Origin: Micromonospora echinofusca
Lineage (GTDB): Bacteria > Actinomycetota > Actinomycetes > Mycobacteriales > Micromonosporaceae
Assembly: GCF_900091445.1 (NCBI RefSeq)
Contig: NZ_LT607733.1
Span: 5,669,001-5,733,000, forward strand
Direction of reading: 5' to 3'
DNA length: 64,000 nt
Below, one piece after another: positions 1 through 64,000 of the stretch (its first letter is position 1; every line of letters starts with the position of its first letter). The notes below the pieces were generated by a model. The model did no database searches. It was given only the letters and a program-made list of their open reading frames with translations, and was not told where the DNA came from. The position numbers and the translations under genes were made by a program.

Positions 1-1418
1 AGGGCCAGGGGCAGCGCGTCGCAGCGCTGCACCAGCGTCCGCGCCGCCTCGGGCTCGGCGTCCACCCGCTCGGAGCCGAGGTGGTAGCGCAGCACGTCGA
101 GCGCGTCCTCGGTGTCCAGCGCACCGACCGAGACCCGGGCGGCGCCGTCGAGGGTGGTCATCCCGGACCGCGAGGTGACGATCAGGGCGCTGCCGGCGGG
201 CACCGGCCCGAGGACGCGTACCTGCGCGGCGGTCGCCACGTCGTCGAGGACGACCAGGACCCGGCGGCCGGGCGGCAGGGTCGACCAGCCCGACACGGGG
301 TGGTCGCTCGTCGGCGACGCTCCGAGCGCCTCGGCCAGGACCCGCACCGCCCGGGCGGCCTCCGCCGGCCCGTCGGACGTCCCCCCGCCCATGGGTACGA
401 ACACCGACCCGCCCGGGTACTCCGCGGCCAGCTCGTGGGCGGCGCGTACGGCCAGGGCGGTCTTCCCGGCGCCGGCCAGGCCCTGGACCACGCCCAGCCG
501 CCCGGACCGCACCCCGCTAACCAGCCGCGCTAGCTCGGCGCCCCGCCCGTGCAGGATCACCGGGTCGGCGGGGAACCGGGAGGCTGGCGGACTCGACGTG
601 GTGACCCGGGCGGGTGGACGGGCCTCGGGGCGGTGCAGCCGCAGCGACGGGTCGTTGCGCAGGATCCGCTGTTCCAGCTCCCGCAGCGACTGGCTCGGTT
701 CGATGCCCAACTCGTCGACCAGCAGCCGCCGCAGGTCCCGGTACGCGCCCAGGGCGACCGCCTGCTGCCCGTCGCGGTAGAGGGCGGTCATCAGGTGGGC
801 GTGCAGGCGCTCCCGCAGGGGGTGCTGGCTGACGAGCACCTTCAGTTCCGGCAGCAGCATGCTGTGCCGGCCCAGCTCCAGCTCGGCGCCGATGCGCGCC
901 TCGACCGTCGCGATCCGGGTCTCCTCCAGTCGGGCCACCTCGGCCATCACCAGCGGGGTCGGCCGGACGTCGGCCAGCGGGACGCCGCGCCACAGCGCCA
1001 GCGCCGCGTCGAACCCCTCGACGGCGGCCTTCGGCAGGCCGGCCGCGAGATCGGCGTGGGCCTGCCGGATCAGCCGCTCGCACTCGCCGATGTCGATCAT
1101 CTCCGGGGCGACCACCAGCCGGTAGCCGGGGCTGCGGGTGGTCAGGACCTGACCGTCGCGGTCGTCGAGGGCGCGGCGCAGCCGCCACGCGTATCCGGCG
1201 ACGAGGCCGCTGGCCGAGGCCGGCGGGTGGTCGTCCCAGAGTTCGGCGACCAGTTGTTCGAGCGAGACCACCTGGTCGGCCTTGAGCAGCAGCATCGCCA
1301 GCAGGGCGCGTTGTTTCGCCGAACCGATCCCCCGCCACTGGACACCGTCGTGGAACTCCACCGGCCCCATCAACCGGAAACGCAGGCGGGCGGGTGGTGC
1401 TTGCCGCGGGATGGGCAT
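1..1418 (-). CDS. SARP-family transcriptional activator with NB-ARC-type ATPase domain (3' end outside window)
   Basis: Probable pathway-specific activator of the adjacent cluster. The visible 472 residues contain an OmpR-type winged helix (about residues 15-95), a bacterial transcriptional activation domain (about 100-245) and the start of a STAND/NB-ARC ATPase, with a P-loop GLAGAGKTAL near residue 310 and a Walker B LVVLDDV near 385. This order is that of AfsR-type SARPs. The ATG at 1418 precedes the conserved N-terminal segment directly. The open frame runs off the left edge inside the ATPase domain, so any TPR domain cannot be seen. It sits 42 bp downstream of the adenylation gene and is co-directional with it. 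Confidence 0.9.
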   Translation of the reverse strand, partial: MPIPRQAPPARLRFRLMGPVEFHDGVQWRGIGSAKQRALLAMLLLKADQVVSLEQLVAELWDDHPPASASGLVAGYAWRLRRALDDRDGQVLTTRSPGYRLVVAPEMIDIGECERLIRQAHADLAAGLPKAAVEGFDAALALWRGVPLADVRPTPLVMAEVARLEETRIATVEARIGAELELGRHSMLLPELKVLVSQHPLRERLHAHLMTALYRDGQQAVALGAYRDLRRLLVDELGIEPSQSLRELEQRILRNDPSLRLHRPEARPPARVTTSSPPASRFPADPVILHGRGAELARLVSGVRSGRLGVVQGLAGAGKTALAVRAAHELAAEYPGGSVFVPMGGGTSDGPAEAARAVRVLAEALGASPTSDHPVSGWSTLPPGRRVLVVLDDVATAAQVRVLGPVPAGSALIVTSRSGMTTLDGAARVSVGALDTEDALDVLRYHLGSERVDAEPEAARTLVQRCDALPLA

Positions 1419-1459
1419 CTCTGCTCTCGATTCCTGAGCGTGGTGGGGGTCGCTGCCGC

Positions 1460-3013
1460 TCAGACCAGCCCGACGTCGGCTGCGAGCCGCCGGCGGTCGA
1501 CCTTGCCGTTCGCGTTGACCGGGAAGAACTCGACCCGGTGGTAGCGCGCAGGCGCCATGTAGGGCGGCAGGTGGTCGGCCACCAGCACGGCCAACGCCGG
1601 CTCCGCCACCGTGTCGCAGGTGTAGAGCGCGTGCAGCTCGACCTCCCCGGCCCCGGCGGGCAGCGCCAGGACGACGACGTCGTGCACCCCCGGATGTCGG
1701 CGCAGGACGGACTCGATCTCGCCCAGCTCGATCCGGTATCCGTGGATCTTGACCTGGTCGTCGAGCCGGCCCAGGTGGACCAGTTCGCCGTCCTCCCGTC
1801 GGACCCGGTCCCCCGTCCGGTACCAGCTCGCCGGGCCGGGCGGGCCGTCGACCGGCGTCGTCCGGCGGCCGTCGTGGTCGACGAACCGGCCGTGGTTCTG
1901 CGCGGGGTCGAGGTAGCCGTCGAACCGCTGGCTGCCCCGTACGCAGAGCTCGCCGTCGTCCCCGGCGACCCCGTCGGCCGCCAGCAGGACCCCCTCCAGG
2001 TGCGGGTGGATCCGCCCGATCGGCACGGTGTCGTTGCTGGTGCGGGGCCAGCGCGCCGGATCGGCGGGGAGCTGGTAGCGGGTGCAGGTGACGGTGAGTT
2101 CGGTCGGCCCGTACAGGTTCTCCAGGGTGCTGCCCGGCGCGGCGTCCGCCCACGCCCGCGCCTGGGTCAGGGTGAGCTGCTCGCCGGCGAAGAGGCTCCA
2201 GCGCAGGCCCGGCATGCTGCCGGGTCGCAGGCTGCGCAGGCGGCGGGCCAGGGAGACCACCGACGGTACGGAGAACCAGTGGGTGATCCCGTTGTCGTTG
2301 ACGTAGCGGACGGGGGCCAGGGCGTCGCCGGGCGCGGCGACCACCAGCAGCGCCCCGGACAGCCAGGCGACGAACATGTCGAACACCGACGGGTCGAAGG
2401 TCAGCTCGAAGGTCTGCGACAGCCGCGAGCCCGGGCCCACCTGGTAGGCCTCGATGCAGTGCGCGAGGTAGGGGGTCAGGTTGCGGTGCCGGACCGGCAC
2501 CCCCTTGGGCGTGCCGGTGGAGCCGGAGGTGAACAGGGTGTAGGCGACGTCGTCGGGGCCGCCGGCGTACGCCTGCGTCCACCGCTCGGCCGGCACGTCG
2601 TACCAGCGGTGCTCGGGGGTGTCGGGCAGGTGCAGGACGCCGACGGGCCCGGCCGCCTCGTCGGCCACCCGGCGGCCGGCGTCGTCGGCGATCAGGGCGT
2701 CCACCCCGGCGTGGGCGCAGGTGCGCCGGATCCGTTCCGCCGGCGTGTCGGGGCCGAGCGGCACGACGGTCGCCGCCAGGCGCAGCGCGGCGAGATAGCC
2801 GACGTACGCCGCGAGGCTGCGCGACGCGCAGAGCCCGACGACCCGGGGCGGGCGGCCGTGCAGGTCGACCAGCCGGCCGGCCAGCCGCTCGACCCGGTCC
2901 AGGAGTTCGGCGTACGTGAGCTCGTGCCCGGCGACGCGCAGCGCCGGGGCGTCGGGATGCCGGCGGACCGTGTCGGTGAACCCCTGGTAGAGGGTCGGGC
3001 CGGCCGTGCTCAC
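1460..3013 (-). CDS. Stand-alone amino-acid adenylation enzyme
   Basis: ATP-dependent activation of an amino acid as acyl-AMP for transfer to a carrier protein. The 517 residues form only an A domain: A3 FTSGSTGTPKG near residue 160, A5 NLYGPTELT near 296, the hinge motif YRIELGEIE near 425 and the A10 lysine in NANGKVDRR near 496. The pocket segment TFDPSVFDMF keeps the aspartate that binds the alpha-amino group, so an amino-acid substrate is expected. It is a clear paralogue of the A enzyme at 21088-22653 but differs in the pocket. The GTG start overlaps the stop of the exporter gene by 4 bp, so the two are probably translationally coupled. Its carrier partner could be one of the free carriers of the main operon. 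Confidence 0.88.
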   Translation of the reverse strand: MSTAGPTLYQGFTDTVRRHPDAPALRVAGHELTYAELLDRVERLAGRLVDLHGRPPRVVGLCASRSLAAYVGYLAALRLAATVVPLGPDTPAERIRRTCAHAGVDALIADDAGRRVADEAAGPVGVLHLPDTPEHRWYDVPAERWTQAYAGGPDDVAYTLFTSGSTGTPKGVPVRHRNLTPYLAHCIEAYQVGPGSRLSQTFELTFDPSVFDMFVAWLSGALLVVAAPGDALAPVRYVNDNGITHWFSVPSVVSLARRLRSLRPGSMPGLRWSLFAGEQLTLTQARAWADAAPGSTLENLYGPTELTVTCTRYQLPADPARWPRTSNDTVPIGRIHPHLEGVLLAADGVAGDDGELCVRGSQRFDGYLDPAQNHGRFVDHDGRRTTPVDGPPGPASWYRTGDRVRREDGELVHLGRLDDQVKIHGYRIELGEIESVLRRHPGVHDVVVLALPAGAGEVELHALYTCDTVAEPALAVLVADHLPPYMAPARYHRVEFFPVNANGKVDRRRLAADVGLV

Positions 3014-4362
3014 CGGGAGCCGCCGGTCGTCGCCGCCTCCGGCAGGTCCCCCCCGTCGTCGGCGGCGCCGGCGCCCCCGTCGGGCGCCGGGGCGGCGGCC
3101 GGCTCGGCCGGGCCGTCGACCTCCGCGATCCGCTCGCGGGTGACCACCTTGAAGAACGGGTAGATCAGCAGTACGCAGAGCACCGCGAAGAAGCCGAACG
3201 CCACCTGGTAGGAGAAGACCTGGGCGAGGATGCCGGCGAGGATCGCGGCGACCGGGGTCATGCCCCAGGCCACGAGGCGGCTCGCCGCGCTGAACCGACC
3301 GAGCATGTCGGCCGGCACCAGCGACTGCGTGATGAACCGCGAGTTGACCGTCCACATCGTGCCGCCGGCGCCGGCGATGAACGCCGCGGCGCCGATGACC
3401 CAGGCGCTGGACGGCGCGGCGGGCAGCAGCGCGGGGGCCGCCACGAGGGCGAAGGCGCCGACGATGTCGGTGAACATGGACCAGCGCCGGCCGATCCACC
3501 GGTTGACCGGCCCGACGATGACGGTGCCGATCACCCCGCCCGCGCCGAGGCAGGTGAGCAGGAAGCCGTACTGCCGCTCGTCGAGCCCGAGCGGACCACC
3601 CACGGCGTAGACCGGGATGAGGGCGAGCCACGCCGCCCAGCAGCCGGCCATGATCGCGATGAGCAGGGCCATCGTCCGGAGCAGCCGGTGCTGCCAGAGG
3701 AACTGGAGGCCCTCACGGATGTCCTCGTTGACCGAACGCTTGCGGGCGGTGGCAGCCACCTTGAAGTTGCCGACGAGCAGGAGCAGCAGGACCGCGCCGG
3801 CCACGTAGGCGAAGCCGGTGACGCCGAGGGCCAGGCCGAATCCGATCGCCACCAGGAAGCCGCCGATCGGCTGCCCGGCGAACCCGTTGAACAGGTACTC
3901 CAGGGCCGTGATCCGCGCGTTGGCGGTCTCCCACCGGTGTTTCGGCACGGCCGACGGGACGATGGAGGCTCCGGCGATGCCGGCCACCACGTCGGCCAGG
4001 CCGATGACCAGTGCGGCGGCGTAGATCAGCGCCAGGGTCGGGCTCGCGGCGAGCACGGCGACGAGGAGCGCGCCGACGGAGAGCATCCGGGCGATCTCGG
4101 CGCCCATCAGCAGCGACCGCCGGTCCATCCGGTCGACGAAGACCCCGACGTGCAGCGCGGCCACCAGCCACGGCAGGCTCATGATGGCCGCGACGGCGGT
4201 GACCACGACGGGCGAACGGCTGATCTGGGCGGCGAGCAGCGGGAGGGCGATCCGGGCCACCGCGTCGGCGATGTTCGTGGTGCCCGTGAAGATGACCAGA
4301 ATCCATTCGTTTCGCCTGGCTCCGGGCGGATCCGCCTGCACTGTGGGTTGAGCTGTGGCCAC
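3010..4362 (-). CDS. MFS transporter, probable product exporter
   Basis: Integral membrane protein of 450 residues with about 12 hydrophobic segments. It has the MFS loop signature around DRMDRRSLL after the second segment and the overall look of the EntS/multidrug MFS group often found beside siderophore and peptide clusters. A Pro/Ala/Glu-rich cytoplasmic tail follows the last segment. It is the first gene of the leftward transcript, which continues into the adenylation enzyme, and is divergent from the main operon. By position it most likely exports the product or gives self-resistance. Confidence 0.85.
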   Translation of the reverse strand: MATAQPTVQADPPGARRNEWILVIFTGTTNIADAVARIALPLLAAQISRSPVVVTAVAAIMSLPWLVAALHVGVFVDRMDRRSLLMGAEIARMLSVGALLVAVLAASPTLALIYAAALVIGLADVVAGIAGASIVPSAVPKHRWETANARITALEYLFNGFAGQPIGGFLVAIGFGLALGVTGFAYVAGAVLLLLLVGNFKVAATARKRSVNEDIREGLQFLWQHRLLRTMALLIAIMAGCWAAWLALIPVYAVGGPLGLDERQYGFLLTCLGAGGVIGTVIVGPVNRWIGRRWSMFTDIVGAFALVAAPALLPAAPSSAWVIGAAAFIAGAGGTMWTVNSRFITQSLVPADMLGRFSAASRLVAWGMTPVAAILAGILAQVFSYQVAFGFFAVLCVLLIYPFFKVVTRERIAEVDGPAEPAAAPAPDGGAGAADDGGDLPEAATTGGSR

Positions 4363-5126
4363 GACAATCCCTCACACGGTCTTGAATTAAGAGAAGTGAA
4401 TGGGGACTCCGCCGCGAAGTGCGCACACCACCCGGACAAACGATAAAGGACCATTTAGCCGGTCGCACTTGTCAATTAGGCGACATGTGAGCCGGGCGGG
4501 TGGTCGACCGATCCCGCGCAGCCGTGCCGTCAGCGCCGGCAATTCCGACCAGACCGGTCGGCGGGCGGCACGGAGTGGCAGGTCATCGGGGTCCGCGCGT
4601 TGACGGTGTGGGCGTACGGGCATCGACAGGCGGCTCTATCAATCGCGGAAAAGTCCCTTTCGCACCTTTTGGGAATACTCTGCGTTGCGCTGGTTGCACC
4701 ATAGGTCATCCGAAGAGGCGTGTCCATCCTCACGTCGACAGCTTGCCCGGCCCCGGTGCGTCCGGCGGCGGCCGGCGGCCCGCGCTCCGCCGGCGCCCCG
4801 AACAACACCTACGGGCAGTTCTGTCGGGCCCTGCCACATCTGAGGCAGTTGGGGAAAATTGCCGCCCGCCGGCCCGGCCGCGCCACTGGTCGACGCCCCT
4901 TTTGCACCGCCCCTTCCCCGATGCGCGCGAACCCGCGGCACCGCCTGAATCAGCGACCAACGACATTCCATCTCGGGAACATCGAGCGAACATCGGAGCC
5001 GGGATGCTCTGACCCGTAGAACTTCCAAGCGCAAATTCAGTCGACCCCCACCTCGATCGGCAACCGCTGCTCATCCGGTTTCCGATCACTCGGGCGCGGC
5101 CGACCTCAGGTGAACGGGAAGCAGGG
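4363..5126. promoter_or_regulatory. Divergent intergenic control region of the biosynthetic cluster
   Basis: A 764-bp stretch without a convincing gene, between the leftward exporter and the rightward operon. It has more A+T than its flanks near 4380-4480 and 4650-4700, so promoters for both directions should lie here. Short open frames in it show no recognisable protein. The one specific signal found is the SARP-like repeat listed separately. Confidence 0.6.
4982..4999 (+). promoter_or_regulatory. Candidate SARP operator (direct heptamer repeat)
   Basis: Two related heptamers, TCGAGCG at 4982-4988 and TCGGAGC at 4993-4999, start 11 bp apart. SARP activators are known to bind heptameric direct repeats of TCGAGC type spaced by one helical turn upstream of the -10 box. 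The site is about 130 bp upstream of the operon's first ATG, and a SARP gene lies in the same cluster. Only two repeats are present and the second is imperfect, so this is a proposal. Confidence 0.4.
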
Positions 5127-5375
5127 ATGACGACTCCAGCTGACCTCGACACGACGATCGCGAAGTACGCGTCGGTGGCCTTCGACGACTCGACCCCCCT
5201 GCTGGAGGCCGGACTCGAATCGCTGTCCCTGCTGCGGCTCGCCGTCGAGCTGGCCAACGACGACGACGCCGAGATCGACGCCACCCGCCTCGTGGACCTG
5301 CGCACGGTGGGTGACCTCAAGCAGTGGCTACGCGAGCTGAGCGCCGTGGGCGCCGAGACCGGAGGCGCACGGTGA
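5127..5375 (+). CDS. Free-standing acyl/peptidyl carrier protein (ACP1)
   Basis: Carrier protein of 82 residues that would hold a substrate on a 4'-phosphopantetheine arm. The attachment serine is Ser32 in EAGLESLSLLRL, where the usual DSL is ESL. It is the first gene of the operon, with GGAAGCAGGG just upstream of the ATG as a plausible ribosome site. Its stop overlaps the GTG of the NRPS gene by 4 bp. The partner loading enzyme cannot be read from sequence; one of the orphan A enzymes is likely. Confidence 0.85.
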   Translation: MTTPADLDTTIAKYASVAFDDSTPLLEAGLESLSLLRLAVELANDDDAEIDATRLVDLRTVGDLKQWLRELSAVGAETGGAR

Positions 5376-8300
5376 CCACGACGGCCGGGACCCAGCTCGC
5401 GGCGGAGACCGCCCCGGAGCGGCTGCCGATCACCGAATCGCAGAAGGGGCTGCTGGTCGTCAACGAACGCTCACCCGGGCGCGCCGTCTACAACCAGCTC
5501 GTCCGGTTCGACATCGACCCGTCGATCCCCGACGAGACGATCGAGCGCGCGCTCGCCACGGTCGTCGCCGTTCAGCCGGCCATGCGCCAGGTGTTCGGGC
5601 TGCTGCCCGAGATGCACGCCCGGCTCACCCCGCCCCCACGGGCGGAGGACTTCCCGCTCGAACGGGTCACGGCCCGCCGACGCGACTTCGAGGAGGCGGT
5701 CGGCGCGGCCCAGCGGCGCATCGGCCGACCGGAGTTCGACCTGGCCAACGGCCCCGCGTACCGGTTCGCCATCGTCCGGTGCCTCGACGAGCCCCGCGTG
5801 GCGGTCCTCATGTGCGACCACCACATCATCCTCGACGGCGTGTCGATGGGGCCCCTGGTACGCGACCTCCAGGAGGCGCTGTCCGGACGCCTCGCCGGGG
5901 CGGAGATCGAGCAGCGGCGCGCCGCCCGCGAGAAGGCCTTCGTCAAGGAGCTGGCGGCGCAGAACCGCACCGCCACCTCCGACCGCGTCGTCGAACGGTC
6001 CCGGGAGTGGGCGGCCCGGCTACGGGAGGTCCCGCCCCTGGTGCTGGCGCCCCTGCCCGGGCGCGCCGCGCAGACGGAGTTCACCGGCGACCGGGTGAGC
6101 TGGTACCTCAGCCAGGCCGAGACGGCAGCGCTGTCGGAGACCTGCCGGCGGCTGGAGATCTCCCCGTTCGTCTTCTTCTCCGGCATCTACGGCACCGTGC
6201 TGGCCCGGCACGCCAACGTGTCCAGCGTCCTCGTCGGCAGCCCGTTCATGGCCCGCCGCACGATCGGCGCGTTCGACCTCGGCGGATTCTTCGTCAACAC
6301 GCTGCCGGTCACCGTCGACGTGGAGTGGAGCCGCACCGTCGACGAGCATCTCGGCAAGGTGGTCCGGGAGTCCATCGACTTCTGCCGCGCGAACGTCGAC
6401 GTCACCTTCAACCGCCTCGTCGCCGACGTACGGCCCGACCGGTCCAGCAACCGCAACCCGCTGTTCTCGGCGATGCTCGCCATGCAGGACACCTTCACGC
6501 CGGAGCCGGGCGGAGCGGTGCTGCGGGTCCTGGAGCCCGGCAACGGCACCGCCAAGTTCGACCTCTGGCTGGGCGCCACCCCGGTCGACGGCCGCTGGCT
6601 GCTCGAACTCGAGTACGACCGGCAGCTCATCGCGCCGGTGGTCGCCGACGGGCTGCTCACCTCGCTGCGCGACGCCGTACGCGGGGCGGTCTCCGACGGC
6701 TCGTGCCGGCTCGGTGACCTCTTCGCCGACGCCTCCGCCGCCGCCAGCGTCCGCTCCGACGGCTGGACCAGCCCACTGACCGGCGACACGCCGTGGGACT
6801 GGGTGTCGGCGGCGGCCCGGCGGCGGCCCGACGCCCCGGCGATCGAGGACCCGACCCGCCGGCTCGACTACCGCCAACTGCTGGCCGAGGCCGAGCGGAT
6901 CAGCGCCGGGCTCGCCGCGCACGGGGTCGGCCCCCGGGCCGTGGTTGGTCTGGCCGCGACGACCCTCTGCGACACGGTGACCGCCATCCTGGCCATCCTC
7001 GGCCGGGGCGCGGCGTACCTCCCGCTGGACCCGGGGCTGCCCGCCGAGCGGCTGGAGTACATGGTCCGGCGGGCCGGCTGCGAGTTCGTCGTCGGCGAGG
7101 CGCTGGTGCCCGACGTGCCCACGGTCGCGGTGGCGGACCTGGCCGCCACGACGGAGCCGGTGCCCGAATCGCTGGCCGACCCCGCCGCCCCGATCTACGT
7201 CATGTACACGTCGGGCTCCACCGGGCAGCCCAAGGGCGTCCAGATGGGACACGGCCCGCTGGCCAACCTCACGAGCTGGCAGATCGCGGCCCTCGCCATG
7301 GACGCCGAGACCCGCTTCCTCCAGTACGCCCCGCTCGGCTTCGACGTCTCCTTCCAGGAGATCCTGCCGACCCTGGCCGCCGGCGGGACGGTGGTCTCCC
7401 GCGAGCCGGCCGACCGGCGGATGTTCACCGCCGTGCTCAGCCGGATCGCCACCACCGAGGTGACGCACGTGTACCTGCCGGTCGCGGCGCTGCGTCCCCT
7501 GGTGCAGACCGCCGCCGCCCGGGGCACCCGGCTGCCCGCGCTGCGCTACCTCTGCGTCTCCGGCGAGCAGCTCACCGTCGACGACGAGATCCGCGACTTC
7601 TTCCTCGCCCACCCGCACTGCACCCTGGTCAACCTGTACGGCCCCACCGAGACCCACGCGGTCACGTCGCACCGGTTGTCGTACCGGGACGCGGTGTGGC
7701 CGACCCACGTGCCGATCGGTCAGCCGTACCCGGGGGTGAGCGCGTACGTGGTCGACGCCACCGGCCACCTCGCCCCGCCCGGCGTCGCCGGCGAGCTGCT
7801 CCTGGGCGGGGACTGCCCCGCCGACGGCTACATCAACGACCCGGAGATCACGGCCGAGAGGTTCGTGCCCGACCGCTTCTGCGGCACTGCCGGCGGGACC
7901 GTGTACCGCACCGGGGACCTCGTGGTCCGCGACGACCGGGGTGACCTGGTCTTCCTGGGGCGGATGGACACCCAGGTCAAGATCCGGGGATACCGGATCG
8001 AGCTGGGCGAGATCGAGACCGTCGCGAACCAGGTCGACGGCGTGCGACAGGCGGTCGCGGTGGTCCGGGGCACCGGCGCCGACCGGGAACTCGGGCTGTT
8101 CGTCCGGCCCGACGCGGACCGCACCGTCGACCCTGAGCAGGTCCGCCAACGGCTGACCACGGCGCTGCCGGTCTACATGCGCCCACTGTGGATCTTCCCG
8201 GTCGACCGGGTCCCGACGACACCGACCGGCAAGACCGACCGCGACGCGCTGCTGCGGATCGCCGACGAGCTGCTGGTCGAGCAGCAGAGCGCCGACACCA

Positions 8301-8563
8301 CCGAGGTCACGTACGCCGACAAGCTGGAGCGCGAGCTGGCCGGGCTGTGGGGCGGGGTGCTCGACGTCGAGGGCATCCGGCCGGACCGCCCGCTCATCGA
8401 GTACGGCGCCCACTCGCTGAACATCTTCACCACCCTCGCCGAGGTGCAGGAACGCTACGGGGTGGCCGTGCCCCTGGTCGACTTCTTCGCCGCGCCCACC
8501 GTGGCCACCCTGGCCGGGCTCGTCCGCGGGGCGCGGGGCGGCGACGCGGCGGTGACGCCGTGA
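5372..8563 (+). CDS. NRPS module, condensation-adenylation-thiolation
   Basis: 1063-residue single-module NRPS. The condensation domain (about residues 15-460) has the catalytic motif HHIILDG at 150-156. The A domain (about 470-960) has TSGSTG at 613-618, NLYGPTET near 755 and a PTGKTD end motif. A carrier domain follows with its serine in GAHSL near 1015. There is no thioesterase or epimerase. The pocket segment FDVSFQEI starts Asp-Val-Gln, a start seen in proline-type codes, but the other pocket positions I could place do not match proline, so no substrate is called. The GTG start at 5372 is chosen because it overlaps the stop of ACP1; in-frame codons upstream lie inside ACP1. The gene overlaps the next by 4 bp. 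Confidence 0.93.
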   Translation: MTTTAGTQLAAETAPERLPITESQKGLLVVNERSPGRAVYNQLVRFDIDPSIPDETIERALATVVAVQPAMRQVFGLLPEMHARLTPPPRAEDFPLERVTARRRDFEEAVGAAQRRIGRPEFDLANGPAYRFAIVRCLDEPRVAVLMCDHHIILDGVSMGPLVRDLQEALSGRLAGAEIEQRRAAREKAFVKELAAQNRTATSDRVVERSREWAARLREVPPLVLAPLPGRAAQTEFTGDRVSWYLSQAETAALSETCRRLEISPFVFFSGIYGTVLARHANVSSVLVGSPFMARRTIGAFDLGGFFVNTLPVTVDVEWSRTVDEHLGKVVRESIDFCRANVDVTFNRLVADVRPDRSSNRNPLFSAMLAMQDTFTPEPGGAVLRVLEPGNGTAKFDLWLGATPVDGRWLLELEYDRQLIAPVVADGLLTSLRDAVRGAVSDGSCRLGDLFADASAAASVRSDGWTSPLTGDTPWDWVSAAARRRPDAPAIEDPTRRLDYRQLLAEAERISAGLAAHGVGPRAVVGLAATTLCDTVTAILAILGRGAAYLPLDPGLPAERLEYMVRRAGCEFVVGEALVPDVPTVAVADLAATTEPVPESLADPAAPIYVMYTSGSTGQPKGVQMGHGPLANLTSWQIAALAMDAETRFLQYAPLGFDVSFQEILPTLAAGGTVVSREPADRRMFTAVLSRIATTEVTHVYLPVAALRPLVQTAAARGTRLPALRYLCVSGEQLTVDDEIRDFFLAHPHCTLVNLYGPTETHAVTSHRLSYRDAVWPTHVPIGQPYPGVSAYVVDATGHLAPPGVAGELLLGGDCPADGYINDPEITAERFVPDRFCGTAGGTVYRTGDLVVRDDRGDLVFLGRMDTQVKIRGYRIELGEIETVANQVDGVRQAVAVVRGTGADRELGLFVRPDADRTVDPEQVRQRLTTALPVYMRPLWIFPVDRVPTTPTGKTDRDALLRIADELLVEQQSADTTEVTYADKLERELAGLWGGVLDVEGIRPDRPLIEYGAHSLNIFTTLAEVQERYGVAVPLVDFFAAPTVATLAGLVRGARGGDAAVTP

Positions 8564-9288
8564 CGACCAGGCTGCCCGGCCGGCTGGTCCCCCTGCTGCG
8601 GCGGGGCGCCCGACCGGCGTGCGTACTGCTGCCGGGCGCCGGCGGCGGGCTGCACCCCTACCTGCGGCTCGCGGCGGCGATCGGCAGGACCCACAACGTC
8701 GCGGCCGTACGCGCGGCCGGCCTGCTGCCCGACGAGGAGCCGGAACTCAGCATCGCCGAGATGGCCGACGCGGCGGCGCAGGCGCTGGACGCGGACGGCA
8801 CGGTCCCGGCGGCCGTCTTCGGCTGGTCCCTCGGCGGCTCGGTCGCCTGGGAGCTGTGCGTCCGGCTGGCCGAGCGGGGGCACCTGCCCGACCTGGTGCT
8901 GGTGGACGCCTCGCCGCTGCCGCGCCGCGCCACGGCCGGCGAGGACGCCCGCGTCCGCGAGACCATCGTCGGGATGCTCGGGCCGCGTCCCGACCCGGCG
9001 ACCGTCGAGCGGGTCCGGCGGGTCTTCGACACGCAGGTCGCCGCCCTCGCGGACTACCGGGCCGACCGGTCGTACGCCGGCCGCGTGCTGATGCTGATGT
9101 GCACCGACGAGGAGTTCGCGTTCCGCGCCGAGGCCGAGGCCCGGTGGCGGGAACTCGCGCCGGAGCTGAGCGCCGGGCGGCTCGACGCGGGGCACTTCGA
9201 CGTCTTCGACCCCGAGCGCCTGCCGCAGCTGGTCGACGAGGTGACGCCGTTCCTCGGCCGGGCCGCCTCCGGGGCGGTGCTGCAGTGA
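8560..9288 (+). CDS. Discrete alpha/beta-hydrolase thioesterase
   Basis: 242-residue hydrolase resembling NRPS thioesterase domains. The nucleophile elbow GWSLGG places Ser at about residue 90, and the likely catalytic His is in AGHFDVF near 211. It may release the product or edit misacylated carriers, as type II thioesterases do. The length and the absence of a linked carrier fit a stand-alone enzyme. The GTG start overlaps the NRPS stop, and the stop overlaps the next start, each by 4 bp. Confidence 0.85.
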   Translation: MTTRLPGRLVPLLRRGARPACVLLPGAGGGLHPYLRLAAAIGRTHNVAAVRAAGLLPDEEPELSIAEMADAAAQALDADGTVPAAVFGWSLGGSVAWELCVRLAERGHLPDLVLVDASPLPRRATAGEDARVRETIVGMLGPRPDPATVERVRRVFDTQVAALADYRADRSYAGRVLMLMCTDEEFAFRAEAEARWRELAPELSAGRLDAGHFDVFDPERLPQLVDEVTPFLGRAASGAVLQ

Positions 9289-10025
9289 GCCCACTGGCGG
9301 TCGTCAGCGGCGGCACCCGGGGCATCGGGCTCACCTTCAGCCGCCGGCTGGTGAAGCTGGGGCACCGGGTGGTCGCGCCGTACCGGAGCGACGCCGTCGC
9401 GGCGGCGTCGGCGGCGGCCGAGCTCGGCGACGCGTTCCACCCCATCCGGCTCGACGTCGCCGACGCCGCCGCGGTCGACGTCGCCGTGGAGACGGTCCTC
9501 GCCGAGCACGGCCCGCCGACCGTGCTGGTGAACAACGCGGGCATCAACGTCGACCGGCCGTTCCTGGAGATGTCGACCGAGGACTGGCGGCGGGTGCTCG
9601 ACACGAACCTCTCCGGCGTCTTCCACCTGACCCGGGGGTTCGCGCCGGCGATGCTGGCGGCCGAGGGCGACGGCGTGATCGTCAACGTGGGCGCCACCAC
9701 CGGCATCCGCCCCCGCCGCAACGGCGCGAACTACTGCGCCAGCAAGGCCGGCCTGCTCCAGCTCACCAAGTGCCTGGCGCTGGAGCTGGCGCCCCGGATC
9801 AGGGTCAACTGCCTGATCCCGGGCATGACCGAGACCGACGAGCTGGTGACGCGGTTCCGGCTGGACGATCCGGCCGCCCGGGCGGCGGTGGTAGCGGAGA
9901 TCCCCCGGGGCCGCATCGGCACCACCGAGGAGATCGCCGACGCCCTGGAGTTCCTCGTCGGGCCGGCGAGCGGATACCTGACCGGGCAGAAGCTGATCGT
10001 GGACGGTGGGCAGTTCATGTGGTGA
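9285..10025 (+). CDS. Short-chain dehydrogenase/reductase (FabG-like) with unusual active site
   Basis: 246-residue SDR with an N-terminal GGTRGIG nucleotide-binding motif, NNAG at the expected place and YCASK at about 150-154, closest in look to 3-oxoacyl-ACP reductases. It would use NAD(P)H to reduce, or NAD(P)+ to oxidise, a substrate that may be carrier-bound. The catalytic serine that should lie 13 residues before the Tyr is an alanine in NVGATTG, with Thr next to it. That could lower activity or let Thr take over. Coupled by 4-bp overlaps on both sides. Confidence 0.85.
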   Translation: MSPLAVVSGGTRGIGLTFSRRLVKLGHRVVAPYRSDAVAAASAAAELGDAFHPIRLDVADAAAVDVAVETVLAEHGPPTVLVNNAGINVDRPFLEMSTEDWRRVLDTNLSGVFHLTRGFAPAMLAAEGDGVIVNVGATTGIRPRRNGANYCASKAGLLQLTKCLALELAPRIRVNCLIPGMTETDELVTRFRLDDPAARAAVVAEIPRGRIGTTEEIADALEFLVGPASGYLTGQKLIVDGGQFMW

Positions 10026-11302
10026 CCGATGTGGACGACATCCTGGACGGCGCGACGCGGGCCCGGGCCGAGCTGCCCCCGCCCGGCGACCGGCGCTACG
10101 ACCGGTACTGCGAGGCGCTCGCCGACCGGCTCTCCTCCGGCTGGGCCGACGTCCTGGCAGCGAACGCCACCGACGTGGCCCGGGGCACCGAGGCGGGCCT
10201 CGGCCCCGAACTGGTCGACCGCCTGGCGCTCGGCAAGCGCCACCTCGACGCGCTGGTCGACCTGATCGCACGCACCCGTGCGGCGCTGCCGGCGGTGACC
10301 GCCCCGACCGCCGGACACCGCGCCGGCAACGGCGCCACCGTACGCCGGCTGCCCAAGCCGCTCGGCGTGGTTCTGATGATCTTCGAGGCCCGGCCGACGG
10401 TGACGGTGGAGGGCGCCCTGCTGCCCGTGGCGGTCGGCAACGTGGCCGTCCTGCGCGGCGGGGCGGAGATCGCGGCCACCAACCGGGCCCTCGCCGTCGT
10501 CGTCGGCCGGGCACTGGAGGACGCGGGGCTGCCCGCCGGCACGGTAGGGGTCGTCATCGACCCCGACCGGCGGCTGGTACGGGCCCTGCTGAAGCGGCAC
10601 GACGCGGTCGACGTCCTCATCCCCCGCGGCAGCCCGTCCCTGATCGACTACTGCCTGACCAGCTCCACCATCCCCGTCATCGCCAGCGGCGGCGGCGTCA
10701 ACCACCTCTACGTCGACCGCAGCGCCGACCTGGAGCTGGCCGCCCGGATCGCCCTGGACAGCAAGCTGGGCGAGCCCACCGCCTGCAACACCCTCGAACT
10801 GGTGCTCGCCCACGCGGACGTGGCCGAGGAGCTGACCCGGGCCCTGCTGCGGGCCGGCGCCGGGCTGACCGAGCCGTGGCTGCTGCGGGTCGACCCCCGG
10901 CTGAGCGCCGTCGCGCCCGCCGGGGCGCCGGTGGCCGAGCTGACCGCAGCCGACGACGGCCGGGAGTTCCTGGAACGCGCGGTCGGCATCCGGCCCGTCG
11001 CCGGCCTCGACGAGGCGGTGGCCCACATCCGCCGCTTCGGTTCCCGGCACACCGAGGGCGTGGTGGCCGCCGACCCGGCCGTCGTGGACGCGTTCCTGGC
11101 CGGGGTGGACGCCGCCGCGCTGGTGGTCAACGGCTCCCTGCGCCTGCACGACGGCCCGACGATGGGGCTGGGACCGGAGCTGTCCATCGCCACCGGCCGG
11201 CTGCACGTACGCGGTCCCGTCGACCTGTCCGCCCTGCTGACCTGGAGCTGGGTCGTCGACGCCGGGGGCCGGCTGCGCGGCGCCGGGACGGAGGAGGCAT
11301 GA
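10022..11302 (+). CDS. ProA-like gamma-glutamyl-phosphate reductase / acyl-phosphate or acyl-carrier reductase
   Basis: 426-residue member of the glutamate-5-semialdehyde dehydrogenase family, close to the family's normal length. It has the ProA segment EARPTVTVEGALLP, the nucleotide-binding GNVAVLRGG and the catalytic Cys near residue 255 in EPTACNTLE. ProA reduces gamma-glutamyl phosphate to the semialdehyde with NADPH. No gamma-glutamyl kinase is encoded nearby, so in this operon it may use an imported acyl phosphate or a thioester on the carrier encoded next. GTG start and stop both overlap neighbours by 4 bp. Confidence 0.85.
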   Translation: MTDVDDILDGATRARAELPPPGDRRYDRYCEALADRLSSGWADVLAANATDVARGTEAGLGPELVDRLALGKRHLDALVDLIARTRAALPAVTAPTAGHRAGNGATVRRLPKPLGVVLMIFEARPTVTVEGALLPVAVGNVAVLRGGAEIAATNRALAVVVGRALEDAGLPAGTVGVVIDPDRRLVRALLKRHDAVDVLIPRGSPSLIDYCLTSSTIPVIASGGGVNHLYVDRSADLELAARIALDSKLGEPTACNTLELVLAHADVAEELTRALLRAGAGLTEPWLLRVDPRLSAVAPAGAPVAELTAADDGREFLERAVGIRPVAGLDEAVAHIRRFGSRHTEGVVAADPAVVDAFLAGVDAAALVVNGSLRLHDGPTMGLGPELSIATGRLHVRGPVDLSALLTWSWVVDAGGRLRGAGTEEA

Positions 11303-11568
11303 CCGACCGGGCCCGGATCAACGAGGCGGTGAAACGGCTGGTCGTACGCGAGTCGCGGCTCGCGGTCGACCCCGCCACGGTCGACGACCTCGAACCGCTC
11401 AACGGCGACCTGCTGCGGGTCAACTCGCTGGGCTTCCTCGGCATGCTCGTCCGCCTCGAGGACGAACTCGACGTGACCCTGCCGGACGACATCTTCGCCG
11501 GGCGGGTCTTCACGACCGTCGCCGACCTGGTCGACGTCGTCGCGGACGTGGTGAAGGAGGAGTCGTGA
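11299..11568 (+). CDS. Free-standing carrier protein with NSL instead of DSL (ACP2)
   Basis: 89-residue acidic four-helix-type carrier. The expected attachment site reads RVNSLGFLGM, with Ser43 preceded by Asn rather than Asp. GGAGG lies 4 bp before the ATG, and ATGA overlap couples it to the ProA-like gene. Position between the reductase and the TrpB-like enzyme suggests it carries an intermediate for one of them. Whether the changed motif is still modified by the local PPTase is not known. Confidence 0.8.
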   Translation: MTDRARINEAVKRLVVRESRLAVDPATVDDLEPLNGDLLRVNSLGFLGMLVRLEDELDVTLPDDIFAGRVFTTVADLVDVVADVVKEES

Positions 11569-12896
11569 CCGAGACACCCCGGGCCTGGCGCAGCGTCCTG
11601 CCGCACCTCGGCTACGAGTTGCCCGCGGACGTGACGCCGGCGGACACCGGCGGCCCGGTGACCGCCACCCTGCCGCTGGAGCTGATCCGGCAGAGCGTCT
11701 CGACCCGGGAGTTCTGGCCGATCCCTGAGCCGGTGGCCGAGCGCTACCGGGCCTACCGGCCGGCGCCGCTGTGGCGGGCCCGCCGCTTCGAGGCCGAGAT
11801 CGGGGCGACGGTGCCGGTCTACGTGAAGTACGAGGGCGGCAACATCTCGGGCAGCCACAAGTTCAACACCGCGCTGGCGCAGGCCCACTACTACCATCGC
11901 GCGGGCTTCCGGGAGCTGGTCACCGGCACCGGCGCCGGGCAGTGGGGCAGCGCCCTCGCCGCCGCGTGCGCCGCGTTCGGCATGGCCTGCACCGTCTTCA
12001 TGGTCGGCGGGAGCCTGCGCGACAAGCCGTACCGGGGCAGCCTGATGCGCCTCTACGGCGCGGAGCTGCACGCCAGCCCCAGCCCGCTGACGGGGGTGGG
12101 CCGCGCCGCCGCCGAGCGGCCGGGGCAGGGCAACAGCCTGGCGCTGGCCATCGGCGAGGCCGTCGAGTACGCCCGGGCGGACCCGAAGCGGGCGTTCTGC
12201 ATCGGCAGCGGCGAGACGTACAGCATCCTGCACCAGTCGGTGATCGGCCTGGAGTCGATCGACCAGCTCGCCGCCCTCGACGCCACCGTGGACGCGGTGA
12301 TCGGCTGCGTGGGCGCCGGCAGCAACTTCGGCGGGCTGGCCCTGCCGTTCTTCGCCGCCGACGCGGCCGGCGAGCGGGAGGTGCCCGCCGACCTGATCGC
12401 GGTGGAGTCCAGCACCACCCCGAAGCTGACCCGGGGCGTGTACGCCTACGACCACACCGACTCCACCGGCACCGGCCCGATGGAGGCGATGTACACGATC
12501 GGCAGCGGGTACGCGATCCCCGCGTCGCACTCGGCGGGGCTGCGCTTCCACGGCGCGGCGAAGCTCGTCTCCGCCATGCGGCACCGGGACCAGGTCTCGG
12601 CGCTGGCGGTGGGCCAGCGGGAGGCGTTGACCGCCGGCCGGACGTTCGCCCTGACCGAGCTGGTGCTGCCCGCGCCGGAGTCGGGGCACGCGCTGGCCGC
12701 CGCCGCCCGGGTGGCGACCGGCCGCGAACCGGCACACCCGGCACGGCACGGGGTGCTGGTCTGCGTCAGCGGGCACGGCCTGCTCGATCTGGCCGCGTAC
12801 GACAAGCTCCTCGCCGGTCTGCCCGAGGACCGGCCGGCCGACGCGGACGCGTTGCGGGCGGCGACGGCGTCGCTCCGCGCGGTCCACCCGACGTGA
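11565..12896 (+). CDS. PLP-dependent TrpB2-like beta-elimination/replacement enzyme
   Basis: 443-residue fold-type II PLP enzyme resembling the TrpB2 group of tryptophan synthase beta chains. The PLP lysine is Lys99 in GSHKFNTA; the phosphate-binding loop is GAGSNFGG. In TrpB the sequence ETGAGQ carries the glutamate that activates indole; here it is GTGAGQW (Gly121), so true tryptophan synthesis is unlikely. A beta-replacement or elimination on serine or another beta-substituted amino acid, possibly carrier-bound, is the best guess. GTG start overlaps ACP2 by 4 bp. Confidence 0.8.
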   Translation: MTETPRAWRSVLPHLGYELPADVTPADTGGPVTATLPLELIRQSVSTREFWPIPEPVAERYRAYRPAPLWRARRFEAEIGATVPVYVKYEGGNISGSHKFNTALAQAHYYHRAGFRELVTGTGAGQWGSALAAACAAFGMACTVFMVGGSLRDKPYRGSLMRLYGAELHASPSPLTGVGRAAAERPGQGNSLALAIGEAVEYARADPKRAFCIGSGETYSILHQSVIGLESIDQLAALDATVDAVIGCVGAGSNFGGLALPFFAADAAGEREVPADLIAVESSTTPKLTRGVYAYDHTDSTGTGPMEAMYTIGSGYAIPASHSAGLRFHGAAKLVSAMRHRDQVSALAVGQREALTAGRTFALTELVLPAPESGHALAAAARVATGREPAHPARHGVLVCVSGHGLLDLAAYDKLLAGLPEDRPADADALRAATASLRAVHPT

Positions 12897-12906
12897 AGGG
12901 CGTGAC

Positions 12907-14145
12907 ATGGTCGTTGTGCCTGCGGTGCCGACGCGCAGCCGGGAGTGGACGCCGGTGCTGACCGGTCTCCGCGCCGACCTGCTGGACTGCGTACAGGTGA
13001 ACCTGGCCGCGCTGGCGGACCGGGCCTACGGGCCCGGGGCGCACCTGGCGCTCGGTGCCACCCTGCGGTTCGCCACCGTCGTGGGGCCCGCCGGTACGCC
13101 GGCGGTGACCGCGTCGGTCGAGCAGCGGCTCACCGAGGCGGCCGACCTGCTCGGCCTGCGGGTCACCCGGCGCTGGGACGACGTGCCCGGCGCGCGGCTG
13201 CGCGAGCTGCTCGCGGAGCACTCGCCGCTCTACGTGGTCGCCGACACGTTCACCATGAGCTGGCTGCCGTACGCCGGCAACCAGCACATGGAACACAGCT
13301 TCCTGCTGGTCGACGCCGGCGAACAGTGCGTGGTGGTCGACGGCTACCACAACTCCACGCAGTGGGGCGACGCGCGACCGGGGACCTGGCGGATGTCGGC
13401 CGCGGACTTCGACGCCGCGGTGCCCCGGGCGACCGCGATGACCGTCGCCGCCGACGGCGCCCCGGTGCTCGACCGGGCGACGGTCCTGCGCGACAACGCC
13501 GCCGCGCTGCGCGCCGGGGCGGACCGGATCGAGGACTACCTGACGGCGGTCCGACGGCGGGCGGGCGAGGCGGAGGCGGCGGCCCAGCTGGTGCTCGACG
13601 TGTGGCTGCTCGGCCGGTCCCGGGCGCTGCACGCCGCCTGGCTGGCCGGCGACCCGGCCACCGCCGACGCGGCGCGCGAGGCCGCCGGTCGCGCCGACGC
13701 CTGGCTCGCCCTGGCCGGGCAGAGCTACGTGGCGATGCGCCGGGTCCGCCGGGGCGGCGTCTTCCCCACCCCCGTCCTCGACCAGCTCGACGGCCTGCTG
13801 CGCGACGACGTGGCGCTCGCCGGTCGGCTCGCCGACGCCGGACCGGTGCCGCCGCCGCAGGACGGGCCGGCCGCCGACCCGGGCCGGATCCGCGCGGTGC
13901 TCGCCGACGAGGTGCGCGCCGTGCTCGGGGTGGGCCCGGAGGTGCCGGTCGAGGGGCGTCCACTGCGGACGCTGTCCGGCTTCAACTCGTTCCGGCTGGT
14001 CGAGGTGATCGAGCGGGCGGAGGCCCGGCTGGGGGTGGAGCTGGACCCGGACGACCTCACCGGGACGGCCCTGCACGACCTCGACTCGCTGGGTGCCGTG
14101 TTCGACCGGGCCCGCCCGGCGGCGCAGGGGGTGTCGGGCCGGTGA
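12907..14145 (+). CDS. BtrH-like acyltransferase fused to a C-terminal carrier domain
   Basis: 412-residue protein that I read as a BtrH_N-type domain plus a carrier domain. The N-terminal part has an early Cys (Cys28 in LLDCVQVNLA), a central HMEHSFLLVDA region and VVVDGYH, the Cys/His/Asp pattern of the papain-like BtrH fold that moves an acyl group from a carrier to an amine in butirosin synthesis. The last 90 residues look like a carrier, with Ser361 in SGFNSFRLVEV. A fused transferase and carrier is unusual. GAAGGG precedes the ATG by 6 bp. The stop overlaps the ligase start by 4 bp. The family assignment is from motif pattern only. Confidence 0.65.
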   Translation: MVVVPAVPTRSREWTPVLTGLRADLLDCVQVNLAALADRAYGPGAHLALGATLRFATVVGPAGTPAVTASVEQRLTEAADLLGLRVTRRWDDVPGARLRELLAEHSPLYVVADTFTMSWLPYAGNQHMEHSFLLVDAGEQCVVVDGYHNSTQWGDARPGTWRMSAADFDAAVPRATAMTVAADGAPVLDRATVLRDNAAALRAGADRIEDYLTAVRRRAGEAEAAAQLVLDVWLLGRSRALHAAWLAGDPATADAAREAAGRADAWLALAGQSYVAMRRVRRGGVFPTPVLDQLDGLLRDDVALAGRLADAGPVPPPQDGPAADPGRIRAVLADEVRAVLGVGPEVPVEGRPLRTLSGFNSFRLVEVIERAEARLGVELDPDDLTGTALHDLDSLGAVFDRARPAAQGVSGR

Positions 14146-15641
14146 CCGGGCTGCTGCACGACCTGCTGGACCGTACCGCGACCGCCCGGCCGGAGGCGCC
14201 GGCGATCGCCCACGGCGACCTGGTGCAGACCTACGGGGAGCTGGACGCGGCCAGCCGGCGGCTCGCCGGCTGGCTGGCCGGGCGGGGTGTCCGCCGGGGC
14301 GAACGGGTGGTCGTCTGCCTGCCCACCGACCCACTGGTGCCCGCCCTGCTGTACGCCTGCTCCCGGGCGGGCGCCGTGTTCAGCGTCGTCAACGAGCAGT
14401 CCCCCGCGGTCGCCCTGGCGCACGTGCTGACCGACGCCGAGCCGGCGCTGCTCGTCACCGACAGCCCCCGGGCGCTCGCCGTGGCGGCCGGGCACGGGGT
14501 GCCGACCGTCGGCACAGCGGAGCTGCGCGACGTCGTACGGGACGGGCCGGACGCCGAGCCGGCGGCGTCCCCGCTGGCCGTCGACCCGGTCTGCCTGATC
14601 TACACCTCCGGCAGCACCGGCATGCCGAAGGCGGTGGTGTCCACCCACGCGCAGGTGGTCTTCGCCGTCGGGGCCATCGCCTCCCAGCTCGCCTACCGGG
14701 CCGACGACGTCGTGTGGTGCGCGCTGCCGCTCTCCTTCGACTACGGCATGTACCAGATCTTCCTCAGCACCCTCGCCGGCGCCCGGCTGCACCTGGCCTC
14801 CACCGCCGACACCGGCCCGACGCTGCCCCGGCACCTGGTGAACAGCGCCGCGACCGTGCTGCCCGCCGTGCCCGCGCTCGCCCGGGGCCTGGCCCGGATG
14901 CTGTCCCGCCCGGGCGCGACAGTGCCCGCGCTGCGCCTGCTCACCAATACCGGCGCCGCGATGCCGCCCGAGGTCCTGCGCGACCTGCGCGCCCGGATCC
15001 CCACCCTGCGCGTACAGCTGATGTTCGGGCTCACCGAGTGCAAGCGGGCGGCGATCATGCCGGTGGACGAGGACCTGCGTCGACCCGGCGCCTCCGGGCG
15101 GGCCCTGCCGGGCACCGAGATCCTGATCGTCGACGCGGACGGCGCGGCGGTGCCGCCCGGCACCGTCGGCGAGATCGTGGTCCGGGGCCCGCACGTGATG
15201 GCCGGCTACTGGCGTCGCCCGGAACTCACCGCGCAGCGCTTCCCCCGCGTCGAGGGGATCTTCCCCCAGCTACGCACGGGCGACCACGGCTGGCTCGACG
15301 CCGACGGCTACCTCTACTTCGTCGGCCGGCGCGACGACATCTACAAGGAACGCGGCATCCGCGTCAGCGTCACCGAGGTCGAGGCGGCGGCGTACCGGAT
15401 ACCGCAGGTGCAGGCCGCCGCCGTGCTGCCGCCCCGCGCCGAGGACGGCGGCGACTCGGCCACCCTGTTCGCGGTGACCGAGCTGACCGCGCCGGAGGTG
15501 CTCGCCGCGCTGCGTACCGAACTCGACGAGATCAAGACGCCCCGGACCTGCCTCGTCGTGCCGGAGATCCCGCTGACCCGCAACGGCAAGGTCGACCGGG
15601 CCGAGCTGTACCGGATGTGGTCGGAGCGCGCCCGTGTCTGA
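14142..15641 (+). CDS. Acyl/aminoacyl-adenylating ligase (AMP-binding)
   Basis: 499-residue ANL-superfamily enzyme with YTSGSTGMPK near residue 152, GLTECKRAA at the A5 position and a TRNGKVDR end motif. The pocket segment LSFDYGMYQIF looks like the acyl ligases that travel with a carrier protein and a type III PLP decarboxylase in exosortase-A loci, rather than like ordinary NRPS A domains. Here the decarboxylase follows directly (8-bp overlap) and a carrier comes next, so the ligase probably loads that carrier with the decarboxylase substrate. Confidence 0.85.
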   Translation: MTGLLHDLLDRTATARPEAPAIAHGDLVQTYGELDAASRRLAGWLAGRGVRRGERVVVCLPTDPLVPALLYACSRAGAVFSVVNEQSPAVALAHVLTDAEPALLVTDSPRALAVAAGHGVPTVGTAELRDVVRDGPDAEPAASPLAVDPVCLIYTSGSTGMPKAVVSTHAQVVFAVGAIASQLAYRADDVVWCALPLSFDYGMYQIFLSTLAGARLHLASTADTGPTLPRHLVNSAATVLPAVPALARGLARMLSRPGATVPALRLLTNTGAAMPPEVLRDLRARIPTLRVQLMFGLTECKRAAIMPVDEDLRRPGASGRALPGTEILIVDADGAAVPPGTVGEIVVRGPHVMAGYWRRPELTAQRFPRVEGIFPQLRTGDHGWLDADGYLYFVGRRDDIYKERGIRVSVTEVEAAAYRIPQVQAAAVLPPRAEDGGDSATLFAVTELTAPEVLAALRTELDEIKTPRTCLVVPEIPLTRNGKVDRAELYRMWSERARV

Positions 15642-16884
15642 GCTGGCGGAACTCTTCGACCGGCCGGACGCGCCGCAGACCCCCGCGTACCTCTACGACA
15701 CCGACGAGCTGGCCCGCTCGTACGCGGCGCTGCGGGCCGCCCTGCCCGGGCCCGCCGAGCTGTTCTACTCGCTCAAGGCCAACCCGCACCCGACGGTGGT
15801 CGCCGACCTGACCGCCGCCGGGTGCCGGGCCGAGGTCTGCTCCCCCGGCGAGCTGCGCGTCGCGCTGGCGGCCGGCTGCGACCCGGTCGAGGTCCTCTAC
15901 ACCGGCCCGGGCAAGCGGGACGTCGACCTGGTCGAGGCCGTACGGGCCGGGGTCGGGCTCTTCTCAGTGGACTCGCCGTACGGGCTGGACCAGCTCGACC
16001 GGGTGGCCCGCGAGCACGGCGTCGAGGTACGCGCGCTGGTGCGGATCAACGACGACACCCCGGCCCCCGGGCAGGGCCTCACCATGACCGGCGTCGCCTC
16101 GCAGTTCGGCGCGGACGTGCGCTGGGTGCTTGACCGGCCCGAGCTGTTCGGGCCGCGCCGGAACGTGGCCCCGGTCGGGTTCCACCTCTACATGGGCAGC
16201 AACGTCGACGGCGAGGACGCCCTGCTCGCCCAGTTCACCCAGTCCGTCGACACCGTACGGCGGCTGGCGGCGGCGACCGGGACACAGCCGGAGCTGATCG
16301 ACCTGGGCGGCGGCTTCGGCGCGCCCTTCGCGCGGGCCGGCGACCGGCCGGACCTGCCGAAGCTGGCGGACCGGCTGACGGCGTTGCTGGCCGACGCCTT
16401 CCCGGGCTGGCCGGAGCGGGGGCCGGGGGTGGCCTTCGAGTCGGGCCGGTACCTGGTCGGCACCTGCGGGACGCTGGTCACCCGGGTCCTGGACGTGAAG
16501 CGGTCGCAGGGCGCGACCGTGGTGGTGCTGGAGTCGGGCATCCACCACCTCGGCGGGATGTCCGGCCTGCGCCGGCTGCCGCCGATCGTGCCGGACCTGC
16601 TGACCGTGGACGCGGCGGCCGGCCCGCCGGTGCCCGGGACCATCGTCACCGGGCCGCTGTGCACGCCGCTGGACACGTGGGCCCGCGCCGCCGCCCTCCC
16701 GCCTCTGGTCCCGGGCCAGCTGGTCGCCGTGCCCAACGTGGGCGCGTACGGCCTCTACGCCAGCCTGGTGGCCTTCCTCGCGCATCCCATGCCGGTCGAG
16801 GTCACCGTCGCCGGGGGCCGGATCACCGGCGTGACCCGGCTGGAACTCACCCGGCACACCGTCATCGGCAGCGACAGGGGTTGA
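15634..16884 (+). CDS. BtrK/LysA-like PLP-dependent decarboxylase
   Basis: 416-residue fold-type III PLP enzyme of the diaminopimelate/ornithine decarboxylase family. The PLP lysine is Lys48 in FYSLKANPHP; HLYMGSN near 184, DLGGGFG near 226, ESGRYLVG and the catalytic Cys near 343 in GPLCTPLDTW are all present. In the butirosin pathway the relative BtrK removes the alpha-carboxylate of a gamma-glutamyl group tethered to a carrier. The ligase before it and the carrier after it suggest the same carrier-tethered reaction here. A free amino acid substrate cannot be excluded. Confidence 0.85.
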   Translation: MSELAELFDRPDAPQTPAYLYDTDELARSYAALRAALPGPAELFYSLKANPHPTVVADLTAAGCRAEVCSPGELRVALAAGCDPVEVLYTGPGKRDVDLVEAVRAGVGLFSVDSPYGLDQLDRVAREHGVEVRALVRINDDTPAPGQGLTMTGVASQFGADVRWVLDRPELFGPRRNVAPVGFHLYMGSNVDGEDALLAQFTQSVDTVRRLAAATGTQPELIDLGGGFGAPFARAGDRPDLPKLADRLTALLADAFPGWPERGPGVAFESGRYLVGTCGTLVTRVLDVKRSQGATVVVLESGIHHLGGMSGLRRLPPIVPDLLTVDAAAGPPVPGTIVTGPLCTPLDTWARAAALPPLVPGQLVAVPNVGAYGLYASLVAFLAHPMPVEVTVAGGRITGVTRLELTRHTVIGSDRG

Positions 16885-16891
16885 TCTGACA

Positions 16892-17134
16892 ATGGACGCC
16901 GCTTTTCCGGACCTGCTCAAGCCGTTCCTCAAGTACGCGGGAACGCAGCCCATCACCGCCGAGGCCTCGCTCAACGAACTGGGCCTGGACTCGATGCGCG
17001 CGATCGAGCTGCTGTTCACCATCGAGGACACCTACGGGGTGTCCATGCCCGACGAGCTGCTGACCGACAGCACCTTCGCCACCGCGGGCAGCCTGTGGAA
17101 CACCATCGAGTCGCTGCGGGGGCGGGCGGCGTGA
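16892..17134 (+). CDS. Free-standing carrier protein (ACP3)
   Basis: 80-residue carrier with a canonical GLDSM site (Ser34), the most typical carrier in the cluster. It starts 7 bp after the decarboxylase gene and overlaps the first dehydrogenase-like gene by 4 bp. This placing makes it the likely platform for ligase loading, decarboxylation and flavoenzyme oxidation. Confidence 0.88.
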   Translation: MDAAFPDLLKPFLKYAGTQPITAEASLNELGLDSMRAIELLFTIEDTYGVSMPDELLTDSTFATAGSLWNTIESLRGRAA

Positions 17135-18288
17135 GCACCGCGACCGGCCACGAGAGCGCGCTGGAGGAGGTGCTGGCCGCCGCCGCCGCGCACGCGGAGC
17201 ACGCCGACGAGACGGCGGAGTTCCCGACGGCGGCGCTGGACGCGATGCGGGCCACCGGCCTGCTCGGCCTGCTGGTGCCGGCGGAGCACGGCGGCGGGGG
17301 TGGCGGGCTCGACGACCTCGTCGACGTGACCCTGCGGCTGGCCCGGGTGGACATGTCCGTCGCGTTGATCTTCGCGATGCACTGCCAGCAGGTCGCGGCG
17401 GTGGTCCGGCACGCCGACGGCCCGTTCGCCGAACGGCTCCTGCCGGAGCTCGGCAAGGGCGACGTCTACCTCGCCTCGGTGACCACCGAACGTGGCAAGG
17501 GCGGGCACCTGCTCAGCTCGGAGTCGACGGTCCGGCAGGACGCCGGGACCCTGACGATCGACCGGGACGCCCCCATCGTAACCGGCGGCCAGCACGCCGA
17601 CGCGTACCTCATCACCACGCTGGCGCCGGACGCCACCTCGCCCACCCAGGTCTCCCTGGTGTACGCCCGCCGCGACCAGCTGACGCTGGAGGTGCGCGGC
17701 GGCTGGCAGCCGCTCGGCATGCGGGCCACCCAGAGCGTGCCGATGCGGCTGACCGGGCGGGTGCCGGCCGACCAGGTGATCGGCGCCCCCGGGAAGTTCC
17801 GCGAGATCGTCGCCCCCACCTTCGGCCCGCTGGCACACATCGGCTGGTCGGCGGCGTGGCTCGGCGCGGCCACCGGCGCGCTGTCGCGGATCCTGCACCA
17901 CATCCGCGACGCCGGGCGGGGCCAGTTCGATCCCTCCTCCGAGCTGCTGCTGACCCGGCTGGCCCGCGTCCGGGGCCGGCTCGACCTGGTCAACGCCCTG
18001 CTGCGGCACACCGTCGCCGCCGTGCAGGGCACTCCCGACGTGGCCGACCCGTCGACCCAGCTGCTGGTCAACTCCCTCAAGGTGCACGCCGCCGAGCAGT
18101 GCTTCGCCGCCGCCGACGAGATGGTGGAGCTGGTCGGCCTGCGGCACGGCTACCTCAGGTCGTCGCCGCTGTACCTGGAGCGGGTCTTCCGGGACCTCCG
18201 CTCCGCCTCGCTGAACTACGCCAACGACCGGCTGCTGCTGGTCAACGGGGCGCTGACCCTGCGGGACCGGCAGGTGCACCTTGCCTGA
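17131..18288 (+). CDS. Acyl-CoA dehydrogenase-like flavoprotein 1
   Basis: 385-residue member of the acyl-CoA dehydrogenase fold, about the family's normal length. The C-terminal helical part reads LVGLRHGYLRSSPLYLERVFRD at the expected place, but the YEGT-type segment carrying the usual catalytic glutamate is replaced by SLNYANDRLL. It may be an acyl-carrier dehydrogenase with another base, or a group D flavin monooxygenase. The following ACAD-like gene overlaps it by 8 bp, so the pair could form a heteromer. ACP3 just upstream is the likely substrate carrier. Confidence 0.82.
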   Translation: MSTATGHESALEEVLAAAAAHAEHADETAEFPTAALDAMRATGLLGLLVPAEHGGGGGGLDDLVDVTLRLARVDMSVALIFAMHCQQVAAVVRHADGPFAERLLPELGKGDVYLASVTTERGKGGHLLSSESTVRQDAGTLTIDRDAPIVTGGQHADAYLITTLAPDATSPTQVSLVYARRDQLTLEVRGGWQPLGMRATQSVPMRLTGRVPADQVIGAPGKFREIVAPTFGPLAHIGWSAAWLGAATGALSRILHHIRDAGRGQFDPSSELLLTRLARVRGRLDLVNALLRHTVAAVQGTPDVADPSTQLLVNSLKVHAAEQCFAAADEMVELVGLRHGYLRSSPLYLERVFRDLRSASLNYANDRLLLVNGALTLRDRQVHLA

Positions 18289-19450
18289 GCTGCGGACGGC
18301 ACCGGCGGCGGCCCCCGCGGCGCCCGGCCCGGCGACCCCCGGTCCAGCAGCGCCCGGCCCGGAGGCGCCCGGTGCCGACGTGGCCGCGCGTACCGAAGCG
18401 GCGCTGCGCGGGCTGGTCACCCCCGCCGACGCCCGGGCCGTCTGGCGGGCGCTCGGCGGGCACGGCCTGCTGCGTGACCTCGCGCCGGCCGAGCTGCCGG
18501 GGCTGCTCGGCACCCTCGACGCGCACTGTCCGGTCGGGGTGGTGCTGTCGGTCTGCGTCCAGGTCGCCAGTGCCCTGCCCGTCCTGCGCGAACAGGTCGA
18601 CGCGGGGCCGGAGGACGGGCCGGTGCGGGCCGCGTACCTCGACGCGGTCGCCGGCCACGCGACGCTCGCGCTGGCCGCGACGGACCGCGACGGCGCCGGC
18701 TCCGACCTGATGGAGCTGGGCACGACGGTACGCATCGACGACCGGTCGCTGGTGCTCGACGGCGGGAAGCGGTGGATCACCAACGCCCGCACCGCCGCGT
18801 ACGCGCTCGTGCTGGCCCGGCACCGCCCGCAGCGCCACTTCACCAGCTTCGTGTGGGTGCTGGTGCCCACCGACGCCCCGGGCGTGCGGGTGTCCGCCAC
18901 CCGGGGCACCCCGCTGAGCGGCGCCGGCCTGGGCGACCTGCACTTCGACCAGGTACGCCTGGACCGGTCGTACCTGGTCGGCCGCCCCGGCCGGGGCATG
19001 GTCAGCTTCGCCCGGCACATCGCTACGGAACGCTTCGCCGGCGGTGTGTGGGCCGCCGCGATGTGCCGGCGCGTGCTCGCCGAGACCCACCGTCGGCTCG
19101 TCGAGCGTCCCCTCGGCGCCGGCCGGGCCTGGGACAACCCGGCGATCCGGGAGCGGTTCGCCCGGTGCGTGGTGGAGTCCTGGCGGATCGAGGTCGCCTG
19201 CGACGCCCACCGGGCGAGCACCGAGCCCCTGGTGACCAGCATGCTGCTGAAGGTCTCGGTGGCGCAGGGCCTGGACGTGGTGCTCGGCGAGTGCGCCGCC
19301 CTGCTCGGCGCGGAGGCGTACGCCGAGGGCGGGCTGGCGCAGCTGCGGGCCGCCGCCGGCATGTTCGCCACCGCCGGCGGCGCCACCGGGGCGATGCTGG
19401 CCGGGATCGCCGAGCACGTGCCCGACCTGCTCCGGGACCGGCCGTGGTGA
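18281..19450 (+). CDS. Acyl-CoA dehydrogenase-like flavoprotein 2
   Basis: 389-residue ACAD-fold protein. A low-complexity Ala/Pro/Gly leader (about residues 6-36, repeats of the APGP type) precedes the helical N-terminal domain. FAD-binding segments such as GGKRWITNA are present. Near the C-terminus the usual AGGT-E-type segment reads TAGGATGAM, so a catalytic acid is again not evident. The TTG at 18281 is the best start in frame and overlaps the previous gene by 8 bp; it is a rare start codon. It probably acts together with flavoprotein 1 on a carrier-bound intermediate. Confidence 0.8.
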   Translation: MPELRTAPAAAPAAPGPATPGPAAPGPEAPGADVAARTEAALRGLVTPADARAVWRALGGHGLLRDLAPAELPGLLGTLDAHCPVGVVLSVCVQVASALPVLREQVDAGPEDGPVRAAYLDAVAGHATLALAATDRDGAGSDLMELGTTVRIDDRSLVLDGGKRWITNARTAAYALVLARHRPQRHFTSFVWVLVPTDAPGVRVSATRGTPLSGAGLGDLHFDQVRLDRSYLVGRPGRGMVSFARHIATERFAGGVWAAAMCRRVLAETHRRLVERPLGAGRAWDNPAIRERFARCVVESWRIEVACDAHRASTEPLVTSMLLKVSVAQGLDVVLGECAALLGAEAYAEGGLAQLRAAAGMFATAGGATGAMLAGIAEHVPDLLRDRPW

Positions 19451-20139
19451 TGACGCGGCAGCGGACGGCGCTGGCCTGCCGGACGCGACCGCGCCGGGCC
19501 ACGGCGGGCCGCCACGGCGGCGTCGTCCGGCTGCGGCTGGGCGCCCGGGTGCGGGTGGCGGTGGCCGAGCAGCGGCTGCTCGCCCACCTTCCGCCGGCCC
19601 CGTCCGACCTGGCCACCGTCGGCGACCTCCCCGCCGGACCGCGCGCCGAGCGGCTGGCCGCGCGGGCGCTGCTGCGCCTGCTGCTCGCCGCCGAGCTGGG
19701 CCGGACGGCCGGTGCCATGCCGATCGCCGCCCACGACGGCGGCCAGCCCTACCTGCCCGAGTGGCCGGAGGTCGGCGTCAGCCTGTCCCACGACGCCGGG
19801 ACGGTGGCCGCCGCGCTCGGGCGCGGCGTACCGGTCGGCGTCGACGTCCAGGTGCCCGTGCCCGCGCCGCCGGCCCTGCTGCGCCGCTGCTGCGCCCCGG
19901 CGGTCCGCGCCGCCCTGGACCGGCTGCCCGAGCCGGCGCGGGACCGCGAATTCGCCTGGATCTGGACGGTGCAGGAGGCGTGCGTGAAGGCGACCGGAGC
20001 CGGCCTCGCCGGCCGGCCCTGGGCCATTCCGGTGCCGGCGGGACGGCGGACGGGCCGCTGGGCCGACCTGCGGTGGGTGAGCCTGCGCGGGCACACCCGG
20101 GTCCCGGCGAGCGTGGCGTACGGGGTGGGTACGCGATGA
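19450..20139 (+). CDS. Sfp-type 4'-phosphopantetheinyl transferase
   Basis: 229-residue enzyme that would convert the cluster's six carrier domains to holo form. The core motifs are GVDVQ near residue 130 and WTVQEACVKATGAGL near 172. In Sfp the first motif is GxDxE, where both acids bind magnesium; here the second is Gln. The ATG at 19450 overlaps the preceding TGA by one base; an in-frame GTG at 19447 is an alternative. Overlap of 4 bp with the next gene. Confidence 0.85.
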   Translation: MTRQRTALACRTRPRRATAGRHGGVVRLRLGARVRVAVAEQRLLAHLPPAPSDLATVGDLPAGPRAERLAARALLRLLLAAELGRTAGAMPIAAHDGGQPYLPEWPEVGVSLSHDAGTVAAALGRGVPVGVDVQVPVPAPPALLRRCCAPAVRAALDRLPEPARDREFAWIWTVQEACVKATGAGLAGRPWAIPVPAGRRTGRWADLRWVSLRGHTRVPASVAYGVGTR

Positions 20140-21077
20140 CCGTCCCGGACCCCCGGTTCGCCGGGCTGAGCTGCTACACCGCCAACCTGGCCGGCTACCA
20201 GGCCGGCGAGTTCGCCGACACCCCCGACCGCTTCGCCGACTCGGTACGCGTCGCGGTGCGCACGGACCTGCCGGCGGGCGGGCTCGCCTTCTCCCACCAC
20301 CGGGTGCCGCTGGACCGGCTGCCGGACGGCACCCGGCTGGCGTGGGCCACCGCCCCGGTCGACAGCCTCGTCGACCGCGTCGACGCGGAACTGCGGCGCC
20401 ACGGGCGGGTGCTGGTGGTCACCGACAACGCGGCGCTGCCCTGGTCCCCCTCGATCGACGGCACCGGGCACGCGCCGCACTGGCTGCTGGTCGACGACCG
20501 GCGCGGCGACGACTGGCACGTCGTCGACGGGTTCAGCGGGCTGCTGCCCGCCGGCGAGCAGGAGCCGTACGCCGGCTGGCTCGGCACCGCCGGCCTGCTC
20601 GCCGCGATGAACTCGCCGCCGTCGTGGCGCCCGGAACAGGACCGGCGCAACGCGCTGGCCTTCGGCTTCTGGCTGCCCCCGCCGGCCGGCGCGCAGCCGC
20701 AGTGGCTGGTCCGTACGGGTGCCGCCGGGGACGAACCGGAGCTGCCCGGCGACTGGCTGCTCGACGAGGACGCGGCCCTGGAGTTCCTCCGCGACCACGT
20801 CGTCGCGCACCCGGAGGCCGCCGGGTCGCACCTCGACGACCTCTGGGCCGTCGCGCAGCATCGGACGTTCCGGTACCGCCACCTCGGCGACGACGAGGCG
20901 GCGCGGGCCTGGGCGGACCTGCCCCGGGCGCTGCGCTTCGCGGTGGAGTCGGCCCGCCGGGGGCGCCCCCGGTCCGCGCTGGTGCGGACCACCTTCGACC
21001 ACCTGCGGCAGCTGGAACGAGACCGGTCGACCACCCCAGCGCCGGCGGCGGAACGCCCGCACCGGCAGACCTTGTGA
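20136..21077 (+). CDS. Second BtrH-like acyltransferase / cysteine-peptidase-fold protein
   Basis: 313-residue protein with the same general pattern as the N-terminal part of the 12907-14145 product: an early Cys in LSCYTANLAGY (about residue 11), a central HAPHWLLVDDR segment and WHVVDGFSG. This suggests a Cys-His-Asp catalytic set of BtrH/papain-like type that would move an acyl group from a carrier to an amine. Unlike the first copy it has no carrier domain at its end. Sequence similarity between the two is weak outside these motifs, so the call is tentative. Confidence 0.55.
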   Translation: MTVPDPRFAGLSCYTANLAGYQAGEFADTPDRFADSVRVAVRTDLPAGGLAFSHHRVPLDRLPDGTRLAWATAPVDSLVDRVDAELRRHGRVLVVTDNAALPWSPSIDGTGHAPHWLLVDDRRGDDWHVVDGFSGLLPAGEQEPYAGWLGTAGLLAAMNSPPSWRPEQDRRNALAFGFWLPPPAGAQPQWLVRTGAAGDEPELPGDWLLDEDAALEFLRDHVVAHPEAAGSHLDDLWAVAQHRTFRYRHLGDDEAARAWADLPRALRFAVESARRGRPRSALVRTTFDHLRQLERDRSTTPAPAAERPHRQTL

Positions 21078-21087
21078 AGGATGTGCG

Positions 21088-22653
21088 ATGCAGACCCGTA
21101 CCCTCTACGACTGGTTCCGTACGTCGGCCCGGCAGCACCCGGACAACGTGGCGATCGAGGTCGCCTCGGACGCACTGACCTACGCCGAGTTGCGGGCCGC
21201 GGCCGAGCGGTTGTCGGCCGCCATGCAGCGGGTGCCGGGGCGGCCACCCCGACGGGTCGGGCTGCTCACCTCCCGCAGCCTCGTCGGCTACATCGCCTAC
21301 CTGGCCGCCCTGCGGCTGGGCGCGACGGTGGTGCCGCTCAATCCCGCCAACCCGGCGGCCCGCAACCTCGCCATCACCGACGAGGCGGACCTCGACCTCG
21401 TCATGGTCGACGACACCTCCGGCGACGGGCTGGCCGAGTTCCGCGCGCAGACCACCGTGCGGGTCCTCGACCTGACCGGTGAGGGCTGGCGCCGGTTCCT
21501 CGCCCCGGGCCACGCGACGGAGATCCCGCCGGCCGTGGAGCGGGGCCGCGACGACTTCGCGTACATCATCTTCACCAGCGGGACCACCGGGAAGCCCAAG
21601 GGCGTGCCGGCGACGCACGCCAACGTCGACTCGTTCCTCACCGAGGTGATCAAGCGGTACCGGTTCCGGCCCGAGTCGCGGGTCTCGCAGACCTTCGAGA
21701 TGTGCTTCGACGGCTCCATCCTGGCGATGTTCGGCGCGTGGGGCACCGGGGCCACCCTGTGCGTGGCCCAGCGCGGGGACGTGCTGACGCCGGTGCGCTT
21801 CATCAACACGAAGCGGCTCACGCACTGGCTGTCGGTGCCGTCGCTGATCTCGTTCGCCAAGCGGCTGCGGGCGCTGGCGCCGGAGAGCATGCCGACCCTG
21901 CGGCTGAGTTCCTTCGGCGGGGAGCCGCTCACCATCGAGCAGGTCAACGACTGGACGGCGGCCGCGCCGAACACCGCCGTGATCAACTGCTACGGCCCGA
22001 CCGAGACCACGGTCATCGTCACCGCGTACGAGGTGCCCGCCGACCCGGCCGCGCGGATCGAGTCGTCGAACCGCTCGGTGCCGATCGGGGACATCTACCC
22101 GCACCTCGACTACGTGCTGCTCGACGAGGACCTGCGCCCGTGCGACGACGGCGAGCTGTGCGTCCGCGGCGAGCAGCGCTTCCCCGGCTACCTGGACCCG
22201 GCCGAGAACGCGGGCCGCTTCGTCTCCTTCGACGGCGAGCGGGGTCGCCTCTACGACGGCACCGGGCCGTTGACCGCCGAGCACTGGTACCGCACGGGCG
22301 ACCGGGTCCGCCGCGAGTTCGGCGAACTGGTGCACCAGGGCCGCATCGACCACCAGGTGAAGGTGCGCGGCAACCGCGTCGAGCTGGCCGAGATCGAGGC
22401 CGCGCTGCGCGCCCACGCGGACGTGGTGGAGGCGGTGGTGCTCACCGTCGCCGGCGACGACGGGGAGCTGGACCTGCACGCCGTCTACACGGGCGCGTCG
22501 CTGGCCGACGACGACCTCACCCGGCTGGTAGGGCACCTGCCGCCGTACATGCGGCCACGGGCGTTCCACCACCGGGCGGAGATCCCGCTGACCGAGGTGG
22601 ACAAGGTCGACCGCAAGCGGTTGACCTCCGAGCTGCTCGCCACCCGTGGCTGA
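21088..22653 (+). CDS. Stand-alone amino-acid adenylation enzyme, paralogue of the 1460-3013 product
   Basis: 521-residue A domain with FTSGTTGKPKG near residue 161, CYGPTETTV and a C-terminal lysine in EVDKVDRKR. It shares length and many framework stretches with the leftward A enzyme, such as HWYRTGDRVRRE, but the pocket segment CFDGSILAMF differs, so the two probably activate different amino acids. AAGGA lies 7 bp before the ATG. The 8-bp overlap with the following C-T-TE gene, which lacks an A domain, makes it the likely in-trans loader of that module. Confidence 0.88.
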   Translation: MQTRTLYDWFRTSARQHPDNVAIEVASDALTYAELRAAAERLSAAMQRVPGRPPRRVGLLTSRSLVGYIAYLAALRLGATVVPLNPANPAARNLAITDEADLDLVMVDDTSGDGLAEFRAQTTVRVLDLTGEGWRRFLAPGHATEIPPAVERGRDDFAYIIFTSGTTGKPKGVPATHANVDSFLTEVIKRYRFRPESRVSQTFEMCFDGSILAMFGAWGTGATLCVAQRGDVLTPVRFINTKRLTHWLSVPSLISFAKRLRALAPESMPTLRLSSFGGEPLTIEQVNDWTAAAPNTAVINCYGPTETTVIVTAYEVPADPAARIESSNRSVPIGDIYPHLDYVLLDEDLRPCDDGELCVRGEQRFPGYLDPAENAGRFVSFDGERGRLYDGTGPLTAEHWYRTGDRVRREFGELVHQGRIDHQVKVRGNRVELAEIEAALRAHADVVEAVVLTVAGDDGELDLHAVYTGASLADDDLTRLVGHLPPYMRPRAFHHRAEIPLTEVDKVDRKRLTSELLATRG

Positions 22654-25075
22654 GCAGGGCGCCGGGGCCGTCCCCGAACCGGTCCCGGCCACCGCGATGC
22701 AGGAGGCCCTGTGGTGGGTGCACCAGCGGGCCCGCGACCGGTCCGTCTACCACCTCACCTGGCGGCTCGGGGTGGACGAGCCACTCGACGAGGCGGCGCT
22801 GGCCGTCGCCTGGCAAGCGATGGTCGACCGGCACGAGGCGCTGCGGACCTCGGTCGTACGGCACGCGGACGCCGTCACGCTGATGGTGGCGCCCCGCGTC
22901 GCCGTCGGCCTGCACCGGCTGGAGGTGGACGACCCGGGGGACGCCGACCCGGGCACCCTGCTGCGGCTCGTCGCCGAGGAGGTGCACGCCGCGCCGGTGG
23001 ACCCGGAGGCAGCACCGCTGGCCCGGATCACCCTGGCCCGGGTCGGCGACCGGCACGAGGTGCTGCTGACCGTGCACCACATGGTGCTCGACGGCTGGGC
23101 GGTCCAACTGCTCGTCGGCGAGCTGTCCGAGACGTACGCGGCCGTGCGGGAGGGGCGTGCCGTGAGCTTCCCGGCCGACCCGGTGCCGTTCAGCACGTAC
23201 GCCCGGGAGCAGGCCGCGGCCCGCGCGGACGGCCGGTGGGACAAGAGCCTGGCGTACTGGTGCGACGCGCTCGCCGGCGCCGCCTCCGCCGTCCTGGAAC
23301 CCGACCTGCCGGGCGAGGTGACCAGCGGCGCACCCGGCGCGATCCTGCGCTACGGCTTCAGCGCCGAGGCGGGCGCCGGGATCGCGGCCCTGGCCAAGGC
23401 CACCTTCGCCACCCCGTTCGCGATCATCCTCGCCGCGGCGCAACTCGTGCTCGCCCGGGCCGGCGCCGGGCCGGACGTGGCGGTGGGCGTGGTGACCGCG
23501 AACCGGATGACCACCCGCGACCAGGCGTTGCTCGGCTACACCGCGAACCTCTGCGTGGCCCGGGCCAGGGTCGCCGAGGCGGACACCGTCGTCGCGGTGG
23601 TGGGTGCCGCCCGGGACGGCATGTGGCAGATGCTGACCCACCAGGCGGTGCCGTATCCGGTGGTGTTCGGGGCGCTGCCCGAGCAGACCCGGGCGGCCCT
23701 CGGCGACCCCGCGCCGCTGCTGCTGAGCTACCTCGGCCCGATCGGCACCGACCTGCGGATCGGCCCGGTCCCGGCGACGCTGCTGCCCAGCCCGAACCGG
23801 GCCGCCCGGGCCGACGTGGCGATGTCCGTCTGGGAGGCCGACGGCGGCTACCTCGCCGAGATCGAGTACCACACCGGACGCTACCGGGAGAGCAGCGTGC
23901 TGGCGCTGCTGCACGACCTCGACGCGGTGCTGGCCGACGGCGGCGCCGAGCCGCAGCGTACGGTCGGCTCGTTCGAGGTCGCGACCCGCGCCCACGCCGG
24001 CCGCGCGGCCCCGGCCGCCGCGGACCGCGACCCGGCGGCCGGCCCGCTGCCCGAGTCGGCGGACTGGCGCCACGTCGTCGCCGCCTGGACCGACGTGCTC
24101 GGCGCCCGACCGGCGGGGCCGGACGTCGACTTCTTCGCCGCCGGCGGCAACTCGCTGAGCGCCCTGCGCCTCGTGGACGCGCTGGCCGCCGGCGGGAGGC
24201 CGGCGGTGGACGTCGTGCGATGGCTGGGCGAGCCGACCCCCCAACGGCTGACCGACCTGCTGGGCGGCGGGCCCGAGCCGGTCCCGGCGGAGTCGACGCT
24301 GGTGCGGCTGCGGGACGGCTCGGGCCCGCACCTGCACCTGGTGCACGGCGCCGGGGGCAGCCCGCAGGACTACCAGGACCTGCTGGCGGAGCTGCCGGAG
24401 CACTGGCGGGTGACGGCGTCCCGCGACAGCGCGCAACTGCCGACGGTGCCGGAGCTGGCCCGCCGCTACCGGGCCGACCTGGACGCCGCCGGCCTGGTCC
24501 CGGACCTGCTCGGCGGGTGGTCGTTCGGCGGTCAGGTCGCCTACCAGATGGCCGCCGACCAGGTCGGGCGGCGTTCGGCGCTGGTACTGCTGGATTCCGC
24601 CCCGCCGGTCGGGTACGAGCTGCCGGCCGACGACGTCCGGCAGCGCTTCGACACCTTCACGGAGAACGTCCACCGGGCCCTCGGCCTGGAGCCGGACGCC
24701 CCGAGGCCCCGCGTGACGGGCGGCGCGGAGCCGGGCGGCTTCGACGAGCGGCTGGCGGTCGGCGCGCTCGCGGCCTGCCTGGCGGCCGTCCGGCAGCCCG
24801 TGCCGACGGCGCTGCTGGCGCACCGGTGGCGCAGCTACGAGCGCCACCTGCGGGCCAGTGCCGGGTACGTCCACGACGGCCCGGTCGACACCCCCGCGCT
24901 GGTGATCGGCGCGGACCTGCTCGACGCGCAGCTCGCCCAGTGGGCGGCCCGCGTCGGGGCGGCCCGGTCCCACCGCATCGGCACCGACCACTTCGGAGTG
25001 CTGCACTCCGCCGCCGTGGCGCAGGTAGCGGCGGCCGTCATCGATTTCGCACGCGTCGCGGCGGCGCGAGGTTAA
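22646..25075 (+). CDS. NRPS termination module, condensation-thiolation-thioesterase, no A domain
   Basis: 809-residue protein. The condensation domain has HHMVLDG near residue 144; a carrier domain has GGNSL with Ser near 503; a thioesterase has GWSFGG (Ser near 627) and a late His in TDHFG near 782. There is no adenylation domain between C and T, so the carrier must be loaded by another protein, most simply the A enzyme encoded just upstream. The C domain would join the chain from the C-A-T module and the thioesterase would release it. GTG start with an 8-bp overlap. Confidence 0.9.
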   Translation: MAEQGAGAVPEPVPATAMQEALWWVHQRARDRSVYHLTWRLGVDEPLDEAALAVAWQAMVDRHEALRTSVVRHADAVTLMVAPRVAVGLHRLEVDDPGDADPGTLLRLVAEEVHAAPVDPEAAPLARITLARVGDRHEVLLTVHHMVLDGWAVQLLVGELSETYAAVREGRAVSFPADPVPFSTYAREQAAARADGRWDKSLAYWCDALAGAASAVLEPDLPGEVTSGAPGAILRYGFSAEAGAGIAALAKATFATPFAIILAAAQLVLARAGAGPDVAVGVVTANRMTTRDQALLGYTANLCVARARVAEADTVVAVVGAARDGMWQMLTHQAVPYPVVFGALPEQTRAALGDPAPLLLSYLGPIGTDLRIGPVPATLLPSPNRAARADVAMSVWEADGGYLAEIEYHTGRYRESSVLALLHDLDAVLADGGAEPQRTVGSFEVATRAHAGRAAPAAADRDPAAGPLPESADWRHVVAAWTDVLGARPAGPDVDFFAAGGNSLSALRLVDALAAGGRPAVDVVRWLGEPTPQRLTDLLGGGPEPVPAESTLVRLRDGSGPHLHLVHGAGGSPQDYQDLLAELPEHWRVTASRDSAQLPTVPELARRYRADLDAAGLVPDLLGGWSFGGQVAYQMAADQVGRRSALVLLDSAPPVGYELPADDVRQRFDTFTENVHRALGLEPDAPRPRVTGGAEPGGFDERLAVGALAACLAAVRQPVPTALLAHRWRSYERHLRASAGYVHDGPVDTPALVIGADLLDAQLAQWAARVGAARSHRIGTDHFGVLHSAAVAQVAAAVIDFARVAAARG

Positions 25076-25088
25076 CCAAGGAGGATCC

Positions 25089-25847
25089 GTGTTCGACTCG
25101 AGAGTCTTGTACCAGGAACTGCGGGAGCACGTGGAGCGCGAGGTGGCGCCGGACGACATCGCCACGGCCCGCCGCGACTTCTCGTACCTGGGGCACGCGA
25201 AGGTCTCCTTCGTCGCCCCCGACAGCGTCAAGAAGGCGGTCGCCGACGAGGTCAACGAGCTGATCGACAAGGCGGGCACGCGACGGGACCTGCGGTTCGC
25301 CGAGACCGACTACACGCCGCGCCGGATGCGCAACGTGACGCGGGCGGAGATCGCCGACCTGGGCACCGTGATCAGCGGGATCTACACGGCGGAGCCGATC
25401 CTGCGGGTGTTGTCGGAGGTGGCCGGCGAGCCGGTACACCCGTGCCCGTACGAGCCGGAGCAGTTCGTCATCACCTGCCTGGAGAAGGACGGCGACACCC
25501 ACGGCTGGCACTGGGACGACTTCACCTTCGCCCTGGTCTGGGTGGTGGAGTGCCCGCCGGTGGAGCACGGCGGCTTCGTCCAGTGCGTGCCCGGCACCAC
25601 CTGGAACAAGAAGCGTCCGGAGATCAACCGTGCGCTGGTCAGCCGCCCCATCTACTCGATGGAGTTGTTCCCCGGCGACCTGTACCTGATGCGGACCAAC
25701 ACCACGCTGCACCGGGTCGCCCCGGTCCGCCAGGGTCGCCGCAAGATCATCAACATGGGGTACGCCTCCACGTCCGACCTGACCCGCGACTTCACCCACG
25801 AAACCATGGACCAGCTGTGGGCCACCGCGCCCGCCGGAGAGGTGTGA
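25089..25847 (+). CDS. Non-haem iron / 2-oxoglutarate-type oxygenase (amino-acid hydroxylase-like)
   Basis: 252-residue protein with an HWD facial-triad motif in HGWHWDDFTF near residue 140, a second metal His in TLHRVAPV near 209 and a basic GRRKIINM afterwards that could bind 2-oxoglutarate. It recalls the BesD/HalD family, whose halogenases have Gly instead of Asp; the Asp here predicts a hydroxylase. A strong AAGGAGG lies 5 bp before the GTG start. Probably hydroxylates an amino-acid building block or the product. Substrate unknown. Confidence 0.72.
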   Translation: MFDSRVLYQELREHVEREVAPDDIATARRDFSYLGHAKVSFVAPDSVKKAVADEVNELIDKAGTRRDLRFAETDYTPRRMRNVTRAEIADLGTVISGIYTAEPILRVLSEVAGEPVHPCPYEPEQFVITCLEKDGDTHGWHWDDFTFALVWVVECPPVEHGGFVQCVPGTTWNKKRPEINRALVSRPIYSMELFPGDLYLMRTNTTLHRVAPVRQGRRKIINMGYASTSDLTRDFTHETMDQLWATAPAGEV

Positions 25848-25852
25848 CCGTC

Positions 25853-27079
25853 ATGTCGTCTCGGAACAACATCGCCCCCCAGCACATCGTGCTCGCCTTC
25901 TCCGGCGGGCTCGACACCTCGGTGGCCCTGGTCTGGCTCAAGGAGCGCTACCGCTGCCGGCTGACCGCGTTCATCGCCGACCTGGGCCAGGGCGAGGAGC
26001 TGGACAACGCCGCCCGCAAGGCCGAGAAGCTCGGCGCGGACGAGGTGCGGGTGGTCGACCTGCGCGAGGAGTTCGCCCGGGACTACGCCTTCCCGATGTA
26101 CCGGGCCAACGCCCTCTACGAGGGGCAGTACCTGATGGGCTCCTCCATCGGCCGGCCGCTGATCGCCGCGGCACAGGTGCGGGTGGCCGAGGAGGTCGGC
26201 GCCGACGCCGTGGCGCACGGGGCCACCGGCAAGGGCAACGACCAGATCCGCTTCGAGATGACCTTCGCCGCGCTGCGCCCCGACCTCACGGTGATCAGCC
26301 CGTGGCGGGAGTGGGACCTCGCCTCCCGCAGCGACCTGCTCGCCTACGCCGGACGGCACGGCATCGAGCTGGACCTGAGCAGCGGCGAGCGGCCGTACTC
26401 CATCGACAGCAACCTGCTGCACACCTCGTACGAGGGCGAGGCGCTGGAGGACCCGGCGCAGCCCGCGCCGGAGGGCCTGCTGTTCCGGGTGCGCGACATC
26501 GCCGACACCCCGGACGAGCCCGAGACCGTCGAGATCCACTTCCAGGGCGGCAACCCGGTCGGCGTCAACGGGACGCCCCTGTCGGCGAGCGCCGTGCTGG
26601 AGGCGCTCGACGAGATCGGCCGCCGGCACGGGATCGGCCGCCTCGACATCGTGGAGAACCGGATCTTCGGCATGAAGACCCGCAACATCTACGAGGCGCC
26701 GTCGGGCAGCCTCCTCTGGCACGCCCACCGGGCGGTGGAGTCGCTGGTGCTCGACCCGGAGGTGGCGCAGCTCAAGGAGGAGCTGATGCCGAAGTACACC
26801 GCCCTGGTCTACCGGGGCCTGTGGTTCGCCCCCGAGCGGCTGATGTTGCAGACGGCCATCGACTTCAGCCAGCAGGACGTCACCGGCGACGCGATCCTGC
26901 GGGTGCACCGGGGAACCGTCCAGGTGATCGGCCGCCGCTCCCCGCACAGCCGCTACGACACCGCGTTCGCCACCTTCGAGGCGGACGACGTGTTCGACCA
27001 GCGCGACTCCTCCGGCTGGCTGCGGGTCAACACCGTCCGCTTCCGGGCCGGGCGGGCCAACGGGACGGCGAAGCCGTGA
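25853..27079 (+). CDS. Argininosuccinate synthase-like ligase
   Basis: 408-residue ArgG-family enzyme with the PP-loop AFSGGLDTSV near the start and GATGKGNDQIRFE, both typical. ArgG joins citrulline and aspartate using ATP. Several usually conserved stretches are altered: MGSSIGRPL, IDSNLLHTSYEGE and GSLLWHAHR, and no argininosuccinate lyase is encoded nearby. It may form an argininosuccinate-like or other C-N bond in the product rather than serve arginine synthesis. GGAGAGG lies 10 bp before the ATG; an upstream in-frame GTG at 25844 overlaps the previous stop but lies too close to that ribosome site. Confidence 0.85.
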   Translation: MSSRNNIAPQHIVLAFSGGLDTSVALVWLKERYRCRLTAFIADLGQGEELDNAARKAEKLGADEVRVVDLREEFARDYAFPMYRANALYEGQYLMGSSIGRPLIAAAQVRVAEEVGADAVAHGATGKGNDQIRFEMTFAALRPDLTVISPWREWDLASRSDLLAYAGRHGIELDLSSGERPYSIDSNLLHTSYEGEALEDPAQPAPEGLLFRVRDIADTPDEPETVEIHFQGGNPVGVNGTPLSASAVLEALDEIGRRHGIGRLDIVENRIFGMKTRNIYEAPSGSLLWHAHRAVESLVLDPEVAQLKEELMPKYTALVYRGLWFAPERLMLQTAIDFSQQDVTGDAILRVHRGTVQVIGRRSPHSRYDTAFATFEADDVFDQRDSSGWLRVNTVRFRAGRANGTAKP

Positions 27080-27996
27080 GGATCGTCTTCTTCGGCTACG
27101 GCGAGCTGGGCGCCACCGTGCTGCGGGGCATCGCCCCGCACCACGAGGTGCTGCTCGTGCTGACCCACCGGGCCGAGTTCAGCGGCCTCGGCGAGCCGGA
27201 CGTGGAGCTGGCCGCAGCCGAACTGGGACTGCCGGTGCGCTACTCGGCCACCGCCCGCGAGCCCGACCTGCACGAGCAACTGCGCGACCTCGCGCCGGAG
27301 GTCATCGTCTCCACCAACTGGCGGACCCGGGTGCCGGCGGAGGTGCTGCGGATCCCGGAACGCGGCGCGATCAACACGCACGACGCGCTGCTGCCCGCGT
27401 ACGCGGGGTTCGGTGCGGTCAACTGGGCGATCCGCAACGGCGAGGAGGAGACCGGCCTCACCGTGCACTACATGGCGGAGGAGCTGGACACCGGGCCGGT
27501 CATCACGCAGACCCGCGTGAAGATCGGCCCGTACGACACCGCCGGGCTGATCCTGGACCGGCTCCTCGCGGAGTACGTGCCGGTCACGCTTCAGGCGTTG
27601 GACCGGGTCGCCGAGGGGCACCGGGGCGAGCCGCAGCCGCCCGAGGGGGCGTCGTTCTACCACCGGATCGGGGTCGAGGACACCCGGATCGACTGGCGGG
27701 ACAGCGCCACCACGATCTGCAACCTGGTACGCGGCCAGTCGGACCCGTTCGTCAACGCGTGGACGACGCACCGCGGGCTCCGGCTCTGGGTCAAGGCCGC
27801 CGCCCGGCCGACCCGGGCGCACGGCGGCACGCCCGGCCGGATCGTCAAGGCCGACTACGGCGGCGTGGTCGTCGCCAGCGGCGGCCCGGGCGACGGCGAC
27901 GACCGTGGGGTGGTGCTGCTCCAGGTCAGCACCGAGACCGGCCCACCCGTGCGCGCCCTCGACTACTTCACCACCTTCGGCGAGTACCTTCACTGA
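27076..27996 (+). CDS. Fmt-like formyltransferase
   Basis: 306-residue protein of the 10-formyltetrahydrofolate-dependent transferase family. The catalytic Asn-His pair is in INTHDALLPAYAG (His near 101) and the Asp in EELDTGPVI near 137. A C-terminal Fmt-like domain follows. In antibiotic clusters such enzymes formylate amines or N-hydroxy-ornithine; the housekeeping role on Met-tRNA is unlikely here because it sits in the operon with a 4-bp overlap. Alternatively it could act as a deformylase-type hydrolase. Confidence 0.82.
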   Translation: MRIVFFGYGELGATVLRGIAPHHEVLLVLTHRAEFSGLGEPDVELAAAELGLPVRYSATAREPDLHEQLRDLAPEVIVSTNWRTRVPAEVLRIPERGAINTHDALLPAYAGFGAVNWAIRNGEEETGLTVHYMAEELDTGPVITQTRVKIGPYDTAGLILDRLLAEYVPVTLQALDRVAEGHRGEPQPPEGASFYHRIGVEDTRIDWRDSATTICNLVRGQSDPFVNAWTTHRGLRLWVKAAARPTRAHGGTPGRIVKADYGGVVVASGGPGDGDDRGVVLLQVSTETGPPVRALDYFTTFGEYLH

Positions 27997-28001
27997 CACG
28001 G

Positions 28002-28020
28002 TGACCGGGGGCGCCGGTCA
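28002..28020 (+). terminator. Short hairpin after the formyltransferase gene
   Basis: TGACCGG at 28002-28008 pairs perfectly with CCGGTCA at 28014-28020 around a 5-base loop, 6 bp after the stop codon. There is no T-run, so it could be a weak terminator or a processing site between the main operon and the VOC/flavin-reductase pair. Confidence 0.4.
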
Positions 28021-28050
28021 TCGCGCTACGACGATGACGGGAGAGGTCGG

Positions 28051-28422
28051 ATGATCGGTCGACTGCACTCGGTGGTGCTGGACTGTCCGGACGCCGAGAA
28101 GTTGGCGGAGTTCTACGTCGAGCTGACCGGCCTGGAATGGGCCGACAGCGACGGGTACTGGGTGACGTTGAAGGGCTCGGACGGGCATCCCCGCCTCTGC
28201 CTGCAGAGCGTCGCCGACTACCAGCCGCCGCAGTGGCCGGATCCGACCTTCCCGCAGCAGGCCCACCTCGACGTGGAGGTGGACGACATCCAGGAGGCCG
28301 AGCAGGCCGTGCTCCGGCTGGGTGCCACCCTGCTGCGCGGTGGCGGGAGCCGCAACCACGGCTTCCGGGTCTACGCCGACCCGGTGGGGCACCCGTTCTG
28401 CCTGGTGTGGGGTCAGGACTGA
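28051..28422 (+). CDS. VOC-superfamily (glyoxalase-like) protein
   Basis: 123-residue protein of two babab-type repeats, starting IGRLHSVVLDCPD and ending DPVGHPFCLVWG, as in small glyoxalase/bleomycin-resistance-like proteins. Possible metal ligands include His6 and a late Glu/His, but I cannot assign a reaction. It may be an isomerase, a binding or resistance protein, or unrelated to the cluster. GGGAGAGG precedes the ATG. Confidence 0.8.
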   Translation: MIGRLHSVVLDCPDAEKLAEFYVELTGLEWADSDGYWVTLKGSDGHPRLCLQSVADYQPPQWPDPTFPQQAHLDVEVDDIQEAEQAVLRLGATLLRGGGSRNHGFRVYADPVGHPFCLVWGQD

Positions 28423-28426
28423 CGCC

Positions 28427-28951
28427 ATGACCAACCAGGACCAGGCGGTGGAGTTCCGCCGTACCGCGGGCGCGTTCGCCACCGGCGTCGGCATCGTCAG
28501 CAGCGTGCACGACGACATTCCGCTGGCGATGACGGTCAACTCGTTCACCACCGTGTCGCTGCACCCCACCCTGGTCCTGACCTGCCTGAAGCACCGGAGT
28601 CGACTGCTCGCCCAGATCCGCGACTCCGGCATCTTCGCGGTCACCGTGCTGGCGGCGGACCAACGGGACGTCGCCCGTTGGTTCGCCGACGCCCGGCGGC
28701 CCTCCGGCGCGGCCGCGTTCGCTGGCGTCCGGGTGCACCGGGCGCCGGCGACCGGCTGCCTCGTGTTCAGCGAGGGGCTGGCCTACTTCGACTGCCGGGT
28801 GCGCGACCTCTCCGACCAGGGCGACCACTCGGTGGTCATCGGGGAGGCGGTGTCCTACGGCGCCCTGCACCCGACCAAGGCGCCGCTGCTCTACCTGCAC
28901 GGGTCGTACCGGTCGATCGCGGCGGCGCCCTCGGCGGCGTCCGCCGCGTAG
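28427..28951 (+). CDS. HpaC-type flavin reductase
   Basis: 174-residue flavin reductase domain protein, with FRRTAGAFATGVGIV at the start and GDHSVVIGEAV near the end, both typical of the family that reduces FMN or FAD with NAD(P)H and releases it to a monooxygenase. The only flavin-dependent candidates in the cluster are the two ACAD-like proteins at 17131-19450, which would then be group D monooxygenases. It starts 4 bp after the VOC stop. Confidence 0.88.
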   Translation: MTNQDQAVEFRRTAGAFATGVGIVSSVHDDIPLAMTVNSFTTVSLHPTLVLTCLKHRSRLLAQIRDSGIFAVTVLAADQRDVARWFADARRPSGAAAFAGVRVHRAPATGCLVFSEGLAYFDCRVRDLSDQGDHSVVIGEAVSYGALHPTKAPLLYLHGSYRSIAAAPSAASAA

Positions 28952-28956
28952 CGGGC

Positions 28957-28976
28957 GGAGGCGGCCACCCGCCTCC
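28957..28976 (+). terminator. GC-rich hairpin closing the biosynthetic cluster
   Basis: GGAGGCGG at 28957-28964 and CCGCCTCC at 28969-28976 form a perfect 8-bp stem with a 4-base loop, 5 bp after the flavin reductase stop. No T-run follows, which is common for actinomycete terminators. Confidence 0.55.
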
Positions 28977-28982
28977 ACCGGC

Positions 28983-29265
28983 GCGCTCGCCCACCGTCCG
29001 CTCTTCCACCTCGTCCTCGACGACGGCCGGTACGAGTCCACCGGAGGCCAGAGCGTCCCGTCGCGACGCATCAACTTCACCGCACTCGCCGAAGCCGCCG
29101 GATACACCGGTGTCTGGCACGTCGACGACCTGAGCAAGTTCAAGGAGTTGCTGCACAGCGAGCTGAGCACGTGCGCGACCGCCACGTTCGTGCACTGCGG
29201 GCTCATCGAACAGGACGACGCCGGCGCGCCGCCGAGAATCGAAGCCGAACTCGCGCAGCACCAGC
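28983..29265 (+). pseudogene. C-terminal remnant of a TPP-dependent decarboxylase (phosphonopyruvate decarboxylase-like)
   Basis: One frame reads LFHLVLDDGRYESTGGQS, then INFTALAEAAGYTGVWHVDD and ends near RIEAEL. The ST-GGQ stretch after an LDNG-like turn is the C-terminal half of the pyrophosphate-binding region in phosphonopyruvate and sulfopyruvate decarboxylases. There is no start codon, and the N-terminal two thirds, including the GDG part of the cofactor motif, are missing. The frame runs on past the homologous part into unrelated sequence. It marks the border where cluster DNA meets accessory DNA. Confidence 0.55.
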
Positions 29266-29558
29266 TCCGGTCAGCGGACACCTCGCCGCGCGCCGGTGAC
29301 CACCGGCCGACGCCTAGGCCGCTGAGGCCACCCGTCGGCAGTCGTTCCGTGGATGGTCCGTGGCGGTCCGGGCCATCCACGGACCGGGCTGCGACCGACG
29401 GTGCAGGAATTGATGCAGTACGGCCAGCCGGCCGTGCCCCTGCCCAAGCGATTCCGGGAGTACCCCCGAGTCGACCGTTGGAGGATGACGGGACGGCGCT
29501 GTGCGGCCCACTTCATTAGGGTGGACGGTTGGATCGCCGACCCACCGGAGGTCGCTTG

Positions 29559-30296
29559 TTGTCCGAAACACCGGACGCCGGACCCTATCTCCGCAGCTAC
29601 GACCCGGTGATCATGCCCGATCACCTGACCTGGCCAGAGGCCGATCCGGCCCGGAATCCGTTCGACCCGGACGCCGCCCCGGCCGTCATCCGGTCGCTGC
29701 CGGCCGCCGCAACTGTCCCCACCCGGCCACCTGGCCGCTCCGGCAGACCGGAGGTGTACGACTGGGGACAGCAGCAGGGCACCCGGTGGGCCGATCAGAT
29801 GAGCTTCGCGATCGTCGGTCGTTACGGACGCTGGGCGTCGGGCTGGCGGTGGGGTGTCGGCGAGGCGGACTTCAACGGCGGCCCCGTCCATGCCTGGTGC
29901 TGCCCGACCGACAGCATGGGTGGCCCGGAGCAGACGCTCGGCGTGGTCACCGAGTCTCTGGTGGAGTGGCGGGGGTGGCTGGAGGAACTGTCCGAACGCT
30001 TCGACCGGTTCCTGCCGTCACTCGCCGCCGACCCGGCCGACCCAGATGTCTGGGAACGTGCGGTGCGCCATCTCGTTACCGTGGTGGTCGACCGGACCTG
30101 TGCCGACGGCGCCTGGGAATGGCACTGCCGGCAGGTGCTCGGCTGGTTTCTCGGCCTGACGGACGTACCGCCAGAACGACACAGGCCGCTGCTCGACCAT
30201 TCGATCGACGGCCGTTTCGACGACTTTCGCGCCCCGTCGAACCTCCTGATCCTGGACGTCGCCGAGCGATTCGGCCGGGCGGTAACCGGTCGGTGA
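29559..30296 (+). CDS. Hypothetical protein
   Basis: 245-residue soluble protein, rich in Trp and Pro, with no family I recognise. The middle contains YDWGQQQGTRWADQMSFA and a paired-Cys segment HAWCCPTD. The TTG at 29559 has GGAGG 7 bp upstream; an adjacent TTG at 29556 and one at 29529 are alternatives. It converges with the small gene at 30371-30601. Codon use and compact length argue that it is real. Confidence 0.6.
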   Translation: MSETPDAGPYLRSYDPVIMPDHLTWPEADPARNPFDPDAAPAVIRSLPAAATVPTRPPGRSGRPEVYDWGQQQGTRWADQMSFAIVGRYGRWASGWRWGVGEADFNGGPVHAWCCPTDSMGGPEQTLGVVTESLVEWRGWLEELSERFDRFLPSLAADPADPDVWERAVRHLVTVVVDRTCADGAWEWHCRQVLGWFLGLTDVPPERHRPLLDHSIDGRFDDFRAPSNLLILDVAERFGRAVTGR

Positions 30297-30370
30297 TCAT
30301 GTCGATCGCCGGCGGGTGCGTGGCGTCCGACGGCGTGCACAGGAGGTGATCCTTCCAAGTTCACCGTCGC

Positions 30371-30601
30371 TCAGCCGATCCCACGATCGCCTCGGCCGTC
30401 GTTGTGCGGCTGGTCTTCGCCGGTCCCAACGAGGTCACCGGACGACTCAACCAGATCGATGAAGCGTCGAAAGATCGGCCACGGAATCCGCGCGTCACCG
30501 ACCTGCACCAGCACACGATGTGCCGGCTGCGGCGTGAACGGGCCGTCATCCGGGGTTGCGTCAGGGATGACGACCGCGACATGCCCGCCCGCCTCCGACA
30601 T
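30371..30601 (-). CDS. Small hypothetical protein, possibly the end of a truncated gene
   Basis: 76 residues from the ATG at 30601. The frame HVAVVIPDATPDDG ... WPIFRRFIDLVESSGDLVG reads like genuine protein, and the open frame with similar character continues upstream (for example PDDAWRYELTG) as far as about 30660 without a start codon. It may be the C-terminus of a longer gene cut at about 30660 where the next gene ends. No family recognised. Confidence 0.4.
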   Translation of the reverse strand: MSEAGGHVAVVIPDATPDDGPFTPQPAHRVLVQVGDARIPWPIFRRFIDLVESSGDLVGTGEDQPHNDGRGDRGIG

Positions 30602-30660
30602 GCCGGTCAGCTCGTACCGCCAGGCGTCGTCGGGCAGGCTGCCGGGTCCGTTAGGAGTTG

Positions 30661-31140
30661 TTATACGCCGACCGGGCTGCCGGCGCCAGCCGGTGGGTCG
30701 GTGCGACCCCGGGCCTGCCGGGCCCGCCAGGAGCGCTCGACCAGCGCCACGACAAGTAGCCAGATCCCCATCCCCGAGCCGACCCAGATGCGTCGCATCG
30801 GAGCGAACGCTTCGGCGTCCCTGGCCCAGTCCCGCTCTTCGAGGTAGACGACGGTCATCCTCTCCCCGACCCCGGGAGTCCCCTTCCAGGCCCACAGCTC
30901 CGTCTCGTGCCCCGAGGCGAGCCGGACCCGGACGAGGTCGGAGCGACCGACGTGCCGTGCCCTGACGACCTCGGCCGGCGTGCTGACGCCGTTCGCGCTG
31001 AGATAGAGGCCCTGGCCGATGGTAACCAGCGCCCAAGTGACCAGCAGCGCACCGCTGAGCACGAGTGCCAGCATCCGCCGTCTCGGGTTGGCGGTGAACG
31101 GGCCTGACGTCGACGCAGGCTGAGGGTGCGGGGTGACCAT
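30661..31140 (-). CDS. Small membrane protein (DUF3592-like)
   Basis: 159 residues with one membrane segment near residues 22-45 (LALVLSGALLVTWALVTIG) and another near 120-137 (WVGSGMGIWLLVVALV). Between them lies a small beta-rich extracytoplasmic region with GERMTVVYLEERD, as in DUF3592 proteins. Function unknown. It starts with GTG or ATG near 31140 and is followed closely by the small gene at 30371. Confidence 0.65.
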   Translation of the reverse strand: MVTPHPQPASTSGPFTANPRRRMLALVLSGALLVTWALVTIGQGLYLSANGVSTPAEVVRARHVGRSDLVRVRLASGHETELWAWKGTPGVGERMTVVYLEERDWARDAEAFAPMRRIWVGSGMGIWLLVVALVERSWRARQARGRTDPPAGAGSPVGV

Positions 31141-31431
31141 CGCCCCAGCATGTCAACCACCGGCAACGGGGTGCGGTGGGCCCGGCGGGGGGCCCGTCGC
31201 GGCCACCCCGTTCGAGTAGGACGAGGAGCGGACCCATCGTCACCATCACGGCTGCCCCCTGCCGACAGGGTGTGGAAGCGGGCCGGCACGAGGATCTTCA
31301 GCTCAACCGCCCAAGATCATTGCAAGGAGGGCTGCAGACAGCGGCTACGGGTGGCATCCGGCCGCACAGGTCGACCGATCGATGCGGTGACGTATCCGCA
31401 GTTCAGGAAGCGTTTTTGCTGATCTTCGAGG

Positions 31432-31504
31432 TGCCCCCGGCAGGATTCGAACCTGCGACACACGGTTTAGGAAACCGATGCTCTATCCCCTGAGCTACGA
31501 GGGC
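31432..31504 (-). tRNA. tRNA-Arg (anticodon CCT)
   Basis: The minus strand folds as a full cloverleaf: acceptor GCCCTCG pairs with CGGGGGC, the anticodon arm CGGTT/AACCG holds loop TTCCTAA with anticodon CCT, and the T arm is GCAGG TTCGAAT CCTGC. The discriminator base is A and the CCA end is not encoded. Its 5' half and upstream flank recur near 39972-40085, so this is a probable integration site. Confidence 0.95.
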
Positions 31505-31509
31505 GCGAG
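31467..31509. repeat. Att-like direct repeat, left copy (tRNA-Arg 5' half)
   Basis: 43 bp starting TTAGGAAACC in the anticodon loop and ending just past the tRNA 5' end are identical to 39972-40014. Weaker similarity continues to about 31574. The copies are 8505 bp apart in the same orientation, as expected for the ends of an integrated element that uses the anticodon loop as crossover point. Confidence 0.7.
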
Positions 31510-31698
31510 GGCCTAGTCTAGCGACCCGGGCGTTCACCTGGGGTGGCAGGGAGTCGCCCACGTTCACCCACGTCACCCGGACCGGCGTTGTCCCAGCCCA
31601 GGACCACACGCCGAGTCTCCATGTGACTCCGGGTGATCTTGGTGGGCAGGGTGGAGCGGCCGGCGCGATGGCGTTGCGTCGGCGGGGAGCGGTCTGCT

Positions 31699-32889
31699 TC
31701 AGGCCGCCGCGCGGATCACCGGTGCCGGTCGAGTGAAGGTTTTGCGGTCCCGGATGAGTGCCCAGAGAACGTCGACGCGTCGTCGGGCGAGGGCGAGTAT
31801 GGCTTGGCGGTGGTTCTTTCCTTCGGCGCGTTTCTTCTCGTAGTAGGCGCGGGAGGTGGGGCATTCTCGGGCGGCGGTGAAGGCGGCCATCCACAGAATG
31901 TGCCGCAGTCTCCGGTGATAGCGGCGGGGCTGCCGATGGTTGCCGGAAACCGTTCCGGAATCACGGGAGATGGGCGCAAGGCCGGCGTGGGCGGCGAGTT
32001 TCGCGGGGCTGTCGTACTCGGTCATGCCGGCGGTGTGGACGAGCAGTTCGGCGGTAAGCAGGTTTCCCATACCGGGCAGACTTCCGATGATCGGCGCCAA
32101 GGGGTGCTGTTCGAGGTGGTCGGCGATGAGGTCGTCGACGGCGGAGATGCGTTGTTCGAGGGCGAGGATCTCGGTGGCCATCTGCCCGACCACCATCGCG
32201 GCGGCGCGTTGCCCGGGCAGGTTCACGGTCTGCTGCCGGGCGGCGGCGACCATCGCCTCAGCGACCTGGACGGCGTTCTTGACGTGCCCGCGCCGGAGCA
32301 GGGCGGTGATCCGGTCAATGCCGGCGTGCCGGATCGCCGCCGGAGTCTGCCAGCACGCCAGGACCATCATCGGAGCCTTCCGGTTGAGTTCCACCGCTCG
32401 CTCCAACGCCGGACTGATCCCGGTGAGCAGCTCCTGCAACCGGAACAGGGTCGCGACACGCTGGCCGACGAGGCCGGCACGGTAGCTGGTCAGGACGGTG
32501 AGTTCGGCGAGGAGCCGGTCGGACGGTTCCAGGATCGGGATGTCGGGGCGCATCCGGATGGTCTGGGCGATCACCAGCGCGTCGCGAGCGTCGGTCTTGT
32601 TCTCACCGGCGAACGCGGCGGCCATGTGGAACGCGACGGTCCCGGAGACGTAGCGGACCTGGGCCTGTCGGCGCCACAGCAGGGTCAGCAGCAGCGCCGA
32701 CATCCCGGTGGTGACGTCGACCGCCCAGCAGACCGGGCGGCCGTGCGTCGAGACCTCGGCCATGACGGTGAGCAGGGCGGTCTCGTCGTTGGCTACTCGG
32801 CGGGAGTAGACCAGCCGGCCGTCGCCGTCGACGGCGGCGACATGGTGGTGGGTCTTGCCGATGTCCACGCCGATCCACAGCCTCGCCAC
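31699..32889 (-). CDS. IS110-family transposase, copy A
   Basis: 396-residue transposase/site-specific recombinase. The N-terminal RuvC-like DEDD domain begins with WIGVDIGKTHHHV, includes NKTDARDALVIA, and the C-terminal Transposase_20 part has the helix-hairpin-helix SLPGMGNLLTAELL and HAGLAPISRDSG before a catalytic-serine region. Length is normal for the family and the frame is intact. It is nearly identical to the 49936-51126 product. Confidence 0.95.
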   Translation of the reverse strand: MARLWIGVDIGKTHHHVAAVDGDGRLVYSRRVANDETALLTVMAEVSTHGRPVCWAVDVTTGMSALLLTLLWRRQAQVRYVSGTVAFHMAAAFAGENKTDARDALVIAQTIRMRPDIPILEPSDRLLAELTVLTSYRAGLVGQRVATLFRLQELLTGISPALERAVELNRKAPMMVLACWQTPAAIRHAGIDRITALLRRGHVKNAVQVAEAMVAAARQQTVNLPGQRAAAMVVGQMATEILALEQRISAVDDLIADHLEQHPLAPIIGSLPGMGNLLTAELLVHTAGMTEYDSPAKLAAHAGLAPISRDSGTVSGNHRQPRRYHRRLRHILWMAAFTAARECPTSRAYYEKKRAEGKNHRQAILALARRRVDVLWALIRDRKTFTRPAPVIRAAA

Positions 32890-33426
32890 CCTCGCGCCTC
32901 TCCTCCATCCGATCGGGACTTCTGTCGGGCCGTCGTCTGTGGGTTCGGATTTGCCGGCACCTTCTACGAATGCGAACGCAGGTCGCGGATCTCCATCAGC
33001 GGTCTACCGAATCTCGCAGACGACGAAGCGGCGGGTGGCATCTCCTACCGTGAGCCAAGCCATCTCGACGAAACACACGCAGCCATACCCACCGCTCCCG
33101 GGCATCAGGGTCTACGGCCACCAGGGCCGCGCCCGTTCAACCAGCCCGCCCGCGAGGCGGGAAAGTGGGTGGGCACCTCGAGGCTCAGCCACGATCACGG
33201 CGGAACACACACAGCCATCCCCACTCCCGGCCCTGCGGGCGCGGCAACCTCGATCCTGCCGCCGTCACCGGCCGGCACCTCGGACACGATGTGCGGGACC
33301 CACGCCGCATGCTTCACCGAGCGCGGGGCAGGCGTACGGCATGGTGGCCCAGGACGGCTGGTCGCCGGCCGCCGTTTCGCGACCGGCCTGATTCCTAATT
33401 CCTACGCCAACCATCGCTGCAGCGGC
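32890..33426. other. Spacer inside IS110 unit, copy A, with a three-copy repeat
   Basis: 537 bp between the divergent transposase and passenger genes, conserved in copy B (51127-51654). The part around 33167-33310 also matches 41672-41815, outside any IS110 copy. One frame stays open in all three and reads GTS-x-x-SHDHGGTH, but there is no clear start. It may be a remnant coding region, a promoter region or a recombination site. Confidence 0.5.
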
Positions 33427-33999
33427 TTGAATAGCGGTGTGCAGGTCAGCAAGGACGGGCGGGACTGGCGCATCGGCACCGCCGCCGACGTCGGCTGGAT
33501 CGCGGGTCACACCACTGCCGGGGTCTCGGTCACCACTGCCATCCCGCCGGCGTTCGACGCCTACGCCACCACCTACCAGGCCGACGACGTCACCGCCGCC
33601 GCCTACGAGCACGCCCTGGTCGAGGACCTCACCACGCACACTCGGGACCAACCGTGGTGGCTGGCGTACCTCGACACCGGCGCCCACGACGTCGTCTTCC
33701 CCCACGCCCCGAGGGTGTTCCTCTACTGGAACTGGCCGTACGTGCTGGTCCAGGCCGGCCCCGAGCAGGCCCTCACCTGGCGCACTGGCGGTCACATGCG
33801 CCACGGCCGCGGAGTGCTACCCGACCTCTTCTTCCCCGCCGACCGGTCATGGCTGGTCTCCGCGCTCTGGGACGACACCTGGACCTGCGTCGGCGGCCCA
33901 ACACCACTGATCCACACCCTTCAACGCGACCCCGTGGCCAACGTCCGCGAGGTCCGACCCGACGAGGACGCGCTGCCGCCGGGGCTGACCCGCGAGTGA
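33427..33999 (+). CDS. Hypothetical passenger protein of IS110 unit, copy A
   Basis: 190-residue protein beginning near VQVSKDGRDWRIGT, with DVGWIAGHTTAGVSVTTAIPP and a Trp-rich centre (FLYWNWPYVLVQAGPEQAL). I recognise no family; the fold is probably alpha/beta and soluble. TTG 33427 is placed to match copy B; GTG 33439 is an in-frame alternative. Both copies have kept an open frame with mostly conservative changes, which suggests selection on the protein. Confidence 0.65.
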   Translation: MNSGVQVSKDGRDWRIGTAADVGWIAGHTTAGVSVTTAIPPAFDAYATTYQADDVTAAAYEHALVEDLTTHTRDQPWWLAYLDTGAHDVVFPHAPRVFLYWNWPYVLVQAGPEQALTWRTGGHMRHGRGVLPDLFFPADRSWLVSALWDDTWTCVGGPTPLIHTLQRDPVANVREVRPDEDALPPGLTRE

Positions 34000-34037
34000 C
34001 GACCCACGTCCCGGGGCCACGGTCAGCCTCCAACGGT

Positions 34038-34935
34038 GGCTAAGGGACGTCTCGTAACTGGGTGGAGGCGTTGCCCGGCACCGGCCCGGCGTTCAGCCGG
34101 CCAGGATGATGTTGTGGAGGTTAGCGATGCCGGACGCGGCGTCGGTCAATGTGTGGGCGGCGCGGCGGTAGTCGCGCAGGATCTTGAAGCACTTCATCCT
34201 GGCCAGGGCGTGTTCGACCCCTGCTCGGACGGTGCGGTGTTCGACGTTGAGGGCTTCCTTCCAGTCCGGCAGGTCGCTGCCGTCGGTGGGCTTGCGGTAC
34301 GGGATGATCACCTCGGGGTTGCCGCGGTAGCCGCCGTCGGCCATCACCGGCCGCCCGTCGAGCTTCTCGGCGATGCCTGAGGTGCGGTAGACGATGGTGT
34401 CGTTGCGGTTGCCGGGCTGCGGGTCGCCGACGGCGATGACCAGGCGGGTGCTGGCGTCGATGGCGACCTGCAGGTTGGTGGAGTAGCGGTAGTTCTTGCT
34501 CCGGGCGGCCAGGCGGTGATCGCGGGTGGGGACCAGCGTCCCGTCGACGATCGCGATCTGCTCGACCGGCCGCTTACGCACCGGCGCCAGGGCCAGCAGC
34601 GGCGCGAGGGTGTCGATGACCCGGTGCGCGGCGGAGTGCGACACCCCGAACAGCGGGCCGATCTGCCGCATCGTCAGGTTCGTACGCCAGTACGCGGCGA
34701 CCAGCAACACCCGATCCGGCAGGTCGAGGGCCCACTGCCGGCCCGGCCGGCCGTCGGCGATGCCGTCACCGCCGCGCTCGGCGACCAGTCGGACCAGCGA
34801 ACGGAACTGGGCGGGCTGCAGCCCGGTGAACGGGAAGATCCACTCCGGGCGGGCTGCCGAGATCACCTGCACCCAGGCATCTTGACCGACCATCCTCAAC
34901 GGACAGACACCGGGGTTACGAGACATCCCTTAGCC
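34038..34935. mobile_element. IS5-family insertion sequence
   Basis: Imperfect terminal inverted repeats: GGCTAAGGGACGTCTCGTAA at the left end and its near-complement ending at 34935 (one mismatch in the first 19 bases). The 898-bp size and one transposase gene fit the IS5 group. The right end provides the TAA stop of the decayed gene beside it. No target duplication was clear. Confidence 0.8.
34093..34926 (-). CDS. IS5-family DDE transposase
   Basis: 277 residues. An N-terminal helix-turn-helix region (LTMRQIGPLFGVSHSAAHR) precedes a DDE_Tnp_4-type catalytic domain with IVDGTLVP, ADGGYRGNPEV and RAGVEHALARMKCF, which carry the expected acids. The frame is intact, so the element may be active. 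Start uncertain by a few codons. Confidence 0.9.
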   Translation of the reverse strand: MSRNPGVCPLRMVGQDAWVQVISAARPEWIFPFTGLQPAQFRSLVRLVAERGGDGIADGRPGRQWALDLPDRVLLVAAYWRTNLTMRQIGPLFGVSHSAAHRVIDTLAPLLALAPVRKRPVEQIAIVDGTLVPTRDHRLAARSKNYRYSTNLQVAIDASTRLVIAVGDPQPGNRNDTIVYRTSGIAEKLDGRPVMADGGYRGNPEVIIPYRKPTDGSDLPDWKEALNVEHRTVRAGVEHALARMKCFKILRDYRRAAHTLTDAASGIANLHNIILAG

Positions 34936-35771
34936 TCGCCACTTCTCGGCGGGTCGGCAACCGCCGGTCGGTTTGCCGTAGATCCGCTTCCCGTTCGGGC
35001 CCACGTAGCAATGCTCGAGTTGGTCCTCGGCCTGGAACAGCGGGCGCCTGTCGATCTCCACATTCTTGGCGTCGTAGCTGACCAGTTCAGGGGTGCTGCC
35101 GGCCTTTAGTCTGGCGTCGCTGGTCATCAGGCCAAACGCGCCTTCGGAGAGCCGGGCCGCGGTGGCGTGGCCGTCGCCGTGGTCGAGTACGAGCCGGTGG
35201 ACACGTCGCTGATCCGGCCGCTGACGCTGACGTCACCGCCGTCGGACTCGGTGGAGGTCAGCAGCAGTCGCTGCACCGGCCCGGGCAGCCACTCACCGTG
35301 CGGCCACGCTCAGTGGCGCCCCCGCCGGACTCCCGGCCCGTGCCCGGCGACTTGACGTCGCAGGTGGCGTAGCCGACGTCGTTCATGAACAACACCAACG
35401 CGGTCACCCCGCTCCATGGCCACCGCCAAGTCGGCCAGGGACACCGGTACGGGCCGCTTTCCCGGGTCCTACCGGGCCTGCCGTTGCGGGGAGTTCCACC
35501 GCAGGCACCGCTCGGCCGCATCCCGCAGCGTCGGCGACAACTCACCCGATCCCATGGCCAACACCTGCACGGCCGGTCGGTCCGGCCGCTGCCACACCAC
35601 CGCCGCGACACCGGACGCCACGGCCAGCAGCACCACCCCCGCCACGGCGGCTCGCAGTCGTGCCGTACGAGCCGGGCGCGGGCGCACAGAACCAAGGATC
35701 CGAGCCCGCATCGCGTGCCCCGCCTCCGGCGGCAGGTCCCGCTCCGCGGGCAGGTCGAGAATGTCGTTCAC
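34930..35771 (-). pseudogene. Frameshifted partner gene of the ECF sigma factor, cut by the IS5 element
   Basis: The first 100 codons (MNDILDLPAERDLPPEAGH, a membrane segment LRAAVAGVVLLAVASG near residue 45) overlap the sigma stop by 4 bp, as partner genes do. The frame then breaks. Later stretches in other frames read LLLTSTESDGGDVSVSGRIS and, at 34930-35127, MTSDARLKAGSTPELVSYD ... GPNGKRIYGKPTGGC, which look like the same protein's extracytoplasmic part. At least two frameshifts are needed to join them. The final stop codon comes from the IS5 terminus. Confidence 0.65.
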
Positions 35772-36349
35772 CGCGTCCCCTCCTGAATCTCCTCGGGCAA
35801 CAGCCGCGCCAGGCGGCTGCGCGCCCGACTCACCCGGGACCGCACCGCCACCTCACTGATGCCCAACACCGCTGCCGCGTCCGGGTACGACACGCCGGAC
35901 CACAGGCACAACGCGACCGCCTCCCGCTCCGCCGGCGACAAATGGCGGACCACCGAGAGGACCTCGGCCATCCGCCGCTCGTCATCGAGCCGCGCGGCCA
36001 CCTCGTCGGCGAGATCACCACCGGCGTACCGCTCCGCAGGTAGACGCCGGAGCAGCGCCAGCCACCGGCGCGCCGACCGCCACTCGGAGCGGACCTCGTT
36101 GGTGGCGACGACCAGCAGCCACGGCAGCGCCGAGCCGTCCACCAGCCGGGCGTCGCGACGGCGACGCCACGCGACGAGGAACGTCGCCTGGGTGACGTCC
36201 TCGGCCGTCGACCACGACCCGGTCAACCGGAACGCGTGGTTGTAGACCGGACGGGAGTACCGGTCGAAGAGCCGACCAAACGCCGACTCGTCACCGGCGG
36301 CGATCGAGGACCACAGTTCCTCGTCCGACGGCCGTACCTGATGCCTCAC
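35768..36349 (-). CDS. ECF-family RNA polymerase sigma factor
   Basis: 193 residues with a region 2 (LFDRYSRPVYNHAFRLTGSW, AEDVTQATFLVAWRR) and a region 4 helix-turn-helix (YPDAAAVLGISEVAVRSRVSRARSRLARLL). It should direct RNA polymerase to a small regulon. Its co-transcribed partner is decayed, so control of this sigma factor may be lost. The gene is divergent from a second ECF gene 184 bp away. Confidence 0.92.
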   Translation of the reverse strand: MRHQVRPSDEELWSSIAAGDESAFGRLFDRYSRPVYNHAFRLTGSWSTAEDVTQATFLVAWRRRRDARLVDGSALPWLLVVATNEVRSEWRSARRWLALLRRLPAERYAGGDLADEVAARLDDERRMAEVLSVVRHLSPAEREAVALCLWSGVSYPDAAAVLGISEVAVRSRVSRARSRLARLLPEEIQEGTR

Positions 36350-36533
36350 ACCACACTATGACCGCCCACGCCGACTCTGTTGCAGGTCGCGGCGCACCTC
36401 TCGACGAGTACGTGGATCCAAATCTTCGATGCGCGGATGGATGGCGAGGGCAGGGTAGCGCTATCGGGTGATTCGTTCGTTGCTGGGTGTGACGTTGTGA
36501 CTGGTGCCGGACATAAGCACGGTAGGAGGTGCC

Positions 36534-37082
36534 ATGGACGTCGCGGAGAAGCAGTTCACCGAGTTGTTCGAGCGCCATCACGGGGACGTGTGGCGGTACG
36601 TGGCTCGGCGGATCGGCGGATCGGACGTCGGTGATGTTGTTGCCGAGGTCTTTCTGGTCGCGTGGCGACGTCTGGGTGATGTCCCGGCCGGGTCGGCGTT
36701 GCCGTGGCTGTACGGGGTGGCTCGGCTGGTGCTGTCGAACGCGACCAGGGGCCAACGGCGGTGGCAGGAGTTGGCGCTGCGGGTCGCGGCGGAGCCGGAC
36801 GGGTCGGTGACCGTGGATCACGCGGACGAGGTCGTCAGCCAGCGTGACGTCGCGGTGGCGTTCGGGCGGTTGTCCGCCGCGGACCAGGAGGTGTTGCGGC
36901 TGGTGGCCTGGGAGCGGCTGAGTGTCGCTGAGGCTGCCGTCGTGCTCGGCCAGTCGCGGGCGACGTGTGCGATGCGGCTGATGCGGGCCCGCCGCCGGTT
37001 GCGGACACAGCTGGGCATGGTCGGTGACGGAGCGCAGCAGGCGCGGCGGGCGACGCCGTTGATGTCGAATCGGGGTGCATGA
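36534..37082 (+). CDS. ECF-family RNA polymerase sigma factor
   Basis: 182 residues: region 2 FERHHGDVWRYVARRIGG and VVAEVFLVAWRRL, region 4 ERLSVAEAAVVLGQSRATCAMRLMRARRRL. The start is the ATG at 36534, 5 bp after a strong AGGAGG, rather than an in-frame codon 30 bp upstream. It starts an operon with the CU044_5270-type gene that follows at once. Confidence 0.92.
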   Translation: MDVAEKQFTELFERHHGDVWRYVARRIGGSDVGDVVAEVFLVAWRRLGDVPAGSALPWLYGVARLVLSNATRGQRRWQELALRVAAEPDGSVTVDHADEVVSQRDVAVAFGRLSAADQEVLRLVAWERLSVAEAAVVLGQSRATCAMRLMRARRRLRTQLGMVGDGAQQARRATPLMSNRGA

Positions 37083-37083
37083 G

Positions 37084-38121
37084 ATGAAGGCTGTCAATGA
37101 GGTGCGCCAGCTGCTGGGCGGTCTGGATCCGGCACGAGATGTCCATCCTGCAGACGAGAACCGCCGTGTGCGGGACCTGTCGCGCATTCTCGCCTCTGAC
37201 CGGGTCGCGGTCAGTGGGAGGCGAGGGGTTCCCCGGCGTCGTCTGGTGTTGGCGGCGGCCGGCACGGCGGTCCTGGCGGTGGCGGCTGGCGGGGTGGCGC
37301 TGGAGACGTTTCGGCAGCCGCAGCCCGCGTTCGCGGCGACGCCTGCGATCCTGAGCTACGGTCCGCCCGCGAGCGCGGAGCCAGCCAGCACGAGGTTGCG
37401 ACAGCTCGCCGCCTCGGCAGCGGCGCAGCCGGCGCCGCAGCGGCCAGCGGGAACGGTGGAGCACCTCGAGTCCGCGAACTGGTTCCTGAACTCGTCGATA
37501 TCGGGCGGTCGGACGACGTCTGCGGTGGTGCCGCAGCAATGGCGGTCCTGGCGGACCGACAACGACGCTGGGCGGATGGTCAAGAGGGACCTGCCGCCGA
37601 CGTTCCGCACAGCTGTCGACCGGCGGGAGTGGCAGCGGCGGGGTGGCCGCGTCGACTCCGTCCAAGAGGTACGCGACTCCGCCGCCGGTGACTTCTACAC
37701 CCCCTTCCAGGGGCCGGTCCCGACTGAGGCCGAGACTCTACGACAGTGGCTGACGGCGGGCGCGGGCGCGCCTGAGGCCCCCGTGCAGTACCTGGAAGAT
37801 GTCGCCGAGCTTGCCGGTGTGCGGCTGTTGAACCCGGCGCAACGCGCGGCGGTGCTCATGCTGTTGGCCGATCTACCGGGGATCACGGCTGCCGGAACGG
37901 TCACCGATCGAGCCGGGCGTCACGGGGAGGCGTTTTCGATCGTCTCCGATGCCCATGGCTTGCCTGCCCAGTACACCGTGATCGTCGATCCCGGTACCGG
38001 CGCGCTGCTGGGGTATGAGGAGATGCTGACCACGACGGCGGGAAAGTTGAACGTCGTGATTCCTGCGGTCATCAGCTATCGGTCTTACCTGATCGCCGAG
38101 TACGCCCCCATGCCGCGTTGA
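37084..38121 (+). CDS. CU044_5270-family sigma-associated membrane protein
   Basis: 345 residues with an N-terminal cytoplasmic segment, one membrane helix (RRLVLAAAGTAVLAVAAGGVAL, about 54-75) and a large outer domain that includes LADLPGITAAGTVTDRAGR and the late GTGALLGYEEML, as in CU044_5270-type proteins encoded after actinobacterial ECF genes. Such proteins are thought to tune their sigma factor from the membrane. The gene begins 1 bp after the sigma stop. Confidence 0.82.
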   Translation: MKAVNEVRQLLGGLDPARDVHPADENRRVRDLSRILASDRVAVSGRRGVPRRRLVLAAAGTAVLAVAAGGVALETFRQPQPAFAATPAILSYGPPASAEPASTRLRQLAASAAAQPAPQRPAGTVEHLESANWFLNSSISGGRTTSAVVPQQWRSWRTDNDAGRMVKRDLPPTFRTAVDRREWQRRGGRVDSVQEVRDSAAGDFYTPFQGPVPTEAETLRQWLTAGAGAPEAPVQYLEDVAELAGVRLLNPAQRAAVLMLLADLPGITAAGTVTDRAGRHGEAFSIVSDAHGLPAQYTVIVDPGTGALLGYEEMLTTTAGKLNVVIPAVISYRSYLIAEYAPMPR

Positions 38122-38212
38122 CGTCCTCGGCCGTCGACCAGGACTCGGTCAACCTCATCGTCCACGTCCATCACGCAAGGTTAGGACGCATCACTCGGCG
38201 AAACGGTTCTCT
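38120..38212 (-). pseudogene. Chimeric scar of two ECF sigma genes
   Basis: Bases 38120-38154 match 36194-36228 (region 2 of the leftward sigma gene) at 33 of 35 positions. Bases 38158-38212 are identical to 57187-57241, the start and upstream region of another sigma gene. On the minus strand the scar reads MDVDDE and then runs out of frame. It looks like the joined ends of sigma genes after a deletion or recombination. Confidence 0.6.
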
Positions 38213-38213
38213 C

Positions 38214-38459
38214 CAACGCGCCACACGCACCGCGGACACCGATGACGGTCTCCGTTCTCTACGCTGCTCCCATGGCAGCGTGTCCCGAGCTGACCAGGCC
38301 GCTCCCCCACGCGGGGTCCGGTCACGGTCTCTCCGGGGCAACCCCGGGGACGCGATACTCACCTCGGCACCACACCACAGGTGCGTCGGCACGCTCCGCG
38401 AGCCTGTGCACCCGCACGACCGGGCATCGTCGGGACACGCTGCCACCACCGGCCCGCTC
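38214..38459 (+). ncRNA. Candidate structured leader (msr-msd-like) of the reverse transcriptase
   Basis: Within 250 bp before the RT start I find four perfect hairpins: ACGCTGC/GCAGCGT (38261-38281, 7-base loop), CCCC/GGGG (38305-38316), CCGGGG/CCCCGG (38333-38347, 3-base loop) and GCACC/GGTGC (38367-38384). ACGCACC at 38225 can also pair with GGTGCGT at 38380. Retrons encode their template RNA just upstream of the RT gene, so this is the place to expect it. High GC makes chance hairpins common, and no branching guanosine can be fixed. Confidence 0.35.
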
Positions 38460-39773
38460 GTGACCACCCTTCACGCCCTCGCCACCGCGCTCGCCGACGC
38501 GTTCCTCGCCGGCGACGACTGGCGCCGCGCCGATCTCGTCGACCAGGGTGGGCTCGTCCTCGGGGTCCGGCGGCGATGGCTGTGGCCGGTCGCCGACGCG
38601 GTGCAGGTCGCCTACCCGCGCCCACCCACCGACCGGCCACGCGAGCTCGCCGAGTTCCTGAGCACCCTCGATCCGCTCCGCGCGGCAGTCGCCGCATCCC
38701 GCCAGCACCAGCGGCCCATTGTCATCCACACGCGGCCCGTGACGCCGACCCGCACCGTCCGCCGACCCTGGCACACCCCGGCCATCGACACAGTCGGCGA
38801 CCTGGCCGGGATGCTCGACCTGAGCATCGAGCACCTCGACTGGTACGCCGACCGACGGGCCATGAACCGACGCGCCATCGCCCACCGGCTGCATCACTAC
38901 CACTACCGATGGACCGACCGGGGCCGGTTGATCGAGGCACCGAAATCTCGGCTTCGCGCCCTGCAACGCCGGCTGCTCGCCGAGGTCCTCGGGCCGATCC
39001 CGGTCCACCCCGCGGCGCACGGCTTCGTACCCGGTCGCTCCGCGCACACCTTCGCCGCCGCCCACACCGCACAGCCGGTCGTCGTCCGGATCGACCTGCT
39101 CGCCTTCTTCACCCACATCCCCGCCACCCGCGTCTACGGACTGTTCCGCACCGCCGGCTACCCCGAACCCGTCGCCCACACCCTCACCGGACTCTGCACC
39201 ACCCGCACCCCACACCCCGTCCTCCGCCAGGCACCCACCGACCTACCGCAGCGGGCGGCCCGGCTCGCCGCGCTGCGCACCGGCCACCTGCCACAAGGCG
39301 CTCCCACCTCGCCCGCACTGGCCAACCTGTGCGCCTACCGACTCGACCGACGCCTCACCGGCCTCGCCAAGGCCTTCGAGATCACCTACACCCGGTACGC
39401 CGACGACCTCGCCTTCTCCGGCGACCTCACCACCCGCCGCACCCACGACCTGATCGCCGCCGTCACCGACATCGCCCGCGACGAAGGCTTCCAAGTCCAC
39501 CCAACCAAGACCCGCGTCCGCGGCCGAGCCGACCGGCAACTCCTCGCCGGACTCGTCGTCAACCACCACCCCGCCACACCACGCGACGAATACGACCAGC
39601 TCCGCGCCATCCTCCACAACGCCGCCCGCACCGGCCTCGCCTCGCAGAACCGGAACGGCCACCCCGACTTCGCTCAATACCTCATCGGACGAGTTCTCTG
39701 GGTCGGTCATCATCATCCGGCACGCACAGCCAAACTCGCCGCGCTGCTGGCCCACGCTCTTGCGGCACCGTAG
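38460..39773 (+). CDS. Retron-like reverse transcriptase
   Basis: 437-residue RNA-directed DNA polymerase. An N-terminal region of about 130 residues precedes finger and palm motifs: RLIEAPKSRLRALQRRLL, AAHGFVPGRS, VVVRIDLLAFFTHI, LPQGAPTSPALANL and the catalytic TYTRYADDLAFS. The late part EGFQVHPTKTRV and QNRNGHPDFAQYLIGRVLWV is as in myxobacterial-type retron RTs. The retron hallmarks NAxxH and VTG are changed to FAAAH and LAG (in LLAGLVVN). GTG 38460 is chosen because the frame upstream is a scar. It ends about 200 bp from the right att-like repeat. Confidence 0.85.
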   Translation: MTTLHALATALADAFLAGDDWRRADLVDQGGLVLGVRRRWLWPVADAVQVAYPRPPTDRPRELAEFLSTLDPLRAAVAASRQHQRPIVIHTRPVTPTRTVRRPWHTPAIDTVGDLAGMLDLSIEHLDWYADRRAMNRRAIAHRLHHYHYRWTDRGRLIEAPKSRLRALQRRLLAEVLGPIPVHPAAHGFVPGRSAHTFAAAHTAQPVVVRIDLLAFFTHIPATRVYGLFRTAGYPEPVAHTLTGLCTTRTPHPVLRQAPTDLPQRAARLAALRTGHLPQGAPTSPALANLCAYRLDRRLTGLAKAFEITYTRYADDLAFSGDLTTRRTHDLIAAVTDIARDEGFQVHPTKTRVRGRADRQLLAGLVVNHHPATPRDEYDQLRAILHNAARTGLASQNRNGHPDFAQYLIGRVLWVGHHHPARTAKLAALLAHALAAP

Positions 39774-39971
39774 GCTGACGCGGCGCGGCAGCTTCGCCGG
39801 ATCTCGGCAAGGACGCGTTGGACCGACTGAAGCATGTCCTGAGCAGGACTTACGCTTGTTCTGCTGATCTTCGGCAAGCGAGCACAGCAATGCGCGTGTG
39901 CGACCCGCTAACGTGAAGACGGAATAGGAACCCGCAGGTAGTGAGCCTCTGGGTACAGATAGAGCGTCGTC

Positions 39972-40014
39972 TTAGGAAACCGATGCTCTATCCCCTGAGC
40001 TACGAGGGCGCGAG
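39972..40014. repeat. Att-like direct repeat, right copy (orphan tRNA-Arg 5' half)
   Basis: Identical to 31467-31509. It has tRNA-Arg positions 1 to about 38, stops in the anticodon loop, and lacks the 3' half, so it is not a functional tRNA. Similarity continues beyond the tRNA 5' end to about 40079 at a lower level, including the CCCACGTTCACCCACGTC stretch. Confidence 0.75.
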
Positions 40015-40157
40015 TGCCCAGTCTAGCGGCCTGCCGGTTCACCCGGGGTGGCAGGGAGTGGCCCACGTTCACCCACGTCGTCGCCCTGGTCAGGGCCGAC
40101 CGATGACCACACCCCGAGCACACGGACCCCGGCAGCGACCCGGCCCGTTGACCCGCC

Positions 40158-40229
40158 GTGGCATCCGGTGGCACCGGTTGCCCCACGGTGGCATCCGCTC
40201 TCGAGCACACACCGCGCACATCATCGAAG
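40158..40229. repeat. Dispersed intergenic repeat, left copy
   Basis: Contains three GGTGGCAYC-like units and then a 27-bp core at 40203-40229 (GAGCACACACCGCGCACATC and on) that is identical to 62905-62931. The preceding TGGCATCCGCT is also shared. Each copy lies close to an IS end. Function unknown. Confidence 0.6.
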
Positions 40230-40265
40230 GTCCGGGAGTCGGGTCGCGTCCGCGCGAGTGGTGTA

Positions 40266-41602
40266 AGAGACGGCCATCGCGGGATCCGGTCTGATGTTAT
40301 GCGGCGATCGGGGCGGGGTCGGTCTGGTCGGTGACGTGTTGGTCGGTGTCGATCGTGACCATGCGGGCTTTGGCGAGTAGTTCCAGGCCCATGTAGCGGC
40401 GTCCTTCGGTCCACTCGTCGGTTTGCTCGGCCAGGACGGCGCCGACGAGGCGGATGATCGACGGCCGGTTGGGGAAGATCCCGACGACGTCGGTGCGGCG
40501 GCGGATCTCCTTGTTCAACCGCTCCTGCGGATTATTCGACCAGATCTGACGCCAGATCTCGCGCGGGAAACCGGTGAACGCGAGGAGGTCATCCCTGGCG
40601 GCGTCGAGGTGCTCGGCTGCGGCTGGGAACTTCGCCTCGATCGTGGCCACGACCCGCTGGAACTGGGCTCGGACGGCGTCGGCATCCGGCTGGTCGAAGA
40701 TTGTGCGGACGAGGGTGGCGATCCAGGGCTGCGCCGACTTGGGCACCTTGGTCAGCAGGTTGCGCAGGTAGTGGGTCCGGCAGCGCTGCCACGCAGCGCC
40801 GGGCAGGGCCGCGCCGATCGCGGACACCAGGCCGGCGTGGGCGTCGGAGATGACCAGACGCACCCCGGTCAGGCCGCGGGCGGTCAGCGACCGCAGGAAC
40901 GCCAGCCAGCCGGCGCCGTCCTCGTCGGAGGCGACGTCGAGGCCGAGGACTTCGCGTTGGCCGTCGGCGTTGACGCCGACAGCGATCAGCGCGTGGACGT
41001 TGACGGTGCGGCCGTGCTCGCGGACCTTCATCGTCAGCGCGTCCATCCACACGAACGTGTAGTGGCCTGAGTCGAGGGGTCGGTTGCGAAACGCCTCGAC
41101 CTGGGTGTCGAGGTGGGCGGCCATCTCCGAGACCTGCGACTTCGACAGCTGCCGGATCCCGAGCTGCTCGACCAGCTTCTCCACCCGCCGCGTCGACACC
41201 CCCAGCAGATAGGAGGTGGCCACGACCGACACCAGAGCCTGCTCGGCCCGCCGACGGTGGGTCAGCAGCCAGTCCGGAAAGTACGAGCCCTGGCGCAGCT
41301 TGGGGATGGCCAAGTCGATCGTCCCGGCCCGGGTGTCCCACTCCCGAGGCCGGTATCCGTTACGCGAGTTCACCCGCTCGTCGCTGCGCTGCCCGTAACC
41401 GGCACCGCAGATCGCGTCCGCTTCCGCGGACATCAACGCCTGCGCGAACGTTTTGATCATCGCCTGCAACACGTCCGGCGACGCGCCCTCGATCTGCTCG
41501 CGCAGCAGGTCAACAGGGTTCATACTCTCTGATGCGGCCATCGCGTTCTCTCTTCCTTCTCTGACTTGGTCGTCTTGAAGGATCGACGCGATGGCCGTCT
41601 CT
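40266..41602. mobile_element. IS256-family insertion sequence
   Basis: Terminal inverted repeats AGAGACGGCCATCGCG at 40266-40281 and its exact complement at 41587-41602 bound a single transposase gene, 1337 bp in all, normal for IS256. Flanking bases do not show a clean 8-9 bp target duplication, so one side may have been rearranged. Confidence 0.85.
40297..41541 (-). CDS. IS256-family transposase
   Basis: 414-residue DDE transposase of the mutator group. Catalytic acids lie in FVWMDALTMKV, VISDAHAGLVSAIG and NPQERLNKEIRRRTDVVGIF. N-terminal CGAGYGQRSDERVNSRNGYR is typical. The frame is intact and the terminal repeats are present, so the element is probably complete. Confidence 0.95.
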   Translation of the reverse strand: MAASESMNPVDLLREQIEGASPDVLQAMIKTFAQALMSAEADAICGAGYGQRSDERVNSRNGYRPREWDTRAGTIDLAIPKLRQGSYFPDWLLTHRRRAEQALVSVVATSYLLGVSTRRVEKLVEQLGIRQLSKSQVSEMAAHLDTQVEAFRNRPLDSGHYTFVWMDALTMKVREHGRTVNVHALIAVGVNADGQREVLGLDVASDEDGAGWLAFLRSLTARGLTGVRLVISDAHAGLVSAIGAALPGAAWQRCRTHYLRNLLTKVPKSAQPWIATLVRTIFDQPDADAVRAQFQRVVATIEAKFPAAAEHLDAARDDLLAFTGFPREIWRQIWSNNPQERLNKEIRRRTDVVGIFPNRPSIIRLVGAVLAEQTDEWTEGRRYMGLELLAKARMVTIDTDQHVTDQTDPAPIAA

Positions 41603-41671
41603 CATCTACGCAACACGCCCATCACGGGCAAGTCGTACACCACTCCAGCGGACGCAACCGGCGGGGGGAGC

Positions 41672-41815
41672 GGGGTTGGCACCTCGAACGTCAGCCACGA
41701 TCACGGCGGAACACACTTCAGCCATCCCCACTCCCGGCCCAACGGGCACGGCAACCTCAGCCTGCCGCCGTCACCGACAGACACCCCGGACACGATGTGC
41801 GAGTTCGGTGGGCAT
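41672..41815. repeat. Third, diverged copy of the IS110-unit spacer sequence
   Basis: Starts GTTGGCACCTCGAACGTCAG and follows 33167-33310 and 51405-51550 for about 140 bp, with scattered changes; the stretch CAGCCACGATCACGGCGGAA is common to all. No IS110 transposase lies here. It begins about 70 bp after the IS256 end. Confidence 0.7.
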
Positions 41816-41947
41816 CGGCCCTCTTCGACGAGCGCGGAAGAGCGTGCGGTGATGCCCATAAAGGGCGCGCGGCGCCAGCCCTGCCGCAAGGGCTTTCGGC
41901 GGTTCAGTAGCCCCACCGGTGCCGGACGCGGGTTTCGCGTACCGGGA

Positions 41948-42199
41948 TTTCGGGGTGGGGACTTCGGGTTCGTCGCCTACGCCGACACCGACACCGCCCA
42001 GGACGTCCTGGTCCGCGTTGTCGGTGGCGACACCGACCCGGGAGCCCAGACCGCCCCCCTCGCACGCGCCCGCGAGTTGTGGTGGCTCTCCCGCGCCGTA
42101 CGGGCCAAGTACACCGCCATCTCCCGCGCCGTGCCGCTGCTGCTCGCCGGGTACGCCGGCGCCGCCACCACCGCAGCCCTGGCGATCTGGGCCCGGTGA
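41948..42199 (+). pseudogene. Remnant resembling the C-terminus of a Pycsar-effector-like membrane protein
   Basis: The frame reads DFGFVAYADTDTAQDVLVRV, then RARELWWLSRAVRAKYTAIS and a hydrophobic end VPLLLAGYAGAATTAALAIW. A helix with R-A-KY followed by a membrane segment is like the end of Pycsar effector proteins (DUF5706-type). No start codon with a ribosome site is evident and the N-terminal membrane helices are missing. It overlaps the next gene by 4 bp. Family call from pattern only. Confidence 0.4.
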
Positions 42200-42654
42200 C
42201 CACGATGACCGCGACCACCACCCTCGTCGTGCAGGACCCCGTCGACGCCTACGAACTGTTCGCCCACGCCCGCACCGTGCTCAGGCTGCCCCTGGACGGC
42301 CGATGGCACCTGGTCGACCACGGCCGCGTCCACATGCTGCAAACCCTGCCCGGACAGGGCGCACCGGCCCTGGCCAGCGTGCACCTCCCCGTCGACGGCA
42401 GCCGGCACCCCGGCGAGCCCCACGCCGGCATCCCCGGCGGCTACGCCCTGCTCGCCTTCACCACCGACGGCGGCGACACCAACAGGACCCAGCGCCGGCA
42501 CCGCGACCTCGCCGGCCAGGCTAGTGCGTGGCTGACCCACCGACGGCTTCGCTGGACCTGGTCACACGCCGACGGGCCCTTCACGACCAACCACGCCGAT
42601 CTTGCGACCAGGGGCCAAATAGTTGATCTTTTTGGGGGTCTGCGCGGTCCCTGA
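42196..42654 (+). CDS. Hypothetical protein, probably truncated at its C-terminus
   Basis: 152 residues from a GTG overlapping the previous stop (ATG 42205 is an alternative). DPVDAYELFAHARTVLRLPLDGRW and HAGIPGGYALLAFTTDGGD look like genes found on actinomycete conjugative elements, but I know no function. From about 42605 the base composition changes and the last residues (GQIVDLFGGLRGP) seem to come from other DNA, just before the Tn3-type remnant. Confidence 0.5.
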   Translation: MTTMTATTTLVVQDPVDAYELFAHARTVLRLPLDGRWHLVDHGRVHMLQTLPGQGAPALASVHLPVDGSRHPGEPHAGIPGGYALLAFTTDGGDTNRTQRRHRDLAGQASAWLTHRRLRWTWSHADGPFTTNHADLATRGQIVDLFGGLRGP

Positions 42655-42678
42655 TCGCTGCCACGGTGGTTGACCGCT

Positions 42679-42960
42679 GTGAGTCGATCTCCTCTGAGCA
42701 TCGGCGAGCTGGTCGAGCACTGGACCCTTGTCCCTGCTGAGCTGGACCTGGTTGCGTCCAAGCATGGCGAGATACGGCCGGGTTCGCGCTGTTGCGGAGG
42801 TTCTACGACCGGTACGGCCGCTTCCCGCGAGGTTGGGCAGATCTGCGCCCGGAGGCGATGGACTTCGCCTCTCGCCAGGTCAAGGCGGAGCCGGGTTACT
42901 TGGCGTTCTACGGAGACCAGGGCCAGCGGATCCATCACACCCCCAATCGGCTAGATCAAC
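42679..42960 (+). pseudogene. Tn3-family transposase N-terminal remnant (DUF4158 part), frameshifted
   Basis: One frame starts SIGELVEHWTLVPAELDLVA, and after a one-base frameshift near 42780 the next frame continues FALLRRFYDRYGRFPRG, then FASRQVKAEPGYLAFYG. These are the opening segments of Tn3-family TnpA proteins with a DUF4158 domain. Only about 90 of roughly 1000 residues remain. Confidence 0.7.
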
Positions 42961-43038
42961 CCGACAACGCACCCAGAATCCAATCCACGGATTCAGGCTA
43001 AGGTCCGGTCCGGCAGCGGAACAGGGGCGCAGGACCGG

Positions 43039-43070
43039 CGGCAGGGTGGGGCGAGCGCCCCACCCTGCCG
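43039..43070 (-). terminator. Strong hairpin after the protease gene
   Basis: A perfect 14-bp stem (43039-43052 with 43057-43070, arm GGCAGGGTGGGGC) with loop GAGC, starting 6 bp after the stop codon of the leftward protease gene. No T-run, as is usual in these genomes. Confidence 0.75.
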
Positions 43071-43076
43071 TTGAAC

Positions 43077-46000
43077 TCAGCCGACCTGCAGGGTCACGTC
43101 GTCCAGCACGAAGCTGGTCTGTAGGTAGGCGTCCTCTCTGCCGGCGAAGGTCAGCGTGACCGTCTGGCCGGCGTACGCGCCGAGGTTGACGGTGCGCTGC
43201 GTGTAGCCCGTGGCAGCGTTCATGTTGGACAGCGCCGCCACGGTGGTGCCGTTGGCCTTGATCGTGAACACGTCGTAGGCGAGCGCCCCGTACTCGTTCG
43301 TGTCGATGTGCAGCCAGTAGGTCAGTACCGCACTGGTGCAGCCCGACGGGATGGTGACGGTCTGGCTGATGGCCTCGGTCGCGGTGTAGCCGTATCCGCC
43401 GAGCCACGCGTACCGGGTGCCGCTGCGCGGCACCTGCCCGATAGAGGTGCCGATCGCGCCGGTGGAGCCGGTCCACGGCGAGGTGCCGCTTTCGAACCCG
43501 CCGTTGAGGATCAGCTGGGCGGCGGTGCAGCCGCCCGGCCCGCCGGCCACGGTCAGCGTGTACGTGGTGCTGTGCGACACCGAACCCGCGCCGGTGATGG
43601 TGATGGTGTAGGTGCCGCCGGCCACCGACGAGCCGACCGCGATGGTGGCGGTCGACGAGCTGCCGGAGGTGACCGACGACGGGCTGAACGAGACCGTTAC
43701 GCCCGTGGGGGCGCCGCTGGCGGTCAGGGTAACCGTCTGGGCGCTGCCCGAGGTGGTGGCGGTGCCGACGGTGGTCGTGGTGCTGGACCCCGCGTTCACG
43801 GTGCCCGACGCGGGGCTGGCCGAGATCGAGAAGTCGTTGGTCGGCGTCGAGGTGCCGACCGCCCGGTTCCACAGCGTGTAGGCGATGCCGTCGGCAGCCC
43901 GGTTCAGCGCGGTGGCGTCGATGTTGCTGAGAGTGTCGCACGAGGAGTGGTAGCAGGAGTCGTAGGACTGACCGGCCGTGCCGCCCCACTTCGACGCCTG
44001 GGCCGACGTCTTGGTGGCGCTGGCGCCCATCGCGTAACCGGAGGTCGGGATGCCCGCGTTCTGGAACGAGTAGTCGTCGGAACGGCCCTGGCCCTCGACG
44101 TTCTCCTCCGGCTGCAGGCTGAGGGAGTCCCAGTACGCCTTCATCGGCTGCGACGCGGTCGAGGTGATGTTGTTGATGAAGTAGCCGCCGTTCTTCGACG
44201 CGATCATGTCGAAGTTGTAGTAGGCCTTGATCGCCGTTCGCTGGGTACTGGTCAGCGAGTTGACGTAGAACTTGGAGCCGTTGAGGCCCTGTTCCTCGTC
44301 GGTCCACCAGCCGAAGCGGACCTTGTTCAGCATGGTCGGGTTCTGCGCGGCCAGCGCGAGGGCGACCTCGAGCAGCGCCGCCGAGCCGGAGCCGTTGTCG
44401 TTGATGCCCGGACCGACCGAGACGCCGTCCAGGTGGGCGCCGAACATGTAGACGTTGCTCGCGTTACCGCCCGGCCACTCGGCGATCAGGTTCGGGCCTG
44501 CACCGCTGGTGCAGCCGGAGGTGCAGGGCTGCTCGGTGACGGTGAAGCCGGCGGCCTGCAGCTTGCCCTTGACGTACGCCACCGACTGCAGGTAGCCCTG
44601 GCCGGTCGAGCGGCGGGTGCCGCCGTTGTTGGTGGCGATGGTGCTGAGCTGTGTCAGGTGCGCCTGCACGTTGGCGACGTCGATGTCCGGCGCGGTGCCA
44701 CCGGGGGTGCCGCCGTTGACCGTGAGCGTGTACTGCGCGGTGTGGGTGATCGAACCGGCGCCGGTCACGGTGATGGTGTACGTGCCCGCAGCCGCACTGG
44801 ACGTGGTCGCCACCGTCATCGTGGAGCTGTTGCCCGACGTCACCGACGTCGGGCTGAACGACACGGTGACCCCCGACGGGGCACCCGAGGAGGTCAGCGA
44901 CACGGTCTGGGCGCTGCCGGAGACGGTCGCGGTGTTGACCGTCGCGGTGACCGAGGAGCCCGCGTTGACGCTGCCCGAGGTGGGGCTGACCGAGACGGAG
45001 AAGTCGGTGCTGGAACCGGTGCAGGTCGGGTCACCGGTCTGGGCCGGGACCGCGACCGCGTTCCACGCGTCCTTGGTCCGATTGAACAGGACGCACGAGG
45101 AGTCCAGGTTCTTCGCGGCGGTCAGGGTCGCGGTGCGGTACTTCTTGTGGGTCATGCCGGAGGTCTTCAGCAGCATGCCGCCGTAGAAGATCTTTCCGGC
45201 GGACTGGATGCCCACGCCGGTGACCGACGACGGGCCGCCCGAGCAGATGGGGCTGTTCGGCTTGCCGCCGCCCGGCGCGCTGCCCTCGGCGAGCAGGTAG
45301 AACCAGTGGTTGAGCGGACCTGCGGCCGCGTGTACCTCCGTGTTCGGGATCGACGAGGAGTAGCAGTTCGGGTGGCCGCCGACCAGCGAGGGGTTGTACA
45401 TGTTGCGGATCGGGCCGTCGCCGACGATGTCGATCTCCTCACCGACCAGGTAGTCGGGTTCGTCGTAGGCGCTGGACTGGTTGGCGTATGCCTCGGTCAG
45501 GGCGCCGAAGATGTCGCCGGTGGCTTCGCCGAGGCCGGCTTCGGAGCTGGTGCCGCCGGGGGTGTTCTGGTCCATGCCATGGCCGAACTCGTGACCCACC
45601 ACATCCATCGATGAGATCCAGTTGCCTGCCGAGTTCTTGCCGATCGTGATCGTCGAGCCGTCCCAGTAGGCGTTCTGCTCGTTCAGGCCGACCTTGATCG
45701 GCCAGCTGCCACCGTTGCCGTTGTGCCCGTTGCGGCCCAGCCAGGCCGACAGCATGTCCCATTCCTTCTGCGCCGAGTACACCGCGTCGACGCAGCCGGT
45801 CTCCTTGCTGGTGCCCACCCCGTTGCCCCAGCTGTCGTCCGCGCCGGAGAAGACGGTGCTGGTGCTGTAGTCCTGGCAGTTCAGGCCGGTGCGCGTGGTG
45901 TCGCGCAGGTAGTACGTGCTGCCCGACTGCGACGTGGTGATCGACAACGGGCTGGGCCCGTTCCACTTGCCGGTGCCGGAACCGGCCGCGGCGTCCTCCT

Positions 46001-46586
46001 GCTTGGCCAGCACCTGGCCGTTGCGCGCGTCCACGAAGACATGCAGGTGGCTGGGGGCCGAGGCGGTGCGCCCGGCGACGACGACCTCCCACGCGAGTCG
46101 CGCGGTGCTGTCCTTGACGTGCACCACGAGGGTGCGTGACTCGACCTGGTCGACCTTGGTGAGCAGGCCCTTGGCGGTCTGCTCGGCGCGGTCGGCGGCG
46201 ACCGTCGGCACGACGGAGACGTTGATCTTCGTCTTGGTGGCGGCCGAGATCGCCCGGATGGCGCCCCGGCCGTCGGCGAGTACGGCGGCGTCGCCGCCGA
46301 CCACCGGCAGGCCCCGGTAGGTGCGCTCGTAGGCAATGGAGAACAGGCCGTCCACCCACGGGATCACCATGCGACGGTCGTACTGCTCGAAGGGGCCTTT
46401 CGCCAGCGCGTCGTGACCGCCGTCGGCAGCGCGGTCGGCTGCAGAGATCGCCAGCGACAGCGGGCTCTGTGCAACCGTGGGTGTAGGGGGCGGGGTGGCT
46501 GCGGTCGACTGGGTGGCCACCCCGGTCACGGTGCCCAGGGTAAGCGCAACCGCGACAGCGGCCGCCATGGCAGTTCTTCGATACAT
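43077..46586 (-). CDS. Secreted M4-M28 fusion metalloprotease with Ig-like domains
   Basis: 1169 residues. A signal peptide ([18 protein letters not shown]) and an FTP/PepSY-type propeptide precede a thermolysin-like M4 catalytic domain with zinc site [12 protein letters not shown], the third ligand in GEATGDIFG, and the late active-site His in [12 protein letters not shown]. An Ig-like domain ([18 protein letters not shown]) links it to an M28 aminopeptidase with [23 protein letters not shown] and [11 protein letters not shown] second Ig-like domain, similar to the first, and a C-terminal jelly-roll-like domain end the protein. GGGAGG lies 5 bp before the ATG. It would combine endo- and exopeptidase action outside the cell. 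Confidence 0.92.
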
Positions 46587-46816
46587 CGCAATCCTCCCGC
46601 CGAGATGGGTTGAGGGGTGTGGCAGCAGGGCCCGTGTTGATGGGATCTCCGGCAACCGGTGACAGCTCGGCTTTGGCGATGACACTAGGAACGGCGGAGG
46701 CTGGCCGAAATCAGGGCAACCCCTTGCTCTGGTGCGCGAAGGACCGTCGGGCGCACTATGATCCGGTGCCAGATTCTGCGACGGCAGTGAATGCGCATCA
46801 GGGGGCCACCGGCACC

Positions 46817-49582
46817 ATGCTGCCGGTGGTACCGGGCGTCGTGCGCGGCGCCCGTCGGGTGGTGCTGTTCGGTCCGCCCGGGATCGGCAAGACCGCTGCG
46901 GCCGGTGTACTCGGGCAGCAGCTGGGCATGCCTGTCCTAAGGCTGGCTCCGAGCCCACAGGACGCCCAGGTCCCCTACACCGGACTGCTCGAACTCGCAC
47001 TGGCCCTCCAACCGCTGCCGGCCGCGCGGGAACTCGCGACCGGAATCGACAAGGCCGTCGGAGTGCCGGGCTCTGCCGATCCCGCCGGGAGCGCTCTACG
47101 GCTGCGCCGGTTGACCGCCACCCTGCTGCTGGACACCCCGCCTCTGACACTGGTGGTGGACAACGCCCAGTGGCTGGATACGGCCAGCGCGGCCGTCTTG
47201 CGTTGGGCACTGCGCCTGGCTCCCGACCTTCCCGTCATAGCCGCAGAGCGAATCTGGCGCCCGGGGAGCGAAGGCCACTGGTGCGGCGAGGACCCCTGGG
47301 CGGTACGCATCCCGGCGCTGACACCCGATCAGGTCGCAACCCTGCTGTCGCCGTACCGGCTAACCCCCTACGAGGTCACGCAGACCCACATCCGCAGCGG
47401 AGGGAACCCGGCCCTAGCCCTCGCATTCGCCGGGGCCCGCAGCCGCGCCACCGACCTGCCGGCCGCTCAGGGTCTCGTAGACGACCTGGTCCTGCCGCCG
47501 GCCGCCCGCCGACTGGTGAACGAATGGCTGGGCACTGTGTCGGCCGAAGTTCAGGAACTGTTGACGGTCGCCGCACTCGACGACCGGCCCGACCGCGAAC
47601 TGCTGAGCCGCCTCGCCGGCCCGCCCGCCGACAACCTTCTCGCAGAGGCCGAGGCAGCCGGACTGATCAACATCGGGCCGGCCGACGGGAAGATCCGGTT
47701 CGCCGCCTCCGCGATCGGTGCCGAACTCGCGGCCCGACCGCCGGTCGCCACACGCAGGCTCCTGCACACCCGCCTGGCCGAAGCCAGCCGCGACAGCATC
47801 CGCCGCGACCGTCACACCACGCTGGCGGCCGACACCAACGACCCGCAGTCGGCCGACCGCGCCGCCCGCGCCGCCGCCCGCGCCCGGCTGCGCGGAGAAC
47901 CCGCACTAGCGGCCGAACTCTCCCTCCTCGCCGCCGAACGTACCCCGGAGACCGACGCCGACCTGCTCACCGAACGGGCGCTGACCGCCGTACGCGACGC
48001 CGCCCACAACGGCGACCTGCCCCGCGGCCAGGCCGCCGTCCGCCTCGTCCTGCACCACGACAGCAGCCCCGCCAACCGCGTCAACGCCCTCATCTCCCTG
48101 ATCGACTCAGGCGGACAGCACCTGCACAACGGCGACAAGCTGTTCGCCGACGCACTTCACGAAGCGGCCGGACATCCGGACCTGACCGCGCAGATCCTCA
48201 TCCGCCAGGCGATCTGGGCCAACGTCAACGGCGATCCCGACCGGGCGTGCGCCCAGGCTGCCCGGGCCGCCAGCCTCGCCCGGAGCGCTGGCGACACCGC
48301 CACCACCGCCATGGCCCTCACGATGCAGGCCCGCATCCAACGCATCCTCGGCCGCCCCCAAGCCGAGACCACGCTCGGCCACGCCCTGTCCCTGCCACGC
48401 AGCACTCACATCCCCGTCAACGCCAGGCCCGAACAGCTCTCCGCCCGGCACGCCATCTTCGACGACCGTCTGGACGAAGCCCGCAGCGCACTGCTGCCTC
48501 TGCTCGTCGAAGCCGAGCGGACCGGAGACGCCGAAGCCACCGTGGATGTCCTGCGCAGCCTCGCCGAAGTCGAGATCCGCGCCGGACGGTGCGGACTGGC
48601 CCTCGACTACGCCGGCCGCGCCCTGTCGCTTACCGACAGAGCCGCCTTGGACCCCGCACCAACGTGCTACACCTCCGCCCTGGTCGAGGGCACCGCCTCG
48701 TGCACCGACTCCGCCCTCGCTCACGCACGCCGCGGGGCGGACACCTCCCGCCGGGAGGACAACAAAGTCTTCCTCTCCCGAAACCTCTTCGTCCTCGGAC
48801 ATCTTCTCCTGGTCACCGGGCGTCCGAAAGAAGCCCTGGAGGCGCTGGAAGAGGTCCGTACGCTTGAGAAGCGCCAGCAGGTCCGCGACCCGTCCGTCCT
48901 GCGCTGGCACGCCGACCTCGCCCAAGCCCTCATCTCCCTCGGCTACCTCGACCAAGCCCGCAAACTGCTGACCGATACCCGTCGCACCGCGACTGATCTA
49001 GATAGAAGCTGCGTCCTCCCCGTGCTCGACCGCTCCCAGGCACTCCTGGAAGCCACCCTGGGCAACTACGATGCGGCCGCCGACCTCCTCACCGCAGCAG
49101 CCGACCACCTCCGCCACCTGCCCATCGAACACGGTCGAACCCTCCTGGCCCTCAGCCACACCGAACGACGCGGACGCCGACGCGCCAGCGCCCGCACCGC
49201 GGCGCAGAGCGCCGCCGACCTCTTCAGCACGCACCAGGCACACCCCTGGATCGAAGCCGCCACCCGCACCCTCCACCAACTGGAGCCCGTCCCCGCGCAC
49301 AGCAGTACGCTCCCCTGCCTCACCTCCGCCGAACAGCGCTGCGTCGAGCTCGCCGCCAGCGGAGCGACCAACCGCGACATCGCCACCGCCCTCACCATCA
49401 GTGTCAAAACAGTCGAAGCAAACCTCACCCGCGTCTACCGGAAGCTCGGCATCCACTCACGCGTCCAACTCGCGCACCTTGCAGCCCTGACGGCAGCGCC
49501 GGCAGAAGCCCTGCAGCCCGGCCTGGCGCATCAGCCTGGCAACGCGTTTGCGCCCACTTCCGACTCCGGTGCCCAGGCGTAA
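46817..49582 (+). CDS. LuxR-type transcriptional regulator with AAA ATPase (LAL-like)
   Basis: 921 residues from ATG 46817: P-loop FGPPGIGKT near residue 19, Walker [13 protein letters not shown], a long helical TPR-like middle and a C-terminal LuxR helix-turn-helix ([41 protein letters not shown]). Size and order fit the LAL group. A TATGAT -10-like box at 46757-46762 and GGGGG before the ATG support this start over the longer frame back to 46610. It is divergent from the protease gene, which it may control. Confidence 0.85.
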
Positions 49583-49849
49583 CTCGGCGTGCGGCGTAAA
49601 GGAGCGGGTTGGGCGAGGATCGCACGTGCTTCCCCGGACAGCATCCTCGCTACGTCAAGTCGCAAAATGCCGTGACGAGGATTTAGAATCGAGAAAGTTG
49701 ACACAAAAAGCAACAGAGGCGGCCGGTTTGCTACTGTAACCGCCAGCAACGGAGCGCAGCAGCTATCCAATGCGACCAACAAACAGAGGTAATGAACGGC
49801 TGAATCGCAGGCAGTCGGCCTACCGACATGCATAGATGACGGTCTTAGG
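49583..49849. other. Intergenic stretch, nothing recognised
   Basis: Rather A+T-rich for this genome around 49670-49800. TTGACA at 49698 has no -10 box at a suitable distance. No gene, RNA or clear repeat seen. Confidence 0.5.
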
Positions 49850-49935
49850 AGTCTCCATGTGACTCCGGTTGATCTTGATGGGCAGGACGAAGTGGCCGAC
49901 GGGACCGTTGTCGCGTTGACGCGGAGCGTGCTGGT

Positions 49936-51126
49936 TCAGGCTGCGGCGCGGACTGTCGGCGTCGGTCGGGCGAAGGTCTTACGGTCGCGGATGAGTGCCC
50001 AGAGAACGTCGACGCGTCGTCGGGCGAGGGCGAGTATGGCTTGCCGGTGGTTTTTACCTTCGGCGCGCTTCTTCTCGTAGTACGCGCGGGAGGTGGGGCA
50101 TTCTCGGGCGGCGGTGAACGCGGCCATCCACAGGATGTGCCGCAACCTTCGGTGATAGCGGCGAGGCTGCCGATGGTTCCCGGAAACCGTGCCGGAGTCG
50201 TGGGAGACAGGCGCCAGGCCGGCGTGGGCGGCGAGTTTGGCGGGGCTGTCGTATTCGGTCATGCCGGCGGTATGGACGAGCAGCTCGGCAGTCAGCAGGG
50301 GCCCCATGCCAGGCAGACTCCCGATGATCGGCGCGAGGGGGTGCTGGTCGAGGTGTTCGGCGATGCGGTCGTCGACGGCGGCGATGCGTTGTTCGAGGGC
50401 GAGGATCTCGGTGGCCATCTGCCCGACCACGACGGCGGCGGCGCGTTGCCCGGGCAGGGTGACGGTTTGCTGCCGGGCGGCGGCGACCATCGCCTCGGCG
50501 ACCTGGGCGGCGTTCTTGACGTGGCCGCGGCGGAGCAGGGCGGTGATGCGGTCGACGCCGGCGTGCCGGATCGCGGCCGGTGTCTGCCAGCAGGCGAGGA
50601 CCATCATCGGGGCCTTCCGGTTGAGTTCCACCGCTCGCTCCAACGCCGGACTGATCCCGGTGAGCAGCTCCTGCAACCGGAACAGGGTCGCGACACGCTG
50701 GCCGACGAGGTCGGCACGGTAGCCGGTCAGCACTGTCAGCTCGGCGAGGAGCCGGTCGGACGGTTCCAGGATCGGGATATCGGGGCGCATCCGGATGGTC
50801 TGGGCGATCACCAGTGCGTCGCGAGCGTCGGTCTTGTTCTCTCCGGCGAACGCGGCGGCCATGTGGAACGCGACGGTGCCGGAGACATAGCGGACCTGGA
50901 CCTGGCGGCGCCACAGCAGGGTCAGCAGCAGCGCCGATAGCCCGGTGGTGACGTCGACCGCCCAGCAGACCGGGCGGCCGTGCGTCGAGACCTCGGCCAT
51001 GACGGTGAGCAGTGAGGTCTCGTCGTTGGCGACTCGGCAGGAGTAGACCAGCCGGCCTTCGCCGTCGACGGCCGCGACGTGGTGGTGGGTCTTGCCGATG
51101 TCCACGCCGATCCACAGCTTCGCCAC
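49936..51126 (-). CDS. IS110-family transposase, copy B
   Basis: 396 residues, same length as copy A and differing at few positions (for example MAKLWIGVDIG against MARLWIGVDIG, and LPGMGPLLTAELL). All DEDD-type N-terminal and C-terminal motifs are kept, so both copies may be active. Confidence 0.95.
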   Translation of the reverse strand: MAKLWIGVDIGKTHHHVAAVDGEGRLVYSCRVANDETSLLTVMAEVSTHGRPVCWAVDVTTGLSALLLTLLWRRQVQVRYVSGTVAFHMAAAFAGENKTDARDALVIAQTIRMRPDIPILEPSDRLLAELTVLTGYRADLVGQRVATLFRLQELLTGISPALERAVELNRKAPMMVLACWQTPAAIRHAGVDRITALLRRGHVKNAAQVAEAMVAAARQQTVTLPGQRAAAVVVGQMATEILALEQRIAAVDDRIAEHLDQHPLAPIIGSLPGMGPLLTAELLVHTAGMTEYDSPAKLAAHAGLAPVSHDSGTVSGNHRQPRRYHRRLRHILWMAAFTAARECPTSRAYYEKKRAEGKNHRQAILALARRRVDVLWALIRDRKTFARPTPTVRAAA

Positions 51127-51654
51127 CGTCGTGCTCTCCTTCGTCGGTCGGTTTGCTTGAATGTGCCTCGTCGGAGGTTCGGATTTGCCGGCACCTTCTA
51201 CGGATGCGAACGCGAGTCGCGGGTCTCCATCAGCGGTCTACCGAATCTCGCAGACGACGAAGCGGCGGGTGGCATCTCCTACCGTGAGCCAAGCGATCTC
51301 GACGAAACACACGCAGCCATACCCACCGCTCCCGGGCATCAGGGTCTACGGCCACCAGGGCCGCGCCTGTTCAACCCGGCCCGCCCACGAGGCGGAAAGT
51401 GGGTGGGCACCTCGAGGCTCAGCCACGATCACGGCGGAACACACACAGCCATCCCCACTCCCGGTCCTGCGGGCGCGGCGACCTCGAGTCTGCCGCGGTC
51501 ACCGGCCGGCACCTCGGACACCATGTGCGGGACCCACGCAGCATGCTTCACCGAGCACGGGGCGGGCGTACGGCATGGTGGCCCATGACGGCTGGTCACC
51601 GGCCACCGTTCCCGAGACCGGCCTGATTCCTACGCCAACCGTCGCGGCAGCGAC
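51127..51654. other. Spacer inside IS110 unit, copy B
   Basis: Matches 32890-33426 over most of its length. One frame is open for about 140 codons and shares GTSRLSHDHGGTH with copy A, but ends in a stop before the passenger gene, unlike copy A, where the frame runs through. This argues against the spacer being part of the passenger protein. Confidence 0.5.
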
Positions 51655-52227
51655 TTGAATGGCGGTGTGCAGGTCAAGAAGGACGGGCGGGACTGGCGCG
51701 TCGGCGCCGCCTCCGACGTGGGCTGGATCGCCGGGCACACCACGGCCGGCGTCTCGATCACCACCGCCATCCCGCCGGTCTTCGACGCCTACGCCACCAC
51801 GTACCAGACCGACGACGTCACCGCCGCCGCCTACGAGCACGCCCTCATTGAGCACCTCACCACGCGCACCCCCAACCAGCCGTGGTGGCTGGCCTACCTC
51901 GACACCGGCGCCCACGACGTCGTCTTCCCCCACGCCCCGAGGGTGTTCCTCTACTGGAACTGGCCGTACGTGCTGGTCCAGGCCGGCCCCGAGCAAGCCC
52001 TCACCTGGCGCACCGAAGGTCACATCCGCCACCCCCACGGAGCGCTACCCGACCTGTTCTTCCCCGCCGACCGGTCGTGGCTGGTCTCCGCGCTGTGGGA
52101 CGACACCTGGACCTGCGTCGGCGGCCCGGCACCACTGATCCACACCCTTGAAGGCGACCCGTTGGCCAACGCCCGCCAGGTCCGACTTGACGAAGACGCA
52201 CTGCCGCCGGGGCTGACCCGCGAGTGA
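51655..52227 (+). CDS. Hypothetical passenger protein of IS110 unit, copy B
   Basis: 190-residue homologue of the 33427-33999 product, co-linear throughout: DVGWIAGHTTAGVSITTAIPP, then FLYWNWPYVLVQAGPEQAL and RSWLVSALWDDTWTCVGG. Differences are scattered substitutions without a frameshift. TTG 51655 is the first in-frame start after an upstream stop; GTG 51667 is an alternative. Family unknown. Confidence 0.65.
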   Translation: MNGGVQVKKDGRDWRVGAASDVGWIAGHTTAGVSITTAIPPVFDAYATTYQTDDVTAAAYEHALIEHLTTRTPNQPWWLAYLDTGAHDVVFPHAPRVFLYWNWPYVLVQAGPEQALTWRTEGHIRHPHGALPDLFFPADRSWLVSALWDDTWTCVGGPAPLIHTLEGDPLANARQVRLDEDALPPGLTRE

Positions 52228-52554
52228 CCGAACGCCCCACCTCATCGACATGAGCTACGCCTACCGCACCCCTATTCCGGCCCGGCCCGGCCCGGCCAGG
52301 ATCGGACGGGCGACGAGTCGGGTGAGCTTGGCGCGCAGCCCTTCGGTTTCCTCGACGGATTTGCTGACGCCGACGCCGTGGCAGATGTACTTGACGAGCG
52401 TCCGCTGAACGACGGCGCGGAAGACGGCGAGGACTTGCCGGTGAGCGGGCTGGCGGCGACCTTGGTTACGCTCGCCGTCCTGAGTCTGACCAGGACCGCG
52501 GTGGCGGTGTCGGTCGGCGGGCAGAATCGCAGGTACCGCCGTGCCCACAGATCC
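52228..52554. other. Intergenic stretch, nothing recognised
   Basis: 327 bp after the IS110 unit. A leftward open frame reads RTLVKYICHGVGVSKSVEET, which may be a fragment of some gene, but I cannot name it and see no start. No repeats noted. Confidence 0.4.
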
Positions 52555-53079
52555 TCAGGCGGTCACTTCTCGCAGTACGTTCCGGGTGAGCCGTACGTAC
52601 TCCGGGCTGCACGCCCAGCCGATGCCGGCGGCATCAGCACGCCGGCCGAGTTCGGCGAGGAAGTCGTCGACCGAGGCGAACCCGGGCGGCGGCTTCAGCA
52701 GCCACAGCCGGCCCCGAGGCCGGCCGGTGATGCCCGCGTCGGCCAGCAGGGCATCTTTGTCGTTCTCGACCTCGTTGCGGGACTCCCAGCTTGACCGCAC
52801 GGTTTGCGCCCGCAGCACCTCGTACGTCTTCGGGTCCAGCTCAGTCCAGGTCTCGTAGCGGCTTGCCCGGTCCGGCACCCAGGTGCGCAGCTGCGGGGGC
52901 CACACCGCGGGGAGGAAGACAAGCATCGGAACGTCCGGGGCCAACTGCCAGCCCTGCGCGGTCAGTTCGCGTACCTCCGGCAGCTGCTCCGGTGTCAGGC
53001 CATCCGCGTCCGCGTCGGCGGCCCTGGCCGCAGCGGGATCAGGCGGTTGGCCGATGCCCCAGGCATACCCGGCGTCCAT
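52555..53079 (-). CDS. Hypothetical protein
   Basis: 174-residue soluble, acidic protein with MLVFLPAVWPPQLRTWVPD and LWLLKPPPGFASVDDFLAEL. No family recognised. The compact frame, normal codon use and position between two clear genes support it. It is followed by the IS110 unit's right flank. Confidence 0.6.
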   Translation of the reverse strand: MDAGYAWGIGQPPDPAAARAADADADGLTPEQLPEVRELTAQGWQLAPDVPMLVFLPAVWPPQLRTWVPDRASRYETWTELDPKTYEVLRAQTVRSSWESRNEVENDKDALLADAGITGRPRGRLWLLKPPPGFASVDDFLAELGRRADAAGIGWACSPEYVRLTRNVLREVTA

Positions 53080-53232
53080 TTTCGCAGCTTACGGCGGTGC
53101 CTGCGCCGCGACGGTCGGCATCCGATTCGCCAGGCCCGCAACGGCGACGGCTGCCTCCGTACGACGGTGAGAACCTCAGTGGTCACGTCCTGGCGGCTCA
53201 GACCCCGTGCTGACACAAGGCGGGGCCCACGA

Positions 53233-53865
53233 TCAGCGCCTCCGACGGTAGCGGCGGCCAGCCGAGGCACGGGACCCGCTGTGCAGGTAGGCGGCGGCAC
53301 CGACGGTGAAGATCGTGACGGCGGTGAGCCACGACGTTGTGGAAGTTGAGGGCTGGATCGGCCAGGCCCAAGCTGTGACGACTACACCGGTCTGGCGTGG
53401 AGCGGCGGCGTAGACGGCGCTCACGTAGACGAAGGCGGGCAGCCACGCCAGCCGCGCGCCGAGCAGCATTGCGCCGCCGGCGACCAGTCCGATACAACCG
53501 AGAGCATTGCGAACCAGTGTGTGAGCACCGTACGTGTCGGGCGCCCGCAGCCCGGCCAGGATGAGCGCCATGGCGGTGACAACGGCGGCGACGAGAAGGT
53601 GACCGGCTCGCCAGGCCCGCCACGGCAGGGGTGTGCTGCGATCGAGGTCCTCGTCAGCGCCGGCGAGGGTGGGCCCGAGCAGTAGTGCCGCCAACAGTGG
53701 CGCGAGTGCGACCACGGGGACGCGGGCGGCGGGCCCGTCGAAGTAGGGCCTGCTGGCGAGCCAGGTTCCGGCGGCCCAGGCCAGCAGCGTGATAATGCCG
53801 ACACCGGCCACGAACATGGACGCGCCCCGGGAGCGCAGGTGCAGCGTGAGCAGGCGGCTGGTCAT
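53233..53865 (-). CDS. Multi-pass membrane protein of the ABC locus
   Basis: 210 residues with five or six hydrophobic segments (for example VAGVGIITLLAWAAGTWLA and VPVVALAPLLAALLLG). The ATG at 53865 overlaps the previous gene's stop by 4 bp. Position suggests a second membrane subunit of the adjacent ABC transporter. The end of the protein is basic (RRYRRRR). Confidence 0.7.
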   Translation of the reverse strand: MTSRLLTLHLRSRGASMFVAGVGIITLLAWAAGTWLASRPYFDGPAARVPVVALAPLLAALLLGPTLAGADEDLDRSTPLPWRAWRAGHLLVAAVVTAMALILAGLRAPDTYGAHTLVRNALGCIGLVAGGAMLLGARLAWLPAFVYVSAVYAAAPRQTGVVVTAWAWPIQPSTSTTSWLTAVTIFTVGAAAYLHSGSRASAGRRYRRRR

Positions 53866-55136
53866 GGCTGCTCGCCGAGGCGAATCAGTTGCGGGATGTC
53901 GCATCGGTGGGCGGCGTCGAGGTAGGCGGCGAACCAGGTGCGCTGCGCCGGCTGCGGCAGTGCACGAAGCCTGGTGAGGGGCACGTCGTCCGGGGTCGCT
54001 GCCTCGTCGAGCATCCAGTCGGTGGCCAGGGTGTCGGTCCGGTAGACCCGCTGGTCGATTCTGCGTACCCCGATCGGGTCCTCACATCTGGCCCGGGTCA
54101 CCTGCCGGAAGTCCGCCCGCAGGCTCTTCCGGCTGGCAAGGCCGCCCAGCGCCGTGGACTGGTAGTCGAGGTTGAGCCAGACCGTGTCGTCGTTCCGTTC
54201 GATGGGCTGGCGGGCCGGCTGGGCGGCCTGGTCGGCCGCCCGCCGCGGCGCTCCGGGTATCCCGTCGAGACGTCCCAGGATCGGCTGCACAACCTTGGTG
54301 ACGTCGTCGATCAGGAAGGCGTTGATCCGGGAGAGGCACACCTGCGGGCCGCTGCTCGTGCACACCAGCTCGACCGCGGCCGGGTCGGCCGGGAGGCGGT
54401 AGGTGCCCGGCCCGGTGGTAATCGGCACGGCGACGGCGACGGCGAGTCCGCCGGCCAGCAGGGCTGCTCGCCGCTGCCGCGCGGCGGCGGCGAGCAGCAG
54501 GACCGTCAGGGCCACCAGCCAGGCTGCCTGCAACACGGTGACCCGGCCGGGAACGAGTGAGTACACCGCCCAGCCGCCGTAGACCGGTGAGAGCCACGCG
54601 GCGGGCGTGCCGTCCCAGTAGGTGATGATGGCCAGGCCGAGGTATGTGGCGAGGCCGGCGATCGGGGCCGCCACCCGCAGCGGTACGAGCCGGCCGACGA
54701 GGACGCCGACCGCGGCGGCGGCGGCCAGGGCGAGGACACCGACGGTCAGCGTCCACCACCAGCCTCCGCCGGTGTAGGTCGCGACCCGGGCGATCAGCAC
54801 CGCCGCCCCTGCGAACGCGAGCAGCAGTCCGGCGGCGCCGGCCACGGTTACGGCGAGCCAGGCCACCACCAGTGGTTGCCAGCCCGGGCGGGGGGTGGTG
54901 GCGATCAGCTCGTTGATGTCGCGCCGCCGTTCTCTGCCGGACTGCCACGCCCCGGCAGCGATCATGAGAGCGCACAGGATCAGCAGCGACACCCGCAGGT
55001 AGTTCGCGAGGCCGGGCCACCGGCCGGCCCAGTCGTCCGGGTGCACGGCCAGCATCCACACGCCGGCGCCGAACATCGCCGCAGCGGCGAAGGGCGCCGT
55101 ACCGCGGCGTAGCTCCGCCCTCAGCGCGCGCTTCAC
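53862..55136 (-). CDS. ABC transporter permease-like membrane protein
   Basis: 424 residues. Six or so membrane segments in the first 260 residues (LLILCALMIAAGAW, LVVAWLAVTVAGAAGLLLAF and others) are followed by a large soluble C-terminal domain that includes CTSSGPQVCLSR with two Cys. The GTG at 55136 overlaps the ATPase gene stop by 4 bp. It likely pairs with that ATPase in an exporter; the substrate is unknown. Confidence 0.75.
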   Translation of the reverse strand: MKRALRAELRRGTAPFAAAAMFGAGVWMLAVHPDDWAGRWPGLANYLRVSLLILCALMIAAGAWQSGRERRRDINELIATTPRPGWQPLVVAWLAVTVAGAAGLLLAFAGAAVLIARVATYTGGGWWWTLTVGVLALAAAAAVGVLVGRLVPLRVAAPIAGLATYLGLAIITYWDGTPAAWLSPVYGGWAVYSLVPGRVTVLQAAWLVALTVLLLAAAARQRRAALLAGGLAVAVAVPITTGPGTYRLPADPAAVELVCTSSGPQVCLSRINAFLIDDVTKVVQPILGRLDGIPGAPRRAADQAAQPARQPIERNDDTVWLNLDYQSTALGGLASRKSLRADFRQVTRARCEDPIGVRRIDQRVYRTDTLATDWMLDEAATPDDVPLTRLRALPQPAQRTWFAAYLDAAHRCDIPQLIRLGEQP

Positions 55137-55888
55137 CGCGGTGCCGTCCGCGCACCGCGCAGCACCGCCGTGTAGCCGCGCTCGATGGGGGAGTCGCCGC
55201 TGTCGCCGTCCCCACCGGCGGCGATCAGCTCGTCGGGCAGGCCGGTGAAGACCAGCCGCCCGCCGTCGACCAGGTTCACCCGGGTGCACGCCGCTACGAC
55301 GTCCTCGACCAGGTGTGTGCTGACCAGGACGACTGCATCCAGGCCCAGCTCCCGCAGCAGCGCCCGGAACTGCACCCGCTGCTCCGGGTCCAAGCCGGCG
55401 GTCGGCTCGTCCAACAGCAGCAGCCGCGGGTCGTTCACGATGGCCTGGGCGATGCCGACGCGACGCAGCATCCCGCCGGAGAGGTGCTTCATCCGGTCGT
55501 CGGCGCGATCCAGCAGCCCGACCCGCTCGATCGCCCGGTCCACCGCCAGCGGAATTCGCGCCGGCGGCATCTCCTTGAGCCAGGCGAAGTACTCGACGAA
55601 CTCCCGCACGGTGAAGCGCGGATAGAACCCGAACGCCTGAGGCAGGTAGCCCAACTGGCGGCGCGCCTGCCGCAACGCCGACGGTTTCCCGATGTGGTGG
55701 CCCAGCAGCCGGACCGCACCCTGGTCGGGTCGCAGGACCGTGGCCAGGACCCGCATCAGGGTGGTTTTGCCGGCGCCGTTCGGGCCGAGCAACCCGTGCA
55801 CGCCCACTCCGAGCTCGAGGTCCAGGTCGTCGAAGACGACTCGCTTGCCGTAGCTGACCCGCAGGCCGTCGACGCTCACCGTCGTCAT
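55133..55888 (-). CDS. ABC transporter ATP-binding protein
   Basis: 251 residues with Walker A LLGPNGAGKTTLMR, signature LSGGMLRRVGIAQ, Walker B LLLLDEPTAGLDP and the switch STHLVEDV. It is of the type that drives CcmA/drug or lantibiotic-immunity exporters. Overlaps of 4 bp with both neighbours place it in one operon with the sigma/anti-sigma pair and two membrane proteins. Confidence 0.93.
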   Translation of the reverse strand: MTTVSVDGLRVSYGKRVVFDDLDLELGVGVHGLLGPNGAGKTTLMRVLATVLRPDQGAVRLLGHHIGKPSALRQARRQLGYLPQAFGFYPRFTVREFVEYFAWLKEMPPARIPLAVDRAIERVGLLDRADDRMKHLSGGMLRRVGIAQAIVNDPRLLLLDEPTAGLDPEQRVQFRALLRELGLDAVVLVSTHLVEDVVAACTRVNLVDGGRLVFTGLPDELIAAGGDGDSGDSPIERGYTAVLRGARTAPR

Positions 55889-56670
55889 GCCGGTTGCCTT
55901 CCCACCCGTTCCCGACGCACATACACCACCACCGTGGCCACCGCGGTGACCCCCAGCCATCCCGGGAGGTTCGCCACCAGGACCGCCAGACCGCTGACCG
56001 GCGGCGCCAGCACCACCACCGCCCACGCCCCGGCCACCACCAGCGCGGCGTACCCGGGCTCGACCAGCGAGCCGAGCGCCAACGTCAGGACCGTCAACGC
56101 GACACAGGGAAGCAGCCACAACCCCGGCGTACCGATGCCCGTCACCGCGCCAGCGAGGACCGCGACGGGCGCCGCGACCGCGAGGACCGCCAGCGTGCGC
56201 CACAGAACGATTCGCAGGCCGCCCTGCGGTGTCCCCGCGATCAGGTCGTGCAACGGATCGGTTCGCGGCCCGTACGACAGGGCCGTACCGACAGCGGGCA
56301 GCGCTGGCGCGATCAGCAGGAGCAGCCACGGCGGGACCACGGTCGGGCTGATTGCCATCCCCGCGGTGAGCACCCCGGTGACGGCCACCGACAGAAACCA
56401 CGCCGCCCGCGCCGCAGGCCCCGCACCCACCAACACCCTGACCCGCCGCCACCCGGTCGCCCGCCGCACCCGCCCCTGCGTCGGCAACCGGCCGCCCAGC
56501 GCCACCGCGGCCGCCTCCACCGCCAGAGCCGTCGACGCATCCGATGCGATGCTCGTCCGGCAGGCCGCACAGCGGTCGAGGTGCGCCTCCACCGACCACG
56601 CGTCGACGTCAGCGAGACGCCCCTCGCCGTACGCCGCCAGCACCCCGGCGTCGACGTGGAAACCGGTCAC
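55885..56670 (-). CDS. Membrane protein with zinc-finger anti-sigma domain
   Basis: 261 residues. An N-terminal zf-HC2-like module (VEAHLDRCAACRTS, with His and two Cys) is typical of anti-sigma factors that bind ECF sigmas. About six membrane segments follow, so it could also be an extra subunit of the ABC system. The GTG at 56670 overlaps the sigma stop by 4 bp and so couples the two. Confidence 0.82.
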   Translation of the reverse strand: MTGFHVDAGVLAAYGEGRLADVDAWSVEAHLDRCAACRTSIASDASTALAVEAAAVALGGRLPTQGRVRRATGWRRVRVLVGAGPAARAAWFLSVAVTGVLTAGMAISPTVVPPWLLLLIAPALPAVGTALSYGPRTDPLHDLIAGTPQGGLRIVLWRTLAVLAVAAPVAVLAGAVTGIGTPGLWLLPCVALTVLTLALGSLVEPGYAALVVAGAWAVVVLAPPVSGLAVLVANLPGWLGVTAVATVVVYVRRERVGRQPA

Positions 56671-57200
56671 GACAGCGCCTCCCTCAACTCGCGGCGTGCC
56701 CGCATCGCCCGGGTCTTCACCGTGCCCTCCGGTACACCCAGCAACACCGCGGCCTCGCGCACCGTCAGGCCATCCAGCACCGTCGCCTGCAACACCGCCC
56801 GCAGCTCCGGAGCCAACCGGTGCAGCGCACGCTCCAACTCGGCGTCGTACGCACCGGCCAAGGCCTCGTCCTCCGCCGACGGAGACCACGCCAGCACGTC
56901 GTCGCCCGGTGCCCCCACACTCTGCGGACGGGCCAACGCACGCCGCCGCGCGTCGATCAACCGACCGGCCGCCACCGACCACAGCCAGCCCACCGCCGCA
57001 CCGTCCCCGCGGTAGCCGGCTGCGGCCCGCCACACCGTCAGGAACGTCTCCTGCACCACCTCCCGGACCAACTCCGGGTCCCGGCACCGGCGGCGCAGAC
57101 GCAGCACCAACCACGGCGCGTTACGCGCATACAGCACGTCGAACGCCTCGCGGTCACCCTTCCCGACGAGGCGCAACAGCTCCTCGTCGTCCACGTCCAT
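56667..57200 (-). CDS. ECF-family RNA polymerase sigma factor
   Basis: 177 residues: region 2 ELVREVVQETFLTVWRAAAG, region 4 LDGLTVREAAVLLGVPEGTVKTRAMRARRELRE. It heads the leftward operon anti-sigma / ABC ATPase / two membrane proteins, so it may set expression of that transporter. ATG 57200 preferred over the adjacent GTG. Its first codons and upstream 41 bp are copied at 38158-38212. Confidence 0.92.
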   Translation of the reverse strand: MDVDDEELLRLVGKGDREAFDVLYARNAPWLVLRLRRRCRDPELVREVVQETFLTVWRAAAGYRGDGAAVGWLWSVAAGRLIDARRRALARPQSVGAPGDDVLAWSPSAEDEALAGAYDAELERALHRLAPELRAVLQATVLDGLTVREAAVLLGVPEGTVKTRAMRARRELREALS

Positions 57201-57241
57201 CACGCAAGGTTAGGACGCATCACTCGGCGAAACGGTTCTCT
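57187..57241. repeat. 55-bp direct repeat over a sigma gene start
   Basis: Identical to 38158-38212 and includes the first five codons of the sigma gene and the region in front of it. The other copy is a scar without a sigma gene behind it. See the scar entry. Confidence 0.85.
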
Positions 57242-57508
57242 GACAGGAGCCGCGTGCCGCGAGAGTCTGACGCAGCTAGGCAGTATGGCGCGAAAGGCAC
57301 CTCTGTCAGGAAGTCACTCGTTAGGCTGCATGCGGGGCGGCTTGTCCGCGCTGATCACGGCGCCGTTTCCCACCTTGGCCAGCCTGTCCGGGGCTTCGCC
57401 GGGTGAACCTTCATCTCTCACAGCATGCGCTCAAGGCGCCTTGCCTGGCATCGCTCCGTCTCCCGCGTCCGGCCAGACCTGGCGGCACGGAGAAATTCCC
57501 TCCCAGGA

Positions 57509-57537
57509 GCAACCCTGGGCGCCGGACTTTACGTGAC
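57509..57537 (+). promoter_or_regulatory. Possible ECF-type promoter before the decayed SigE-type gene
   Basis: GCAACC at 57509-57514 and CGTGAC at 57532-57537 are 17 bp apart and 29 bp before the start codon at 57566. Many ECF genes are driven from an AAC-type -35 and a CGT-type -10 box recognised by their own product. Pattern match only. Confidence 0.3.
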
Positions 57538-57565
57538 TATCTCGAATCGGGGATCGGAGGCCTGG

Positions 57566-57969
57566 ATGGGTGATCGCGACGCGGCGTTCGCGGAGTATTT
57601 CGCGGCGAGGTCTGACGCAATGCGTGGCACCGTGTATCTGCTCTGCGGCGACTGGCACCGGGCGGAGGACTTGGTTCAGACCGCGTTCACCAAGCTCTAC
57701 CTGGCTTGGAGCCGGGTCTCGCGCCATGAGGTGCTGGACGCCTACGTGCGCCAGATCCTGATCCGGACCTTCTCGACGAGCGGCGCCGCGGCTGGTGGCG
57801 GCGGGAGCGGGTGGGCGGGGACGACGCCGAGCGACCGGCACCGCCCGACTCGCCAGAGAACCGGTTAGTGATGCTCCAGGCACTGGCCGCCGCAGCCTCC
57901 TGCGGCTTGGACATGCTGCGGGGCCTCCTGTCACCCACCCACAGCGGGATCGAGAAGGGAAGACGATGA
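57566..57969 (+). pseudogene. SigE-family sigma factor gene with frameshift and region 4 deletion
   Basis: Starts MGDRDAAFAEYFAARSDAMR, then GDWHRAEDLVQTAFTKLYLAW, a normal SigE-type region 2. After RQILIRTF one base seems lost near 57775; the other frame then reads DERRRGWWRRERVGGDDAE and ENRLVMLQALAA as expected. At about 57890 it jumps straight to GLDMLRGLL, the usual C-terminus, so roughly 40 codons of region 4 are missing. The final TGA overlaps the next gene's ATG, the normal coupling. Confidence 0.75.
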
Positions 57970-58811
57970 ACGAGGACGACCTGCGCGATACGCTACGTAG
58001 CGAGATGGCGACCAGCACCCCGCCGCCACCGATGGCTACGACCGCCACGCTGCGCGCCGCCCGACGCGCACGCAGCCGCCGCCGAACCCTGTGGGCCTGC
58101 GCCGGATCGGCGGCGACGATTCTGGCGGTCGCTGGCGCCGCAACGATGTTCACCCCCGATGCCGGCGGCCACAGCCCGGCAGGTCCGGCGCCGCAGGCCG
58201 CCCCGCCTCCGTCATCGAAGGACACCGCCCAGCCGTGGCCGACCGGACCGGACGGCCATCCGCAGGAGGACCGCACCGCGCGAGCAGGCTCCAGATACGA
58301 CCAGGGAATCCGGCTACTCGACGAGATCATCTCCGTCGTGCCCGCCGGTTACACCGCGCCGGAGAACCCGGCGAACCAGCCCACTGACCAGAAGCCGCTG
58401 CGGACGCACCAGGCGCAGTTCGAGGACAAGGTCAACGGTGTCGACGTGTGGGGTTACATGTCCTCGGCCGCCCTGGCCAAGGGTGAGCGGATGGGGCCTT
58501 TGCTCGTCGAGGTGCACACCGCGGGCAATCAGCTACCGGCCGAGCCGTGCGCGCTAGCCCGCCAGTTCTGGGGCATGCAGGGTGAGTGCCAGGTGGAGAC
58601 CGTCGCAGCGGCGCAGGTCGGCGTGGTAGTCCGACCCGGCCGCGACGACCGGTTCGACCAGTGGGCGGCCTACCGGCACCCGGACGGCGTGGTGGTATTC
58701 GTCGCACAGGGCGCGAACCTCGATGACGAACGGCCGGGCCTGACCACGCTGCCGTTCTCCGTGCAGCAGCTCGCGGCCCTCGCCGTGAACGAGAGGTTCC
58801 ACCTGCAATAA
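57966..58811 (+). CDS. Membrane-anchored partner protein of the SigE-type sigma gene
   Basis: 281 residues with a cytoplasmic start (MNEDDLRDTLRSEMATST), one membrane helix (LWACAGSAATILAVAGAATM, about 42-61), a Pro-rich linker and an outer domain containing two Cys (PCALARQFWGMQGEC). Such proteins commonly follow SigE-type genes in Micromonospora-like genomes. The frame is intact although the sigma gene is not. Confidence 0.72.
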   Translation: MNEDDLRDTLRSEMATSTPPPPMATTATLRAARRARSRRRTLWACAGSAATILAVAGAATMFTPDAGGHSPAGPAPQAAPPPSSKDTAQPWPTGPDGHPQEDRTARAGSRYDQGIRLLDEIISVVPAGYTAPENPANQPTDQKPLRTHQAQFEDKVNGVDVWGYMSSAALAKGERMGPLLVEVHTAGNQLPAEPCALARQFWGMQGECQVETVAAAQVGVVVRPGRDDRFDQWAAYRHPDGVVVFVAQGANLDDERPGLTTLPFSVQQLAALAVNERFHLQ

Positions 58812-59009
58812 GGCGGGCTCGGCGGGAGGCTTCAGCAGGATGTCGGCGGCACGCTGAAAGCCGCCGGGTGCAGGTTCCCGAGCTGCGCAACCTGCTGATC
58901 TGTGACGACATCGCCACCGCTGTTCCGAAGACTGCCGGTCAGGGAGGACGGAGAGTTCGGGGCGGCGGGCCTTTGGGGCTGAGTTCCCCCCGCTTTGATG
59001 GAGCGGTGG

Positions 59010-59205
59010 TTACCTGCTCCCGGCTGGTGCCGGGATGGCGATAGGTGGCTCAGCTGGTTGCGTCTGGCGGCTGTGCCAGGCGGTCTCGTACTCGTTCGGG
59101 CTGAGGTAGCCCAGCTCGCGTTGGATGCGGCGTGTGTTGTACCAGCCGTCGATGTAGGCGAAGATCGCGTTCTCGGCCTCGTCGCGGGTCCGCCACGAGG
59201 TGCGT
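59010..59205 (-). pseudogene. IS3 transposase orfB, C-terminal piece
   Basis: Reads SWRTRDEAENAIFAYIDGWY and RRIQRELGYLSPNEYE, the end of the IS3 integrase domain, which is disconnected from the rest at 61741-62478 by the IS21 insertion. Joining at GGTGCG restores VYRTSWRTRDE without a gap. Confidence 0.9.
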
Positions 59206-59318
59206 GTCAACGGCCAATCAGATCTCCCCGTAGGCGGCCAGTAGTTTTCCCCGCTGGCGGCCATGGTTTCTCCCCAGTGGCGGCCAGATAGTTCCCCGCC
59301 TGTGGGGTGGTGCTGGGG

Positions 59319-60110
59319 TCAGTGCAAGGCTTTGACGCCCTGTCCGGCGGTGGCTTGGTTGAACCGGTAGCTGTCACCCTGGGTCACGACGACGTGGGCG
59401 TGGTGCAGGAGTCGGTCGACGGTGGCGGTGGCCAGGGTCTTGGGCATGATCTCGTCGAAACCGGACGGGTGCAGGTTCGAGCTGACCGCGAGGCTGCGGC
59501 GTTCGTAGGCGGCGTCGACGAGGCGGTAGAACCCTTCGGCGGCGTCCGGGGAGACCGGTAGCAGGCCGATGTCGTCGATGATGATCAGGTCGGTGCGGAT
59601 CAGTCTGGCCATGGCTCGGGCGACGGAGTCGTCGGGGCGGTGGCGGCGGACCATGACGCCGAGGTCTTCGATGGTGAACCAGGCGACGGTCATGCCGGCC
59701 TCGACGGCGGCTTGGCCGAGGGCTTCGCAGAAGTGGCTCTTGCCGGTGCCGGACGGGCCGCAGATGGACAGGTTCTCCTTGCGCTGCACCCATTCCAGGC
59801 TGCGCAGGGCGTCCTGGGTCGGCCGCGGGATCGAGGAGGCCTGCTCGTCCCAGTCGCCGAAGGTTTTGCCGGCGGGGAACGCGGCGCGTTTGCGCCGGGT
59901 GCGCAGGTTGGCCTGGTCCCGGCCGGCTGCCTCCTCCGCGAGGAGGACCCGCACGACTTCGGCCGGGTCCCAGCGTTGCGCTTTCGCGGTGGGGATGAGG
60001 TCGGCCATGGCCCGGCGCAGGTGCGGCAGTTTCAGCCGGCGGGTGAGCTCGATCGCTTCGGTCAGCGGGTCACCGGCTGCGCCGGTGACCCGCAACGGGG
60101 TGATGGTCAC
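59319..60110 (-). CDS. istB: IstB, ATP-binding helper of IS21 transposition
   Basis: 263 residues with the AAA+ P-loop ICGPSGTGKSHFCEAL, Walker B LIIIDDIGLLP and a DnaC-like overall pattern. It would select targets and activate IstA. The GTG start overlaps the istA stop by 4 bp. The frame is intact. Confidence 0.95.
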   Translation of the reverse strand: MTITPLRVTGAAGDPLTEAIELTRRLKLPHLRRAMADLIPTAKAQRWDPAEVVRVLLAEEAAGRDQANLRTRRKRAAFPAGKTFGDWDEQASSIPRPTQDALRSLEWVQRKENLSICGPSGTGKSHFCEALGQAAVEAGMTVAWFTIEDLGVMVRRHRPDDSVARAMARLIRTDLIIIDDIGLLPVSPDAAEGFYRLVDAAYERRSLAVSSNLHPSGFDEIMPKTLATATVDRLLHHAHVVVTQGDSYRFNQATAGQGVKALH

Positions 60111-61642
60111 TGTTCTCCAGTCGTCGTGCCGAAGGTTGACCAGGCAGAGGTGCCTGGTTGCAGGCTGTGGGTTTCGCTGGCCCGAGTGGGTGGGGTGTCG
60201 TCGTCGCGTTGGTGGGCCAGGATGCGGATCAGGTCGTTGTCGGCGAACCTGCCCGCCAAAGCGGCGGTGCCGAGGGCCCGGTCGACGTGGTCGACGCCGT
60301 GCAGCTTCGCGAGAGCGACGGCTTCGGCCATCTTGCGGCGCACCCCGCGGACCCCGGCGGCTGCGGCCTCGACCAGCCACGCGGCGGCGCCGGGGCCGAG
60401 AGCCAGGAACGCGGCCTCGTCGGCGGTGCGGGCCCGCGGCACCCGATCGGCGGTGTCGGACTGGCGTGATCGGGGCGGGTAGTGCTCGTCGAGGATCGAC
60501 GGGCGGCCCGGCTGGGCCCGCTGGTGGCGGGCGACCTCGGCCGGCCCGTCCTCGCTGACGGCGGTGACGATGAGTTCGTCGCCGTGGAACCGGGCCCAGA
60601 CCCGGGTGTCGACCAGGTGGTGCGGGACCGAGTAGCGGACTCCGTCGACGGAGATGGTGCAGTCCCAGTTCACTCGGCGGGTGGTGCCGAACGCGACGGT
60701 GAACGGCTGCGCCGGCAGCGGATGCAGCCGGTCGCGTTCGTCCAGGAGGGCTTCGGCCGGGCGGCGTCGGGTGTCGCGGTGGATGCGGGCGTTGACCTCG
60801 TCGGTGAAGTCGCGGCAGGCCGCCTCCAGTTCCGCGAACGTGCGGTACTGGCCGAGCAGGTTCGCGCTGGTCGGGACCAGGTCCGCCTTGGCGATCTTCA
60901 CGGTGTTCTCGGCGCCGCCCTTGGACTGCGGGTCCGCCGGCACGCAAGTGCGGATCGTCATCCCGTAATGCCGGGCCACCTGCACGATCTCCGGATTACG
61001 CACGGCGATGTCCGCGACGTGCTCCACCGTGATCGTCTTCTCGTTGTCGGTCAACACATAGGCCGGCACCCCACCCAGGCGCCGCAGGGTGGCATCCAGG
61101 CAGGCCACGACCGTCGGCAGGGTCTTGTCCAGCACCGGGATCACGACCCGGAACCGGGACCAGGGCAGCCACGCGCACCACAACGTGGTCCGCCGGCCGC
61201 CGATGCGTGGGCCTTCGCCCCAGTCGAACTGAAGCCACAAACCGGGCTCGGGGATCCACGGGCGGAACACCCGTCGCTGCCCGGCCTGCCAGGACTTCTT
61301 CACCGCCGCGACCGCCCGGCGGGTGGTGCGCTCTCCGCCGGCGAAGCCCATCGTGGTGATCCGCCGGTGCACCACATCGGCGCGGACCCGGCCACCCGAG
61401 CGGGCCACCAACTCCTCGATCTTGTCCATGAAATCGTCGATCGGCCGAGCCCGCTGGGTCCGCTCCTCGGGGCTGCGTCCCTCGGCCCGCAACTTCACAT
61501 ACCGGGCCACGGTGTGGTGATCACACCCGGCCAGCTCGGCCGCCGCACGGTAACTACCCGTGAGGTCGTATGCCTCCAAAATTTCCACGATCTCCCTGCC
61601 GCGTTTCACGCCGCCGACCCTCGCCGACCAGCGTCTCGTCAT
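60107..61642 (-). CDS. istA: IstA, IS21-family transposase
   Basis: 511 residues: N-terminal helix-turn-helix (LTGSYRAAAELAGCDHHTVARY), DDE integrase core with LWLQFDWGEGPRI, YVLTDNEKTI and SKGGAENTVKIAK, and a C-terminal beta domain RVNWDCTISVDGVRYSVP. Full length for the family, so IS21 may still be mobile. Confidence 0.95.
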   Translation of the reverse strand: MTRRWSARVGGVKRGREIVEILEAYDLTGSYRAAAELAGCDHHTVARYVKLRAEGRSPEERTQRARPIDDFMDKIEELVARSGGRVRADVVHRRITTMGFAGGERTTRRAVAAVKKSWQAGQRRVFRPWIPEPGLWLQFDWGEGPRIGGRRTTLWCAWLPWSRFRVVIPVLDKTLPTVVACLDATLRRLGGVPAYVLTDNEKTITVEHVADIAVRNPEIVQVARHYGMTIRTCVPADPQSKGGAENTVKIAKADLVPTSANLLGQYRTFAELEAACRDFTDEVNARIHRDTRRRPAEALLDERDRLHPLPAQPFTVAFGTTRRVNWDCTISVDGVRYSVPHHLVDTRVWARFHGDELIVTAVSEDGPAEVARHQRAQPGRPSILDEHYPPRSRQSDTADRVPRARTADEAAFLALGPGAAAWLVEAAAAGVRGVRRKMAEAVALAKLHGVDHVDRALGTAALAGRFADNDLIRILAHQRDDDTPPTRASETHSLQPGTSAWSTFGTTTGEQ

Positions 61643-61740
61643 GATCAGCGGGGAGGTATCTGGCCGTCCACGGGGAGAACCCTGGCCATCAGCGGGGCGG
61701 TAAATGGCCGCCTATGGGGATCTTTCACTGGCCGCCGACA

Positions 61741-62478
61741 GGTGCGGTAGACGAGCTCGATTTTCAACGTCGACCAGAAGTTCTCCATCAGGGCGTTGTC
61801 GTATGAGTCGCCGACGGAGCCCATGGAGGGCAGGATCCCGTTGTCCTGTAAGCGTTCTGAGAAGCGGAACGACGTGTAGTTCGATCCCCTGTCCGAGTGG
61901 TGGATCAACTGGCCGTCGCGGACGTCGCGCGACCAGATGCCGTATTCGAGGGCGGCGAGGATCAGGTCGGTGTCGCAGCGGTCGGAGGTCTTCCACCCCA
62001 CGATCCGGCGGGAGAACACATCCCGGACCGCGGCGAGCCAGAACACCCCTTCGCCGCACGGTATGCGGGTGGCGTCGGCGACCCACAGGCGGTTCGGCCC
62101 CGCTGCGGTGAACTGCCGGTTGACCAGATCCGGCGCCGGGATGTGCCGCGGGTCCTGCCGGGTGGAGCCGCCGTGCCAGCCTCGACGCAGGAACGCCCCC
62201 TGCCAGCCCTGCTGCGTCATCAACCGCTCGACGCGTTTGCGGCCCACATGGATGCCGTCACGGCGCAGCTGCCGATGCACCCGGTCCGCGCCGTAGGTGC
62301 GCCCCGATGTCTCCCAGATCTCGTGGATGTTGGAGATCAGCCCCAGGTCGACCACGTCGCGGTCGCAGGGCTGCTCGGCCTGCTTCACCCACGCGTAGTA
62401 GGTCGAGGCGCCGATGTTCAGGACCCGTAGCAGGAGCGCGACCGCGAACTGGTCACGATGTTCGTGGATGAACCTCAT
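61741..62478 (-). pseudogene. IS3 transposase orfB, N-terminal piece
   Basis: Starts MRFIHEHRDQFAVALLLRVL and carries the integrase acids in LWVADATRIPCGEG and DNALMENFWSTLKIE, then leaves the homologous frame at 61746 where IS21 starts. The tail read into IS21 is not part of the protein. Its start lies 4 bp inside orfA, as in IS3 elements that make a fused product by -1 frameshifting. Confidence 0.9.
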
Positions 62479-62786
62479 GACCGTCGCCGGGTCGGGTCGA
62501 GCTCCGCCGCGAAATACGCGCTCGCCGCCTTCAGGATCTCGTTCGCCCGCCGCAACTCGGTGACTTCCCTACGCAGCCGGCGGTTCTCCTCCGCCATCTC
62601 GCTGGTCGGCCGGTCGTGACGCTCGTCGGCGTCGGCCTCGGCCTGCCGGATCCAGTTCCTGAGCGCCTCGTGATGCACGCCGAGCTGCTCGGCCAGGCGC
62701 CGGATGACGGGCTTCGGGTCCGACTCGCGATACAGGCGCACAGCGCGCTGACGTAGCCCATCGGGGTACTTCTTCGGTGCTGCCAC
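62475..62786 (-). CDS. IS3-family orfA (helix-turn-helix protein)
   Basis: 103 residues: HTH_Tnp_1 domain (YPDGLRQRAVRLYRES, VIRRLAEQLGVHHEALRNWI) and a C-terminal leucine-zipper-like stretch (MAEENRRLRREVTELRRANE). It binds the IS ends and can dimerise. GTG start. Intact, but without a working orfB the element cannot move by itself. Confidence 0.92.
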   Translation of the reverse strand: MAAPKKYPDGLRQRAVRLYRESDPKPVIRRLAEQLGVHHEALRNWIRQAEADADERHDRPTSEMAEENRRLRREVTELRRANEILKAASAYFAAELDPTRRRS

Positions 62787-62860
62787 GGACGACTTCCTCC
62801 CCCACGGCCATCAGACCATGGTCAAGAAGCTCCATGAAAGCGGGGGTGGCTCAGCCGCGG

Positions 62861-62931
62861 TGACCCGCGTTGGCACCGATTCACCCGGGTTGGCATCCGC
62901 TGGAGAGCACACACCGCGCACATCATCGAAG
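62861..62931. repeat. Dispersed intergenic repeat, right copy
   Basis: Shares the 27-bp core at 62905-62931 and the preceding TGGCATCCGC with 40158-40229. It lies directly outside the IS3 right end. The opposite strand reads FDDVRGVCS in both copies, but there is no start or ribosome site, so a protein is doubtful. Confidence 0.6.
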
Positions 62932-63131
62932 ATCATGTGCGGCTGTCCGCTCCCCCGGCTGGGCGCCGCCTCCCACGGGGGGTCCGGCCAAGTCGCCATC
63001 AGCCACGCGGTGGCTGGTCGTCGTTGTCGCGGGTCAGGTCCGTCGGGTCGAGGATGACGACGTCGACGTCGCCCACGGATGACGGGTCGAAGTCGCGCCG
63101 TTCGTCGGCGGGTCACCCGCGCTCGGCTGGT

Positions 63132-63587
63132 TCATTGGGTGATGGGGTCGTCTATGCCGTAGTGGCTCCACCAGGTAGGCCGGTGTCTGCGGAGTGTGCC
63201 CTCGACACGGGTCAGCAGAAGCCAGTTGCCGTTCTGGACCAGCGCCGCGTCCTCCTGCCGGGCGGCCAACACACGGGCCACGGCCTTCATCATGTTCGGG
63301 ATCCCCTTGTCGACAAGGTCGTCCGCCCGCATGGAGAAGTCGATGTCGACGTATGTCTCCGGCTCCCACTCCCAGCGGGCACCGTCGTCGGCCTCGGCAT
63401 CGAAATAGCCCTGGCTGCCTGAGGAGATGGTCAGCGCGTACCCGCGGGTGTCGTAGAGGCGGGCACTGAACAGCCGCGGGTTGGTGCCGCTCGGCTTGGG
63501 CTTCTCGGCGGGTTCGGCTGCCACGAGATCAGCCACGTGGTCCAGGGGCAGGTCACCGCCCAGGGTCAACCTGAACTCGACAGCCAT
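63132..63587 (-). CDS. Putative immunity protein (SitI3-like)
   Basis: 151-residue small acidic protein beginning MAVEFRLTLGGDLPLDHVAD, with YDTRGYALTISSGSQGYFD and the Asp/Glu-rich ARWEWEPETYVDIDFSM. The start and length recall SitI3-type immunity proteins. It begins 14 bp after the stop of the toxin-like gene, the usual place of an immunity gene. GGAGAGG lies before the ATG. Confidence 0.65.
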   Translation of the reverse strand: MAVEFRLTLGGDLPLDHVADLVAAEPAEKPKPSGTNPRLFSARLYDTRGYALTISSGSQGYFDAEADDGARWEWEPETYVDIDFSMRADDLVDKGIPNMMKAVARVLAARQEDAALVQNGNWLLLTRVEGTLRRHRPTWWSHYGIDDPITQ

Positions 63588-63601
63588 CTCTGCGCCTCTC
63601 C

Positions 63602-64000
63602 TCAGTCTCGACGGACGATCTGCACGATCGCGCCGCTCGGCGTTACCGCGACGAGTTCTTTCAGCTTCTCGACGGGCCAGGTGTCGAACTGTGTCCGCAG
63701 GGCCGCGAGGTCTCCGTGCCAGTCGTGCAGGTTCAGCACCACGCGTTGGGTCTGCTCCTTGTCGACCTTGGCGCGGACCTCGCTCCAGACGCCCCGTACC
63801 GGCTTGCCGAGAGTGGGCGAATAGCAGTCGAACACGTGACCTTCGATCAGGTAGTCCGGGTCTTTGTTCGGGTTGCCCGAGTCGCCGGTACGGAGCCGGG
63901 CGTCGGCGATCTCCCGCCTGGTGGGGTTCTGGTGGACCCGGTAGCTCTTGCTGGCGACTATATCGGCGCATTCGTTCTCGAGCTCCAACGGACGCCGCCC
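63602..64000 (-). CDS. Polymorphic toxin C-terminus, CdiA-type nuclease domain (5' end outside window)
   Basis: The last 132 residues of a longer protein. LELENECADIVASKSYRVHQ, then PDYLIEGHVFDCYSP and QTQRVVLNLHDW match the pattern of CdiA C-terminal tRNA-nuclease toxins (PDYL-G-FD-Y and RIVLNL). The frame is open to the window edge with no better start than TTG 63988, so the delivery part must lie to the right. The toxin would act on other cells; the gene below would protect the producer. Confidence 0.75.
   Translation of the reverse strand, partial: GRRPLELENECADIVASKSYRVHQNPTRREIADARLRTGDSGNPNKDPDYLIEGHVFDCYSPTLGKPVRGVWSEVRAKVDKEQTQRVVLNLHDWHGDLAALRTQFDTWPVEKLKELVAVTPSGAIVQIVRRD

Follow-up and report, generated by a model that had tools for sequence, protein, structure and literature searches.

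A conserved gene cluster of Micromonospora echinofusca related to the orphan nrps1 locus and probably directing synthesis of a small modified peptide

A conserved bacterial gene cluster was identified in the genome of Micromonospora echinofusca, in a window of 64,000 nucleotides (contig NZ_LT607733.1, positions 5,669,001 to 5,733,000). Its product is probably a small modified peptide containing a carrier-built beta-alanine piece and an unusual basic amino acid. In the detailed scheme, which we consider reasonably likely, a short modified peptide would be assembled from carrier-linked arms: a beta-alanyl arm, its oxidation by ACAD-fold enzymes, transfer by BtrH-fold proteins, a residue made by a BesD-ArgG-Fmt triad, and a small NRPS line. 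Every substrate and reaction named below, like the product itself, is a prediction from homologies, motifs, folds, gene order and conservation.

Gene content and conservation

The plus-strand run from acp1 to FlvR comprises 22 genes. The cluster extends to the left of position 5127 with lig0, an MFS transporter, a SARP regulator and, just beyond the window edge, a RidA-like gene. The features are listed with the supporting match in brackets.

1..1370, - strand, SARP/AfsR-like regulator, cut by the window edge and called at G000:C1:5668541-5670370 (NCBIfam on the L050 orthologue)
1460..3013, - strand, lig0, VinM-like amino-acid adenylating enzyme, divergently transcribed (PDB 8k4r, 6akd; AA-adenyl-dom)
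3010..4362, - strand, MFS transporter (PF07690)
5127..5375, + strand, acp1, free carrier protein (PF00550)
5372..8563, + strand, NRPS module C-A-T (PF00668, PF00501, PF00550; HHIILDG in translation)
8560..9288, + strand, type II thioesterase (PF00975)
9285..10025, + strand, FabG-like short-chain reductase (PF13561)
10022..11302, + strand, ProA-like paralogue, glutamate-5-semialdehyde dehydrogenase family (NF001221)
11299..11568, + strand, acp2, free carrier protein (PF00550)
11565..12896, + strand, TrpB2-like PLP enzyme (NF009057; alignment to 6hul, 4qys)
12907..14145, + strand, BtrHcp, BtrH-like papain-fold protein with C-terminal carrier domain (PF14399 sub-threshold, PF00550, model)
14142..15641, + strand, lig1, VinN-like beta-amino-acid ligase, predicted substrate L-Asp (PDB 3wvn)
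15634..16884, + strand, BtrK/VinO-type PLP decarboxylase (PDB 2j66 BTRK)
16892..17134, + strand, acp3, free carrier protein of the putative beta-alanyl arm (PF00550)
17131..18288, + strand, acad1, ACAD-fold flavoenzyme, possible monooxygenase (Acyl-CoA_dh domains)
18281..19450, + strand, acad2, ACAD-fold, probable dehydrogenase of a carrier-bound acyl unit (NCBIfam matches far below cut-off)
19450..20139, + strand, Sfp-type phosphopantetheinyl transferase (PF01648)
20136..21077, + strand, BtrH2, second BtrH-like protein (PF14399 sub-threshold; model)
21088..22653, + strand, A3, VinM-like adenylating enzyme (PDB 8k4r, 6akd)
22646..25075, + strand, NRPS module C-T-TE (PF00668, PF00550, PF00975)
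25089..25847, + strand, BesD/HalD-family Fe(II)/2-oxoglutarate enzyme, predicted oxygenase (PF23169)
25853..27079, + strand, argininosuccinate synthase (ArgG) paralogue (NF001770)
27076..27996, + strand, Fmt-like formyltransferase (PF00551, PF02911)
28051..28422, + strand, VOC/glyoxalase-like protein (PF18029)
28427..28951, + strand, flavin reductase, FlvR (PF01613)

All the parts named in an earlier sequence-only reading were recovered (C-A-T and C-T-TE modules, adenylating enzymes, free and fused carriers, BtrH-like proteins, BtrK-like decarboxylase and PPTase). Absent from that reading were 11 of the 22 plus-strand genes, encoding the type II thioesterase, the FabG-like, ProA-like and TrpB2-like enzymes, the two ACAD-like proteins, the BesD-family protein, ArgG, Fmt, the VOC protein and the flavin reductase. 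Its description of the junctions as mostly overlapping by 4-8 bp holds for 13 of the 21 on the plus strand (10 of 4 bp, 3 of 8 bp), counts that depend on the start codons chosen. Third-position GC of the listed ORFs holding the cluster genes was 0.86-0.98.

The conserved synteny that had been proposed as a check was found: the gene order is kept in close relatives (loci L001 and L002 among them) at 64-100% protein identity, which rules out a chance assembly of genes. A close form of BtrHcp is present in 8 of 160 genomes of the genus, that of M. echinofusca included; the counts for related loci given below refer to 30 loci carrying a BtrHcp gene. Orthologues of the SARP regulator were seen in L053, L094, L098, L099, L100 and L102. 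In nine close relatives, VOC is present in seven and FlvR in six (absent in three), and neither gene was found in genomes G164 or G051.

Proposed carrier-bound chemistry and BtrH-fold proteins

The best PDB match of lig1 was 3wvn (E 3.3e-110); this entry and 3wv4, which we take to be VinN, scored 372 bits, compared to 254 for the next kind. The lig1 segments SFDYG and TECKR occurred in 24 of 25 rows and were lacking in one, a ligase of L014 whose relationship to lig1 is distant. The decarboxylase gave BtrK as its top match (2j66, E 8.7e-51), as the sequence-only reading had proposed. The top PDB matches of A3 were 8k4r, entitled a VinM-VinL complex, and 6akd, while for lig0 these two ranked just after linear gramicidin synthase entries. 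Judged by sequence, both a VinN-type ligase (3wvn) and a VinM-type second ligase (8k4r, 6akd) are thus present. A lig0 relative with at least 45% identity was found in 19 of the 30 related loci, several of them incomplete. Lig1 and the BtrK-like gene share one set of 19 loci; acp3, acad1 and acad2 were found in 28, 28 and 27 loci, respectively. No lig1 or BtrK-like gene was seen in 11 loci, one of which (L025) is broken off; in the other 10, acp3 would, on gene content, have to be filled by another route.

With the vicenistatin/fluvirucin starter logic the cluster has in common a VinN-like ligase, a free carrier and VinM-like ligases; it also encodes a PLP decarboxylase, nearest to BtrK in the PDB, for which a VinO-type action on the aminoacyl carrier is predicted. 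According to PMC11284099, VinN, VinL, VinO and VinM work in that sequence and the substrate of FlvN is Asp. By analogy, lig1 would load L-Asp onto acp3, the BtrK/VinO-like enzyme would convert it, still carrier-bound, to beta-alanyl-acp3 by decarboxylation, and lig0 would cap the beta-alanyl amine with a small amino acid. Vicenistatin has VinK and a PKS, whereas the cluster has BtrH-fold proteins and ACADs instead; no VinK-type acyltransferase or dipeptidyl transferase and no type I PKS domain appeared among its Pfam matches.

Butirosin had been the precedent in the sequence-only reading. Butirosin biosynthesis (BtrH, BtrI, BtrJ, BtrK) involves carrier-bound decarboxylation and acyl transfer, with BtrJ as an ATP-grasp carrier ligase. 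The cluster would share this logic; BtrK is the decarboxylase's top PDB match, and there are BtrH-like proteins with a sub-threshold match, for which BtrH_N was the sole Pfam family besides PP-binding at E up to 10. In addition, the core in L058 has inositol-type and aminotransferase genes next to it, a setting reminiscent of an aminocyclitol acceptor. On such a route Glu would be loaded, the BtrK-like enzyme would yield a gamma-aminobutyryl carrier, and BtrH would transfer the GABA-derived acyl unit. However, the cluster ligases are AMP-forming, lig1 is nearest to 3wvn, no ATP-grasp Pfam match was found in the cluster, and two VinM-like ligases suit capping of a beta-amino group. No aminoglycoside genes were recognised among the annotated cluster genes. 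We regard the butirosin-like route as unlikely: the relationship to BtrK stands, but vicenistatin/fluvirucin beta-amino-acyl logic appears to fit the carrier arm better. Because the ligase and VinM-type set match that logic, the expected unit is beta-alanyl derived from L-Asp rather than GABA from Glu.

The BtrH-like proteins scored 16.2 and 16.7 bits against PF14399 (BtrH_N), below the Pfam cut-off of 29.7, and a PF14399 profile search of the whole genome gave no matches. The structure models of BtrHcp (pLDDT 89.8) and BtrH2 (pLDDT 90.3) both matched AziU2-U3 and CtaG in Foldseek, and that of BtrH2 alone also matched CcbD, with identity of 8-20%; the carrier fusion in one copy is a feature of the cluster. 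AziU2-U3, CtaG and CcbD act in aziridine and amide formation, and the titles of CcbD structures name a PCP domain and methylthiolincosamide as the partners in the complexes. Cys, His and Asp residues are conserved (C28, H130 and D145 in BtrHcp; C13, H115 and D131 in BtrH2). On these models, both proteins share the fold of enzymes working on carrier-bound substrates, so that the earlier BtrH assignment is supported by fold and residues but not by the Pfam score. In L093 and L095, BtrH2 and A3 form one fusion protein. In the proposed beta-alanyl scheme, the BtrH-fold proteins would hand the unit from carrier to amine in the place taken by VinK in macrolactam clusters, a step drawn by analogy since VinK is absent.

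Before transfer, the carrier-bound unit may be oxidised. The NCBIfam matches of acad2 included PigA, RedW and MbtN among the top ones, all far under cut-off, and its E250 is conserved at 95% or more (32 rows); it is a probable dehydrogenase of the carrier-bound acyl unit and would introduce an alpha,beta double bond. In acad1, a Tyr aligns with the Glu of YEGT; its top PDB matches are dehydrogenases, with DszC/TdsC and DnmZ behind or beside them. It is a possible monooxygenase, perhaps a flavin monooxygenase acting on the carrier-bound unit, or it might be a partner of acad2 and not an oxygenase.

The ProA-acp2-TrpB2 cassette may supply one further piece. The ProA-like protein scored 344 bits with NF001221 (cut-off 289) and fell under the TIGR00407 cut-off; it retains C255 (at least 95% conserved, 21 rows) and is 43% identical to the other ProA of the genome. 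The TrpB2-like enzyme, aligned to 6hul and 4qys, differs from TrpB tryptophan synthase in having Gly in all 22 rows at the position just ahead of TGAGQWG, where TrpB has a Glu that we take to be catalytic. Finally, the C-A-T and C-T-TE line would join the pieces and release the product. The earlier proposal that an acyl unit derived from an amino acid is built on carriers and coupled to a short peptide is consistent with the BtrK-like decarboxylase and the BtrH folds.

The BesD-ArgG-Fmt triad

An unusual basic amino acid would be provided by the three enzymes of this triad. The BesD-family protein matched PF23169 (E 1.5e-99), a family common to BesD-type amino-acid halogenases and a related lysine hydroxylase, and gave a long alignment to BesD (6nie). 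The Gly of the HxG motif is the chloride site in BesD halogenases; the cluster enzyme has HWD in 13 of 13 rows, compared to HWG in 6nie, and is therefore predicted to be an oxygenase. ArgG scored 523 bits with NF001770 (cut-off 334), is 41% identical to the nearest other copy in the genome, and largely keeps the motifs at what we take to be the substrate site; by score and motifs it is a putative argininosuccinate synthase. Fmt has the N-x-H-D and D-[ST]-G-P motifs in 13 of 13 rows.

The triad also stands alone in three other genomes, and no description of such a cassette was found in the open-licence literature. As a speculative and rather doubtful reading, it could be a portable formamidine (formimidoyl) amino-acid cassette; in nrps1-type clusters, BtrH-fold enzymes would form the amide between its residue and the oxidised beta-alanyl unit. 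A basic amino acid, for example ornithine, would be hydroxylated by BesD, Fmt would N-formylate the side-chain amine, ArgG would activate the formamide with ATP and couple Asp, and a host ArgH-type lyase would then leave R-NH-CH=NH. If true, argininosuccinate chemistry would act on a formamide in place of a ureide.

Relation to nrps1 and to ClpP

The sequence-only reading knew of no described cluster with this gene order; it corresponds, however, to nrps1 of Salinispora tropica CNB-440, an orphan BGC listed without product in PMC7888443. There, 14 of 33 nrps1 proteins were detected, and Table 3 gives RidA, MFS, C-A-PCP, FabG, two acyl-CoA dehydrogenases, an adenylation protein, C-PCP-TE, ArgG, Fmt, ClpP, a K+ channel, KorB and KorA. 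The order from RidA to Fmt, the part belonging to the cluster, is matched by the window with its left flank and by genome G164, where the proteins of the 21 cluster genes read are each 83-96% identical to their counterparts and the cluster is followed by ClpP, the channel gene and kor genes. If the accessions (A4X2P5 to A4X2R8) run consecutively, the gaps between the detected proteins correspond exactly to the number of intervening genes in the cluster. No account of this carrier logic for nrps1 was found in the open-licence literature. The fragment C16H22NO3 of the S. tropica metabolites tentatively tied to nrps1 by the authors of PMC7888443 holds one N only, which is at odds with an intact aminoacyl-beta-alanyl group.

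The same paper proposes that the nrps1 product targets ClpP and that the nearby ClpP copy confers self-resistance. An abundant ClpP is listed after Fmt, and in 5 of 10 genomes examined ClpP is near the cluster (G118, G098, G091, G164, and M. echinofusca at G000:C1:5667059-5667631, just left of it); in M. echinofusca, in contrast to nrps1, it lies at the opposite (left) end. However, 159 of 160 genus genomes have one copy each of this ClpP (E <= 1e-90), compared to a close BtrHcp form in 8, and ClpP is far from the cluster in G040 and G604 and on different contigs in G051, G043 and G718. Since it adjoins kor and potassium-channel-like genes, ClpP looks like a core-genome neighbour. Its near-universal presence weakens the self-resistance idea, which we consider improbable. 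Less credible still is a degenerate or non-functional locus in which an NRPS remnant is mixed with unrelated genes: the NRPS part is small and many stand-alone genes come from diverse families, but frames are open, motifs are kept, order is conserved among relatives, and nrps1 proteins were detected in S. tropica (PMC7888443).

The analysis provides a testable chemical scheme for an orphan cluster that is expressed in an intensively studied marine actinomycete. It also tested and weakened the published ClpP target hypothesis, and it highlights the small BesD-ArgG-Fmt cassette. The findings suggest that a set of actinobacterial clusters employs the beta-amino-acyl carrier logic of macrolactams with no polyketide synthase involved, and link this logic to BtrH-fold proteins.

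Gene content and conservation of the cluster

The cluster is real and conserved. It consists of a long run of plus-strand genes, many overlapping their neighbours by 4 or 8 bp, and of genes on the minus strand at the left side. The part list of the sequence-only reading, which saw a small NRPS line combined with butirosin-like carrier chemistry, was correct as far as it went and covered 11 of the 22 plus-strand genes, plus lig0.

Gene order of the cluster, from Pfam and NCBIfam matches
5127-28951, + strand: the run of 22 genes
First third, + strand: acp1, C-A-T, type II thioesterase, FabG-like reductase, ProA-like, acp2, TrpB2-like (acp1-acp3 are free carriers)
Middle, + strand: BtrHcp (BtrH-like, with a C-terminal carrier domain), lig1 (VinN-like ligase), BtrK-like decarboxylase, acp3, acad1 and acad2 (ACAD-fold flavoenzymes), Sfp-type PPTase
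Last third, + strand: BtrH2 (second BtrH-like protein), A3 (VinM-like adenylating enzyme), C-T-TE, BesD/HalD-family protein, ArgG (argininosuccinate synthase paralogue), Fmt (formyltransferase-like), VOC, flavin reductase
Left side, - strand: lig0 (VinM-like adenylating enzyme), MFS

The source genome is a single contig of 7.0 Mb. A close form of the cluster was found in nine more genomes (G118, G098, G040, G091, G051, G164, G043, G604 and G718), and the named relatives carrying the cluster are Micromonospora deserti and Salinispora fenicalii. The end comprising C-T-TE, BesD, ArgG and Fmt is present in all nine close relatives (loci L043-L049, L093 and L095), with VOC in seven of the nine and the flavin reductase in six. 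The left half was read in seven relatives (L050-L053, L094, L001 and L002); G718 (L095) was read from the FabG-like gene onward, and G040 at two places only, BtrHcp and the SARP end.

A SARP-type regulator, identified through the NCBIfam match of its L050 orthologue, lies left of lig0 and has orthologues in L053, L094, L098, L099, L100 and L102. The last four of these loci also carry orthologues of a RidA-like gene found on the same side, whose identity comes from comparison with Table 3 of PMC7888443; a RidA-like protein would suit an enamine intermediate. The RidA-like gene and a ClpP paralogue are located left of the window at G000:C1:5667044-5668409 (whole-contig positions), with the kor genes on one side and the SARP regulator on the other. 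Right of the cluster are a tRNA-Arg(CCT) at 31430-31504, open frames judged by eye from their translations to look like transposases (31699-32889, 34093-34872 and 40297-41523, in the region 31430-41541), and a minus-strand open frame that is very large, at 1377 aa (43077-47210).

Predicted chemistry of the encoded enzymes

A search of the whole genome with PF14399 gave no matches, and the BtrH assignment was therefore tested by fold. The AlphaFold models of BtrHcp and BtrH2 (pLDDT 89.8 and 90.3, respectively) both matched AziU2-U3 and CtaG, and BtrH2 also matched CcbD. Cys, His and Asp residues are kept wherever the alignments cover them (C28/H130/D145 in BtrHcp, C13/H115/D131 in BtrH2); the Cys region is absent from 3 of the 34 rows for BtrHcp and 1 of the 24 for BtrH2, where gene starts were probably called late. 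The assignment, rejected by the Pfam cut-off, is supported by these models at the level of the fold family, by way of AziU2-U3, CtaG and CcbD rather than a BtrH structure. BtrH2 and A3 form a single fused protein in L093 (190-2703) and L095 (6433-8943).

The best PDB match of lig1 was 3wvn (E 3.3e-110, 372 bits, compared to 254 bits for the next kind), which we take to be VinN; its label in the PDB table reads non-ribosomal peptide synthetase. The SFDYG and TECKR segments of lig1 line up with those of 3wvn, and 24 of 25 rows retain them, the exceptional row, L014 (∼35% identity), being a different ligase. BtrK was the best match of the cluster decarboxylase. For A3 the best matches were 8k4r, titled as the VinM-VinL complex, and 6akd, while for lig0 these two ranked behind linear gramicidin synthase entries. 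According to the accessible text of PMC11284099, VinN puts 3-methyl-Asp on VinL, decarboxylation by VinO takes place on the carrier, VinM activates Ala, Ser or Gly, and Asp is the substrate of FlvN. Since no glutamate-mutase family was found among the Pfam matches of the cluster genes, this arm is most simply predicted to use L-Asp and make beta-alanine. By homology, lig1 would load L-Asp on acp3, and the BtrK/VinO-like enzyme would decarboxylate it on the carrier to give beta-alanyl-acp3. For the C-A-PCP protein, the accessible part of PMC7888443 predicts alanine specificity and gives none for the other A domains.

The two ACAD-fold enzymes differ in their relatives. The NCBIfam matches of acad2 include carrier-bound prolyl dehydrogenases and MbtN, with scores far under the cut-offs, and its E250, presumably the catalytic base, is at least 95% conserved. 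The PDB matches of acad1 are headed by acyl-CoA dehydrogenases, followed by the DszC/TdsC monooxygenases, and in the alignment with 9w60 a Tyr occupies the position of the Glu in YEGT; a monooxygenase function of acad1 is therefore a guess. The ProA-like, acp2 and TrpB2-like genes lie side by side, and the ProA-like protein retains C255. The Glu preceding TGAGQ is catalytic in TrpB. In the TrpB2-like protein, Gly stands at the Glu preceding TGAGQWG of two aligned TrpB2 structures (Gly in 22 of 22 rows), and because of this replacement its reaction is probably not the usual TrpB one. The BesD-family protein carries HWD (13 of 13 rows) in place of the HWG of BesD; as HWD marks oxygenases, it would be expected to act as one.

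Relation to nrps1 of Salinispora tropica

The cluster is already on record as an orphan. In the accessible text of PMC7888443, nrps1 of S. tropica CNB-440 is an orphan BGC of 37.5 kb, for which 14 of 33 proteins were detected, several of them raised by photosynthate. The gene order in Table 3 of that paper fits the M. echinofusca cluster, and its accession numbers, if consecutive, leave the right gene count between the detected proteins. In G164 (L053, L048 and L097), the cluster is followed by ClpP, a channel gene and kor genes, as in the same table. The carrier logic proposed here was not found described in the open-licence literature searched.

The proposal in PMC7888443 that the ClpP within nrps1 confers self-resistance is weakened rather than refuted. 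ClpP is also near the M. echinofusca cluster, but at the opposite end compared to nrps1, which rules out the flank as a feature of one Salinispora genome only. Of 160 genomes in the genus, 159 carry the same ClpP, once each, against 8 with the close form of BtrHcp. In the ten genomes with the cluster, cluster and ClpP were near each other in five, far apart in two (G040 and G604) and on separate contigs in three. ClpP, near-universal in the genus, is most plausibly a core gene adjoining a site that the cluster frequently occupies.

The authors of PMC7888443 tentatively tie nrps1 to three cryptic metabolites, two of which are reported to give the fragment C16H22NO3. Subtraction of this fragment from the three formulae leaves C6H13N3O2, C7H15N3O2 and C6H12N4O3. 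The first is the composition of N5-formimidoylornithine, and its loss of water would give an ion matching the reported m/z 142.0979; in the table this ion is printed as C6H12NO3 with a calculated value of 142.0975, a mass that belongs to C6H12N3O. The match deserves a test but counts as coincidence and not as evidence: the same composition has further isomers, it lacks the hydroxyl that BesD would be expected to add, and the metabolites are tied to nrps1 only tentatively. Sare0718 (PMC3360062), a candidate for an experimental alanine-specific homologue, was set aside: according to the accessible text it lies beside genes for an enoyl-CoA hydratase, a hypothetical protein and a PPTase, outside all predicted NRPS clusters.

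The BesD-ArgG-Fmt genes and the core module in other loci

The ArgG paralogue shares 41% identity with the nearest other copy in its own genome and 54-55% with ArgG from four genomes that belong to other families in the phylum. In a separate ArgG alignment, 8 of 17 added rows could be used; the 9 dropped as unreadable were eight minus-strand rows and L070. BesD, ArgG and Fmt recur in the same order outside full clusters, at L089 8393-11249, L090 8697-11486 and L091 8771-11560, with identities of 47-53% for BesD and Fmt and 59-60% for ArgG. An amino-acid permease gene adjoins them in L089 and L090, the two loci tested. The three genes are most naturally read as a small stand-alone cassette. The boldest reading is that it would form formamidine amino acids. 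However, the ornithine-carbamoyltransferase-like gene of L089 is equally compatible with ordinary citrulline chemistry, and in L092 a more distant ArgG (51%) is joined to carbamoyltransferase and ArgH genes.

The wider setting was examined in 30 loci selected for carrying BtrHcp, 25 from a first search and 5 from later ones, from which the close relatives L026-L053 were excluded; several loci are incomplete, so the counts are lower bounds. Among them, acp3 and acad1 are each present in at least 28, acad2 in at least 27, PPTase in at least 22, acp2 and lig0 each in at least 19, lig1 and BtrK in the same set of at least 19, TrpB2 and BtrH2 each in at least 17, and ProA in at least 16. The prevalence count within the genus was at least 27 of 160 genomes (11 candidates scored per listed genome). 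Over the phylum, profile A1 gave at least 2 of 396 genomes; as just 4 out of dozens of candidates were scored in each listed genome, this is no estimate of prevalence.

The C-A-T setting of M. echinofusca is found in 8 of the 30 loci. L014 (3027-15938) combines a core lacking lig1 and BtrK with genes for a KamA-like radical SAM protein, a GntC-like PLP protein, a NodU-like carbamoyltransferase and an ATP-grasp ligase; KamA-like and GntC-like genes also lie beside the core in L021, and dapdiamide-synthase-like ATP-grasp genes in L015 and L062. Similarly sized open frames occupy the places corresponding to the L014 accessory genes in L013 and L017. In L058 (4611-17599), a BtrHcp-lig1-BtrK-acp3-acad core adjoins genes for myo-inositol-1-phosphate synthase, inositol dehydrogenase, inositol phosphatase and a DegT-type aminotransferase, a possible acylated aminocyclitol cluster. 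L059 and L060 are partly similar to L058, the one locus in which the families were tested. Such differing gene settings of the BtrHcp loci suggest that one core module serves again and again, with different acceptors.
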